A stretch of 64,000 nucleotides of DNA. Source: Liolophura sinensis (lineage: Eukaryota; Mollusca; Polyplacophora; Chitonida; Chitonidae). The number at the start of each line of letters is the position of its first letter. The first letter of the stretch is position 1. The stretch spans positions 13,381,335 through 13,445,334 of the forward strand of contig NC_088297.1 of NCBI RefSeq assembly GCF_032854445.1, in the 5' to 3' direction. Of this stretch, positions 1 to 64,000 are shown piece by piece. The notes under the pieces are model-generated. The model worked only from the letters and a program-made list of their open reading frames with translations. It was not told the origin of the DNA and did not search any database. The translations under genes and the position numbers were made by a program.

Positions 1-695
1 GGTTGATTATAGATCTAGAAAGTTCCTCTAAAGTAACTGAAACTCCCACCCCCCCCCCCCCCCTCCCAAACAAATCATCCTACCAGGCATTGTGGTATAT
101 ACGGTTAATTACACACCTTCCTCAGTCCAAAAATATTTGGCCACATCTCCACGTTGCTGCTGGTTTACCATATTTATAAGTTTACCTCCCTTTGTACATG
201 TTATTCGATCCAAGCTATTTTAAGTAACTTGCAGAGTGATATTAAACTTCCCAGTGCCGGTAGCCAAACTCGACCGTTTGCATTTGGAGTTGCTGTCTTT
301 GTGAAGCGGTCTGACGACTACACGGAAGACTTTAGTACTTGCACAAACTAACCTTTATGCTCAATAACTCGACATAGCACTCGTGAAACAGAAAACGGCA
401 GACGTACCTTTCTAGCTTTACGGAGACACGCACATCTTCTTAATCGGCCATGGCTGTTATTGTGAGACAGGGGAGACAACTTTTGACAATCTGAAATGGG
501 GAGTGCTCAGATTTGCTTTTACATGGCGGTTCATGTACAGTAGAAACCTGGACAGGGAATTTGTACTTTCGATCTCGTTCCACTGCGGCTTTAAATCAAG
601 ACATTTTTTATGTAGTCGTCGAGGTGTGGTGTGTGGCTTACCACTGTTCGCTGCAGTAATAAATTAAAAAAAAAGAGAATACGACATTTTAATTA

Positions 696-925
696 ACACA
701 AATTTATTTATGTATTTATTTGATTAGTGTTTTACGCCGTACTCGGTAATATTTGACTTACGACGACGGCCAGGAAACCGGCAGAGCCAAGCGGAAACCC
801 ACGACATTGCATCCGCGAGATGGCGACATACGCCTACTTTCCCACGTACGACCGGAGAGGAAGCTAGCATAACCTGGACTTGAACTCACGGTCATGGCAA
901 TGGGTGAGTGGCAGCTGAGTCAAAC
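696..925 (-). mobile_element. SINE family A, nearly complete
   Basis: Minus copy with gattagtgttttacgccgta, ttccc-acgtacgaccggagag, gcataacctggacttgaact. The extreme head is degraded. Confidence 0.75.
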
Positions 926-944
926 ACCAATCAAAACATAGCTC

Positions 945-1080
945 CACGAATGACTTATGGGTTTCCCTCAGGATCTGCCCGGTTTCCTCCCACCGTAATG
1001 CTGGCCGCCGTCGTATAAGTGAAATATTCTTGAGTACGGTGTAAAACAGCAAGCAAATAAATAAGTAAATAAATAAAATA
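945..1080 (+). mobile_element. SINE family A, 3' half
   Basis: Plus copy from gacttatgggtttccctcag through accgtaatgctggccgccgt to aaacagcaagcaaataaata. It faces the minus copy just before it. Confidence 0.75.
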
Positions 1081-1339
1081 AAGGAACTAATGAATAACCA
1101 TTGAATAGAGAGTTAAACAACAATCAATCAATCAACCAATCAATGGATCAGGGCTGGTCATTCAGTACACTATTCTCACCAATTAAATGTTGATACAAAT
1201 CAATATTGATGTCGTTAATTAAAGTTTACGTCCAACATGCACCGAGCGATCTGTTCCACTACGGCATTACACACTGCATAGTACATAGTATTTATGTGGT
1301 AAGGTAAAATAAGCGAGCAGGTAAACTAAAACAAACAAT

Positions 1340-1470
1340 GGCCTGCAGCAACCTGCGGATGGTCATGTGTTTCCTCCGAAGTGTCCCCGGTTTCCTCGCA
1401 TCATAATGCTGGCCGCCGTAATATGAGTGAAAGTAATGCGTAAAACATAAATCAAATAAATCAATGCCAT
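1340..1470 (+). mobile_element. SINE family A, 3' half
   Basis: Contains cagcaacctgcggatggtca, ataatgctggccgccgtaat and gtaaaacataaatcaaataa, with a small internal deletion. Confidence 0.65.
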
Positions 1471-1601
1471 ACAACAAACAATCAATTACCATTTCATCTG
1501 TTTATTATATTATGGCACAGCAGTTTAACACGCCATCTGTGACCACACCACACTTCTACAGGCTATGAGCCCATGCAAATACACGTATTAATGTTCCAGG
1601 G

Positions 1602-1705
1602 TATAGCTCCCAGTTTCCTCGCACCGTAAAGCTGGCCGCTGCCATATTAGTGAAATATTTTTAAGAACAGCGTAAAACATCAATTGAATTAATAAATAAA
1701 GAAAT
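1602..1705 (+). mobile_element. SINE family A, 3' fragment
   Basis: Contains cagtttcctcgcaccgtaaa, gctggccgctgccatattag and gaacagcgtaaaacatcaat. Confidence 0.6.
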
Positions 1706-3180
1706 AACGGTAGAGCAGTTTAATACGCTATGTGTGACCATACCACACTTCTACAGGGTATGGGCTAATGTACACACATAGAATAATGTTCCTGGAATAG
1801 CTTTATGCTGTCCCGAAGAATTTTTCTCTTTGTTATGGGTGTTGTTAAATGGTTGAAGGAAACCGCAGTGCTTAGAAGAAGATAAAAAAAACAGGACCAA
1901 CACCGCCATTCACTTGCACACAAAAACACTTGCGAAAATGAGATAATTTATGAATATCATGCGCGGTTTACCTAACTTGTGTTCGTACAACAAAAACACA
2001 TCTTGTGTTCAAGTCTTTCACGCAAGACGTTGTGTTAATTCAACACAAAATAGTGTTGTTCAAACATGACACAAGACTTTTTTGTGTTCGAAAGGTTGTT
2101 TTCGTACAACACAAGAGTTTTTTGTACGTGGTATCTGGCAAAACTCCAGATTTAAAGCTGAAGCCGAACCTATTTGTCGTGAGTTGGATTCGCACCTGTG
2201 ACCTCACTGGCTAGGGACAGAGCGACTGCCAAATGAAGGGAAGAGTTCTACAACGAATTCTTTTCCTGAAATAAAAGACGTAAACCTATAATATATCTAA
2301 ACGTCAGAACATGACAGGATTAGGCCTGCATACATATGACATGGTACAGATATCACATAAACTGAGTATAGATTTAATGCACGTCATCCGGACCTGTCCG
2401 TGACATTTTGTGAACGGAGTAAATACTTTAACAGCGTTCGTTACTTTTGTGTTTGCAGATACATTTTCGATATATGATGACGGTTCTTTTGCGTGCCCAC
2501 GGCCGCTGTGTGGCATCTTTAACAAGATACAATCGATCCATTGTCCCATCGCTGCGTGCTTGTCCCTTCACCGATACTCTCTTGTGGATCCAAGACGTAC
2601 TCGACCGCAATCTTTGCTCCCACCAGCTTCGGCGGGACCGTCGGCTGAGCATTGCGCCATTAGCCGCAGGTTGTCATGGTGTCGCGTGAAATCTGACAGC
2701 TGGTGTACCTGCAAGGTCACATGACGCAGCGGAAGAGTATCTAGGTTTGGCCATTCATCACGTTTTATCTCGGCTAAAGCGTTAGAATTTCTTGGAATCG
2801 ATTCCGTTGCACGTATAGTTCTTTAAGCCTGCTTAATCCGATCCTACGAAGGAGGGCAGAATTGAGTAATTCTGATGTTGTAACGGATTAGGTCTCGTAG
2901 TACGTGTAACAGACTGAAATGTGATGCAGCAAAAGACGCGATGCATACCGGCGAATTAAGACGGATATCCCATGGTGTGCTTTACTAAACATGTGTGCAT
3001 AGTTTTTGAAAAGTTTTGCTGAACAGCGATATAGGTGCCATTTTGGAACAAGCCTAGTGTTGTATGGTGCAAGGACAGCGAACGTAGTGCGGGGGAACGT
3101 CAAATGGCGCATGTACGGAGTTGTATTTAACTCAACGTGTTAACCATCGGTAAGGTAAGGTAATGTTTTAAATTGCGCCT

Positions 3181-3406
3181 GGGGTCCTTCGTGGCCATGT
3201 GTATATCGTGCTAGCGCAGAACAATGACACAGAAACCTCTCACCAACACAATCACAGTGAGTTCAAGTGGAGCTCATGCTGGCGTCCTCTCCTGTCGTAT
3301 ACATGGAAAGGTCTGTCAGCAACTTACCGACGGTCGTGGGCTTCCCCGGGCTCCGCTGTCGTACGAGTGAAATACTCTTGAGAACAGCGAAAAGCTCCAA
3401 TCAAAT
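3181..3406 (+). mobile_element. SINE family A, full length, diverged
   Basis: Head ggggtccttcgtggccatgt, B-box-like gagttcaagtgg, core cgacggtcgtgggcttcccc and tail aacagcgaaaagctccaatc. Moderately diverged, so probably old. Confidence 0.8.
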
Positions 3407-4012
3407 CGTGTTCTCATGGTACGATTTGCCTCATCGACTGGTCGAAAGAAAACAAAAATCTTTTTTTTTTTTGTTAATTCAAAAAAGAGGAAGCCTGAAT
3501 ATTTCAACATTCTCTCTCTCATTCTGCTTTATGTGATTTTTATGGTTGCACTAAAATCAAATGACTGTTCATGAATGTTGACTTCTTTGGATTCTGTATA
3601 AATCGGAACGACAAATCGCAGCATAGTATCATGTGAACGGTGTTTAACCAAGTATGTATCCGGCATGGAGACACAGTATATGTACACACACCTGATGATT
3701 CCTCGCCATCATATAACTGAACAATAATCAAGGGCGACGTAAAATCTCAAGCATTCTTACATACCCAAACCCTTGGGCTGTTATCATGGCACCTTAGCAG
3801 CTATGTATGCAGGTGGCTTGTAGTTCAATGTTATGGTAGCACGTGAGCCGTTCGTAAGTCATGAATCTCATAGTTCTAATGAAAGGTAACAGTGATAGTC
3901 ATGTTTTTCGTCGATTAACTGTCACCGAGATGTATAAATGAGTTGCCTCAAGAGATGGCTTTTCCCAAGTAGTGAATGGTCCTAGTCACTATATAGATGT
4001 TGATACCAATTT

Positions 4013-4250
4013 ATTCATTTATTTGTTAGATGATTTATTTGATTGGTGTTTTACGACGCACTCAAGAATATTTCACTCATACGACGGCGACAAGCATTAT
4101 GGTGGGAGGGAACTGGGCAGCGCCCGGGGAAACCCAAGACCATCCGCAGGCTGCTAGTAGACCTTCCGGAGAGGAAGCCAGCATGAGCTAGACTTGAGCT
4201 CACAGCGACCGCATTGGTGAGGTGTTCCTGCATGGGTCATTGCATGAGTT
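4013..4250 (-). mobile_element. SINE family A, nearly full length
   Basis: Minus copy from tttgattggtgttttacgac through gaccatccgcaggctgctag to cgaccgcattggtgaggtgt and cctgcatgggtcattgc. The A-box end is lost. Confidence 0.8.
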
Positions 4251-4493
4251 TGCACGTCGGATGTTTGAACAGTTGCAATCAAAGCGCATCTGAGATACAT
4301 ATTTTGTTACCAACAACTATAATATTTTAGCGTGGTACACAAATTGAGTACTGATTGCACTCTGTCGCTTAGAACATACCTTGCGTCTTTCCAAGATCAA
4401 TGGAAACGGTCGACTGCTTGTCTCTGCATGATTCCGTCCGATTTTCGTGCTTTCATAGTTCTTTGGGGTGTATAACTTGCTGCCGTTTTAACA

Positions 4494-4615
4494 TTCACCT
4501 ATATGAACAGTTAGAACAAAAACCTAACAGAGTTAAATTTACTAGAGGCCATTTCCACGGTTACGTGTGACCATTTGCTGAATATCACACTGTCGTCAAT
4601 GCTCTGGATTTACTC
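4494..4615 (+). repeat. dispersed repeat E, copy 1
   Basis: The segment shares an ordered series of words with 11050-11180: gaacagttagaacaaaa, ccctaac/cctaac, ggccattt and cacactgtcgtcggtgctctgg-like text. Both copies are diverged and no ends could be defined. The family is unknown. Confidence 0.45.
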
Positions 4616-6610
4616 GCTAGGCTGTAAGGGTTTGTATTTTAAGAACACTGGGCTGTTCCTCTGAATCGTGAATATCTTTTTTTGAGTTTAGTGAAACTGA
4701 CTGATCATTTGATACTGGTTGACGATTTATACCGGAAGTGAAGCTTGTTTATATAGATATTCAAGATATATCAACTTTCATGCTTGACATGACTAAGACA
4801 TTCTTGTTCCAGATTCTATTCTTCCAATGTCTGCATTTATTATCCGATATATCAGAGAAGACACTGTAGCAATCGTACACAGCTTGAGCTTCCCAACCCC
4901 CTTTGTTTTCTGTCCTATTTTATACCCGACTGTACACACATCTTCTGATCGACCCACGTGGACACAAAGTTTGCCTACATCATTGCTCCCATCGACCTGG
5001 CCATCAAGGACTGTTTGTCTTTCCGCAAGCAAACTCCGAATAGCGTGGTTATACCGGCAGTTGGCAAGACAATTAAAAACAAGGTTACCTTAACAATTTC
5101 GTCTGGATTATGTTTTTTTTAACCGTATACTCTCCAAAAAAAAAAAAAATAAATAAAAATTAACAGAGAGTTTGAGTGTTTCCTGAGTGATAGTAGCATG
5201 TATTCTGTTAATTTGCAGCAGATTTTTCTGTTATAAATATAGCACAATACAGTACATTATGTAATTTAATATAAAGGTTGTATTAGAGTAACGGAATATT
5301 ATGTTGAACATGACACAGTATAATGTTTTAATAACAGTATACTTTTTAGCATCACTCAGAAAACAGAATATTAACAGAATATTAACAGATTATATTTTGA
5401 GTTTACACGACAAATACCATGCTTATGTTTTAATTTCGGCAAAACGACTACAGGGACAGCAGAGAGAATAAATATGACGTTATTATCAATATCATCAATA
5501 TATTAACGGCAAAGCCGTCATTTCGTTTCACATTTTGTAAGTTTGCTTTATATTATTATGAACTATCGACGTTTCTTCATTTCTTGGTGAGAATTGGTGT
5601 CAGCGGTCAATTAATGATTATCGTTTAACATCTGTTTCGGTTCTCTCCTTACCAACATAAACGCGTTATTTCTTGTTTGCTCCGTTACATATGAGTGTTT
5701 ATTAGCAAGCAATTACAGAAATCTGTATCTGTGAAATCGAAATATTGATATTTTTGCCTTATAAATTAAGCAAGGTAATTGTAAAGAAGGATATTCTGTA
5801 AGTTATTTGCTGCTGATCGAAACGACCATTGGGCTATTTCCTTCGCTATATTTATCACCGTGGCATTGGAACTACCGAAACACGGACCTTTCGAAAGGCA
5901 AGCTGATGTGGTGTTTAATTACCTTCTGAGCCAGTGAGGCTTCAAAATATGATTGTGGCAAGTCGTAGGTGAAGGATATTTTTTCGACAAGAACCATCAA
6001 GCAAAACGTTATTATTTTTAGAAAAGAACGTACTTAAAAATATTCGCAGTGGCAATATTTACAGAGAAATGTTACTAGGCTGACTGGGAAGTTTTCATGG
6101 GGCGGACTTCACGAAATCATTTTTGACCCAAAAAGTTTAAAATTTGACTGTTAGGGTTTACATATGTAATAACGCAACCAGTATAATTTCAAGCAAAACC
6201 GTATAATAACATTTGAACGGTTGAGTATTACTTGTATCATGAGAGTTGAAATACTGAGTTCTGTAAAAACATTCCTTCGAGAAATAGGCCCCTGGACATG
6301 CCAACTGTGTGGAAAATATAAATATATTTTGTTGGTTTTATTGTTTCAGAAAGAGTGGTTTAAGTCGGAGGGATGGTATGCTTGCTATCGTATGACGGGG
6401 ATCTCAACCATTTCGACCATGTGACTTTATTTCACAATCTCATCCCATTATACCAGAAACGCGCTTTGTTCGTACGTAACTGCATCGTATACCTGTGTAT
6501 ATCGTTAGGCAGAATGAAAATGTAGAACTAAAAAAACTAAATGTGCGCCTTTAATACGTTCCTTTAGACTGAATGGCTGCGCTGGTTCAAGTTTTGAACC
6601 TGTATGAAGA

Positions 6611-9600
6611 ATGTCGCCGGGCAGACACCCAAGTCTCCAAATGTTAGGTGGATTTTTGTGTACAGTTACTGTGGTGGGTGTCATCGACGTGTCCTCCACG
6701 ATGCCTCTTTTTCCTCGCCGTCTGTACAAAGACGGTGACTTCATCATCGGAGCAATAGTGCCAGCCACGAGAGACGCGGAGCACTGCAATGAGTTGTCGT
6801 CATCACCCGTGATGGTCGCAGAGGCTATACTGTGGACAGAGGCGCTTACATTTGCCATTGATACGATCAACGAAAACCAAGACCTTTTGGGCAATATGAC
6901 AATTGGCTACGATATTCGGGATAGCTGTTTCAGCAGCCAGATGGCTGTGCAGCACACGCTAGATTTTATTGACGTCATATCGGCACACTCTTCCGAAGAA
7001 TGCGTTGTTTGCTCCGAGCACGTGCCTACGTCATCCGAAAATGTGTCGTCTGCTTCTTCCTGTTTCGGAAAATTTTGTGAAGAGTTCGCTGCGCCAACGA
7101 CAGAATCTCCTAAGGGACGAGCTCTGCGCAGTTCTGACTATGCCAAGAAGAATGCAGTATCAAACCTGAGCTACTCAACAAATCTTTTCCGGATAACAAC
7201 AGCTTCGGAATCCGAATCTCCCAACAGTTCGATAGTTACGTGCCTTGTGAAGCCAGTGGTCGCTCTCATCGGCTGCCTGAACAGCGACCAGACATCGGCG
7301 GCAGCCGGGCTTGCCCAGGCCTCCATGCTTCCCATGGTCAGCTTCTGGTCCACGGTTGTCTCCCTTAGCGACCCGGCCCGGTATCCAACCTTCCTGAGGA
7401 CGATCATGGCCGACAACACGCAGAGCCGGCTACTCACGGACCTCATGCTCAAGTACGGCTGGTCTTACATCTCAATCATCGGGACGGATAATGAATACGG
7501 AAGGCAGGGTGGGTACGTCTTCAACTAGACTATCTACATCACAGCAACCAGTGAAATTACCAACAAATTTTAATGAAGTCATATAGCACATCACTATGGT
7601 AGCATATATATACCACCTTCACTACATCAGCTTTTGTAATACAGAGCGAGGTAGCGATGGAGTGAGGTAGTCAGTTAGCCAGGTTTCCTCTCATTACCTC
7701 GCAACATTGCTGCCTCACTGCCAACTGCTACCTCAACCTTGTAATACAAAGCAAGGTAGCGAGATGAGTCATCTCACTACCTCACAACATCGCTACACCA
7801 ATGCGTCTTTACCTCACTGCCTCACTACCTCTCTGCACCAACCTTTGTAATGCAGGGCAGGGTAGCGAGGCAGTGAGGTAGCCAGTCATTTCACTTTCCT
7901 CGTTACCTCACTGCCTCGCTACCTTAACCTTTGAATTAAACTTGAAATAGCCAGACAGGTAGGTCATCCATCGTCTTCCGTAAATGTCTTAAAACACAAA
8001 AGAAATAACGAGGAGTTAACGACATCCAACATAATCCGCTACCGTTATAACCACGTTTCCTGTGGTTTGTGTGACCTCAGTAACTTAATTTTATGTTGGC
8101 TTTTCCTTTAAAGAACTTAATCTGTGCATAAAGGTCGACATAAAGCTAATTGATGGATCAATTCATTCTTTTAAAACAGCCACGTCTTGTCCTTTGTGAA
8201 CAACAAACTAATTAATCCGTGATGTGATATCTTATTTTCCAGGTGTCGAGTCTCTGTTCGAACATACGGAAGACAAACACATTTGTGTAGCTCTCAAGGA
8301 ATTCTTCAACCCGCTGTCCAAGACGAGAGAGCGAGATATTGCGAGAATCATCCGGGCACTGTCTGAGAAAAGAGAGACGACTGTCGTCGTTTTGTTTATG
8401 GGTTGGTCACATGTTCATATGGTTCTCGAAGAAGCAGCAAGTCAAAATCTTACAGGTGAGACAACTTTATTTTTCAAACTTGGTTCTTAGTTACTGTGCA
8501 CGCCCTTTGGTCTAATCATGCCCCTACGTCACTAGGGACTGATGTTGAAGTATCAGGTGACACCAACTCTGTTTTTTGTTTTACTGGCGAGCCAACACTA
8601 AAATAAAATTTAAAATCCTCTTTTTATTTTGTCCGATCTTCATGTCTTTTTTGTTTGTTTGCTCTTTTTGTGGTAATTTTCCGGTTTCTCGAGGCTTTCC
8701 GATCGCGCAAATGTGTTTAGATGGAAAAATTGTTGGGACAGTCTACATTTTTTACAAATTATGTCATTTTTTCAGTTTATTTTTATATTTGTACCCTCTC
8801 TAACGAGAAAGGATGGGGGCTCTCGCAATGTAATGCATCTAAAAGGCGAGATTTTCGGGTACTTGATTTTACGGGTCTGTCTGCTCAACCGCGCCGGTAA
8901 GAGCTACCGTAAAATCACGTTTCTTGGCCGCGTTGTCTCGCGAGATTCCCCCACCCCTCCACACACACACACACACACACGCACACACACTCCCTGTCTC
9001 GTCCAACCCTGCGTTAACTCGCGAGACTCTTGAAATACAGACTAGGCTTATTCACTCCCGGCTAATTCGCCTCAGGCTCTATGTCATGGCGTTTGTCTGG
9101 TTCCCTCCACCCTAATACGTGGACGGCATCTTTTATCAAAGAAATAGCCTTGAGTACGGCGCTAAATACCGGTGACTTATTTCTTTCATTAGTGTTTAAT
9201 ATAAAGGACTACAACATGGATGCCTTGCTCAAGAACTTTTCGCTTAGGGCGGTCATGTCAGGTTTACGTGTGGAGGAAACTAGAGCGCCCAGGGCTAACC
9301 TGCCCTAATTCTTCACATTTTTAAGAAATCTGGTCCAATTCTCTTGGGCCAATATACATGTAACTGTAATACACATTTTTTGTTTTCTTTTTTTGACATA
9401 GAATTAGTCCTTTTAGTGATACATATCTTTACTTTTCCGAAAAAACTGCAAGCGAAATGTAAGCTTCGTTTTCAGCACTATTAATATCTGTCCTAAAACT
9501 TAGAACAAATAGTAAGCATCATTGAATTGAGCAAGTAAATCACTATATGTGTGAACAACAGTATTTTGTCTTCGATCTTTTCTAGGTATCGTCTGGATGG

Positions 9601-12600
9601 GAACAGATTCTTGGGGACGTCACCCGGATATTGAGAGGTACAACCGTTCTCTGGTGGAAGGCGCCATCGCTCTTTCCCTTCCCCGGCTAGTCTTCCCGAG
9701 ATTCCGCGAGTATTTGCGAGAGCTTGACGTCATCTGCTCCCCGGACCACCCATGGTTGTATCGTCTGCTTTGTTTACAAGGAATATGTGACCCGGAAGTG
9801 GTAGAGTTCCACCAAGAATGCTGCCGGGGCTACTTCCGCAAAAACAAAAGGATGCTGTGTCCACTTCCACCGGCGTTGGATGTGCTGGCTAGTTTGGAAG
9901 ACGTCGCCCATTTTGTGAGCGTAGACACCATTTTCAATGCTGTTCGTACGGTGGTATACGGATTAGAAGCCTATCTGAAAAATAACTCCCATGATGGCGA
10001 CATCAAGGGTTTCCGGAGAGACAGCTTTAGACACAGCGACCTCTTGGCGCACATGAAAGGTGGCGAATTCGTGGACGTCAGCGGTAAGAATGTGAAGTAT
10101 ACGGCCAGTGGAGTCATCGCCGACGTTTCCTACGAGGTGGTAAATCTACAATTTGACGAATGTAAGGAATCTCTGGTATGGAGGACCGTGGGTAGCGCGG
10201 CCATCTTGGACGGACAGGTTTCCCTTACAATAGGAGATGATCTAGTTCGATTTACAGGAGGTAATTATAATATATGGAGTCAAACTCGGCTTGTTTTCAG
10301 AAACATATATATCGCAACGTTTGCTTGTTTTTGTTCTTTTCTAATTGGGATTTGACGTCACTTGTAACAAGGCAGATAGATTACTAATTGATTGAATATA
10401 GTTATTGCGACCATTGAGCTATATTATATTTGTATGTCATGTTACACATACAAGTATTGCACGACACCTTGCTGCCTTCCTCTCGCAGGTGGGAAGGTCT
10501 GCAAGCAACCTGTGGATAGTCGTATGTTTCCCTCAGTCTCTGTCTGGTTTCCTCCCACCATGATGCTCTCCGCCGTCGTATAAGGGAAATATTCTTGAGT
10601 ACGGCGTAAACACAGACACGAGGTGTTGCACGAGGTGACATTTACTGTGGGGAGGGATATGTATTTCCGTGGAAACTGGTCTTTAAAGTTCTTTCTGAAA
10701 TGCGTCTTGTGATCATCAACTTAGAAGGTTACTGCATGATCTTCACGCTCAGAATTAGTACAATAAAGTACCTGTTTCAATGGCGACTCGGGTCTAAGCT
10801 GGTCTAACCCTGAATTACCGTTAGTCGGGAATGGTTCCCCCATGCATGAAAAAAAAATAGGCAGTGTGTTATGAAGTTATCCAAACAATGAAACAGATAT
10901 CAACAAAGGGAATAAACAAACAACACGTTCCAAAAACTTGATTTGTCGTACACACTTGTTTGGTGTCCGCAGGGGAATAAATTTTTACACTTTGACTAAA
11001 GTCAAACCTGGCTTTGTTGATCCCACACCACATTTGGGCCGGTGCCGGTTTAGCCATTTAAATGAACAGTTAAAATAAAACCCTAACTGGGATAAAATGA
11101 CACGAGTTCGTACTCCACCAGTTATACATGTGGCCATTTACCAATCATCACACTGTCGTCGGTGCTCTGGTTTTGCTAAACTCTAATATTTATATCGAAT
11201 CTTTCAAGTTGGCACCAGGAGTCTTAGTGTGGTTTTAAGCCAGTCTTCAGCTGTGCCCGGTGCAGTCTAGGTTCTGATCCTATGTTAGCTAAAATGGATT
11301 TTGGTTTCTTTGTCTAACCGAGACCAGGCAAATAAAAAATAAATCTTTGGCCAGACGTTTGTACAAAGCTAATGTCTATGACCAGAAAAAATTGATTTGT
11401 CATTGAATTATTATTTAACCTATTGAGTCACATCGTCTTATTTGCTTATTGCCTTTAATCAGCTACACAAACTAGTGTTTTGATGACCTCATCATACTGA
11501 TCATATACACGGTGCAAATTTCCCCGCACGGCAGTGAATGATTGGTGTAGGATACCCGAACACAAAGTACCACATATGTTTTAATCTTTGTGGGTCTGCA
11601 GTTTTAACCGTGCAAATCAATCACGTAACGATTGAAACTGAAGTCTCACAGACACAACTGCCTTACAGGGCGGGCTATGATACTTAGCACATGTCTTACA
11701 GCAAGCCATGATACTGAGCAGTTGCCTTACAGTAGACGACGATATTGAGCAGCTACCTTACAGTAGGCTACGACATTGAGCAGATGCCAAAATGTAAGCT
11801 ACATGTACAATACTGAGCAGCCTAGAGAGGGTACACATGTCTTACAGCAAGCCATGATGCTGAGCAGTTGCCTTACAGTAGGCGACGATATTGAACAACT
11901 ACCTTATAGTTGGCTAGGATATTGAGCAGCTGCCAAAATGAAAGGTACATGTACAATACTGAGGAGCTGTCCTACAGCGCGGGCTATGATACTGAGCACG
12001 TCTTACAGAAAACCATTATACTGAGCAGTTGCCTTACACTAGGCGACGATACTGAGCTGCTATCTTATAGAACGCTGCACTATTGAGGCCTCCCAGTGGG
12101 CCTCGATACTGAGCAGGAGCCTTACTGTAAGCTATTACGCTGCGCAGCGAAACTGTTTCTGGTCCATTCTGTACCGTACCCCTCATTACTTCCAAACCGC
12201 TCAGTATCGAGACCACACGGCTGTGTTGTCTACATATAACCACTTCCCCTTGTCCGCTCGCATTGATGACGCTGGTTTGGTTTAAATTAATTTTTAATTA
12301 ATTTAAAAAAGAAGGAACGATTACATTGCTTATTCTTGAATGTTAGCCATATTTGGCAGTTTTATTCAACAATATGCTTACGTCAAAGCGAGGCTTTTAC
12401 AAATGCTCTTTGTATTATGTAGTTGCACTACCCTGTTGTAGGCGCCGCCAGAGTGACGTCACGGTGCAGTCCACCATGTGAGCCTGGCTCCAAAGTTCTG
12501 CTGAGCCCACAAGAGTGTTGCTGGGAGTGTCAGCCGTGCGTGGAGGGCACCGTGTCGAACGCCTCGATGATGAGGGAGTGTACCGTGTGTGACGTCATCG

Positions 12601-13526
12601 AGCACACAGACGACAACAGAACGCGATGCATTCCGGATACGCAGCAGTGGCTCAAGATCACAGATCCCGTCGGTATCGTGATTCTCGTGGCGTCCGTGAT
12701 CGGACAGATCATCACCTTAACCGTCATCTCTATTCTCGGTCGACACAAAAACAACCCGGTCTGCTCGTCGTTGGCTTTTAAGACCACGTCTCTTCTGGTC
12801 TGCTTCTCGGGATTTCTTCAGCCTCTCATCTACATGGTGCAGCCGAGCGCCATGCTCTGCACGTTCCAGAAACTCACATGGTTTTGCGTCTATATTGTGC
12901 ACGGGGCAACCATGGTGGCCAGGACGTACAAGGTCAAGTTCTTGGTCGAAAAGCTGAAGCGATTTCTCGGCTACAAACTCCACAACGTGCACCACGTCAT
13001 CATGTGGATGTTCGCCGTAGTAGGTTTCATATTGCTTGGCGTCTCGTTTCTAGGCAACGTACCGGAAGTATCGTACAAGAAAGATTCACCGAAAGCAACG
13101 TTTGTCATGTGCGTGGAGAGCATGGAAGTTACTGACGTCACCATCATCGTGTACCCGCTCTTGCTATTGGTCATCACGGGACTACTGGCGGAGACCAGCA
13201 AACACAGCCGAAGTCTTGATGATAAGTTTCTCAGCTATACTTCTAGCGCGATGTTGTTGATGTTAGTTATTTTTTTGCCAATCTACTACACCATAGACGA
13301 CGGAATTGGCAAGGTGATCATCCTAGCCGTCAGTGTGATCATCACACAATACGCCGTTCTGTGTCTCACATACTTCACCAAAATTTATTACATGTTCCGC
13401 AGTTACCATAAAAAGGAGACAGTACGAAGTGCGCTTGCGCTGGAGCGCCACAACATGGCGTCGTTGGAAGAAGGGAGTAATAATGCTACCCCTAATGGAG
13501 TAACTACTACAAACACAGTCAGATGA
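6611..13526 (+). CDS. class C G-protein-coupled receptor, metabotropic glutamate receptor-like
   Basis: Four exons fit with consistent phases: 6611-7508, 8243-8455, 9586-10260 and 12442-13526. They give 2871 nt, or 956 codons plus stop. All introns are GT-AG, and each junction splits a codon after its first base. The first ATG follows an in-frame TGA at 6605; a hydrophobic leader (about residues 10-30) suggests a signal peptide. Exons 1-3 encode a periplasmic-binding-type ligand domain containing the family signature IRDSC. Residues matching the amino-acid-binding core of mGluRs appear kept: Ser/Thr in FWSTVVSLSD, Tyr in NEYGRQG and Asp in MGTDSWG. The segment after the first conserved Cys (HCNELSS) lacks the Arg that grips the glutamate side chain in mGluRs. 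Exon 4 holds a cysteine-rich linker (about residues 604-658, with CCWECQPC) and seven membrane spans (from about 670), then a short tail of about 45 residues. It is probably a plasma-membrane amino-acid or orphan receptor; the ligand is inferred, not shown. Intron 3 holds a 37-bp tandem array. Confidence 0.9.
7640..7945. repeat. low-complexity GAGGTAGCGAGG / CCTCGCTACCTC repeat
   Basis: This part of intron 1 of the class C receptor is built from words such as gaggtagcgagg and their reverse complement, alternating in orientation, with a spacer (ttgtaatacagagcgaggta) recurring about every 110 bp. Because both orientations are present it can form hairpins. No coding potential is seen. Confidence 0.6.
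9080..9185 (+). mobile_element. SINE family A, degraded 3' fragment
   Basis: Only the distal half is recognisable: a degraded tttcctcccaccataatgctgg block followed by ccttgagtacggcgctaaa. It lies in intron 2 of the class C receptor. Confidence 0.45.
10480..10616 (+). mobile_element. SINE family A, 3' half
   Basis: The copy begins at gggaaggtctgcaagcaacc and runs to the diagnostic end attcttgagtacggcgtaaa. The tRNA-like head is absent. It sits in intron 3 of the class C receptor, about 220 bp past the exon 3 donor. Confidence 0.75.
11050..11180 (+). repeat. dispersed repeat E, copy 2
   Basis: This is the second copy of the repeat at 4494-4615, in the same orientation, located in intron 3 of the class C receptor. 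Shared words include gaacagtta, aaaaccctaac, ggccattt and tcacactgtcgtc. Confidence 0.45.
11680..12140. repeat. tandem array, ~37-bp unit, in receptor intron 3
   Basis: The unit is of the form (tact)gagcag-ctgccttacag-taggctacgat, repeated about a dozen times with moderate divergence and some higher-order duplication: the block near 11695-11830 recurs near 11840-11965. A lone dispersed copy is found at about 15690-15732. The array ends about 300 bp before the exon 4 acceptor, and its unit does not resemble that exon. Confidence 0.65.
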
Positions 13527-14203
13527 CAGTTTTGGAGGCGAGGAGCTCAGAGATTTATTGGTATCTTATGCAATACTCAAAGTCACCAAATTTATGAGAA
13601 AGATGAAGCTTAAGAGCACAGCTGCCACATGTATATCACGTTACCATCGGTTTTCTGAGCATTTTCACTGGACTGCACACTCCTTACAGCGCATGCGCCA
13701 CTCTTCACATTCGCTTTACATCCTTGCCACCAGTAGAAAATTTTGTACCAAAAACCTGAACAACCCCAGGGTTACTAGGGTCACAACAATGAGGTAAGAA
13801 GTGATGTCAGAAAACACAAAAACTTCATACACATGCTTTCTGATGATCTTAAAGGGACATAATGCCGACGTCGAACAAGTTGTGCTACTTTATATGTCAT
13901 CTGGATAAAGTTTTATTTGTCTACTGACATGTATCTAACTTTAATGGATAATCGAATGTTCAGTTTTATTCGGACTTTCGCTTCGACTATCAACTCACTC
14001 AAGTCACTATATTTAGAAACATGGCCGAAGGTTGACCAAAGTTCTTTTTAAAGAAGACTGGTTTTAAATAGAAAAGGCGGGAAAGTGTAGAACACTTGAG
14101 AGGCGGAGTGAAAAGATAAGGCATGGGTTCAAGGTTTTAAATCAGTCAAGAATGAATTTTTTCGTTTTCTTTCAATCGCATATATATAATCAGAAAGTGT
14201 CGC

Positions 14204-14300
14204 TCATTTATTTATTTATTTGTTCCTCTGGTTGTTGTTTAACGCCATTCTCAAGAAGTGTTCAGTTATAAGATGGCGGTCAAGGTTATGGGTGTAGGAA
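14204..14300 (-). mobile_element. SINE family A, degraded 3' fragment
   Basis: A (ttta)n start, a degraded ttgttgtttaacgcc motif, and tctcaagaagtgttcagttataa followed by agatggcgg mark the minus-oriented tail of SINE family A. Confidence 0.45.
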
Positions 14301-15254
14301 TTCGGTACCGATCGAGGTTCGGATTAAACCCATACCTCGCCTGTCTGACGACTGAAAAAAGGCCACCATTCGAAGGCCATGTGGAACCTGGAAACGTATA
14401 TAATCCTGGACTTTGTCTCAAAGATGAAAGCTATGAATAACATGTCAAGAAATGCAAATTAAGCGATGTTGAACCTGGACCTTTGTCTCAAAGGGACAAT
14501 GGTTGTTAAACACTACATGGTTCATTTTTCATCAATATTTGCTCCGTATCGTACAAAACCGGCTGTTTAGCATGTTTAACCTGAAGAAAACTTCAACTAC
14601 AGTATTCATACATAAGGCATACCATTTTATTTACACTTGACTGCAACGCTTGTGTCATTTTCATCAATCAATATTATACTAGATAATCACAAGGCATATG
14701 GACAAAAACAGAACACATATATTGAACACATCACATATTACAGAACACACCACAGACACCCATTGTAAAGACTCAAATATTTATTTCAATCTCGCTTATC
14801 GCTGTACTCGTTTCAAGTTTGCGATGATGTTCTGGTTTATTGGCGTAAGGCTTAAGGTCGGCATATTCGAGAGTTAGACCCAACTTACATAAACCCACCG
14901 TTGCGTCTGGTCGTTAAGCGTTCGTCTATGAGGAATAACGACTCGACCCAATGGACTACCGGCAGATTTTCCCCTCACAACAGGTGAGTTTAGTGTGACA
15001 AAGGACTTGCACGTCACAAGTCTTTTGTGCGTCTTTGACGTATTTGGTCTACCTAAAATGACGTCGCAATGTAATACGTCCCACTTCGGACGTCTGCCGG
15101 TATCCCAGTGGCGCCGTATTCCAGTCGTGACACGTATGCCGGTTCAGTCGAAGTTTATATCGACCATAAGCGACGGGGACCAACTCCATACGACCAGTAA
15201 AGTTAAGTTCCGCATACACGGGAGCTTAAGACGTTACGCGTCTCAACAGGTTGG

Positions 15255-15412
15255 ACCGCTTCGGTGACCTCAGGTTAGAGCGTCCTCCCCGAAGCCCCCG
15301 GTGTGGGGTCATGCAAAAGACTTTAAAAATAGTACTTTTTGCTGCCTCGCTTGGCGCTCAGCAGTGAGAGATTAGAGCAAGGAAACATGACGGGTTGGCC
15401 CGGACCAGTGAT
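15255..15412 (+). mobile_element. SINE family B (tRNA-derived), partial
   Basis: The tRNA-like head shows an A-box-like ctcaggttagagcg and a B-box-like ggtgtggggtcatgc. A core with cgcttggcgctcagca and ggttggcccg follows, as in the copies at 27535-27795 and 58241-58596. The distal part is missing. Confidence 0.55.
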
Positions 15413-16004
15413 GTCACTTCAGTTTTTTACCACTCGAAACACATAGACGGGTATATTTCATCATTCAAAATACATTTTCATTCAGAGTTATGAATGTATT
15501 CAACAAACGGATCTTGAACGAACTATTTCAAGTCAAAAATATTGCTGTGACGTCACTGGTACCCTCTGGGTCCAACAATCCACCACAGAATCGTATGTTT
15601 TAAATGCATTATAGTCAGTTAGAAAAATTCTAAAGAAACAAATCAAAACAAATTTCCCTGGACAGTGTTCAATGTTCTTTCGTCTGAAATACATGTACAA
15701 TACTGAGCAGCTGTCCTGCAGCGCGGGCTATAAAATACTTTATTTTAGTGCTTTCTTTCAATTTTTCTTGTTTTCGTGAATGCAGAGCGTTACAACTGCA
15801 GCCACATAATTTTCGAGCTGAATCTGAACCTGCGATCTGTGTGATCAGGTGACAATCGGCGTTGAAGCAAGGATGGTGCTTTTTTCTGGATGAAACAGCG
15901 ATCAGCATGTATCATTTTAATATAAAATCATTCTAAATGGGCAGTTCATGTATGTATATAGCACATCAGTTTCAGCACAGGTCATAACTTGGTCATGAGC
16001 AACA

Positions 16005-16165
16005 CACAAACACGTCACTGAGCATCAAACGAAGACGTCACTGAATCACATCCACCATAAACACGTCATGAGCATCCCATAAACACGTCACTGAGCATCA
16101 CACGAAAACGTCCAGTGAAGCTTATACACACGTCACTGACCATTACAGCATACGTCACTGACAAT
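16005..16165. repeat. tandem array, ~28-bp unit with ACGTCACTGA
   Basis: About six imperfect units of the form acacgtcactgagcatca-acgaaa occur. The repeated ACGTCA word resembles a CRE half-palindrome, but nothing else suggests a regulatory role. Confidence 0.5.
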
Positions 16166-16284
16166 CAGCATAGCACTTAGATACACCCATATTTATGTAA
16201 ATACCCGGCGTAATCAGAAGTACTTTTCACACTGCACTACATGTACTTTGTATTTAAACCACAAACTCCCGGGTCTGGCTTTCT

Positions 16285-16426
16285 CTCAGGTCCCACGTGA
16301 CAAGGTCTCTCTGCAGCCTGCGGACGGTTGTGAGTTTCCTCGGGTTCTGTGCGTTTTCTTCCTACCATAATACTGCCCGCCGACGCATAGGTGGAAATAC
16401 TCTTGAATGCGAGGTGAAACACCTAT

Positions 16427-16432
<6 letters not shown>
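16285..16432 (+). mobile_element. SINE family A, 3' half
   Basis: A diverged copy running from acaaggtctctctgcagcc to gaaacacctatcaaat, without the tRNA-like head. It is followed directly by the (TA)n tract. Confidence 0.65.
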
Positions 16433-16476
<44 letters not shown>

Positions 16477-16497
16477 TATATATATATATATATATAC
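16431..16497. repeat. (TA)n microsatellite
   Basis: Alternating TA for about 65 bp, with two short interruptions, directly at the 3' end of a SINE copy, a common birthplace for microsatellites. Confidence 0.9.
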
Positions 16498-16526
16498 CAA
16501 CCCTAGAGAATTAATTTCCTGCTTCA

Positions 16527-16746
16527 ATAGCGCAGCGTAATGACCCAGGAGTCTCTCACCAATGCGGTCGCTGTGAGTTCAAGTCCAGCTCATGCTGGCT
16601 TCCTCTCCGGCCGTACGTGGGAAGGTCTGCCAGCACCTGCGGATGGTCGTGGGTTTCCCCCGGGCTCTGCCCGGTTTCCACCCACCATAATGCTGGCCGC
16701 CGTCGGTATAAGTGAAATATTCTTGAGTACGGCGTAAAACACCAAT

Positions 16747-16783
<37 letters not shown>
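16527..16783 (+). mobile_element. SINE family A, nearly full length with poly-A tail
   Basis: Most of the element is present: the end of the head (gcgcagcgtaatgacccagg), a B-box-like gagttcaagtcc, the conserved core (gcggatggtcgtgggtttcc) and the tail gagtacggcgtaaaacacc. It closes with an uninterrupted A run of more than 30 bases instead of the usual aaataaataaa. Confidence 0.85.
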
Positions 16784-16785
<2 letters not shown>

Positions 16786-18591
16786 TGCTTCAATACTGTG
16801 AACACGAGGAATTCCCGTGTTAGAAGTCTCAAGTAAAATTTGAAATATGATTTCAGAGGTCCTTTTGGGCAGAAGAAATTAACACTTTGACCATAACATA
16901 AACGTTATCCTTAAAACAAATCGAATGCGTCAAAATGTGACCTTCCCATACCAAAAAATAATTCTTATGACGGTTTCAAACATGAGAGATGTAGAGATAC
17001 TATTTATATCTCCAAGCCTTCAACAAATTTGGATTTAGGTTTTCTTGTGCTTTGCATTATTTTATCATCGTTGATCCTCCCATTCAAAAGTTTGCAACCA
17101 TTGCAATTTGACTGCTCTGGAGCTAGAAGTATGGACATCAGTAATTCTGACTATATTTTTCTGGCCGTCATTTCTCAGAAACCTATCAAACGAATCATGT
17201 CACTCAACCTGTTACTCCTTTCTATTACCAAGTGGATTAAATGTTCCAGCAGGCAATGACTTTTTAACCTATCAAACCTGCGAAGTTTTACTACTCTGTT
17301 ACAGGTTAAAAATCTTGCTTTGTCAAGATGCTAGAAATTTTTGACTTTCACCCAGCCTGTCAAATACAACAAGGGGTCTTTAAGTGGAAGCTTATCAGCA
17401 ATTTTTTTTGTCCCTTTTCCAAGTGCGTTCATCAGTTTAATAACCGAATTTTACCTAAAGATTGGCATGTAAAAATTCCCTTTCTGAAGCATATAAATAT
17501 CTTAATATGATTTTTTTTGACGTCAAATACTAAAACATTACCTGGAAATAAATTTATCAAACTTCATAAAAAAAATCTTCTTTTTTAACGGCTCAATCAG
17601 GATGAATCAATCAGAACCAAGCAAAATTTCTCACTTCTGAAATGTTAAAATTTAGTTGAAAGACAGCAGAACATTGTACTTCAAAGCCTGCACTCAAAAA
17701 TGACACCCACAAAAAAGGATGAAATGTGAGAGTAGCCAGAGCAAGAAAGGCTACAAACCAGTGCTAATATAGCTGGAACTACATTTGTCTCATCAGGAAG
17801 TGCTCCATGTAATGACGAACATTGACCACCAAAAATAAGTCCGCTCTAAGAGATGAAGAATTTTATCATATTCTGTAATGTCACTGTTTCTGTTTAGTTG
17901 TGCCCGTCAGGAGCAGGGTCTAGTTTCACAAAGATGTCGCACATGTATGACAATCACACATATAGGACACTGGTATGGTAAAAGCGACTTACAAAACATC
18001 TTACAACAAATGTACAATAAAAAATGTCTTATTGGGCCCAGTTCACAAGCATAACAGCATAACTGATGAGATTGATATGTTTTGCACACAGATTGGGAAC
18101 TGATCATAGGCAGGAAGTATTGAGCTCTCACGCCCACTACAGGATGTGTTGCATTTATATATGAAACACCAGCACCTCCATGTCAGAGGTGGAAACAAGC
18201 TGACGGGCCAGGCTCACATGAACATCATTACATAAAGACACAGGGCCGAATTCATAAAAGTCGTTTAAGGTGTGTGCAGTTAAAACGCGCTTATCTTTTA
18301 CACGGAGGATAAAACACTATTGTCCGCGGACAGCTAAACGACTGTCTAAACGATAAGTCAGGAGCTTCGATGATCGTCCGTTTAGCTGTCCACGAATTAC
18401 TTGTGAATGAATGCCTGTCGTTGTTCGGTACGGTATGCGTGGTGTAAGACGTCATAAAAGTAAATATAATACAAATAGACAGCGGGAGTGAAACATACTC
18501 AAACACCGCCAACAGTGTGATGTTTGAAATATGGTCACACTAAACCGACGATACCACGCTGAATGTACTGTGCATTTCCAATTCATCCAAA

Positions 18592-19101
18592 ATGTCAGGA
18601 AAGAAGAGAGGGGAAAATTTTTCCTATGAGCAGCGAATGGGTCTCCTTGAGATAATTAAGGTCGACCACACTGTTGTAGAAGATAAGAGTTGTGACACAT
18701 CGGCCAACAGAAAGAAGCAGGCAGCATGGGAGAAAATCTCCAAAGGAATGTCTGCTAATTTTCCCGAGCGACCAAAATCGTCTGCGAAGGATCTACGAGA
18801 GTTGTGGAGGAGGATGAAAACAAAGGCAAAAGCGATGGTTCGAGCGAAAAAAATCGATCTGCACAAAACTGGTGGTGGAGCGGCTGATGTTGGTGAACTT
18901 GGCCCTGAAATCATGGCTATCTTGGCAATCATTGCTGCGGATCTGGAGCAAATACATAACGATGTAGATGATGATGCAATGCCAATGTTTGAAGGATTGG
19001 CACAAACACAAACAGACATCGATAACGTTACAGCATCGACTAGCACGGCGGACTTACAAGAAAGGTATTTCAAAACTTTTCATCGCAATGTGGTATCTTG
19101 A
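18592..19101 (+). CDS. Harbinger ORF1: Myb/SANT-like DNA-binding protein
   Basis: The 169-codon frame has an N-terminal Myb/SANT-like domain (about residues 8-85) with FSYEQRMGLLEIIK, WEKISKGM and a basic helix ELWRRMKTKAKAMVRAKK. It is then acidic. In Harbingers this protein carries the transposase to the nucleus and to the element ends. A donor-like site lies near 19062, so the last codons may be intronic. A 3' exon is plausible at about 19560-19767, where the frame ending EKLYTQAY and a stop makes a charged coiled-coil end beginning EEHEAKMALIELQKEAA; such a coil closes many members of this family. A possible middle exon starts after ttctattacag at 19358. The splice model is uncertain. Confidence 0.8.
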   Translation: MSGKKRGENFSYEQRMGLLEIIKVDHTVVEDKSCDTSANRKKQAAWEKISKGMSANFPERPKSSAKDLRELWRRMKTKAKAMVRAKKIDLHKTGGGAADVGELGPEIMAILAIIAADLEQIHNDVDDDAMPMFEGLAQTQTDIDNVTASTSTADLQERYFKTFHRNVVS

Positions 19102-19899
19102 TAGTACAGTGATTATTACAGCTTTTATTTTCTGACTTATCCAGCAACGGTTGTGTGCCTCATAGAACTGTCTGCAGTATAATTTTCACTGTAAACCGGA
19201 CCTTATGTGCAGATTGTATGGTGAATCAGGAAGGAAAGAATATTCCAAAGTGTTTAATACCGAACAATAAATGGGCACCATAGCAGGTTTTTCTTCTTAA
19301 AACATTGTTATTTATTCTTTAAATAATCAAAGTACATATATCATTGTTCTATTACAGGGCAAATCGAGAATAACATTTCTTCTGCCGAAGAACACGAGGA
19401 ACTAGAAGGTCGTGGCGCCTTGATATAACGCAGAATACCCAACCATCCAAGCCTACCCTCATATCAACTGGGTAAGATGTGTTTCTTAAAGGGTTGCCAC
19501 TTCGCACTTGAGCTGCTGTCATCTACATTGTTCCTATGTATTCCTTATTGCACTTTTCAGGAAAAAGAAGACATCCTCAACAGCTACACGTCATGAGTCG
19601 GGACCGGTACTGCAGAGACGACTGAAGTATTTTCTTACCTAAAAGAGGAACATGAAGCAAAGATGGCGTTGATTGAACTTCAAAAAGAGGCAGCAATATG
19701 CAAACGAAAAGCCTACGAAGCGAAATCTGATTACTACAAAGAAAAACTTTATACGCAAGCGTATTGATTTGTAAAATGATTTCTATCTTTGAATTAAATA
19801 AGACATTGTCCAGAAACTGTTTGCTTTGTTTTGCTCACTGACTGAAATGTTGCACAATGAATCTCTGTCGAATAGGTTGCCTCGTAAGTCCGCTTCAAC

Positions 19900-21120
19900 C
19901 GCGTTCAGTGGTCGAATTGGTTCCTCAAGGCTTTGTCTCGGCAGGTCGGCTCAGGTTCAGGCTCAGCAGAGGATCATGTCGTCGTCTTGCCAGGTTATGT
20001 AAGCAGGCAGTTGCAACTATAATAGCCATGTTGTGATCCAGCTGAAATTGAAGCGGCGATTAATGTACACGTATTGAAATCTAAGTACTGTATATGAAAT
20101 AAAAGCTGAAATAAAAGTGACTTATGTGAGGGAACGTTATTATTTTAGTGTCGTCAGAAAATGTTCTACGTCACACCCGACTAAACCACCGTATTATAAT
20201 GGATTCTACTTTGAAACAATTTAGAACTCCTCTCATTCAGGAAAATATTAAGCAAAAACGGATAATATGTTTTCAATGATTTCCAAACAGTTTTCTGTGG
20301 ACAAATCGTTTATTGTGGTTTTGTGAAATAAACTGACATTGCATTTACTTACTGAACACCTCAGATGCATTCCTTGGGGAAATGCATGGAAATCTTTTCT
20401 TCCAAATCCCAAATGCTCTTTCAATCACTCACCTTGTTCTTCCTCTGAGCAGTACTGTAAAGATTCTCTGCTGGTATTATCGGATTGCGATACGAAGTGA
20501 GCATGAATTGGCAACACGTGTACGCTGGATCCCCAAGCAAAATACCTTGGCATTCTCCTGTCTGAATTTACTGAATAGTTCCGACTCCTCAAATACCCGA
20601 GAGTCATGTGTTGAACCATACCATCTGGCAACAACGTTCGTGAAGATAAGTTGATGGTCACACACAAGCTGACAGTTGAGGCTGTAATATCCTTTCCTGT
20701 TTATAAACCGTAAAGCATCCCTGCCACCAGGATTTACAATTGCTACATGGGAGCCATCGATGGCGCCAATTAACACCAGGGAAATGCGTAATCTCATAAA
20801 ACCCCTGTGGCAACTACTCGTCTTTCTTGCAGTGTGTTGGGGAAATGAATAAACTGCCTTTTCCTGGCACAAATCGCGGCAGTGACACGATGAATAGCCC
20901 TGCAACACGACGCTTGTGACACTCCACACATGTCCCCAACATCCATCTGAAACGATGCTCTCGCATAGAATCGTAATGCAACTGTCAACTGTTGAAGAGG
21001 AGTTAGTGCATGATTCCTCCATGTTGGCGGCAGCAGGTCATCTTGTAATAAATTCAGCAGCCAACGAAACGATTCTTTGGAGATCCTGTAACGTCTGATG
21101 AATTTTGTATCATCGTATTT
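19900..21120 (-). pseudogene. Harbinger transposase (HARBI1-like DDE nuclease), decayed
   Basis: Reading the minus strand from about 21110, the frame gives FIRRYRISKESFRWLLNLL and then LTVALRFYARASFQMDVGDM, the helix-turn-helix part of HARBI1-type transposases. The catalytic part follows with IGAIDGSHVAI (first Asp codon 20756-20758), GSTHDSRVFE (second Asp 20603-20605) and VIERAFGIWKKRF (Glu 20420-20422), so all three DDE acids survive. A C-terminal exon with VATACLHNLARRRHDPL lies near 19940-20060 behind a ttcag acceptor. The frame shifts at least four times: twice just before IGAIDGS, once near 20545, and once at a 4-bp gtga insertion near 20430. The protein is therefore broken, though recognisable along its whole length, which suggests modest age. 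Confidence 0.88.
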
Positions 21121-21615
21121 CTCTAAGGGATTTATTCTATTCTCAAAACCCTGACGGCATGCCCATGATCACGGCGCATCTGTACCTCTTCCCCTGCCTC
21201 GTCCTGAGCAAACTCTAACACTGCTAGGGCATCCATGTCAGCACCGTTCTGCACTAAACTTAGAGCGATTCCCTGTGCAAAGTACTTATTCGGAGCAGTT
21301 AAACATACCCCTCACTGACGATTTAACATTCCTTTGTTGTTTAGACGCGTGTGGTTAAATTTTGATCGGGTGTCATTTAATCACATCTTGTGAATCGGCG
21401 ACTAAGATTAAATAGGCGATGATCGCATGATTAGTGCTTTTACACGCGTGTAAACTTTAAAACACCTTTATGAATTCGGCCCACAAAGTATAAATTACAG
21501 ATTAGGTTCATTTTCAAAACGTGTCTCTGATTCTTCCAAAAACCTCTCTAAACATCTCATCCATCATAAAGCTGCTTGTACATCCGTCAAGTCTTCACTC
21601 AGCTCATTCTTGGGC

Positions 21616-24600
21616 TTATCCTTTCAATCCAGGTTTCAAGCTGGCAAACAGCTTAGCTCCTTTCAAATGTGTGTGCATGTCAGTCATAAAATTGTTTACG
21701 TACGAGTCTTTCTCAGATTTCTTGGACTCAAAGATCACAACCAGTGCTATCCTCTGTTCCACTTTAATGATGAAGTAAGTGCTCTGGGCTGTCTGTAAAC
21801 ATAAGTGAATAATGCATGCATGTAAAATTATATGTTAACTATAATATTATTATATTATTACATGCAAGACATAAATTTGTACTGGAGGTCCTTCGTGTGA
21901 TGTTCACCTTAAAGCATACGATTAAGTTGTTAATAATTTCAAACTGTCTGCTGAATTAATCCTCACAGGAGGGGTGTATCACTTGGTGTCAGAAGTGGGA
22001 TATGATTCGGCATTGGTGCATTTCGATAGGCACCTTCCTCAAAATATATGTTCGCCACAAAATTACTGAAATACTGCTAATAGGATATTTAACCTCAATC
22101 ACTCAGTCAAGACATATGTTTAATTTGTTCTTCATCAGAGACGCCTTTGTCAGAGACTAGGTCAGATGACCTGATGGCGCCCCCTACATGACTCACCTTG
22201 TCATATATACAAACAGCTTTGTGAAAGGCTAAGTCAGCTGACCTGACAGCGCCCCCTACATGACTCACCTTGTCATATAAACAGATGGCTTTGTCAGAGG
22301 CTAGGTCAGCTGACCTGACAGCGCCCCCTACATGACTCACCTTGTCATATATACAGACGGCTTTGTCAGAAGCTAGGTCAGCTGATCTATCAGTCATCAT
22401 CATCACCACAGTAGGCCAGTGTTGGGCAGGCCTTTCCTAAAACACAGTAAGTCAGGGTATAAAACATCATCTGTTGATCCCTTGAAGCCAATTTTTACTT
22501 AAGTTAAAATTTTAGATATTATTTAAATGCTTATTTTTTAGACAATATAAGTTAAACATAAAATAATATGGGAACATTTAATGAGTTTTATGTTAAGAAA
22601 AATATACCAAAATGTCTGAATTATACTGATGTTATAAAATTTGACATTAGATGTCAAAGTAGAAAATTACAGTCACAGCTGATGACAATGTACACCTTTA
22701 AACATCAGTCAAAGTTGATGTCAAGGTTTGTACAAAACATGGGAAAATGTTCACGAAAAGTTCAAAGTTCACAAGTTCTAGTATACTAGAAGGTATACTA
22801 GTTCATTCAAGTACGTCAAGGTATACTAGTTCATTCAAGTACGTCAATGTAATAAATATCAATCAAAGTACATGTAAAGGTATAAATCATCAAGGTTCAT
22901 GTACACAGGTTGTTGTATGTTAGTCCAGGTCAGAGGACTCACACTAGGGTATGAAAAGATGGCAGGATAGCTTCCTAAGCCCTTGGGTAGCTCTGTCTGC
23001 TTGTGAGGGTGATGATAGCCAGGCCCTTTGTATGTGCTCTCTATACCCTGAATGTCCAGCACCAGGGACACGTTGGTCGCATCAGACTTCTTGTGGAAAG
23101 AAACAATCCTACAACAGGACATTCATTCAGGCAGGTAATCTGAAAGAATTTATTTCTTTATTTCGTAGGTGTTTTATGCTGTAGTCAAGAATATTTCACT
23201 TATACGACAGTGGCCAGCTTTATGGTGGGAGGAAACCGGGCAGTGCCCGAATAAACCCACGACCATCCGCAGGTGGCTGGCAGACCTTCCCACAAACGGC
23301 TGGAGAGGAAGCCAGCATGAGCTGGAGTTGAACTCACAGTGACCGCATTGGAGGGAGGCTCCTGGGTCATTATGCTGTGCTAGTGCACTAATCAACTGAG
23401 CCACGGAGGCCCCAACTGGAAGGATGGTTAGGGGAAGGATGTTCTAAAATTTCACCTAAACTCAACATTTTTAGAGGCAAATAAATGTCCTAAAAAAATT
23501 AGTTTTCGTGCTTAAACTATCCAGTAAGCAAGGGAAATTCAGGTCCAAGCTGAACAGCAGATCATAGTTTTCTAACAATGCATGAATTACCAATCTGCCC
23601 ACAAAATGTCACCACAGAGTCACAATGGCAAAAATGAACAAAACATCACAATGATTTAGCCAAGCCAGATATACTTTCATATGTTCCCATTATTATTTAC
23701 TCTGTACATTTTAAAGCAATGTGACCGTTATCAATAGTCTTCTGCTCTGGTGATAAGAGAAAAAAAAAAAAATTGAAAAATTTTATAACTCTAAATGAAG
23801 TGGTAACGCAGATATAGAGATATCGGTACAGCCAAAAAGTCAGATGGATGGACAGACGAATGTATGGATTCTATAACATGAATGCAAACCATAAGTTGAC
23901 CACTTATACCACTCATGGTTACATACATGTCCTGATGTGTACACTTACTTTGAAACAAAATCCTCAGTGGCCTTGGCAGTCAACCCCTTCATCTCCACTG
24001 TATTGCTCTGTTTCGCTAGAGTCTCGTAAAAGTACAAGGTAAACTGAAAATACAGCAAAAACACATGGATTCAAACTTGTAACACTGGTTTACCTTCCTC
24101 CTTAAGTCAGATACCTGGCTTGTGGGCAGTCATTTGCTCTGGAGGTACCCTAATTCTTCAACCATAAGAAAAAGCAATTTTCAGTGCAATTTATGCACAT
24201 TTTTATTTGATTTTGAAGACAAATCTACATTGCTTGGGTTTACCAATTTCAGGGCTTCACGAAAAAGCACAACTTTATCAGTCTACACAGAACAATGCCT
24301 TCAGCAAATTCTTGAATTAATACCTTACAAACATGTCAAAAAGTTGAAGAATTACAGTAGCTTGATTTCTTCCACCCATGTACCTGATCACAAAAGTGAG
24401 ATATTCCTGAGTGTTAAATCCAAATCAAACACCGGTAAACAAATTGACGCAGTTTGTATTTTGCCTTTGTGGCCTTGCTGGCTCAGATGGCTACAGCACT
24501 GACTCATTATGTAATATCAGGCCATTGACTAATGTGGGTGCTAGCTCAAATCTTATTATTTCAGCTGCAGCTTTCAGTCAAGTCAAAAGTACGTGGGAAG

Positions 24601-27600
24601 GTCTGTCAGCAGCCTGTAGATGGTTGTGGGTTTCCCATAGTCTCTGTTGGGTTTCCACCTGCCACAATGCTTATTTATTTATTTATTTGATTGGTGTTTT
24701 ACGCCGTACTCAAGAATATTTCACTTATACGATGGCGGCCAGCATTATGGTGGGTGGAAACCGGTGCACAGCCCGGGGGAAACCCACGACCATCCGCAGG
24801 TTGCTGACAGACCTTCCCACTTACGACCGGAGAGGAAGCCACCATGAGCTGGACTTGGCCACAATGCTTACCGCCGTTGTATAAATGAATATTCTTGAGT
24901 TGGGCGTAAGACACCAATAAAATAAATAAATTCAGTTAAGTGTTTGGCAGGTACCTATAACCAAGGTTTGTGGTATATTTGGGGCACTTTGGTTTCCCCC
25001 TCCATAAATCTATATCAGATTAACTCTTATATAACTTATATTATATAACTCTTTAGAACAGTCCAAAACATGTATTGAGTAATAAATATATGTATTTTGT
25101 TTTACCTTGGACAGTAGTGACCCCTTGAACTTGACAAGCCATTGATATAAAGCTGGGAGAGATGACTGTTTCAAGCTGATACTCCCAAATGCGGACTTCC
25201 TGGACTGTCAGCAACAACAACAACAACATCAACAGACTGAGTTAAACAATATCTTCATAATTCCAGTCTTATATGTCATATTCAGAAGTCAAACAAATAT
25301 TTTGAAAATCTTAATTTCACAAAATGTCGCATCTTATTGTAACTGTGTGTTTAGAATTTTAAAAAATACCCACAATAAATTTTACTATGTTATAGAGAAA
25401 GTTGTACACACATAAGTACATCTTCAAGAGTAAACATAATATTGCACTTTTATTCTTCCTTATCCTGGTTATATTAATTTAGCACCTGTGTCAGGCAGAT
25501 GAAGATATTTGGCTATAACACGAAATTAAGAAATAAAAACAGCCCCTAAGAGCATGAAATTAACACAAATGCAATACATTTAACTTTATAATAGATGACG
25601 TATTTGATCCACTGAAACAACTGGAATACCAAAATATCGGGGAAAATTTCCATACCAATTTACATGTCACAACATGTTACTACAGACAATATATGTACTG
25701 CAGAGAAAATATCCAAAACTGACCCAAATGAGTAACTAAATACATGTATACATTTAAAAGCATCACATTTTACACTTGCCAGAAATGATATTTTCCCCTT
25801 TACAACTCATAAACTGTAAAATTTAAGGCCTTGTTTATATGAGAGAAATATGAGAGCAAACTAAAACATTCTAAACAAAAAGTACAAAATAAAGTGGCAC
25901 ATAACACTGCATTGTTTTAACTAACTAGAAACAACATTTACAAAAATCAGTGGTGATAAGAAATAATGCAGGATTCATGCAACTACATTTAAGAGTTCAG
26001 ACGAACAATACAAACACTTCTCTTCCATATAAGAAAACAAGTTAAATCTGGCCATCCACTGGCAGGCACCATCTGTTTTAAAGGGGGGTAACTGTCTGCT
26101 GCCACAGGTGAAGCAGTTGCCCCCCTTGATGAACTGGCTGCTCCTCCTGGGTCTCGCACAGCATTAAACTAATGACAGTTGCCATGGTTACAAAGCGTTT
26201 TCATTTGTAGAATTACATATGAATATAGATGGAAGACAACAGGTTAAATACACACTAGGAGCATAAATATTTATGGATGAGGACTTCGGCATTTCTAGCT
26301 TGAAGAATGTCATGTTGAACTTTAGATGTCTCTTTGGACAGATTATACATTAGTCCCTTTGGGAATAACAAAAAAATTATGTGTTTAATGGCCTTTTATC
26401 TGATGTATATCCTTTCTTCTGTGCACTAAATTCTTAATTCCTTAACATACCCTGAACCTTATACGTAACAAAGTTAGGTTCAGTCAAACTTTGTTATTTG
26501 TTAAAGACTGACAGACAAGACAAAACCCTGCAGTACCCTCTGGTACCAGTATGGAACTAATAAAAACAGATGATTACTCAATCAACGAGAGATAGCTCTG
26601 GCTTACTCACCTCTTTGGCTAAAGCCGTGGCTCCCCAGGATTGGAGCTTGGTGTGAGCCTCGTGAAGCTGTAACAAGGCAGGTAAGAACTGCCACTCGAC
26701 CATCTTGATCTGAGCTAACAACAGGTGGTGGATTATCTCACATTCCAGGCTGTAGCAACAACAACGCAGAGCAGTGAAAACACATGCAACGGGAACAGCA
26801 TTTCAGTGCTTATATTAGCAATTCATAGTTTTAAAGTGATGTCATAGCTCCCCTCAGCCAATCATCAGCACACTTTTTAGTCATGTGACTGTAAACGACC
26901 TCATATCTGTCATAGGTGCTCTAAGCCAATCCTCAGCACACTTTTTAGTCACGTGACTATGGTACTGGAGGTGAAAACAAACAGAATTTAACCCTAGAGA
27001 GATACCCCTTAATATGAGTTTATCATGGATAATGAAAAATATAGTTTTTAGGTAGGATTTTTTTTTCTGGAAAAGTAATCACAATGTGCCTAACCTTCAA
27101 ATACGATAGTTTCATTGTCCTGTATAACTTTAAACTTTAGAAACGGTAAAAATCAGTATTTTGCCCATTTAGCTCTATGTTATTTATCCCCTCCCCTTGT
27201 GAGGTACCCAGATGCTCAAAGCTATAAAACTAGCTAGTGGAAATTTCCCTACAGGTCTAAGATCGCTGGATTTCAAATGTGTAGATTCGGGTGTATACCC
27301 TAATGAGGCATACTGAGAAATTGCTTCCAATGTTAAATACACTTGCTGTGACCTACTTGTAGCAAGTCCTAGTGCAGTGAAAACACTGGGAGAATCATCC
27401 CAGTATAGCTAGTAGGAATTCCCCTTTAGGAGCTGGATGTCGCATGTGGAGATTTGAATCCTGGTGTCGAAAACATTAAAGAATGCTACTTTAGTCCCAT
27501 GACAAACCATGTGGGAATGAAATGCAGGACACCCTATGGACCCGTGCTAACACCATGGCAAGTGCATGCTGTAACTGAAGCATCATGCTGAAGACACCAG

Positions 27601-30600
27601 ATGTGACACTCCCACCCAGTCCCATTATACTGACACCGGGCCAACCAGTCCTAATCTCTCAGTGCAAGCACCAAACAAGGCAGCTACCAGCAAGTACTAT
27701 TTTTTAAAGTCTATGAATATGACCCGAACCCAGTTTGATCCAAGGTCTCCCGACTTCAAGGTGGATGCTCTAACCATTACACCACCAACGCACTCTCAGG
27801 TTTGCAATGGATGAGACGTGTAACCGACTGACCTAAAGCTGGACTTGAGAGAGCTGAGGACAGGATGGTGGAAGCTCTTCTGGTTAGTCTGTATGAGATC
27901 TGTGATCAGTGTGACCAGATCCTCATAGCTCAGGTTACGGTTACTCCCCATTGTGCTCATCTGCTCATAGCTGCCGTCAGATAAGGAACTACATTGTACT
28001 TCATACAATCACAAGTGGGCAAATCTTGATACGAGTTTATTTTATTTACCTATTTATTTATTCATTCATTTATTTATTTATTTTTTTTATTTTTTTTATT
28101 TATTTATTCATTCATTCATTCATTCATTTATTCATTTATTTATTTATTTATATATTAGTTGCTGAATGCCATACTCAAGAATTTTCACTTATACGATGGT
28201 GGTTAATGTGGGGATGGAGGCAGTTGGAGTGCCCAGCATAAACCCCTGACCTCTGGTAAGTTACTCACCAACTCTTCCACATGTGACGTGCAGATACGCA
28301 CACCATATTGTCAGACGACAGGTGGTATTTAATGAATGTTAAACTGGGCAAACGGTCACACAAGGCAACACAAGCAATGAGTACAGCGGCATGTACAAAT
28401 TCCTTGTCCAAGGCAGGGATTGAACTCACATTTCATGTGTTCTAGCAATTGAAAGGCAGGCGCCTTTATCTACATGACCAAGGTCCAAATACTGATTTTT
28501 GTTTTTAATATCTTTATTATTGTTGTTTGACACCATACTCAAGAATTTTTCACCACTACAATGCAAGTATATCTTGTCATCCCTGCCAGTATATCAATTT
28601 ATTTAGTTGATTTATTCAATTTGTGTTTTACGCCATACTCATAGATATTTCACTTACACAATGGCAGCCAGCATTATGGTGGGAGGAAACCCACAACCAT
28701 CTGCAGGTTGTGTCAGATCTTCCCATGTACAGCCGGAAAGGAAGCCAGCATGAGCTGGACCTCACAGCGATAGGTGAGAGGCTCCTGGGTCATTGGCCTG
28801 TGCTGGCATTCTACCCACCTAAGCCAGCAGCGTTTGTCAGGTTATACCGGCAAACTTTTCCACATCTGACATGGCACATTGATCGTAGGGAACTCCACGT
28901 AAATTACACAAAAGAGAACATGGGCACTTACTGCCACCAAAGCCTTGAGAACAAAGAAAGCAGGGGAACCATGACAATTTCTGACAAAAAGGATACAAGT
29001 CCATGGATTTTTGCCTAGCCGTGAGGAACTGACAGAGCTGTCCGCTGATGTGAGCCAGGATTTTCTCTCTCGTGGGGTCTGACGACACCATGTCAATGAT
29101 GCGGTCATTTTCCTCCACTTTTTTAAACTCTTGATAGAGCGATGAGTAGGAATTACGTGGGTTCTGAATTAAACAAGACAAACATTATCAAGTTATTTCT
29201 TTGAGGTTCAAGGCCAATTTGTGAATTTTGAAAAGGTAAGTCATCTTAGCTTTATTTTAAATATTATTTTCTGAAGAATGGATTCTTCTAGTACCACATC
29301 TAAGTTACTTAAGCAATCATTTCTTAAAGAATTTCCCTCTGAATTTACACTATAAGCTTTTAAATTTCAAAAGTTAAAATCTTCAGAACAGGAATGCATA
29401 TAGTTTCAGACATACATGTAAACATAAATGTCATAGCCAGATGTTAAAACCTTGAATTCATGGAGACTTCTATGAGCCATTTAAAATCCATGATCTGAAA
29501 CTTGTACAAACTTTACTGATTCTGCACTGAATTAAAAAAGTCGAAATTAACCATGATGAAGACATACTACACAGATACATGCCCAGTGTTAAAAAACAGC
29601 ATGTACTCACATCCTTAGCTCTCCCAAACCATTTCTGCCCCAGAAAAGTCAAGGACATATATGTCTTTTCCGCCAGAGCGAAGAAACACAGGGAGTGAAC
29701 AACGAGTCCCCAGGAAGATCCGAAGCTGGCCTTATGTGTGTCTCTCTCTTTTTCCTGTTCAGTTTTTGGTAGAAATTTACACAAACATTAACGCAGAGAA
29801 AATGAATCAAAATCATTAAACTAATGCATCATTAAGTAATGCATAAAGTAAAGAATCCTGGTCATATCTGAAATTTTGTGACTTTTTTTTCTACTATTTT
29901 TTGAATAAAAGTACAACAGAGTGAAATATTAACATGATGTTAGAGTGTCTCATTAATGTTCTAGAAACTACTGAATTTCACCTAAAGTTGATTATTTTTC
30001 AAACGACATATTCTGATTAACGTCTCATCAGAAAAACTTAATAGTTGGCATCAAAAGTATCACTTTAAGGCCAATTCATGTGCCTCTGAGTCCTTCCTCA
30101 ATGTTCCTACATGAACCTTCCTCAAGGTTCCTACATGAACCTTCCTCAAGGTTCCTACATGAACCTTCCTCAAGGTTCCTACATGAACCTTCCTCAAGGT
30201 TCCTACATGAACCTTCCTCGATGTTCCTACATGAACCTTCCTCGATGTTCCTACATGAACCTTCCTCGATGTTCCTACATGAACCTTCCTCGATGTTCCT
30301 ACATGAACCTTCCTCGAGGTTCCTACATGAACCTTCCTCGAGGTTCCTACATGAACCTTCCTCAATGTTCCTACATGAACCTTCCTCAAGGTTCCTACAT
30401 GAACCTTCCTCAAGGTTCCTACATGAACCTTCCTCAATCAACCAAAATATTTCACAAACTGTAGTACATTGCACCTTCACTTCACCCGGTTCAAAGCCAT
30501 ATAAAGATATAGTCAGAAAAGGCAGTATTAAAACAACTATCATACAATTTTAATGTCACATTTTCTCATTAGCATTTAAACCCAAGGAAATGTCTGAGTG

Positions 30601-31165
30601 TCTTGGCATGCCCTAGAATTATGCTACTTGCTACTTTATTTATTTCATTGGTGTTTTATGCAGTACTCAAGAATATTTTACTTATCCGACTGCAGACATC
30701 ATTATGGTATGAGGAAAATGAGTATAGGCAGGGGGAAATCTACGACCATCCGCAGATAGCTGACAGACCTTCCCATATACGACTGGAGAGGAAGCTATAT
30801 GTAGCATGAGCTGGATTTAAACTCACACATGCTACTTTAATATGGTGAATGACCTAAAAGTCATCTTACAAAAGGTAATTTCAGGTTTGTTTGAAAGTTA
30901 GGGTGATATCATACTGGAAATATGTAAGTTCCAGCAACAAAAGTAATATTTTATGACAATTGTTCAGACTTTCTTGGGCTAAATTTTAGGTCATTCACCA
31001 TAATTTATTCATCTGAATGTCTACAACAATTCCCATCAGTTTACTTACAGCTAATTCCTTGGCTTTGTCAAAAGCAAACTGACTGATGTGTTTAAAAAAC
31101 TGGTCGAGGAACTCTTCTTCTCTGGGCCCCACTGGGCTCGCAGCTGGTGTGGAATTCTCGGACAT
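21616..31165 (-). CDS. KICS2: KICS2 (C12orf66), KICSTOR complex subunit
   Basis: Ten exons assemble in phase: 31049-31165, 29611-29754, 28997-29163, 27833-27970, 26611-26749, 25106-25204, 23949-24043, 22943-23108, 22341-22436 and 21616-21792. The total is 1338 nt, 445 codons plus stop; as I recall it, human KICS2 is also 445 residues. Diagnostic stretches are HISQFAFDKAKELA (exon 1), LAEKTYMSLTFLGQK (2), ILAHISGQLCQFLTAR (3), SFHHPVLSSLKSSF (4), WQFLPALLQLHEAHTKLQSW (5), GLTAKATEDFVSK (7), ATNVSLVLDIQG and GPGYHHPH (8), WPTVVMMMTDRSADL (9) and IFESKKSEKDSY plus FASLKPGLKG (10). KICS2 joins KPTN, ITFG2 and SZT2 to tether GATOR1 at lysosomes and restrain mTORC1 when amino acids or glucose are scarce. 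There is no signal peptide or membrane span, as expected. The exon 3 donor (GTATCC) is weak but is fixed by the DFYEQM junction. The exon 9 donor lies in a 72-bp in-frame tandem repeat. Confidence 0.94.
22150..22400 (-). repeat. 72-bp exon-edge tandem repeat with three splice donors (KICS2 exon 9)
   Basis: The last part of KICS2 exon 9, its GTGAGT donor and a short piece of intron are repeated. Identical ATATGACAAG|GTGAGT-type donors end at 22341, 22269 and 22197, exactly 72 bp apart; a fourth, donor-less partial copy lies near 22130-22190. Because 72 is 24 codons and the frame stays open, donors 2 and 3 would add 24 or 48 residues (units starting VSHVGGAVRSADLA) and still join exon 10 in frame. 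Confidence 0.9.
22775..22852. repeat. 34-bp tandem duplication
   Basis: The text ggtatactagttcattcaag-tacgtcaa occurs twice in a row within KICS2 intron 8. Nothing functional is apparent. Confidence 0.6.
23152..23413 (-). mobile_element. SINE family A, full length
   Basis: A minus-oriented complete copy. It starts at the tail (ttatttcgtaggtgttttat), passes the core (gaccatccgcaggtggctgg) and ends at the tRNA-like head, where the complement of the A box reads ctaatcaactgagccacgg followed by aggcccc. It lies in KICS2 intron 7, only about 44 bp from exon 8. Confidence 0.88.
24149..24361. mobile_element. MITE family C, copy
   Basis: A roughly 210-bp non-autonomous element with short inverted ends: it opens with ctaattcttcaacc and closes with gttgaagaattacagta. 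Inside are words shared by all copies: gcacatttttatttgatttt, agggcttcac and agtctacacagaa. It lies in KICS2 intron 6. Confidence 0.7.
24595..24930 (+). mobile_element. SINE family A, split by a nested SINE
   Basis: The outer copy runs gtgggaaggtctgtcagcag to ccacctgccacaatgctta, is interrupted by 24674-24857, and resumes as accgccgttgtataaatg to gggcgtaagacaccaataaa. It is the older element of the pair. Confidence 0.85.
24674..24857 (-). mobile_element. SINE family A inserted inside another SINE A, with 13-bp TSD
   Basis: A minus-oriented SINE lacking its tRNA-like head lies between two exact copies of gccacaatgctta (24661-24673 and 24858-24870). That 13-bp target duplication proves retroposition into the outer SINE. 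Its core (gaccatccgcaggttgctga) is close to the consensus, so it is young relative to its host. Confidence 0.9.
26830..27195 (+). repeat. dispersed repeat D, copy 1
   Basis: About 350 bp here matches, on the opposite strand, 46845-47145. Shared landmarks in order are atagttttaaagtgatgtca, tagctcc, ccaatcatcagcacac, agtcacgtgact, actggaggt, tttaac, agtaatca, ccttcaaa and gtttcat. This copy has an internal 70-bp duplication (26855-26895 and 26915-26960). The centre carries the palindrome GTCACGTGAC at 26948-26957. Family unknown; no terminal repeats seen. Confidence 0.7.
27535..27795 (-). mobile_element. SINE family B (tRNA-derived)
   Basis: The tRNA-like head is at the high-coordinate end: on the minus strand an A-box-like tggtgtaatggttagagc is followed by a B-box-like ttggatcaaactgg. 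The core has tttggtgcttgcactgag and actggttggcccggtgtcag. It lies in KICS2 intron 4, about 40 bp from exon 4. The high-coordinate boundary is estimated. Confidence 0.65.
28036..28155. repeat. (TTTA)n/(TTCA)n microsatellite
   Basis: Tetranucleotide tract of ttta and ttca units, grown from the (ttta)n tail of the SINE copy that follows it. It lies in KICS2 intron 3. Confidence 0.85.
28145..28260 (-). mobile_element. SINE family A, partial
   Basis: A diverged minus-oriented copy with gaatgccatactcaagaatt and ttcacttatacgatgg. The core is degraded and the head absent. Confidence 0.6.
28609..28805 (-). mobile_element. SINE family A, nearly complete
   Basis: The minus-oriented copy has ttgtgttttacgccatactc, gcattatggtgggaggaaac, caggaagcc-like text and the B-box region. 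The extreme head is lost. It lies in KICS2 intron 3. A shorter tail fragment (ttgacaccatactcaagaat) lies just before it at about 28525-28560. Confidence 0.75.
30091..30440. repeat. 24-bp tandem array in KICS2 intron 1
   Basis: About fourteen near-identical copies of a 24-bp unit (gttcctacatgaaccttcct plus caag, cgag or cgat). Since 24 is divisible by three and the unit lacks stops in several frames, long open frames with 8-residue repeats arise on both strands (such as RKVHVGTL or FLHEPSSR). These are by-products of the array, not genes. The unit does not match the KICS2 exon edges. Confidence 0.92.
30634..30826 (-). mobile_element. SINE family A, partial
   Basis: A minus-oriented copy with tcattggtgttttatgcagt, agtactcaagaatatttt, gaccatccgcagatagctga and gagctggatttaaactcaca. 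The tRNA-like head is missing. It lies in KICS2 intron 1. Confidence 0.75.
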
Positions 31166-31171
31166 GGTTCT

Positions 31172-31226
31172 GATTGGGTGAACCAGATCTGTCTTATGAT
31201 AACATCGTCCAATAGGGAGACCAATA
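31172..31226 (-). promoter_or_regulatory. cluster of CCAAT boxes upstream of KICS2
   Basis: Three CCAAT pentamers, one on the minus strand (31173-31177) and two on the plus strand (31209-31213, 31221-31225), lie 8-60 bp upstream of the KICS2 ATG. The pentamer is short, so chance is possible; the clustering is the only support. Confidence 0.25.
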
Positions 31227-32242
31227 GGATCTCGGCCAGTAGTAACTTTTGAGTAGGAGGAATTTAACTTGGGGTACCCCTATCTTGGAAATGTGTCTGT
31301 TTGTCCGTCCTCAAGCACGAAGTTCAAAGCTCTGTAGTGCACATACCGTTCAAAATATCTCAACCAGGTCAAATGTTTTGGAAAGCTGGTATGTATATCT
31401 GCAAGAAAAATGAAAAAATTCCAATGACAAAGTATTTTACATTTTCTATTGACAAACATTTAGAAAATTATGGATTTTCAAGTAGATTTTCTTGTTTACA
31501 GCAGTGTTAAGAAAATACTTAAAAGCCAAAAGTGTCAAAATATATATCAAAAGATAGGTAATTTATCTGACAATTCACTTACAAAATATAGGACATACCT
31601 TTTAGCAACTTTGAGAAATTCCAGAAAAGTACATTTTGATCACCATCAAAGTAAACATATGCATCCAAATTGATACAGAAATGCTCATAGGCACAGTTTC
31701 CATGGATAGGAAGTTGTAATGGGGGTCTCTGTCCAGACGAACAGCTTTATCTTCCACTTCCGGATGGGTAATATAAAGACTCCAACTGAAATATAATTTG
31801 GAAAGTTTCTTTTTCAGAATTATATTTTTCGACAATACTGGAAATAATTCAATAAGCTGTGGTCTAAATATATTAACTACAAAAGAAGACAAGAGTCTGT
31901 CTGAGTAAAAAATCAAACTAAAACTGTTTATATAATTATTGCTACCGTTTATTTGCTTGATCCTAATTTTATATACTCGTGCGCACTAAGGGGACTACTC
32001 TTGTACAGGTGAGACAAAATAGTGAATGTATCTCTTTGTTCTGGATGAACAGAACTCCAAATGTCAATAAGAAATGTGTTAAGCAGTCCATGGGGTTGAC
32101 GACAGGTAGCATTATCTCTCAAATAGTCTTTTAAATGTGTGTTTAAGCTGGACGCCGTTGGGTAAAGTTAGAATTAAATTGTCGTCTGCTTGTCGAGTAC
32201 CTTACCTGAGGGCCTGAATTTGAAAGCGATTGCTCACCTGTC

Positions 32243-32252
32243 GTCACGTGAC
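32243..32252. promoter_or_regulatory. GTCACGTGAC palindrome (E-box / CLEAR-type)
   Basis: The perfect 10-bp palindrome GTCACGTGAC lies 117 bp upstream of the esterase ATG and about 1.08 kb upstream of the KICS2 ATG. It equals the core bound by MiT/TFE and USF bHLH-zip factors in other animals. Binding here is inferred. Confidence 0.35.
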
Positions 32253-32266
32253 TAGACGCTGTATCT

Positions 32267-32276
32267 CCGCCATTTT
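32267..32276 (+). promoter_or_regulatory. CCGCCATTTT, YY1-type word
   Basis: A match to the YY1 consensus about 95 bp upstream of the esterase ATG, in the usual near-start position for YY1 sites in animal promoters. Only the motif supports it. Confidence 0.3.
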
Positions 32277-32368
32277 ATGTACAGTTACCTGCGACAGGTA
32301 GAAAGAGCTCGTAGTCGTAGGAAGTGACTTTTGAGATGACTTAAGTATCTGTGATCTTCACCAAGGAG

Positions 32369-35300
32369 ATGGGGATGTTAAGGACACTTAAGATTTTGGC
32401 TGTTTTGGCTATTTGTCAGATTGTCAGAGCGCAAAGATTTACATACACACATAAATTCAATGCAATTGTGGACATTCCAACTTACGGGAAAGTCGAAGGA
32501 TTCAGCGTTGGATCGTACTATCATGTTCATCCAGAAATCAGAATAAATCATTTTCTGGGTGTTCCTTATGCCAGACGTCCAACTCAGTTCAGTGATTACA
32601 GAACTGAGTTTCGTTTTAAGGTAAGTACAAACCGCGCAAAACACACGGGCAGCAAAACGATGTCACCTGTCCGTGTCAGGCCCTAAAAGCTAATTAAATT
32701 TATGTTTTGACATCAGTTTACTTGACAATTATGAATATGACATGAATTTAAGATCTAGAGAGTCTCAATTTGAAGTTTCCATGGAAACCCAATTTCTTGA
32801 AATCAAAATGGGGAAATCGACTCTCATCAAATCTTCTTGTGAATTAAAAGCAGTAATTAATATCTAGTCAGCAGGATCGCTCTGTTGTTTTCAAAATGAC
32901 AAAATGCCTGCTAGGTTAAGTTAAAACGCCCGCCATGGCATCCTTATATGTTAACCACATATGTGAACAAAAACAATTCCCTGATTAATCAGAAACAATG
33001 AGAGATGAAGAACGTGGACAGTTGTATGTGTACATTACATACTTTTTACTGCTGTTACATGATTATTGATAAGCATTGTCCATTAATTGTCAGCACAAAT
33101 ATAAATTCTCTTAGTAAATAAAGGCTTCTCTCTTCCCGGTTCCCTCTTGTGACTTTTTAGAAATATAAGTGTAAAAGCCCTGCTGAAAGACAATAAAAGA
33201 CACTAGCTAAAACATTATGGTGCTTTGCTTTACTTTTAAAAAAAGTGTGCGCAAAGAATTTATTTTACAATTGATTTTTTCATTTTTTTCTTTCTCACAG
33301 ACTTAATATATCAATTGAAACATTATAACATACAATGCAATGGCGTTGTTTTCATATCGCGACTTTATGATGCAAGTGTTGAAAGAACAGGTTCTGATCA
33401 TAGACAGAAAACAGCACATTAAGATCCTTTGAGAATGAGATCCTCATTCCAGTGAGAAGTCTGAATACCACTTGTGTAACAAATAGATTTGGATGTCTCT
33501 CTTGTTAAGAACTTTCCTTAGCATTACAAGAGCCATATATATAGACCTGTATGTCTACAATGTTTTGCAAAATGCGCAACATGGATACTTTTCTACCTCA
33601 CTGATCGTAAACTGTTTCCATACAAATTTGTGTCCATTTATATCGGGTAATTGAAAAAAATGTCATTTTGACTGAACTAGCTGGCGTTAATTATGGAAGC
33701 GGGCATTTTGACTTAACTAGCTGGCGTTAATTATGGAAGTGGGCATTTTGTCTACAAGTCATGTTGACCTACACTCGCTTCATTGGATATTCCACTTAAA
33801 AAATTACATTGAGGCAAGGGACTGATGCACTTGAATGATAGCAGGCAGCTCCAACAATAATATAAAGAAATGGGAGTGAGAGGTATAGGTGTTTTAGGGA
33901 TATCTCCCCGCACAGCCCCCCCACCCCCGCCCGCTTCCCGGTGCCCCAAATATTAACTTCTCACACTATAATATAAAGTGCATAAGTACCACATAAAGCA
34001 AAATAAAGAAACATGGATGGTTAAGATGACCTGTTACAGGTTTCCTTTCTCTTTCATCTTACATTGCGGTCGTGGATTTTAGACCAATCCACGTTAAGTT
34101 TACGCAGGATGTATCTCGTGCGCCTGTGGCACATTCACGACCCAAGATTGACAGTAGAGAATAAGAGCTAGGAAATGGGCCCTGTTTTTATATGAACTTA
34201 ATTAATGTGTGTTTTTCTTTACCTTGCAGAAACCGGAAAAGCCCTCCTGGACAGGTATTTGGGATGCGACGTACTACCGCCCAGCCTGCCCCCAGCATCC
34301 TTGGTACATGAGACAATACATCCCAAACTTCAGCAACTTCTCTGAGGACTGCCTCTACCTCAACATATATGCTCCAAATGTAAGTCCAGGGATCTGGTGC
34401 AAGTTTACCCCAAGGTTAAAAAGTTGTTTGATTCGGATAACAAGCTGTTAATTTGTTGATTTTGGATACTTAGATTTTTTTTTTTTCATTCCATTTTGAG
34501 ATGAATAAATTCTATGAGTAATGCATGTGAAATTTGAGATTATTGCTAAGAGAGATCCTGTCTACAGTCTTTAGTGTTCAAATGCAAGTTCACTTCTTTT
34601 AAATTTACCTCTCACAATTATTGGGTTTGCAAACAGGAAAAGAAAACAGTAACATTTAATGGTTATGCCTGAATTGAAAACATTCACACGTAAAATAAGG
34701 ATGAAGCTTATGATCTCAAACAAATGAATATCACAACACTGTCAGTTTCATTGTCTTGGAAAGTTAGGGAAGCAGTTGAGTCAATGGGTTACTGCTGATA
34801 GGCCAGATGAGCTCTCTAATGGTCTGGACAAATCAAATGGGCCCAAATATGCACAGAGCGAAAATGATTGACTCTATCAGGCTATCACAACGAAGATCGA
34901 AACTTGAATCAATATGATTGGTGAAAGACAGGGCATAATTGGAAACATAACCATCTTCACATGGTCCACTTTTATGAAGAAACTTTTGTTTTTCAAAAAG
35001 GGATTTTCTTTTGATTGCAAAAACCAGAATAGTACTATAATGAGTAGCTCTACCATATTATTGTGTTATTGGAACTCAAAAACGATAGAGTGACAATTAT
35101 ATTAGGCGTACATATGTTTGTGTATGTGAATTTAATGTTGTATGACATAAGGAAAAGATGGTGTCGAAGTAATTCCTTGCTTTCTTTATTTTTTTTCCCC
35201 AGGTGACAAGTGAAATTCCAAGTGCCAACCCCAACTTATACCCTGTGATGGTGTACATCCATGGAGGAGGGTACACAGTGGGATCAGGGCAGCTCTGGCC

Positions 35301-38300
35301 AGGACGCTGCTGGCTGAGAGAAAGGTTGTCGTGGTAACCATGAACTACAGGCTGAATGCCTTAGGTGAGTCATGTGTTGTGGTAATCATGAACTACAGGC
35401 TAAAGTGATTTTGTGAGTGTTCCATCCTGGTATTGATGAACTACAGGCTGAATGCCTTAGGTGAGTCATCTGTCATGGTAATCATGAGCTACAGGCTGAA
35501 TACCTTAGGTGAGTCATCAGTCGTGGTAATCATGAACTACCGGCTGAACATTAATGTATAAGTGAAACATTTTTTTTTTATTTATATTAATTATAGTTGA
35601 AATGCGTTTTATGCTGTACTCAAGAATGTTTCACTTACATGTATGCGACAGTGGCCAACCTTATTGTGCACAGGAGTGTTTGTAGGCATATAGTTTGTAT
35701 GGAGACACTAGATTGGATAAGTGGTAGATAAAAGTGCCTGTGTTAAGGAAACCCAAGAAGACAAATAATTAATATTACACAATATAGCACCTTATTTCTT
35801 CTGAATTTTGGGAACCTGGTTGGCTCATTTTAGTTAATATATATATAATTCTGGTAGGAATATTGAGTTTCTTTTTTCTCGCATGGTTTGATGATCTAAT
35901 GAACAAGATACTTATATCTTTACTTTGCCATTAGGCTGGTAAAGAAATATTCAACTTTCAACAATACTAATATCTGTCACAAAAGTTATAAGAATTGGTG
36001 TATGTGATTTGCTCTCAAAAGAGGGAAAAATATTACAAAATATCGTTTTGGTGATAAAACTTACATATTTCCAATTAGGATATACTGTAATTTTTCAAAC
36101 TTTTCATATGTTTGCAATGTGTTTATTCCAGCATATTCCGAAGGCATAATTGTATGTTGACTGATAAAATTATACTTTTTGTAAATCCCCTGAAACTTGC
36201 CAATCCAACCATGATGTTTTGTCTCCAAAATCAAAGTAAAAATTTGCATAAATTGCATAGGAGAAGAAGGTTGAGGAATCAGTTGTTGACTAATACGATT
36301 GTATTTTGTACGAAGCCCTTAAACTGGCCAATCCAACCGATGTAGTTTTGTCTCCAAAAATCAAGTAAAAATGTGCATAAATTTACTCTTTCATATGCGA
36401 AAATGTTGAGGAATTTGGATAATCCTACTTTCCAACCTTTATCATAACACCTGTCTAAGATCAATAGAACTCTCAGGATCAGTATGATAATCCTATTTTC
36501 CTAATGATGATCATAACACCTGTCTAAGTCAATGGAACTCTCAGGATCATTAGGATAGTCCTATTTTCCTAACGTTTATCATAACACCTGTCTAAAGTCA
36601 ATGGAACTCTCGGGATCATTAGGATGGTCCTATTTTCCTAACGTTTATCATAACACCTGTCTAAAGTCAATGGAACTCTCAGGATCATTAGGATAATCCT
36701 ATTTTCCTAATGATGATCATAACACCTGTCTAAAGTCAATGGAACTCTCAGGATCATTAGGATAGTCCTATTTTCCTAACGATTATCATAACACCTGTCT
36801 AAAGTCAGGGGAATTCTCAGGATCATTAAGATAATCCTATTTTCTAATGATGATCATAACACCTGTCTAAAGTCAATGGAACTCTCAGGATCATTAGGAT
36901 AATCCTATTTTCCTAATGATGATCATAACACCTGTCCTAAAGTCAATGGAAACTCTAAGGATCATTAGGATAGTCCTATTTTCCTAACGTTTATCATAAC
37001 ACCTGTCTAAAGTCAATGGAACTCTCGGGATCATTAGGATGGTCCTATTTTCCTAACGTTTATCATAACACCTGTCTAAGTCAATGGAACTCTCAGGATC
37101 ATAGGATAGTCCTATTTTCCTAATGATGATCATAACACCTGTCTAAAGTCAGGGGAACTCTCAGGATCAGTATGATAATCCTATTTTCCTAATGATGATC
37201 ATAACACCTGTCTAAAGTCAATGGAACTCTCGGGATCATTAGGATGGTCCTATTTTCCTTTCCTAACGTTTATCATAACACCTGTCTAAAGTCAATGGAA
37301 CTCTCAGGATCATTAGGATAATCCTATTTTCCTAATGATGATCATAACACCTGTCTAAAGTCAATGGAACTCTCAGGATCATTAGGATAGTCCTATTTTC
37401 CTGACGTTTATCATAACACCTGTCTAAAGTCAATGGAACTCTCAGGATCATTAGGATAATCCTATTTTCCTAATGATGATCATAACACCTGTCTAAAGTC
37501 AATGGAACTCTCAGGATCATTAGGATAGTCCTATTTTCCTAACGTTTTATCATAACACCTGTCTAAAGTCAATGGAACTCTCAGGATCATTAGGATAATC
37601 CTATTTTCCTAATGATGATCATAACACCTGTCTAAAGTCAATGGAACTCTCAGGATCATTAGGATAGTCCTATTTTCCTAATGATGATCATAACACCTGT
37701 CTAAAGTCAATGGAATTCTCAGGATCATTAGGATAATCCTATTTTCCTAATGATGATCATAACACCTGTCTAAAGTCAGTGGAACTCTCAGGATCATTAG
37801 GATAATCCTATTTTCCTAATGATGATCATAACACCTGTCTAAAATCAATGGAACTCTCAGGATCATTAGGATAGTCCTATTTTCCTAACGTTTATCATAA
37901 CACCTGTCTAAAGTCAATGGAACTCTCAGGATCATTAGGATAATCCTATTTCCTAATGATGATCATAACACCTGTCTAAAGTCAATGGAACTCTCAGGAT
38001 CATTAGGATAGTCCTATTTTCCTAACGTTTATCATAACACCTGTCTAAAGTCAATGGAACTCTCAGGATCAGTATGATAATCCTATTTTCCTAACGTTTA
38101 TCATAACACCTGTCTAAAGTCAATGGAACTCTCAGGATCAGTAGGATAATCCTAATCCTATTTTCCTAACGTTTATCATAACATCTGTCTAAAGTCAATG
38201 GAACTCTCAGGATCATTAGGATAGTCCTATTTTCCTAACGTTTATCATAACACCTGTCTAAAGTCAATGGAACTCTCAGGATCATTAGGATAGGTCCTAT

Positions 38301-41300
38301 TTTCCTAACGTTTATCATAACACCTGTCTCAAGTCAATGGAACTCTCAGGATCATTAGGATAATCCTATTTTCCTAATGATGATCATAACACCTGTCTAA
38401 AGTCAATGGAACTCTCAGGATCATTAGGATAGTCCTATTTTCCTAACGTTTATCATAACACCTGTCTAAAGTCAATGGAACTCTCAGGATCATTAGGATA
38501 GTCCTATTTTCCTAACGTTTATCATAACACCTGTCTAAAGTCAATGGAACTCTCAGGATCAGTAGGATAATCCTATTTTCCTAATGATGATCATAACACC
38601 TGTCTAAAGTCAATGGAACTCTCAGGATCAGTATGATAGTCCTATTTTCCTGACGTTTATCATAACACCTGTCTAAAATCAATGGAACTCTCAGGATCAT
38701 TAGGATAGTCCTATTTTCCTAACGTTTATCATAACACCAGTCTAAAGTCAATGGAACTCTCAGGATCATTAGGATAGTCCTATTTTCCTAACGTTTATCA
38801 TAACACCTGTCTAAAGTCAATGGAACTCTCAGGATCATTAGGATAATCCTATTTTCCTAACGTTTATCATAACACCTGTCTAAAGTCAATGGAACTCTCG
38901 GGATCATTAGGATGGTCCTATTTTCCTAACGTTTATCATAACACCTGTCTAAAGTCAATGGAACTCTCAGGATCATTAGGATAATCCTATTTTCCTAATG
39001 ATGATCATAACACCTGTCTAAAGTCAATGGAACTCTCAGGATCATTAGGATAGTCCTATTTTCCTTACGTTTATCATAACACCTGTCTAAAGTCAATGGA
39101 ACTCTCAGGATCAGTAGGATAATCCTATTTTCCTAACGTTTATCATAACACCTGTCTAAAGTCAATGGAACTCTCAGGATCATTAGGATAATCCTATTTT
39201 CCTAATGATGATCATAACACCTGTCTAAAGTCAGGGGAACTCTCAGGATCAGTAGGATAATCCTATTTTCCTAACGTTTATCATAACACCTGTCTAAAGT
39301 CAATAGAATTCTCAGGATCATTAGGATAATCCTATTTTCCTAATGATGATCATAACACCTGTCTAAAGTCAATGGAACTCTCAGGATCATTAGGATAATC
39401 CTATTTTCCTAATGATGATCATAACACCTGTCTAAAGTCAATGGAACTCTCAGGATCATTAGGATAGTCCTATTTTCCTAACGTTTATCATAACACCTGT
39501 CTAAAGTCAATGGAACTCTCAGGATCAGTAGGATAATCCTATTTTCCTAATGATGATCATAACACCTGTCTAAAGTCAATGGAACTCTCAGGATCATTAG
39601 GATAGTCCTATTTTCCTAACGTTTATCATAACACCTGTCTAAAGTCAATGGAACTCTCAGGATCATTAGGATAGTCCTATTTTCCTGACGTTTATCATAA
39701 CACCTGTCTAAAGTCAATGGAACTCTCAGGATCAGTAGGATAATCCTATTTTCCTAATGATGATCATAACACCTGTCTGAAGTCAATGGAACTCTTAGGA
39801 TCATTAGGATAGTCCTATTTTCCTAACGTTTATCATAACACCTGTCTAAAGTCAATGGAACTCTCAGGATCATTAGGATAATCCTATTTTCCTAACGTTT
39901 ATCATAACACCTGTCTAAAGTCAATGGAACTCTCAGGATCATTAGGATAATCCTATTTTCCTAATGATGATCATAACACCTGTCTAAAGTCAATGGAACT
40001 CTCAGGATCAGTAGGATAATCCTATTTTCCTAACGTTTATCATAACACCTGTCTAAAGTCAATGGAACTCTCAGGATCATTAGGATAATCCTATTTTCCT
40101 AATGATGATCATAACACCTGTCTAAAGTCAATGGAACTCTCAGGATCATTAGGATAGTCCTATTTTCCTAACGTTTATCATAACACCTGTCTAAAATCAA
40201 TGGAAGTCTCGGGATCATTAGGATGGTCCTATTTTCCTAACGTTTATCATAACACCTGTCTAAAGTCAGTGGAACTCTCAGGATCATTAGGAAAGTTCTA
40301 TTTTCCCAACCTTGATCATAACACCTGTCTAAGGTCAGTGGAACTCTCAAAATCATGGGAAATAAGCCCCTTAGTCATGGGCAGTATTGAAGGTCATTTA
40401 GCTCGCATTTATTTTGCCAGTGACTTTTATAACCTAGGACTCTCCTCCCCCTGTAGAACTCAGTGCTCTGTTATTTGTCATTATATGGCCCTCGTGACAG
40501 GACCAAGATGTCTCCATAGAACAAACTTCAGGTCACTCAGGGCCTTGAGAGGTCAATTGTTTGACAAACACAAAGTGTAAAGCATTGTAAATCAAGTCGT
40601 TTTGTGCTAGATAGGAAATGTAATGAAAACATCTTAAGGTTTCTTTTTTGTGCTCATTTAGTTCAGTTCAGAACTTGCATGAGTTTTTTTGTTGTTATAA
40701 AGCATAGTGTACTGTAATAATCAAAGGCAAAGACATATATATATATATATATCAGATGAAAGACCAGTAAACACTGTGACAGAAAATAGTTTGATTTCCT
40801 TTTTGATAAAAGAAAAAAAACATGAAACTAGAATAATTTTGACATTATTATTATGCTTTTGTCCGTGGCTCGGTTGGTTAGCGTACTAGCGCAGCGTAGT
40901 GACCCAGAAGCCTCTCACCAATGCGGTCATTGCGAGTTCATGTCCAGCTAATACTGGCTTCCTGTCCGGCCGTAAGGTCTTCCAGCAACCTGCGGATGAT
41001 TGTGGGTTTCCCCTGGGCTCTGCCCAGTTTCCTCCTACCATAATACTGGCCGCCGTCGTAGACGTGAAATATTCTTGAGTACTGCTTAAAACACCAATGA
41101 AATAAATAAATAAATTATTATGTTTTTGTGTAAATTGAAACCTGCTTATGGTCTTCTGTTAGAGGCTATTTGGTGTGTCAGTGGTCTAAGATATTTCACA
41201 GGAATTGGTGTATATCAGCCGCCCCTGTTATTCACTCTTATCTGCAACTGCTACCGACCACTGATTGACTGAAATTAAGAACGACTTTGTTCTGTTATTA

Positions 41301-44300
41301 CTTCCATTTAACCATAGAAACATGTATACATCATAACAAGAGTATAAATTTACACGTAGACCTGCGTTATAGGTATTACAACCTCTTTGGCGAAGCATTC
41401 ATAAACCACATGTAACATTCATGTTGACTTTATATATTTATCCTAACAACTTACAACATGAATGCAAAAATTGTACATTGACTCAAAGTTTTCTTAGTGA
41501 AGTTGTGCAAACATCGTCCAGTATCCAAAACAAATATTTAGTGTTCTTCATGCTAGAAACACTCAAAGAAGAAAAAATTCTTACCTTTCATAGACTTATG
41601 CACTTTGCTTGGACAATATTCAGTCTAATTGTATTATACATTGGATTTTCCTATTACATGCAGCATTGAACACCAGCAGGCCTAAAATCAGAGATGCATA
41701 CTTTGGAACATACCTGTGTCACGACTCGTGTCACAAAACTCCACCGGGGACAACACCATTTCAAAGTAGGGGGTTATCACAGGTGTTCAGGTCACAAATT
41801 CATTAACTCACATGACAACAAACTCATGCTAATTGCTTTACCCCTCTGCTTTGTGCGTGGGTATGGTCCATTCCATGACCACCTAGAGCGGCTGTTGACA
41901 GCAAACAAGAGACTGCAGTGAAATACGGGAGGAAGTTAGGCAATTTGCCCTGCGTTTGTGTCATTTTGTGTCAGATAAAAATGTAAAAGTTTAAAGTTGG
42001 TAAAATAGAATAGAAATAATGTTTTTTTTTCTTAGCAACCCTCATAGAATCACTCGGACCCTGGGATGCCTCATTCTAAAATTTCAACTCTTCCAGATTT
42101 AGTGGTGTAAACTCAACGACAATGACTCAATGATGGGTCATTATTTCCCAAATAAAACACGAAGAATTGCTCACTTGACAAAACGTCCGTGTAAGCAATC
42201 AAGTACGTCACATGTCATAAAGCACAAGGAGTGATCTCCCTTTATATAGAAAGGCTATAATTGCACAAAGGACTACTTGACCTTAACACCACCAATACAC
42301 TTGACTGCTGTCATACAAGGGAAAACTTATTGAGTACTGCAGCACTGGACACCAATGAAATGTGAACTGAAATATGTTCATGATATGCCTATTTTGTGGT
42401 ACTGTTGTTCTTGTTATATGGCGTAAAACACCCAATCAAGTAAATAAGTAAATATACCTATTTTATGTCGCTGTTGCAGGTTTCCTGAGTACCGGAGACC
42501 AGCACTCTGCCGGGAACTATGGAATGTGGGACCAGGTCGCCGCGCTGGAGTTCGTCAAGGACAACATTCGCTTTTTCCGCGGCAACCCTCACAGAATCAC
42601 TCTGGTTGGTCACAGCACAGGAGCGTCTAGCGTAGGACTTCACCTACTGTCCACGCGCTCTGGCAATACCTGTGAGTGTTAAACAACTTGCTGTCAGTCA
42701 TCGTTTTGTTTGGCGTAATCCGACAAACCCTAAAACAAAAAGATCCTGTAAGTTTTGATTGGGATTTAATTTTTTGAGGGGGAGGGGGGGATATTTTTTT
42801 GAAACATTCCCCTATAGGCATGATAGGGCTGCTTGTGAGTTTTTGTGATCAGAAAAACCTAAAAGCTGGCATGGTATCATTTAAAGGCATGTATGTGTTC
42901 TTGAAATTGCATTTTTACTGGCCAAAATGAACTAATTTGAGGGGCCTCTGTGGCTCAATTGGTTAGCGTGCTAGCACAGTGTAATGACCCAGGAGCCTCT
43001 TACCAATGCGGTCGCTGTGAGTTCAAGTTCAGCTCATGCTGGCTTCCTCTCCGGCCTTACGTGGGAGGGACTGGTAGCAACCTGCGGATGGTCGTGGGTT
43101 CCCCTAGGCTCTGCCCGGTTTCCTCCCACCAGTATGCTGGCAGCCGTCATATAAGTGAAATATTCTTGAGTACAGCGTAAAGCACCAATCAAATAAATAA
43201 ATAACTAATTTGATGTAATTTAACTAGGATTTGCTCTTGTTTTTCTCTTTCTAGATAACCCAATGTTCCAACAAGCCATCATGATGAGTGGCTCTGACTT
43301 AAGCGAATGGGCCATTGTCGACCCTATTTGGCATGCTCATGAATATGCAAAACAGCTAGGTTATCTGATTGGTTGCCCAACAGCGGATAATTACCAGCTT
43401 GTGCGGTGTTTGCGGATGTCCCGTACAGCGGACGAGATTGTCAATGCCTCAATAAGGGTCGAGGTCAAGGTATGATAGTTTCACTTTTAATTTTGCTTGT
43501 TAAGTAGCACCTTGAAAGTAAACATACATTGGGACTGGGGGCCTCCGTGGCCTGGTAGTTAGGGTGCTATCACTGCACAAGGACCCAGGAGTTTCTCACC
43601 AATGTGATTGCTGTGAGTTCAAGAACAGCTCATTCTGGCTTCCTGTCTGGCAACCTAAGGATGGTTGGGGGTTCCCAGAACTCTCTCTGGTTTCCTTCGA
43701 CATGTACCATTATGCTGACTGTTGTCATATAAGTGATATATGGCGTAAAAAACAATGAAGCATTGAGTTGGGCCAGGTTCTCTGCTCTGCAGTTTAGAAG
43801 CTTGTTGGCAGTCATTTAAAGTGTTGCACTCAATCCTTGCCTTAGCTGCTACATTAAGTGAGGAAAATCTCTTGATGGCTTCCTCTCCAGCCTGGGAACG
43901 TCTGCCAGCAACCTGGGGATGGTTGTGGGTTTCCGCCGGACTCTGCCCGGTTTTCTCCCACCGTAATGCTGGCTACTGTAGTATAGGTGAAATATTCTTG
44001 AGTATATTCTTTAATCCAATAAACAAATACCTACAATATAGGCAGTATGTCCTCTGAGCTCTGTCCAGTTTCGCCCACCCATAAATCAGACCCTCTTGAG
44101 CACATCATCAAACCCCAGGCATATAGATCAGTCAGTAAATCCTGTGATAGGTCTATCAAAATTTGTTTACCATAAATACACCAGTGTGCTTTGCATTCAT
44201 GTATAATTTGCAAGGTCATCTTGGCCATAAGTATTCTGCAAAAACAGCTGTATGTGTGTAAATGACGCACCACCATCATAATAGCCTGCCTATGGACTCA

Positions 44301-47300
44301 AAGACTTCACAGTATGCTATTCTTGATAGGCCGGAATCAGCCATAAACAACTGAAACAACGTGTGGCGTGCCAGCAGATTTGGTTTAAAAAACAATCCCT
44401 CTTTTGTTTTATTAAAAATCTCAGTTAAATGTCATGAATTAATCTCCTTTGTTGTCTATTCTGAACATTTTGTTGAGTACATGCCTGCAGCACCAGGTTG
44501 CTGTTTTTAGAGATTAGTGGGTGGTCAAAGATCTTATGCCTGGGGTTGAACCCATACATAGAGCACTGGAAGTTATCGACAGTCAGTTTGGGGATGGAAA
44601 TAAATCACTCAACTTCTGTTCTACTGTAAAATGTGAACGGTAGATCAAAACTCTGATTCTAGGGAGAAAAAGTGAGCAATACATTGGGGCATTTACGGTA
44701 AAGCCAGTAGTTTTGAGTCCCATAACCCAGCCTTGATACAGTACGTTTACAGTGTTGTAATTACATATGACTTGAGTATTTAAACACTTCTTCACTCTTA
44801 CTACTTCGTTTCACCTTTGTGTTTTTCTCATATTACCCATTATTCACCAACAGAAACTTGAAGTTTAGTTTTTTGACATGTTCTTGACATTTTTCCCTCT
44901 ATCTGTTTGAGCAGCAAGGGTGGGTGGGAAACCCCTGGGCCCCAGTGGTGGACGGCAACACAGTGGGTTCGCAATACGCCTTTCTGGTGGACCCTCCAAG
45001 AAAACTGCGCGAACTTGGCCAGTTTCCCAGAATCCGTGTTATAGCAGGAGTGGCGGCAGATGACGGGTCTTGGTTCATTCGTGAGTATACATGCCTGTTG
45101 TTACTGAGTTACCTCAGTGTCAAAATCTCTGTTGTCTTCAAAGCATTTTTGAATGCATAGGTTTAGCCAGGGGGTTGTTTCAGTGTCTTTGAGACACCTT
45201 ATTCGGACAGAATTAACATGGAGGAGATAGGGAAAATAGGAGAAAATTGGAAATGAGACCGCCTGATTTCATATTGTGGCTAAGTCTGTGTATGAATGAG
45301 GAGGATGAAGGTTAGTTTGATTTTAGAGACTACATGGGTTGGATTGGCCAGGTGTTTTACACTGTACTCAAGAATATTTCACTTACACGACGGCGGCCAA
45401 CATTATGGTGGGAGGAAACCCATGACCATCCGCAGGTTGGTGGAAGACCTTCCCACCCAGGTGAGAGACTCCTGGGTCATTACGCTGCGTGCTAGCGCAC
45501 TAATCAACTGAGCCACAGAGGCCCCTGCCCAGTTTTAGGGCTTCACAAAAAGTATGATTTTTGTCAGTCTACACAGAATAATGCCTTAAAAATATGCTTG
45601 AATAAACACCTTGCAAATATGCACAAAGGTTGAAGAATTACAGTACAGTTCCATACAATACAATACAATTACTGTACCATACAATTGGTATAGTGTTTGA
45701 TATAAATTTGTTTAATTTGTCTTCAGCAAACCTTTCGTCTCTGCCTAGCGGAATCACGGAGAGTCAGTTTGAGAACATCCTGATGGAATTCCTGCAAGAT
45801 CGAGGTGTCCAGGATTTGTCTCGCGCACTCAATGCCCTGCGCTTCCAGTACACTTACTGGCCACGCTACGATAATGACACTGCCCGCAGACAGATGACCA
45901 CTGATGTAAGACACATGATCAAGGTTATGAAAACGAAACGTCTAAAACTAGCTCCTAATATACCGTACATGACCTTAAAATTCATCCATGACTAACTTGA
46001 ACATTTTTCCTGATTTTAAGAGTTCTACTGATTTTAGAAAGGTGTCTTGAGGTTTGCTTAGAACATGGGGTGATATTCTACTGAAAAATTGTAAGTTTCA
46101 ACCCAAAAAATAATATTTTGTGACATTTAGTTGCCTCTAAAAATACATTTTTGTCAGCATTAAGTGGCATTAAGTTTCCCATTAAGTGGTTGTACGTTTG
46201 GCCCAGCTTGTTTTAGGTGGGTTATGTTTCCCATTAAGTGGTTGTACGTTTGGCCCAGCTTGTTTTAGGGGGGTTATGTTTCCCATTAAGTGGTTGTACG
46301 TTTGGCCCAGCTTGTTTTAGGTGGGTTATGTTTCCCATTAAGTGGTTGTACGTTTGGCCCAGCTTGTTTTAGGTGGGTTATGTTTCCCATTAAGTGGTTG
46401 TACGTTTGGCCCAGCTTGTTTTAGGGGGGTTATGTTTCCCATTAAGTGGTTGTACGTTTGGCCCAGCTTGTTTTAGGCGGGTTATGTTTCCCATTAAGTG
46501 GTTGTACGTTTGGCTCATCTTGTTTTAGGTGGGTTATGTTTCCCATTAAGTGGTTGTACGTTTGGCCCATCTTGTTTTAGGTGGGTTATGTTTCCCATTA
46601 AGTGGTTGTACGTTTGGCCCAGCTTGTTTTAGGTGGGTTATGTTTCCCATTAAGTGGTTGTATGTTTGGCCCAGCTTGTTTTAGGGGGGTTATGTTTCCC
46701 ATTAAGTGGTTGTATGTTTGGCCCAGCTTGTTTTAGGCGGGTTATGTTTCCCATGAAGTGGTTGTACGTAACATTCGCTGGAGGTACTATATATTAGCTT
46801 TGCCAGTTCATAGTGTCAACCAACCGGCTTCCTTGCATGGAGCAAGAGATGATAAATAACTGGGAATCAAATGGGTGAAATGATGATTTTGGCTGATTAC
46901 TGAAGTTCAAAGTGGTGGTGGACGCTGAAACTGTCATGTTTGAAGGCCAGACGTTCTGATTACTTTCTCAGAAAAACTTTCTTACCTTAAAGTTAAATTT
47001 TCCATTTTTTATTTTAAAATCTTCTTTAGTGCTTATCTCACCTGGATTAAATTCGCCTTGATTTCCAGTAGTTTAGTCACGTGACCAAAGAGTGCGCTGA
47101 TGATAGGCTCAGAGCAGCTATGACATCACTGTAAAACTATCAATAGGGTGCACAAAGGGAACTAAAAGTTTAAGATCTTTTGTGTGTGGTACATCACATG
47201 GAGGAAAGTTTGTCACTGATTGTAACAGGGTGATATCTAAACAGAACACAAACACAAAAGGGAATTTCTCTTTAGTCTAGTTGTTGAAGTGTGGACTATA

Positions 47301-50270
47301 GTCTCAAGGGTTGCTGGTTCAAATGCCCAGTTGGTGAGCCCCGTCATTCCACTCTTTTACACATGGCACTCTGGTTTCCAAGGGCCATCCTGGTTTCCAA
47401 GGGCCACCCTGGTTTCCTAGGGTCACCCTGGTTTCCAAGAGCCCTCTGGTTTCTACAGGGCACTCTGCTTTCCACCAGGTAGTCTGGTTTCCACTAGGCA
47501 ATCTGGTTTCCTAGGGATACTCTGGTTTCTTATGGCCACTTCACAGGCCACCCTGGTTTCTACAGGGCACTCTGCTTTCCACCAGGCACTGTGCTTTCCA
47601 CTAGGCAATCTGTTTTCTTAGGGCCACTCTGATTTTGATAGGGCCCTCTGGTTTCTACCAACCAAATATTTTATTTATTGGATTGGTGTTTTACTCCGTA
47701 CTCAAGAGTATTTCACTTCTGAGCAAATATTGAGTAACACACAAAACCCCAGTGATTCGAATGAAATCATATAGAGGTTTTACCACTCATGAAGACAACA
47801 TATACTCTCTGTCCTCAGCTGATGTCAGATTACATGTTTGGTGCTGGTGTCAATGAAGTACTACAGCTACATGCGGACAAAAACAAAACATTCTATTACG
47901 TCTTTGATTACAAGTCCTACAATGATTACCTGCCACCGTGGAGAGGTAAGTGTTAGCTGAAAAAGGTGTGCTTTACACCTGTATACCAGTTTAAACAGTG
48001 ATTAGTACTACAGTGGCTAATCCTGAAAACTGTTAATTAAAGACTGGATATACAATATTGCATAATGTTTCAAACTTGATTGCAATAATTTTATTCAGGT
48101 GTTTGAAATAAGCTGTTTGTTATTTCTTTACTTCATGAATGGACTGAAAAATTGATGGATTTTTTATTTAAAGTGTTTTGTTTTGTGAAAAGGCTTGTAA
48201 AAAGTCTTAAAAGTATTGGTTTGCTGTAAAATCATTACATCACGTAAACAAAGTGTGTGTCCTTCATCCTTTTATTTATTGTTTTTACTCATCTGCACTT
48301 CAGTATTGGAAAAAACTGCATGTGCCAACTTAAAACACCATCGATACGAAAAAGAAAAAGCGTTAATCATACCACAATTATGGTAGCTCTGTTTGTAAGC
48401 AGATTTGTCTCCCCTTTCGTAGGTGTTGCTCATGGGCAGGAGTTACAGTACCTCTTCGGTTTCCCGTTCTTCAACGAGACGTACATCAAGCTGACAGGGA
48501 TTTATCCCCGACAGAGATATTCCTATGGAGACACTAACTGTAGCGAGTTTATGATGAACATGTTCACTAATTTCACAAATCTTGGGTAAGTAAAAGTCTA
48601 TTGTGATGCTAAAACTTACATTTTTTCATTCCACCAACCTCACCTGCCCTCACTAACCCCCCCCCCCCCCCCTCCTCAAAAAAACTGTGGTTGGTTGGAG
48701 TTGTCAGATATGTTTAGTTCAATCCCAGCATCAGACTGCCAGGTTTTGTTTTTACCAACAGGCTTTGACAGAAATTAAAAGAGAAGTCAATGCTTATAGG
48801 TCATTTAAGGCCACCTTAAATAAAGTTTGTTTTCACAAACAACACTTGATATATAACACACAATGTATAAAGAGCAGCGTTTCGCTTAACGCTTTATCTC
48901 GTCTTTTCTCTGTTCACAGAAATCCCACGCCGCGAATTTATGACCGGTACGAGTTTTACAACACCACATGGATGCAGTACAATCTACGCAACCATTCCAC
49001 CTTCTTGATCAGGAATATGTCCACGTCCTTAAACCATCTCAACTACCGGCAACAGAACTATGCCTTCTGGCTCAAGTACTACCCCAGTCTGGCAGGCCTC
49101 AGCGATAGTATGTATGATGTTAGGAATGAAGTCTCACTTTTGGGGATCTTAATATGGTGACAACAGGTTTCTACACAGTTTCCTCCCACCCTAGTACGTT
49201 GTAAAACATCGATCAAATAAACGATGTCAAGAAGTGACCGGAGATGCCCATGTGGCAGTTTATCCAGTTAAACTTGTGTTGAAGGCCACTGGTCTTCCAT
49301 GAATATCGCATGCATATTTTTATGCCACAGTTGGAAAAGTTTGTGAATAACTTTCCAAAGGTCCTATTGTTTTCACCATGCCCTCGTATACCCGTAAAAC
49401 AGACCGTCATCTTACAAGTGAACCATTTTTAAGTATGTCTCCTTGCACTCATTGAGCCTAAATATTATTATTTCACAAAGCCTTAACACATACGGGCCAC
49501 GAATCATCAGTAGGCTGAATACATTGACCATCATCATTTGTCCCGTTACAGTCACAAAGCCTAAATACATGTTCATGGATTACTCATGATTAGAACTGGC
49601 CTCATAGCCACTCTTCATTATTTGTCTCATTACAGTCACTCATCATTATTATTTGTCTCATTACAGCCACCAAGCCTAAATACATTGACAAGGTATCATT
49701 CTCATTACAGCCACTCATCATTATTTGTCTCATTACAGTCACTCCTCATCATTTTTTGTCTCATTAGTCACCAAGCCTAAATACAAGGTTTCATTCTCAT
49801 TACAGCCATTCATCATTATTTGTTTCATATTCGGCACTCATCATTATTTTTCTCACAACGGTCGCAGAGCCTAAGTATGTAGACTATTAATCACAATTCT
49901 TTTTTTTATGGCCATTGCTCATTAATTGTCTCATCATCATTATTTGTCTCATCAGTCACTGAGCCTAAATATGTGGATCAGTCATCATCATCATTTGTCC
50001 CATTACAATCATTCATCATCATTTTATTTGTCTCATTACAGTCAGTTGTCGTCATAAGTTGTCTCATTACAGTCTCTAACCATCATCATTTCTCTCATTA
50101 CAGTCACAGAGCCAAAGTTTGTGGACCAGTCCTCCTCTACCCAGTTCCACACGGCCACGTGGTCACTAACAGCGGGTGTCGGTCTCCTCCTCATCATCAT
50201 AGCTGTTCTTGTCATCGGGTTTTATTGCCACGGGAAAAGGAACTCTGACCACTTCAGTAGCACCTGCTGA
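32369..50270 (+). CDS. type I membrane carboxylesterase, cholinesterase/neuroligin-like
   Basis: Eleven exons: 32369-32620, 34230-34379, 35203-35364, 42480-42671, 43255-43469, 44915-45080, 45727-45905, 47819-47945, 48423-48585, 48920-49107 and 50104-50270, about 653 residues. Exon 1 starts with a signal peptide (LKILAVLAICQIVRA). Alpha/beta-hydrolase hallmarks follow: FLGVPYA, SEDCLYLNIY, oxyanion loop HGGGY, nucleophile motif GHSTGA (Ser codon 42614-42616), acid in AADDGSWF (Asp at 45062-45064, where cholinesterases have Glu) and His in GVAHGQE (48431-48433). The triad therefore looks intact, unlike neuroligins and gliotactin, which lose the Ser. The last exon encodes one transmembrane span (VGLLLIIIAVLVIGFYC) and a tail of about 15 residues, without the long PDZ-binding tail of neuroligins. 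Exon 3 is one base short of the phase its neighbours require: a 1-nt loss lies between HGGGY and LAERKVVVV. It is either an assembly error or a broken allele. Intron 3 (7.1 kb) is mostly a 69-bp minisatellite. Confidence 0.9.
33655..33745. repeat. 47-bp tandem duplication
   Basis: Two adjacent near-identical copies of a unit containing actagctggcgttaattatg and gcattttg, in esterase intron 1. Confidence 0.7.
35330..35555 (+). repeat. 48-bp exon-edge tandem repeat with three donors (esterase exon 3)
   Basis: The end of exon 3 and its donor (aactacaggctgaatgccttag|gtgagt) recur: intact donors end at 35364, 35460 and 35508, that is 96 (2 x 48) and 48 bp apart, with a degraded copy between the first two and a donor-less one after the last. 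The unit is 16 codons, but reading on from the first donor meets a TGA in the degraded copy, so downstream donors would not give a full protein. Confidence 0.85.
35577..35668 (-). mobile_element. SINE family A, 3' fragment
   Basis: Minus-oriented tail with gcgttttatgctgtactcaa, gaatgtttcactta and cagtggccaaccttattgtg. The rest is absent. Confidence 0.6.
36088..36290. mobile_element. MITE family C, copy
   Basis: Opens with ctgtaatttttcaaactttt and closes with agaaggttgaggaatcag, the inverted ends of this family. It contains the shared words gtgtttattccagcatattc, ccaatccaacca and gtctccaaaatcaaagtaaa. It lies in esterase intron 3. Confidence 0.75.
36290..36425. mobile_element. MITE family C, partial copy in tandem
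   Basis: A second copy lacking its first third abuts the previous one, with ccaatccaaccgatgtagtt, gtctccaaaaatcaagtaaa and a closing gttgaggaatt. The partial tandem arrangement suggests unequal exchange or insertion near an earlier copy. The 69-bp minisatellite starts right after it. Confidence 0.65.
36420..40355. repeat. 69-bp minisatellite, ~57 copies, in esterase intron 3
   Basis: A 3.9-kb array of a 69-bp unit containing taacacctgtctaaagtcaa, tggaactctcaggatcatta and ggata(a/g)tcctattttcctaa. Two main subtypes alternate irregularly: one ends tgatgatca, the other cgtttatca. In the first, gatcattagga and its reverse complement are separated by a short loop, so units can form hairpins; ggataatcc inside is itself a palindrome. 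Copies are mostly more than 95 percent alike by eye, so the array is recent or homogenised. Terminal copies on both sides are more diverged. No coding role is seen. Confidence 0.95.
40861..41116 (+). mobile_element. SINE family A, full length
   Basis: Complete plus copy. The head has the A-box region ggctcggttggttagcg and a B-box-like gagttcatgtcc; the core has cctgcggatgattgtgggtt; the tail ends ttaaaacaccaatgaaataa followed by ataaataaat. Confidence 0.88.
42034..42062 (+). pseudogene. short copy of an esterase exon 4 segment behind an acceptor-like tract
   Basis: The text gcaaccctcatagaatcact occurs 440 bp upstream of exon 4, whose own version reads gcaaccctcacagaatcact. The copy follows a poly-T stretch ending cttag, which looks like a splice acceptor. 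Only about 22 bp match, so this is either a decayed partial duplication or coincidence. Confidence 0.45.
42300..42455 (+). mobile_element. SINE family A tail fragments
   Basis: Two short degraded 3' ends: ttattgagtactgcagcact with caccaatgaaat at about 42325-42362, and tatggcgtaaaacacccaat plus aagtaaataagtaaata at 42417-42455. They directly precede esterase exon 4. Confidence 0.5.
42941..43202 (+). mobile_element. SINE family A, full length with 11-bp TSD
   Basis: The best reference copy. It is flanked by exact direct repeats aactaatttga (42930-42940 and 43203-43213). The head begins ggggcctctgtggctcaatt with A-box ggctcaattggttagcg and B-box-like gagttcaagttc. A conserved core follows (cctgcggatggtcgtgggtt) and the tail ends agcaccaatcaaataaataa. 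It is a Pol III-type tRNA-derived SINE in esterase intron 4, only 42 bp before exon 5. Confidence 0.95.
43538..43755 (+). mobile_element. SINE family A, full length but diverged
   Basis: The head starts gggggcctccgtggcctggt, with a B-box-like gagttcaagaac. The core lacks a block between gtctgg and caacc, and the tail tatggcgtaaaaaacaatga is shortened. Confidence 0.8.
43870..44035 (+). mobile_element. SINE family A, 3' half
   Basis: Runs from gatggcttcctctccagcct through caacctggggatggttgtgg to gaaatattcttgagtatatt. The head is missing. Confidence 0.75.
45346..45525 (-). mobile_element. SINE family A, internally deleted
   Basis: A minus copy with both ends present (ggtgttttacactgtactca to caactgagccacagaggccc) but lacking the segment between the core and the B-box region. 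Confidence 0.8.
45538..45650. mobile_element. MITE family C, partial
   Basis: The distal half only: agggcttcacaaaaagtatg, agtctacacagaataatgcc, gcttgaataaacaccttgca and the terminal ggttgaagaattacagta. It abuts a SINE in esterase intron 6. Confidence 0.7.
46150..46770. repeat. 52-bp tandem array, ~11 copies, in esterase intron 7
   Basis: The unit is tttcccattaagtggttgta, cgtttggcccagcttgtttt, aggtgggttatg, repeated with high identity. It bears no likeness to esterase exon 7. Confidence 0.93.
46845..47145 (-). repeat. dispersed repeat D, copy 2
   Basis: The reverse complement of this segment aligns with 26830-27195: gttttacagtgatgtcatag, gagcctatcatcagcgcact, ggtcacgtgact, agtaatcagaacgtctggcc and the cag-tttca block. 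It keeps the GTCACGTGAC palindrome (47076-47085). It is located in esterase intron 7. Confidence 0.7.
47370..47660. repeat. ~19-bp tandem array (ggtttcc...)
   Basis: About fourteen imperfect units of the type ggtttccaagggccaccct, increasingly diverged toward 47660, in esterase intron 7. Confidence 0.8.
47671..47720 (-). mobile_element. SINE family A, tail fragment
   Basis: Only ttattggattggtgttttac, tccgtactcaagagtattt and cacttct remain of a minus-oriented copy. Confidence 0.6.
49165..49225 (+). mobile_element. SINE family A, tail fragment
   Basis: Remnants cagtttcctcccaccctagt and gtaaaacatcgatcaaataa, just after the esterase exon 10 donor. Confidence 0.5.
49500..50110 (+). repeat. repeated splice-acceptor segments upstream of the last esterase exon
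   Basis: The last exon begins after ttctctcattacag with tcacagagccaaagtttgtg. In the 600 bp upstream, about a dozen degraded copies of this acceptor-plus-exon-start occur, such as tgtctcattacagccaccaa, gcctaaatac and, best preserved, tcatcagtcactgagcctaa with atatgtggatcagtc near 49950-49983. Spacing is irregular (about 30-75 bp). Many keep a usable pyrimidine-rich YAG. Confidence 0.8.
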
Positions 50271-50440
50271 TTACAGTATCATCATCGTTCTTGTCATCAG
50301 GTTTTATTGCCGCGGGAAGAGGAACTTCTACCACTTCAGTAGCACCTGCTGATCACAGTATCATCATCATCATCATCGCTGTTGTCATCAAGTTTTATTG
50401 CCGCAGGAAGAGGAACCTCTTCAGAAGCTCATACTGATCA
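50180..50440 (+). repeat. triplicated 3' end of the last esterase exon
   Basis: The segment encoding the membrane span's end, the short tail and the stop is present three times (periods 82 and 91 bp): gtcatcgggttttattgcca, gtcatcaggttttattgccg and gtcatcaagttttattgccg. Each is followed by cgggaa-like basic codons, acttcagtagcacctgctga (or cttcagaagctcatactga) and a stop. Only the first copy is in the reading frame; the others would lie in the 3' UTR. Confidence 0.85.
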
Positions 50441-50641
50441 TACCACCTGTTACCTTAATTACCTAAGAATTTACACAATGCAAAAGTAGCATTTTTATAG
50501 GCAAATAAAAATTTAGTGGTGAAACTTACCCACTAAAAGTGGATTTTTGGGGCCAAGTAAAGGTCATAAAATATTAATTTTGGTGCTGAAACTGTACACT
50601 GTACCTTACCTTCTAACGAGAACCTGAAAACACTTTAGGCC

Positions 50642-50842
50642 GATTCCTCAACCTTTTTGCATATGAAAGATCAAGATTCCGTGCGTTTTCTGCACATTTT
50701 TACTTCGATTTTGGAGGCATTGGTTGGATTGGCCAGGTTCAGGGCTTCACAAAAAGTATAATAAGTCTACACAGAATAATGCCCTCAGAATATGCTTGAA
50801 TAAACAACATGTAAACATGCAAAAAGGCTAATATCAGTAAAG
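50642..50842. mobile_element. MITE family C, copy
   Basis: Opens with cgattcctcaacctttttgc, contains gcacatttttacttcgattt, ttggttggattggccaggtt and agtctacacagaataatgcc, and closes with a diverged gcaaaaaggctaatatcagt. It lies about 370 bp past the esterase stop. Confidence 0.75.
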
Positions 50843-53283
50843 CCATCAGAATGAGGCAACATGGCTGAGTAACTTGAATTTTTTCTTTTGATCGGAGATG
50901 AATTTTTACGCCAAATGTAGTACTAACAGATCAGGTGGAGATGAGCTGATGTGATTTGTTTATTAATAAGCTTGGCATGCGTGTTGATCGCAACTTTCTG
51001 TATACAGTTACAAGGTATTGAATATTCTGTCTGCATAGCCAATGATACTGACAAATCTATTAAAGCTTTGTCCTTGAGAACCATGGTGAACTGATAATTT
51101 GTTGGTGAGGCTATGAGAAGTATTAAAAAATAATTTGTGCGTATTTAGGTGTTCACATCGGCTGTCTGCATTATGGACAAGCTTGACACATTACACTAGT
51201 CGATTTATGGGGACGTTTGCACAAACAGGTGCATCATGGAAAACTGAAGTTTCAACCACTAAAAAACTTTATTCAGTGCAATTTATCTGTACAATTATTA
51301 TGAAAATGATGTCAAAAATAATTCATTTGTGTACCTAAAGATGCAAGATTCCTAGAACTAGGCAAATTCTTTCTCGGCACACCATGTACTTCTCTCAGAA
51401 TGTTTAAAAATATTCGTTACAAAGGTTGAAGAGTTCAGGTGTTCACTGTCGAACACTTCCTGAAAACTTGAATTGCTGTTATCATAACCCATTAAGCAGT
51501 ATCATGTTGGAGTGGTTTCTACATAGGCCCCTGTCTGTGTAAGTATTTTATCACGTCATAAATAATTAGATTACCATACTTTCTCATTTACCCGGCCCAG
51601 AAAGGTGTAATTGTGCATGTTGTAAAATTCATTCATTTTGCTTGTGTGAGCATACACGTCAATTTGGGTTGCATTGTACAAAAACAAATATATTGTGGAA
51701 CTACCATGACAATTTAGATTTCTGTAAAAAGTACTGAAATGAAAAATTATAGTTTTTTTTGTACATATTTGCCAAAAATGTTCATTCTTGAGCACAATTA
51801 ATGTTGAACATCAATCAAATCCAAAACTTTCAGTCATTCCATAATGAAACTTACAACCATTATTATTATTGTCTTTGTGTACTTCCGTGCGTATGCATTA
51901 CAGCAGGTTAACAAGTGCTTGATTGTGTTTTATCACCTGGTTCTGTGGGTGCTCAGGGAATATTATGTTATTCACCAAGTGATAAAGCGCATCAGACATC
52001 CAGAATTTCTAATTTGAATTGCTTGATCCCACATTTTATTGGTCAGGTCTGGATGCAACACAGCTGGCTTGTCCAATGAAATTCTCAATTGGTATTTTTT
52101 TTTTTTTTTTTGAGTTTGTGTCCCATGAAACTTCGGAAAGTTTCTAGGAAAGTTTCTACCACCAGAAATGTGAAAGTAGTCTGATAACAAGGATCATCAC
52201 CAAAACATTTTGTAAAGTCGAACGATTCCCTGGTTTCCCCTGAACAGCATATGAATGGGTATTATTGACTAGTCCACAGTTAATGTACAGCTTACATTAT
52301 CCTTAGTTAACAAAAAAAAACCCTTTTCTGAAACAGCTTTTAAATCGACTAAAATGCCAAAATTAATAAGTTCTATCGATACTGAAGAATTACAACTTCA
52401 CCAAGAATGAAGCTAAGTCTGTTTTACGTTTGGAGTTCAACGAATGATGTATATATATTTAATTTTTTTTGTTGTATATTTTTTTTTCTGGCCAAATCTG
52501 GTGCAGCTCAATTTTTTGTACATACATAGACTGTATATGTTTGGTTTTTTTTTTTTAATATAACATTTTTAAAGAAAAGAGATGATCTGCAGAAACTGGA
52601 ACAAATTCGTATTAACATACATGTTAAATGTTTCAGCACCAGTGTTGTAGCAAATTTTGTGCTCTCATAAATACTTTGTGTAGATAGTCATAAAAGTTGA
52701 AATTTGTGTGCTGACATGAAAGCCATTTTTTTTTCTTTTGTATATTTTCATTATTACATTTATTTGTAAATACTATATAAACATTGTATGTAAGATTAGG
52801 TGTGAATTTGAGGTTACTTTTATAATAGTTATGTACATGCATTTCAGCATTCACAATCAACTGTGTAAAATGTACACTGTAATCAACTTGCAGAATTCTT
52901 ATTAAAAACTGTTCATCAATTTTCTGTTTTATACAGAAATTGAATGATTCATGGAACATATTCGCCGAAATAGGTCAGACGGCCATGATTATGCTGCCTT
53001 GCTTTCTTCGGCCTTTGTAAATAGTCCAATGATTTAGTGATATGAACGAGTATTAGTATCAGTAAGAAATTATTGATATTGAAAATTTATGTTAACAAAT
53101 ATTAATTTTGCCCCCATATTATAGGTGCATTGTTTTAGTATGTTTGTATGTTAAATGTGACAACACAGCATTCTAGACCAGCGACATCTAATATGTTGCA
53201 GTTAACATTACTGCATATACATGTATGCTAGTGTATCTTTTAACCAAATCCTGCTTAAGCCATTGTGCTAGGGGCCATGGTTG

Positions 53284-53412
53284 TTTATTTGATTGGTGTT
53301 TTAAGCTGTACTCAAGAAAGTTTCACGTATATGATGGCGGCCAGCATTATAGTGGGAGGAAACCGGGCAGAAACCGGGGGAAACCCGCAACCATCCACAG
53401 GTTGCTGGAAAT
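53284..53412 (-). mobile_element. SINE family A, 3' half
   Basis: The minus copy runs tttgattggtgttttaagct to caaccatccacaggttgctg and stops there. Its core is close to consensus. Confidence 0.75.
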
Positions 53413-54367
53413 ACAATAGGGCAGGGTCACCTTAAATGAATGGAAATATGAATTACAGGCAGGAAATGTAGAGAAGTGCTTCAAACGGTATATACATGTA
53501 TTAAGTCTACTTTAAAGCTGTTTTTTCTTGTCAATATTTGATAATCCACCAGCAAAACTGACAGATCAAATCTGTCAGAAAATCCTCATCTTGCTGTAAT
53601 AGAAACCACGTAAAAATTGTCTTTTATGCCAACACACCATGACCTCATATTTACCTCATAATCAGCGTGATGGAAGTTTTAGCTATTTGCGTTTGCTCCT
53701 GATAGGGCATCTGCTGCACATAAAAAAAGTACTTATTTCCATGCAATCATGAACATTATGAAAAATTGGGCGGGCATCTGTTTTTTTTGTATTTTTTTTT
53801 TTTTTTGAGAAACATGAAAACCACATGTCTAAGAATAAGAAATTTCACTAGTGTTAGGTGAAGAAAGTAATTAAGAAAAATCAACCCTTCGCCATCATTA
53901 GATTGTTAAAAAGCTGCACACATTCCACTGCTCGCGTAAGACAAACGTCCGCCTGCTGTCACTTTATTTTACAAACTCCACCAATGAAGAATAAAAATTG
54001 TTTATCAAAGATGGAACTGAAGTGATGGAAAAGCAATTTTTTTTTATGTTAGGCTTTGTTGCAACCCTTAAATTAAATATCATTGCACCAGGGATATCAT
54101 ATCTGCATATATATTAATAACTTCTTGCCAGTTGTTATTTAACATTTTATTTTGTTGGGGTCTGTATGTATATGATAAGAAAAAATTTTTTTTATCTATT
54201 ATTATGTAGATAAAACATATTTCTATATTTGACCGAAAATGTGAGCAGAAATGTTTTTACAATTTCCAATTTCATAATTTCTATGTAAAATTAATCTGTT
54301 GATCAAATTAAATATCACTTCATAAATTCATTGTCATCTTTTGTGTTTATCTCTGCTGAGATAATGC

Positions 54368-54545
54368 TGAGGGCATGCCACCCTGTCACATTATACTGAT
54401 GCCAGGCCAACCAGTCTTGTTTCCTTATTCTTACCTCTCAGTGGTGAAAGAAGCAGAATTGGCAAGAGTTGGATTTGAGCTCGTGACCTGCCAGGTCAGG
54501 AGTGATCAGCTGTGGCCAGAACACCGTTTCAGCCAAATGAGCAAG
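54368..54545 (-). mobile_element. SINE family B, partial
   Basis: Shares with other B copies the core attatactgatgccaggcca and accagtctt, followed by a tRNA-like head on the minus strand containing gagctcaaatcc-type B-box text. It abuts a family A SINE. Confidence 0.5.
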
Positions 54546-54561
54546 CAAATACCACAACTAT

Positions 54562-54850
54562 TATTTAGTTATTTGACTGGTGTTTTACGCTGTACTCAAA
54601 AATATTTCACTTATACGACGGCGACCAGCAGCATGGTGGGAGGAAACCCACGATCATCCGCAGGCTGCTGACAGGCCTTCCCACGTATGGCCTAAGAGGA
54701 AGCCGGTGGAGTCACAGAGAAACCCACAGTCATCCGTAGGTTACCGGCAGCCCTTCCCACATACTACTGGAGAGAAAGACAGGGTATACACATCTTGAAC
54801 TCGCAGTGATTGCATTGGCGGGAGGCTCCTGGGTCAGTGCTGTGGTAGAC
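54562..54850 (-). mobile_element. SINE family A with internal core duplication
   Basis: The minus copy runs gactggtgttttacgctgta through catccgcaggctgctgacag. The core then recurs: gtcacagagaaacccacagt and catccgtaggttaccggcag appear before the head ends in aggctcctgggtc. The doubled core makes it longer than other copies. Confidence 0.75.
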
Positions 54851-56309
54851 TAGAGGCCATGACTTTGTCAAACGGGATATCAACATAACACAAGACTAAC
54901 ATATAGAGCAATGTATTCATCCAATCTGTACAATGATTTCTTCATAGTTTGCTTATCAACTTTGAGGGTTCCAACATGCTTAAGAGGGCTTCAACTTGCT
55001 GAAAATTGTTCCCGGTAAGTACTTGTATATAATGCTGCCATCAATAAGGCAGAAATTCCCAAGGCATGTAGTTAGTATTCCTGCGTTGCAATATGTGTAT
55101 TCTACTATCCCAGACAAAAACTAGGAACATTTCATGTCTGCATCGTATTTAAGCAAACCATCTGACACTAGTTGTTCAATGGACCTCTCCAATAATACTG
55201 GATTGAAGCACACAAAAGGCAGCACTCCACACAAATTTACAGAAATGGTAAGAATTGACCACTTGAAATCAAGCCACTGTCATCAGACACATTTCTAACA
55301 ACTTAAGTTCTTGTCTTTACCTTTAGGTCAATATTGGTTGCTTACCAATGGTTCTATAAAAGGCTTTACATCTCTATAGAACATAGGAATTCAGAATTTT
55401 TTCTCTGTTCAAGCCCACCATGATTTGAAAGCCGTCTTCCAGAAAGTTTGAAGTATCCAAACTTTAAATTTACAGACTAGACTTACAGTATTAGAGATCA
55501 TCTGAAGATTGGCTGATTGATCTCCAATCAATGTTAAAACGTTATTCTAATATATCTTTGCAAAATTGTCGAATCATATTTAAACATAATACATGGTGGA
55601 AGTCAACACCTTTCAGAATGAAAATCACTAACAATGTTCTCCTGTTGGGAGGAAAGCAGAGGACAACTGTCTGAAGAAAAGGTTTGTGTAGCTCACACTT
55701 TGACGGTACAAAATTGTTTCACTGAAAAAAAAAACAATAAGAAAATCAGAAAAATGTAAAAGAACAAACAAAACCAACCACTTACATGTATAGATGACAC
55801 AAATATCTGACTGGCAACAAATCTAGTTTGAGCAATGGTTATAGAAAACCAAAAATTAGCAAACTTTAATACAGATTTAATACCTTTTTCTACAATTGTA
55901 ACACACTTTTCATTTCCACCAATTGCAAAAATATACTTTGGATATGCTGGAAATTTTATGCACTCTAGTGATACGTTTATTCTTTTTTCCAGGTGAAAAT
56001 TCTATTCCTTCCATGATATTCTGGGTTCCTTGAACCATACACATAATCTTTTCCAATTGCAAAAAGATTCCCCTGTCCAAGTCAAAGGGAAAACATTCCC
56101 ATTTTCAGATGGAAAAAAAAAAACAAACACCCCATTTTCCAAGGAAACACACACCATTTTCTGCTCTAGTTTCCATTTTCAGAAACAATGTTCAACACTG
56201 CTTGGACACTTCTCTCCGGCTGCTTCCTTGTGTGATGTTTAAAAGTGTGTGTTTCACATCTCCTCTTTGCAGTTGCCTCACCCTAAATTAAAAATGCTCC
56301 GGTAACTGC

Positions 56310-56760
56310 ACTTACAAAATCCTCAAGTTTTCAAGCAACTGTTGCCAGATCAGCAAATCTTCAAGCTTTCAAGCAGCTGCAGTCACCTTAGAAATCCTAG
56401 AGTTTTCAAGCCACGGCAGCCACCTCAGAAATCCTCAAGGTATCAAGCAACTGCAGTCACTTCAGAAATCCTCAAGTTATCAAGCAACTGCATTCATCTC
56501 AGAAATCCTCAAGTTTTCATTTTAAATCAACTGCAGCCAGCTCAGTAATCCTCAAGTTTTCAAACAAATGCAGTCAGTTCAGGAATCACAAAGCATCAAG
56601 CAACTGCTTGCAAACTGCAAGGTTTCCAGCAACTGCAGCCACTTTTACAGAAAACCCTGAAGTTTTCAAGCAACTGCAGTAGCTTATAAAATCCTTAACT
56701 TTTTGTGCAACTGTAGTCACTTCAAAAATCTTCAAGGTACATATATCAAGCAATTGTAGT
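56310..56760. repeat. ~36-bp tandem array downstream of RFC1
   Basis: About twelve diverged units of the type tttcaagcaactgcagtcac plus ctcagaaatcctcaag. It lies just past the RFC1 stop codon and so probably in its 3' UTR or flank. Confidence 0.75.
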
Positions 56761-56870
56761 CAGCTCAAACATTCTCATTTTCGATAACTGCTCACTCGAT
56801 ACAGCACTCACAACCCACGGCTGAGGACAATGTTATGTAGTCAATATACAGAATCTTGTGTGCACTGTTA

Positions 56871-59800
56871 TCAGCTTTTGCTCTTCCCTTTGCCCTTGCC
56901 CCGACCTTTGCCCTTTGACTCGCTGGCCTGTTTTCCCTTTGTGCTTCCCCCTCCTGCTGCATTCTTACCACCTGCAGATTTTTTCATCTGAAAAGTTATC
57001 AGCAGAAACGAGGGCTAAATAACAATAACATATATTCATTTTTATATTAAGCACTGCATATCTCTGGACACTGCATATCTCATTTAATACAACCCATTTT
57101 CAACAATGATCAAAAATGAACAGAAAGATAAAAATCATGATAACCCAGTCTTGTTACAGAAATGAACAACAAAAGGAGTAAAGTAGTTTTGGTACAGGTA
57201 GGTAGTTGGCGTACAGATAGGTAGTTTCAGTCGGCTTTTCACTAATAATTAACGCTTTTCTTTTCTCCACCTTTAATCATGTTCAAGTTTAACAGTCTCA
57301 CCTTGATCATCCCATCTTCAAGGTCATTATCCTCCTCTTCCTCTTCTTCCATCGCCTTGGTTTCCTCACCCTCTTCGCCTAGCAACCCAGACTCATCAGC
57401 CCCACCCCCTCTTCCTTTTTTTTTCTTCGTCCCGCCTCCAAGTGAGTATGGCGTGAGATGACTTTCCTTGTTGTAAGCCCGCGTGAAAGATGCTTTGGTC
57501 TGAAATAAAGCCAGCCTTGTTAATAACTATCCAAATCATGTTCGAAACAGTCCAAAAAAGGGGCCAAGAAGTCACAATGTGTCAGGTTCCTGAAAATTTC
57601 ACACAAGTAACAGGCTTCGTACGCTTTTCCTTCCTCAAAATTCAAGGGCTTTTTGACCAAGTGACTTCAGAATTAGACACAAAGTTATATGGCCTCAGAG
57701 GTTGCTGGTTCAAAACCCAGACTGGTGCAGCATTAGAATCTGTTCTGTTGCTCTGTATCCAGAAAGTGTTATCTTCAGTATGGAGGATAATAATGAGAAC
57801 TAGACTTACTTTTGAACTTAGGTTTGAGAATGGATCAGAACTATTCGGCCACTTAGAGACCTCCATGACATTGTCAAAGTCTTCCTTGATGATGTTGTAG
57901 CTGTCCATCATTTCTATCACATCCTTCACACCATCATTTTCTCTCTCCACCAGGGGATCTGTTAGAGATTTCCTCATAAAAGGGAGGTAATCCAAATTCA
58001 AGCCTCTCTTGTCGGAAGAAATGCTTAGTAGACAAAAACAGTTTTAAAATTATACATGTATACATTACATATTAAGCAATAAAGGTTATGATAAATGACT
58101 TAAAATCATGCCTACAAATTTAATCATTGTAGGAAAAAAATGTAATAAAAACTTTCGGCGCTGAATCTTTTCCCATTAGGACGTCATCCTACCATTTGTA
58201 GTTTAGAAGTTTTAATCCTTCGATTTAGGAGTGTCTTGGAGTGAGTGCATGGGTTTAACCTTATACTTAACAATTTATCAGTCATATGACGACAAAGGAA
58301 TCCCTAGAGTGCATATAATGCACCTCCTTGTTACAGGACGCATTTCCATTGCTCTTGTATCTAGTGCTGCTTCACTGAGACGCCTTACCAAAGGCAGGTA
58401 AGTCGCGTCGCCCAAGCCATTATATTATATTGATGCGGGTCAAACAGTTGTTGCACCATCCCCTTCATGCTGAACGCCAAGCGACGAAGTTACAACTTCC
58501 TCTTTTAAGATCTTAGGTGTGACCCGACCCAGGATTGACCCTGGATCTAGTGCTCCTAAAGCGGGTGCTCTACCAACTGTGCTATTGAGGCCGGCGGAGT
58601 GTCTTGGAAGTACGGACAGTGGACCAAAGAAATCGCACAAAGTGTGCATATTTCTCATGGTCATATTTCTTACATGTGCGGCTCTCTAAGCTTAATTTAC
58701 ACACCTGCCACCACTAGACAAGACTGGGCGACATATGTAGGATTGCTTGGGCACAGCCTCACCACTGGAGTCCTCACGCGAAACTGCTTTATCAACAACC
58801 TTACTCTAGACCACTGACACACTTACTGTAGACCACTGACACACTTACTGTAGACCACTGACACACTTACTGTAGACTCATGTGAGTATGAAGCTCCTGT
58901 AAAATTCTGTCATTTTTATTCTGCGTGGAATTTTTCCCGAGCCAGCTGGGGAAGGCAATCATCTGTGAGATACCACCTCTCATCTCTTCTCCAGGAATCA
59001 CACTAGCAAAGATCGCCTGGCAATAAAACAATGCTACTTCAGCACATGCAAATCAGTAAACAACATCCAACATTGTCCCACCATATTACCTCCCTTGAGG
59101 GCACTCTCCAATATTAATTTTTGAGCATGTTGTGGTACGGTAGGGTTTGTAGAAAATGGCTAAAAAAATATTGTTGAGTTTTGAAAGCTAAAGTGTTAAA
59201 AGTTGAGGACCAACTTTCTGATTGGTTTATTGATTTGAATGCTATTTAATACCAGGAATTTTCAGTTGTGTTTTTCAACTCGTTGTGTCCGGAGTAATCC
59301 ATGGCTCTGACTGCAGTTACTGATAAGCTTGCACACGAACATTGCTCTTTCATGTGCGAAAAGCTTGAGGAATTAGGGTAGCATAACTTAATCATTTGAA
59401 TGAGAACTTCACAGGTCTCGTGATGCAGTAGGACTGTTTTTACCTTCAATGACAAAAGATTGATTTGATTTGATTGTTGTTTTACGCCGTACTCAAGAAT
59501 ATTTCACTTATGCGACGGCGGCCAGCATTATGGTAGGTGGAAACCGGGCAGAGCCCGGGGGAAACCCACAGCCATCCAAGGTTGCTGGCAGACCTTCCCA
59601 CGCACGGCCGGAGAGGAAGCCAGCATAAGCTGGTCTTGAACCCACAGCGACCGCATTGGTGAGAGGCTTCTGGGTCACTATGCTGCACTAGCACGCTAAT
59701 CGACTGAGCCACGGAGGACCCAATGACAAAAGAGGTTCAAACACCAGACTCCCTTAGTGTCACCAAGGAAAGCTCCTTAATATTAACACATTATGCACTC

Positions 59801-62800
59801 TACCATAGTTTCTTTATTAGTTTTGTACCTACCTCCATGGGAAGCAGACCCCACTTGGATTGAGAGCGTATTTTCTTCTCAATCAAGTCACCGTTACAAA
59901 TGCTGTCTGCTGCCTTGGCAAGCTGTGACAGATGCCGTATATTGCTGCCCCTGAAACACAAAAGAGAACAGATAGATCTCTTCTTATCTCTGAACAATTA
60001 TTCCATTATGTCAAATTTGCACGAACTGTTTCTCATGCAAACAGTAAGCCTGCAAATGAGTGGCTGGACATGGACATTGTCTGGCTGATGTTCGTCTCAA
60101 GTGTTTTGATGCCGATCAATTTATCTGGTAGAAATTTAGAGATTCATATAAAGAGGAGATACTCAGTTGTGTAACTGTCTCTATCTACTCCTGATCACAT
60201 TTTCATGGGCTTATTTCGATATTCAGTTCTGTGTAACTGTCTCTATCTACTCCTGATCATATTTTCATGGGCTTATTTCGATATTCAGTTCTGTGCAACT
60301 GTCTATCTACTCCAGATCACATTTTCGTGGGCTTACTTCGATATTCAGTTCTGTGCAACTGTCTCTATCTACTCCTGATCACATTTTCATGGGCTTATTT
60401 CGATATTCAGTTCTGTGCAACTGTCTATCTACTCCTGATCACATTTTCGTGGGCTTATTTCGATATTCAGTTCTGTGCAACTGTCTCTATCTACTCCTGA
60501 TCACATTTTCATGGGCTTACTTTGATATTCAGTTCTGTGCAACTGTCTCTATCTACTCCTGATCACATTTTCATGGGCTTACTTCGATATTCAGCTCTGT
60601 GCAACTGTCTCTATCCACTCCTGATCATATTTTCATGGGCTAATTTCAATACAAGAACATTCAAATGTCAGTAGTATCGTTTTATTGATGTTTCTCAGTG
60701 CAAGATAGCATGCAGTAAACAGCTCTGGCCATTACAGCATTATACATGGTCCAAATTCCGTTAGCTAGCCACTGCACACCCACACGTTACTTGGGCTCTA
60801 AACAATAAAACTGCTGTCAAACACGAATCAAATAAATAAATAGATAACAATAAAATGGGTCTTATCAAGCACAGACGGTGTCTTGGCTTCCATTCATTGT
60901 CCTAGTAGAATGCAGTGTTTAATGCAGCTAAAAACAAAACAGGGTTAAAACACAGTTAACCTGAGTGTGTGGAAGTGACATCATAGATGGCGCTGTTGTC
61001 CACCAGCAGCTGTCCCCACATTATGTGTGCTCAGTCAGTCAGTGGTAAGATTTAGCCATGTCGCATTGGCGCAATATTGTGAAAGTGTCAAATCAGCAGA
61101 ATCATATGAATTTCCCCTTCAGAGCAGAACTGAGAATATTATTCCACCGGGAAGAAAAACGTAAGGCAAGAAATCTACTGAAGCGAATACCTTATTATAC
61201 ATTTCTACTGTTTTGTCTATTTGCGGTCTGCATTTATTATCTCCCTGAAAAAAATTTTCGGCACAACATTATAAATATTAGGCATGAAGTGATTGGTGCC
61301 TGACACATTGTCAGATAGTTACATGTAGTTAACACTATGAATTTACAGTTCACAATCTTACCTGGTTAAGTATGATCTTACATGGATGTGGTTCTCAACC
61401 TCATTTAACTGAGTACGGTGTAACAAGGATGTAATTCCCAATCTCACTCAACTGAGTACGGTGTAACAAGGATGTAATTCCCAATCTCACTTAACTGAGT
61501 ATGGTCCATCATGGATGTAGCTCTCAATCTCACTTAAATGAGTATGGTGTAACATGAATGTAGTTCTCAATCTTGCATGGCTGAGTATGGTGTAACATGG
61601 ATGTAGTTCTCAATCTTATTTTAACTGAGTATGATGTAACATGTACATAGTTCTCAAACTTACGGGGCTGAGTATGGTGTATCATGGATGTTGTTATAAA
61701 CATTACCTGAGGGAGTATGTATTTAGTTGTCAATATCACCAGGGTAAGTATGGTGAAACATGTACGTTGTTATCAACATTATCTGGGTGAGTATGGTGTA
61801 GCATGTATGTAGTTCTCAATCTTACCTGGGTGAGTATGGTGTAGCATGTATTTAGTTATCAACATTACCTGGGTGAGTATGGTGTAACATAGATTTAGTT
61901 CTCAAAACTTACCTGGCCGAGTATGTTGTAACATGGATGTAGTTCTCAATCTTACCTTGCTGAGTATGGTGTAACATGGATGTAGTTCTCAATCTTACCT
62001 TGCTGAGTATGGTGTAACATGGATGTAGTTCTCAAACTTACTTGGCTGAGTATGGTGTAACATGGATGTAGTTCTCAATGTTACCTGGCTAAGTATGGTG
62101 TAACATGGATGTAGTTCTCAATCTTACCTTGCTGAGTATGATGTAACATGGATGTAGTTCTCAAACTTACTTGGCTGAGTATGGTGTAACATGGATGTAG
62201 TTCTCAATCTTACCTTGCTGAGTATGGTGTAACATGGATGTAGTTCTCAATGTTACCTGGCTGAGTATGGTGTAACATGGATGTAGTTCTCAATGTTACC
62301 TGGCTGAGTATGGTGTAACATGGATGTAGTTCTCAAACTTACCTGGCTGAGTATGGTGTAACATGGATGTAGTTCTCATGAACAAACAATGGTGCGATGC
62401 TGTAATCGTTGAAGAAAAGATCTGACTTGTCTATTAGGGTCATCTTTGACGTCTCCTCTCCGCCCACAAACACCTTCCGACAAACATCAAATGGTCCCTG
62501 GAGGGAAAACAAACCAGCAAGGAGATTCTGAGGTAACATGCAAACAGCACCTCAATCCTGTCTCCATCGCTAATTTTTTGAAAAGATGTAAAATTTCTAA
62601 TAGGTGCAATGTTTCCCACACACCTCTGAAGCCCAGTTTTTGGGGGTGAATAAAACCACCACTCTTTGATAGATTCTGATGAACATCTGGAATTAAAGCA
62701 GCAACCAATCTCGCCAGGACTGGATTGTAGCTTGCCTCCTTATTGATCAATACACTGCGTCAATAAGCTGAGTTCTGCAAGTTCATGTGGATATGGGTGA

Positions 62801-63223
62801 AACAGAATGGAGGTTCTCGCAAACTAACGCAGCTAAAACGCGAAATTTTACCGTGCTTGTTAGAATGAATATACATCTCGTATAGCCCAGTATGTCTGCT
62901 GTAAAATCAGGTCTTTTAGCTGCGTAAGTTCGCTAGAGCCCCCACCCTGTCTCGTTTCAATCTGCGTAAACTTCGGAAATTCCTGAAGTGCAGACTCGGC
63001 TTATAACAGCACTTCAGCCAGCTAGGGCACTATAAAACGGATGAAGAGTTTATGTCTCTGCTAATAACTGAAGACCCAAAAGGGCAAAGAGTTCATGCAC
63101 TTGTTTCTTGACCAAAGCACCCACCATTTTTAGATCCTTCTTGGCACGCGTGGAGTCTTCCTTCGCCTGCTCATAGGTCAGAGATTTACTGGTGGCACAC
63201 CACATAGACAGGTTGTGGATAAC
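56871..63223 (-). CDS. RFC1: replication factor C subunit 1, C-terminal exons (partial)
   Basis: Seven in-phase exons: 63125-63223, 62343-62497, 59833-59950, 58871-59016, 57810-58023, 57302-57499 and 56871-56987, giving 348 codons plus stop. The protein continues beyond the window, where the BRCT and AAA+ parts must lie. What is present matches the C-terminal RFC1 domain: VIHNLSMWCATSKSLTYEQA, RAKKDLKM, GPFDVCRKVF, LIDKSDLFFNDYSIAPLFV, ENYIHVTPYSA, LAKAADSICNGDLIE, WGLLPMEAIFASVIPGEEM, FPSWLGKNS, LNLDYLPFMR, DSYNIIKEDFDNVMEVSKW and FTRAYNKESHLTPYSLGGG. It ends in an acidic stretch (MEEEEEEDNDLEDGMI) and a Lys/Gly tail, as in other animals. RFC1 is the large subunit of the clamp loader that places PCNA on DNA at replication forks and in repair. 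Two donors (exon ends 62343 and 58871) sit at the edges of tandem arrays made from themselves. Confidence 0.95.
58241..58596 (-). mobile_element. SINE family B, full length with 12-bp TSD
   Basis: A 356-bp element flanked by exact repeats gagtgtcttgga (58229-58240 and 58597-58608). On the minus strand the head reads ggcctcaatagcacagttgg, tagagcacccgc (A box) and gggtcaatcctgggtc (B box). The core carries tcgtcgcttggcgttcagca, and the long 3' part ends near gtttaacctt/gtgcatataatgcacc on the plus strand. It is inserted in an RFC1 intron. Confidence 0.9.
58799..58880 (-). repeat. 22-bp exon-edge tandem repeat with donors (RFC1)
   Basis: The RFC1 exon ending at 58871 finishes gtctaca|gtaagtgtgt. 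That junction recurs every 22 bp into the intron (exon-end equivalents 58849, 58827 and, altered, 58805). Three of the four keep a consensus ACA|GTAAGT donor. The period is not a multiple of three. Confidence 0.88.
59340..59380. mobile_element. MITE family C, terminal fragment
   Basis: Only ttgctctttcatgtgcgaaa and agcttgaggaattagggta, the end of a family C element, remain. Confidence 0.45.
59460..59720 (-). mobile_element. SINE family A, full length with 13-bp TSD
   Basis: Flanked by exact direct repeats caatgacaaaaga (59447-59459 and 59721-59733). The minus copy is complete from tgattgttgttttacgccgt to gactgagccacggaggaccc and is among the copies nearest the consensus, so probably young. 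It lies in an RFC1 intron. Confidence 0.95.
60172..60650. repeat. ~62-bp tandem array, 7 copies, in RFC1 intron
   Basis: The unit is gtctctatctactcctgatc, acattttcatgggcttattt and cgatattcagttctgtgcaact; some copies lack a 4-bp tcta/ctct step. It lies about 220 bp from the RFC1 exon at 59833-59950 and does not resemble it. Confidence 0.92.
61365..62385 (-). repeat. 43-bp exon-edge tandem array, ~24 copies including the exon (RFC1)
   Basis: On the minus strand the RFC1 exon ends gagaactacatccatgttac, accatactcagccag, followed by the donor gtaagt at 62342. This exon end plus donor repeats every 43 bp for about 1 kb into the intron, about 23 further times. Copies next to the exon are almost identical to it; those near 61365-61700 are clearly diverged. 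Many keep AG|GTAAG donors. The period shifts the frame by one base per copy. Confidence 0.95.
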
Positions 63224-63341
63224 CTGTGAGACAAATCCAGCAAACAAATGAACTTAATTAAACCACACTGATTCAGGACATTCCTGTTCAAAAAATGATA
63301 CTGTGTCAGTTAAACTATCATATTGCAACTACATGACATGA

Positions 63342-63400
63342 CTGATTAACTGATTGATTGATTGATTGGTGTTAAGCAGCACACTCAAGACTTGTTCACT
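63342..63400 (-). mobile_element. SINE family A, tail fragment
   Basis: Degraded tail with gattgattggtgttaagcag, cacactcaagacttgttcac. It lies in the RFC1 intron, upstream of exon 63125-63223. Confidence 0.5.
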
Positions 63401-63413
63401 TAAGATCAGCATC

Positions 63414-63636
63414 CTAATTCCTCAGCCTTTTCGCATTTAAAAGAGCAACATTTAGCGCATTTTACACACATTTTCAATTTGAGTTTGGAGACAAAGCTCC
63501 ATTGAATGGATTGGCCAACTTAAGGGTTTGAAACAAAGTATAAAACTATCAGGCTATATACAATGATGCCTTCAGAATATGCTTGAATAAACACCTTGCA
63601 AATATGTGAAAAGGTTGAAGAATTACAGTACTCGAA
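63414..63636. mobile_element. MITE family C, copy with both ends
   Basis: Opens with ctaattcctcagccttttcg and closes with aaaaggttgaagaattacag. Shared inner words are gagtttggagacaaagctcc, ggattggccaact and atatgcttgaataaacacct. About 220 bp; the best intact member seen here. Confidence 0.78.
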
Positions 63637-63786
63637 CATGCGACCTGATTCGTCACGGATCTGACAGTCATCGCACTTTAGACATCAGAGCTTGCGAGGC
63701 CACCATGATATATCACATGATATGTCACATGATATTTCTGTTATTTCAGATCAAAACATTATAAACCATCTCATGTTTACAAATGT

Positions 63787-64000
63787 ATTTATTTATTTAT
63801 TTGATTGGCACCATACTCAAGAATATTTCACTTATACAACGGTGGCCAGCATTATGATGGGAGGAAACCGGGCAGAGCACGGGAGAAACCCACGACCATC
63901 CGCAGGTTGCTAGGAGACCTTCTCACGTACGGCCGGAGAGAACGCCAGCATGAGCTGGACTTGAACTCACAGCGACCGCATTGGTGAGAGGCTCCTGGGT
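63787..64000 (-). mobile_element. SINE family A, cut by the window edge
   Basis: Minus copy from (ttta)n and gattggcaccatactcaaga through gaccatccgcaggttgctag to caccg-like head text gcattggtgagaggctcctgg at the last base. The A-box end lies beyond the window. Confidence 0.85.

Follow-up and report, generated by a model that had tools for sequence, protein, structure and literature searches.

Tandem arrays across exon-intron junctions of a chiton genome are mirages, probably produced by duplication that is blind to splice sites

In the window, the stretch of 64,000 nucleotides of Liolophura DNA analyzed here (NC_088297.1:13,381,335-13,445,334, from an assembly of 609,464,459 bp in 632 contigs), exon edges are repeated in tandem in three unrelated genes, and this raises the question of whether splice junctions promote duplication, whether spare splice sites are favored by selection, or whether duplications made freely in this genome fall across junctions and are tolerated there. 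PDB and Pfam matches identify the three as two minus-strand genes, KICS2 and RFC1, and a plus-strand carboxylesterase (Pfam RFC1, C12orf66_like and COesterase, the latter as a single stretch spanning the esterase donor junction), and a further plus-strand gene at about 6.6-13.5 kb of the window is presumably metabotropic-glutamate-receptor-like. TRF and sequence inspection bear out the original prediction that the acceptor of the last esterase exon and four donors, one each in KICS2 and the esterase and a pair in RFC1, border arrays whose units share the exon edge, and TRF returned donor-array periods of 72 bp (KICS2), 48 bp (esterase) and 43 and 22 bp (RFC1), the acceptor array being irregular, as had been claimed.

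At each of the four donors, every donor-registered unit contains the last exon bases together with the start of the intron (a slash marks the junction below). In KICS2, the donor array on the minus strand (22139..22385, 3.4 copies of 72 bp, AAG/GTGAGTCATG, or AAG/GTGAGTCAT in unit registration; TRF, sequence and units) repeats the 3' edge of the exon at 22341..22436, which is placed by sequence, by alignment with KICSTOR subunit 2 and by Pfam C12orf66_like, and the exonic share of the unit is about 45-54 bp in a register that is one base off. In the carboxylesterase, the donor array on the plus strand (35327..35548, 4.6 copies of 48 bp, TTAG/GTGAGTCAT, or TTAG/GTGAGTCA in unit registration; TRF, sequence and units) repeats the 3' edge of the exon at 35203..35364 (sequence, Pfam COesterase). 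The larger of the two minus-strand RFC1 arrays (61347..62378, about 24 copies of 43 bp, CAG/GTAAGTTT; TRF, sequence and units) extends from the exon GPFDVCRK...PYSA at 62343..62519, placed by sequence and by alignment with human RFC1 6vvo; its copies 1-11 share at least 93% identity with the exon copy, most of the later ones less, and in unit registration the inner donors are decayed in the diverged copies. An identity gradient away from the exon is thus present in this array and absent from the esterase array, and was dropped as a general feature. The smaller array (58800..58877, 3.5 copies of 22 bp, CTACA/GTAAGTGT, about 7 bp of the unit being exonic; TRF and sequence) repeats the 3' edge of the exon AIFASVIPG...HMSL at 58871..59017, also on the minus strand and placed by sequence and by the human RFC1 alignment.

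For these comparisons, the exons of the three genes were joined manually at their exon-side donors. The joined RFC1 protein aligns with human RFC1 6vvo over 230 residues with a sole gap of two residues after HMSLQ; this gap lies where the query lacked the initial residues of the following exon, and the junction with the 22-bp array is therefore less exactly tested. The KICS2 protein aligns with chains of KICSTOR subunit 2 and with a close relative, free of inserts at the junction. The inserts expected from use of inner copies are absent from the RFC1 and KICS2 alignments, and the COesterase match crosses the esterase donor junction in one piece; homology in all three genes thus favors the exon-side copy as the one that is used.

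The esterase acceptor array on the plus strand (49547..50106; TRF, sequence and junction-copy scan) is irregular and repeats the intron end and exon start (CTCATTACAG/TCAC..GCC.AA.T) of the last esterase exon at 50104..50270, which is predicted from sequence and the junction-copy scan to encode a membrane anchor and the stop codon, in a model without homology support. Six junction-like copies lie upstream at about 49553-49957, with 29-34 of 45 bases identical to the acceptor, and the remaining plus strand of the window reaches at most 25 of 45. An 82-bp array of 2.0 copies crosses the stop codon of the same exon model (50205..50368, plus strand; TRF and sequence) and comprises about 66 coding bp and 3' UTR, i.e. 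it is a coding-edge array without a splice site. Registers are one base off for the units and exonic shares of KICS2 and L038, for the KICS2 exon in the simulation described below and for the esterase acceptor in the scan, and counts are unaffected.

Junction arrays are widespread in this chiton genome. Arrays of any kind with a period of at least 10 number 52 in 20 random loci and cover 24,798 of 200,000 bp (12.4%). Across the genome, the donor motif CAGGTAAGT is exactly repeated at a spacing of 22-52 bp in 390 pairs vs 230 for the reversed motif, totals that are not normalized for single motifs and hence give no rate, and hand-grouping on the C1 contig gave 14 CAGGTAAGT arrays vs 9 arrays of the reversed motif, again not a rate. 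In seven of 15 CAGGTAAGT arrays (the 14 of C1 and the first of C2, flanks being inspected for the donor motif only), the first donor coincides exactly with the end of a coding frame. Homology confirms the exon end in three of the seven, i.e. POLR3A (PDB), a GH31 exon and an EGF exon (both Pfam); the other four we take to be DERA-like (L036), ARFGEF-like (L037), SELENOO-like (L038) and polycystin-like (L031), the last having a GC donor and being the least certain of the seven. Neither Pfam nor PDB matches were obtained for the exons of L036 and L037, and the L031 exon and the 20-residue L038 edge gave no Pfam match. One further possible coding end adjoins the array of L040, and no edge exon was recognized by eye at the remaining seven arrays (L029, L030, L032, L034, L039, L041 and L043), of which that in L034 has a candidate exon about 200 bp upstream of its start. 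Local counts vs the reversed motif are too small for a rate, both for CAGGTAAGT (3 vs 0 in the random loci, 3 vs 1 in the window) and for MAGGTRAGT (8 vs 7 and 10 vs 3). The tandem counts of CAGGTAAGT cover motif pairs and the flanks of donor-motif arrays, and do not by themselves amount to an enrichment.

The original prediction had cautioned that chance overlap must be modeled, and this was done by placing the 24 window arrays with a period of at least 15 at random 4000 times relative to 53 hand-modeled junctions, several with approximate exon bounds; arrays were kept out of coding exons, an overlap of less than one unit being allowed at a junction edge. The five edge arrays observed compare with a simulated mean of 1.2 (P = 0.007 for at least five, 0.032 for at least four); these P values are post hoc, as it was this very pattern that had led to the choice of the window. 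The outside sample consisted of 20 random 10-kb loci and loci from an AAA-domain search, and exons could be placed in ten of them (L004, L007, L009, L014, L022, L028 and L050-L053; 86,456 bp). Here, three edge arrays were observed vs 1.8 by blind placement (P = 0.26; 56 junctions with approximate exon bounds, 31 arrays): at the ZMIZ donor in L022 and the PLBD donor in L028, both identified by Pfam, and, with a period of 225 bp, at an acceptor in L050, the gene being presumably VCP, as placed with human sequence. The ZMIZ array contains a SINE-like insert, and the upstream copy of the VCP junction has AA in place of the AG of the true acceptor. An array in L007 carries what appears to be the coding end and donor of a katanin exon, and was excluded from the count because its 5' edge lies beyond the sequence piece. 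The other 16 random loci, in which no exon was placed, were mostly judged by codon score and by eye (L011 is virus-like), and Pfam covered pieces of seven of the 20 (L009, L014, L015, L022, L024, L027 and L028). L001, L002 and L008 are without a boundable exon, and L003, L005 and L006 lie inside L051, L050 and L053, respectively; for parts of L001-L008 the TRF output was known before L050-L053 were added, the VCP acceptor array being unseen at that time. Window and outside sample combined give eight edge arrays vs about 3.0 expected, the window part being selected, so that a modest excess at junctions over blind placement is possible. With the window test post hoc and its excess not repeated outside, the data do not establish more junction arrays than blind duplication would give, and enrichment at junctions was dropped as a finding.

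According to the original prediction, the pattern had no name. However, it is already in print as "mirages": in two reports on amphioxus (PMC3087553, PMC3902484), minisatellite-like units of 10-72 bp in Adh3 and of 150-160 bp in globins extend across exon-intron boundaries, the first report describing Adh3 and the globins BflGb6 and BflGb9, and the second adding lancelet PGBD5 and TnC. According to PMC3087553, regular splicing seems undisturbed by the arrays, which show length variation and somatic instability, and mirages are proposed as a route of intron gain. The chiton arrays share with the mirages described there units across the boundary, an occurrence at donors and acceptors of unrelated genes, and the retention of AG/GT signals by many copies. 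Units span the boundary in the five window arrays and at the ZMIZ, PLBD, VCP, POLR3A, GH31 and EGF exons, and both kinds of boundary are involved, the esterase and VCP acceptors standing beside the donors. The chiton arrays differ in being molluscan, in reaching about 24 copies and in being known from the sequence of one assembly. They are a new taxonomic occurrence of known mirages, and a literature search that was in part specific to molluscs and chitons, with most subscription journals outside its reach, found no report of a mollusc mirage.

We suggest that these mirages most probably arose by tandem duplications that are blind to splice sites, happened to cross existing junctions, expanded to minisatellites and were tolerated. 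In this scheme, (i) the endpoints of a tandem duplication would by chance flank an existing splice junction, (ii) duplications within coding sequence would mostly be purged, whereas those crossing a junction would survive, since the original splice site and exon edge are preserved in the exon-adjacent copy (the first at donors, the last at acceptors) and the remaining copies turn intronic, (iii) the exon-side copy would be held by purifying selection on the gene, and (iv) the arrays would afterwards expand, homogenize and decay as other minisatellites do. Tolerance would thus follow from the exon-side copy staying intact. The mutational process may be slippage, unequal exchange or template switching, and the arrays are likely to be neutral and their other copies not to be spliced. 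Blind duplication with tolerance fits because the genome is rich in arrays, breakpoints are spread, periods are indifferent to reading frame, donors and acceptors are both affected, RFC1 inner donors are decayed, the spare VCP acceptor is AA, as would be expected for an unmaintained site, and the ZMIZ array has received an insert. The spread of breakpoints was determined in 13 donor arrays (four of the window, ZMIZ, PLBD and the seven CAGGTAAGT coding-end arrays), in which the exonic fraction of the unit ranges from 0.12 to 0.92 with a mean of 0.53, compatible with a uniform distribution (KS P = 0.85 with hand-set base periods, 0.27 with automatic, sometimes doubled periods).

The original prediction had left open whether duplications are made freely and those with a spare splice site are tolerated or favored, or whether the splice-site region itself promotes duplication. 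Free duplication with tolerance has held up, being in agreement with the placement test outside the window, the spread breakpoints and the stop-codon array. Promotion of duplication by the junction or its transcription, through R-loops, U1-bound nascent RNA or a pause at the donor, would account for the window excess, for the share of donors (four of five window arrays and two of three outside) and for the location of seven of the 15 CAGGTAAGT arrays at coding exon ends; we nevertheless regard it as unlikely, given that the outside excess is not significant, that the junction has no preferred position and can lie anywhere in the unit, and that not only acceptors are straddled but also a stop codon without a splice site. 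A bolder extension, to which we likewise assign only a small chance, is that junction arrays are several-fold above blind expectation genome-wide because transcribed junctions are prone to duplication, that mirages recur independently in minisatellite-rich genomes, and that they provide a standing supply of spare splice sites on which the evolution of introns and exon edges can draw.

Selection for spare sites as splicing insurance or as a source of alternative isoforms appears less probable still. Many inner copies do retain a donor-like GTAAG, and the KICS2 array has a period divisible by three and is open over its whole length (ORF 22110-22436). However, only the chance proportion of donor-array periods, five of 13, are multiples of three, and selection on reading frame was dropped for lack of this bias; in the esterase donor array, the frame is closed by a stop codon within the second copy (ORF 35214-35405), RFC1 inner donors have decayed and the spare VCP acceptor is AA as described, and use of inner copies would add residues absent from aligned relatives of RFC1 and KICS2. 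The least probable alternative is that the tandem copies are false products of assembly. Tandem arrays are difficult to assemble, and one amphioxus mirage was apparently misassembled in a draft, as mentioned in PMC3087553; the Liolophura japonica assembly, however, was built from PacBio HiFi reads according to its report (PMC11068029), copies differ within arrays, the ZMIZ array carries its SINE-like insert, and unrelated loci show the pattern as well.

Splice-site-blind duplication remains the reading that we favor. Mirages, which our search otherwise found in print only for amphioxus, are extended here to a mollusc, which suggests that they follow from a heavy load of tandem duplications and are not a cephalochordate speciality. 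If the outside frequency (three of 56 junctions in a small sample) holds, the genome would provide many natural tests of how the spliceosome chooses among near-identical donors and many natural cases for asking whether new introns can originate from such arrays. Intron gain by tandem genomic duplication of AGGT, as reviewed in PMC3443670, is related in that tandem duplication likewise leaves two splice-site-like copies in a gene; there, however, an exonic segment is duplicated and a new intron results, whereas in the chiton a pre-existing junction is spanned. AGGT-type gain was rejected for the chiton arrays, as each of their units is derived from a single junction and combines the end of its exon with the start of its intron. 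In periods and copy numbers, the junction arrays resemble the other arrays of the window and of the random loci, and they differ from ordinary intronic minisatellites only in that an exon edge is included at one end.

The tandem array at the donor junction of the ZMIZ gene, in the random 10-kb locus L022, is split by a SINE-like sequence and, given this interruption (L022:3088-3680), the array is probably older than the insertion. A SINE family that looks tRNA-derived has several copies in the window, among them those at about 59500-59720 and 42940-43200, and is also present in several of the other fetched loci.

In the carboxylesterase model, an 82-bp tandem duplication (window 50205-50368) extends across the stop codon and the 3' UTR, and a large share of an intron is occupied by a 69-bp array of approximately 57 copies (window 36413-40356). 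In L052, a locus from the AAA-domain search, an array with a 45-bp unit and some 71 copies (L052:4221-7411) ends 160 bp upstream of an AFG3L2-like exon and a second array begins about 37 bp past this exon; both arrays lie near the junctions and not at them. In the random locus L013, a 174-bp doublet occurs three times at a spacing of 2,728 bp, suggesting that the doublets are part of a larger tandem unit.

Immediately 3' of KICS2, ORFs on the minus strand (window ~20430-21300) resemble a HARBI1-type transposase fragment. The random 10-kb locus L011 is dense in long ORFs on both strands, and in this it resembles a virus-like or Maverick-type element.
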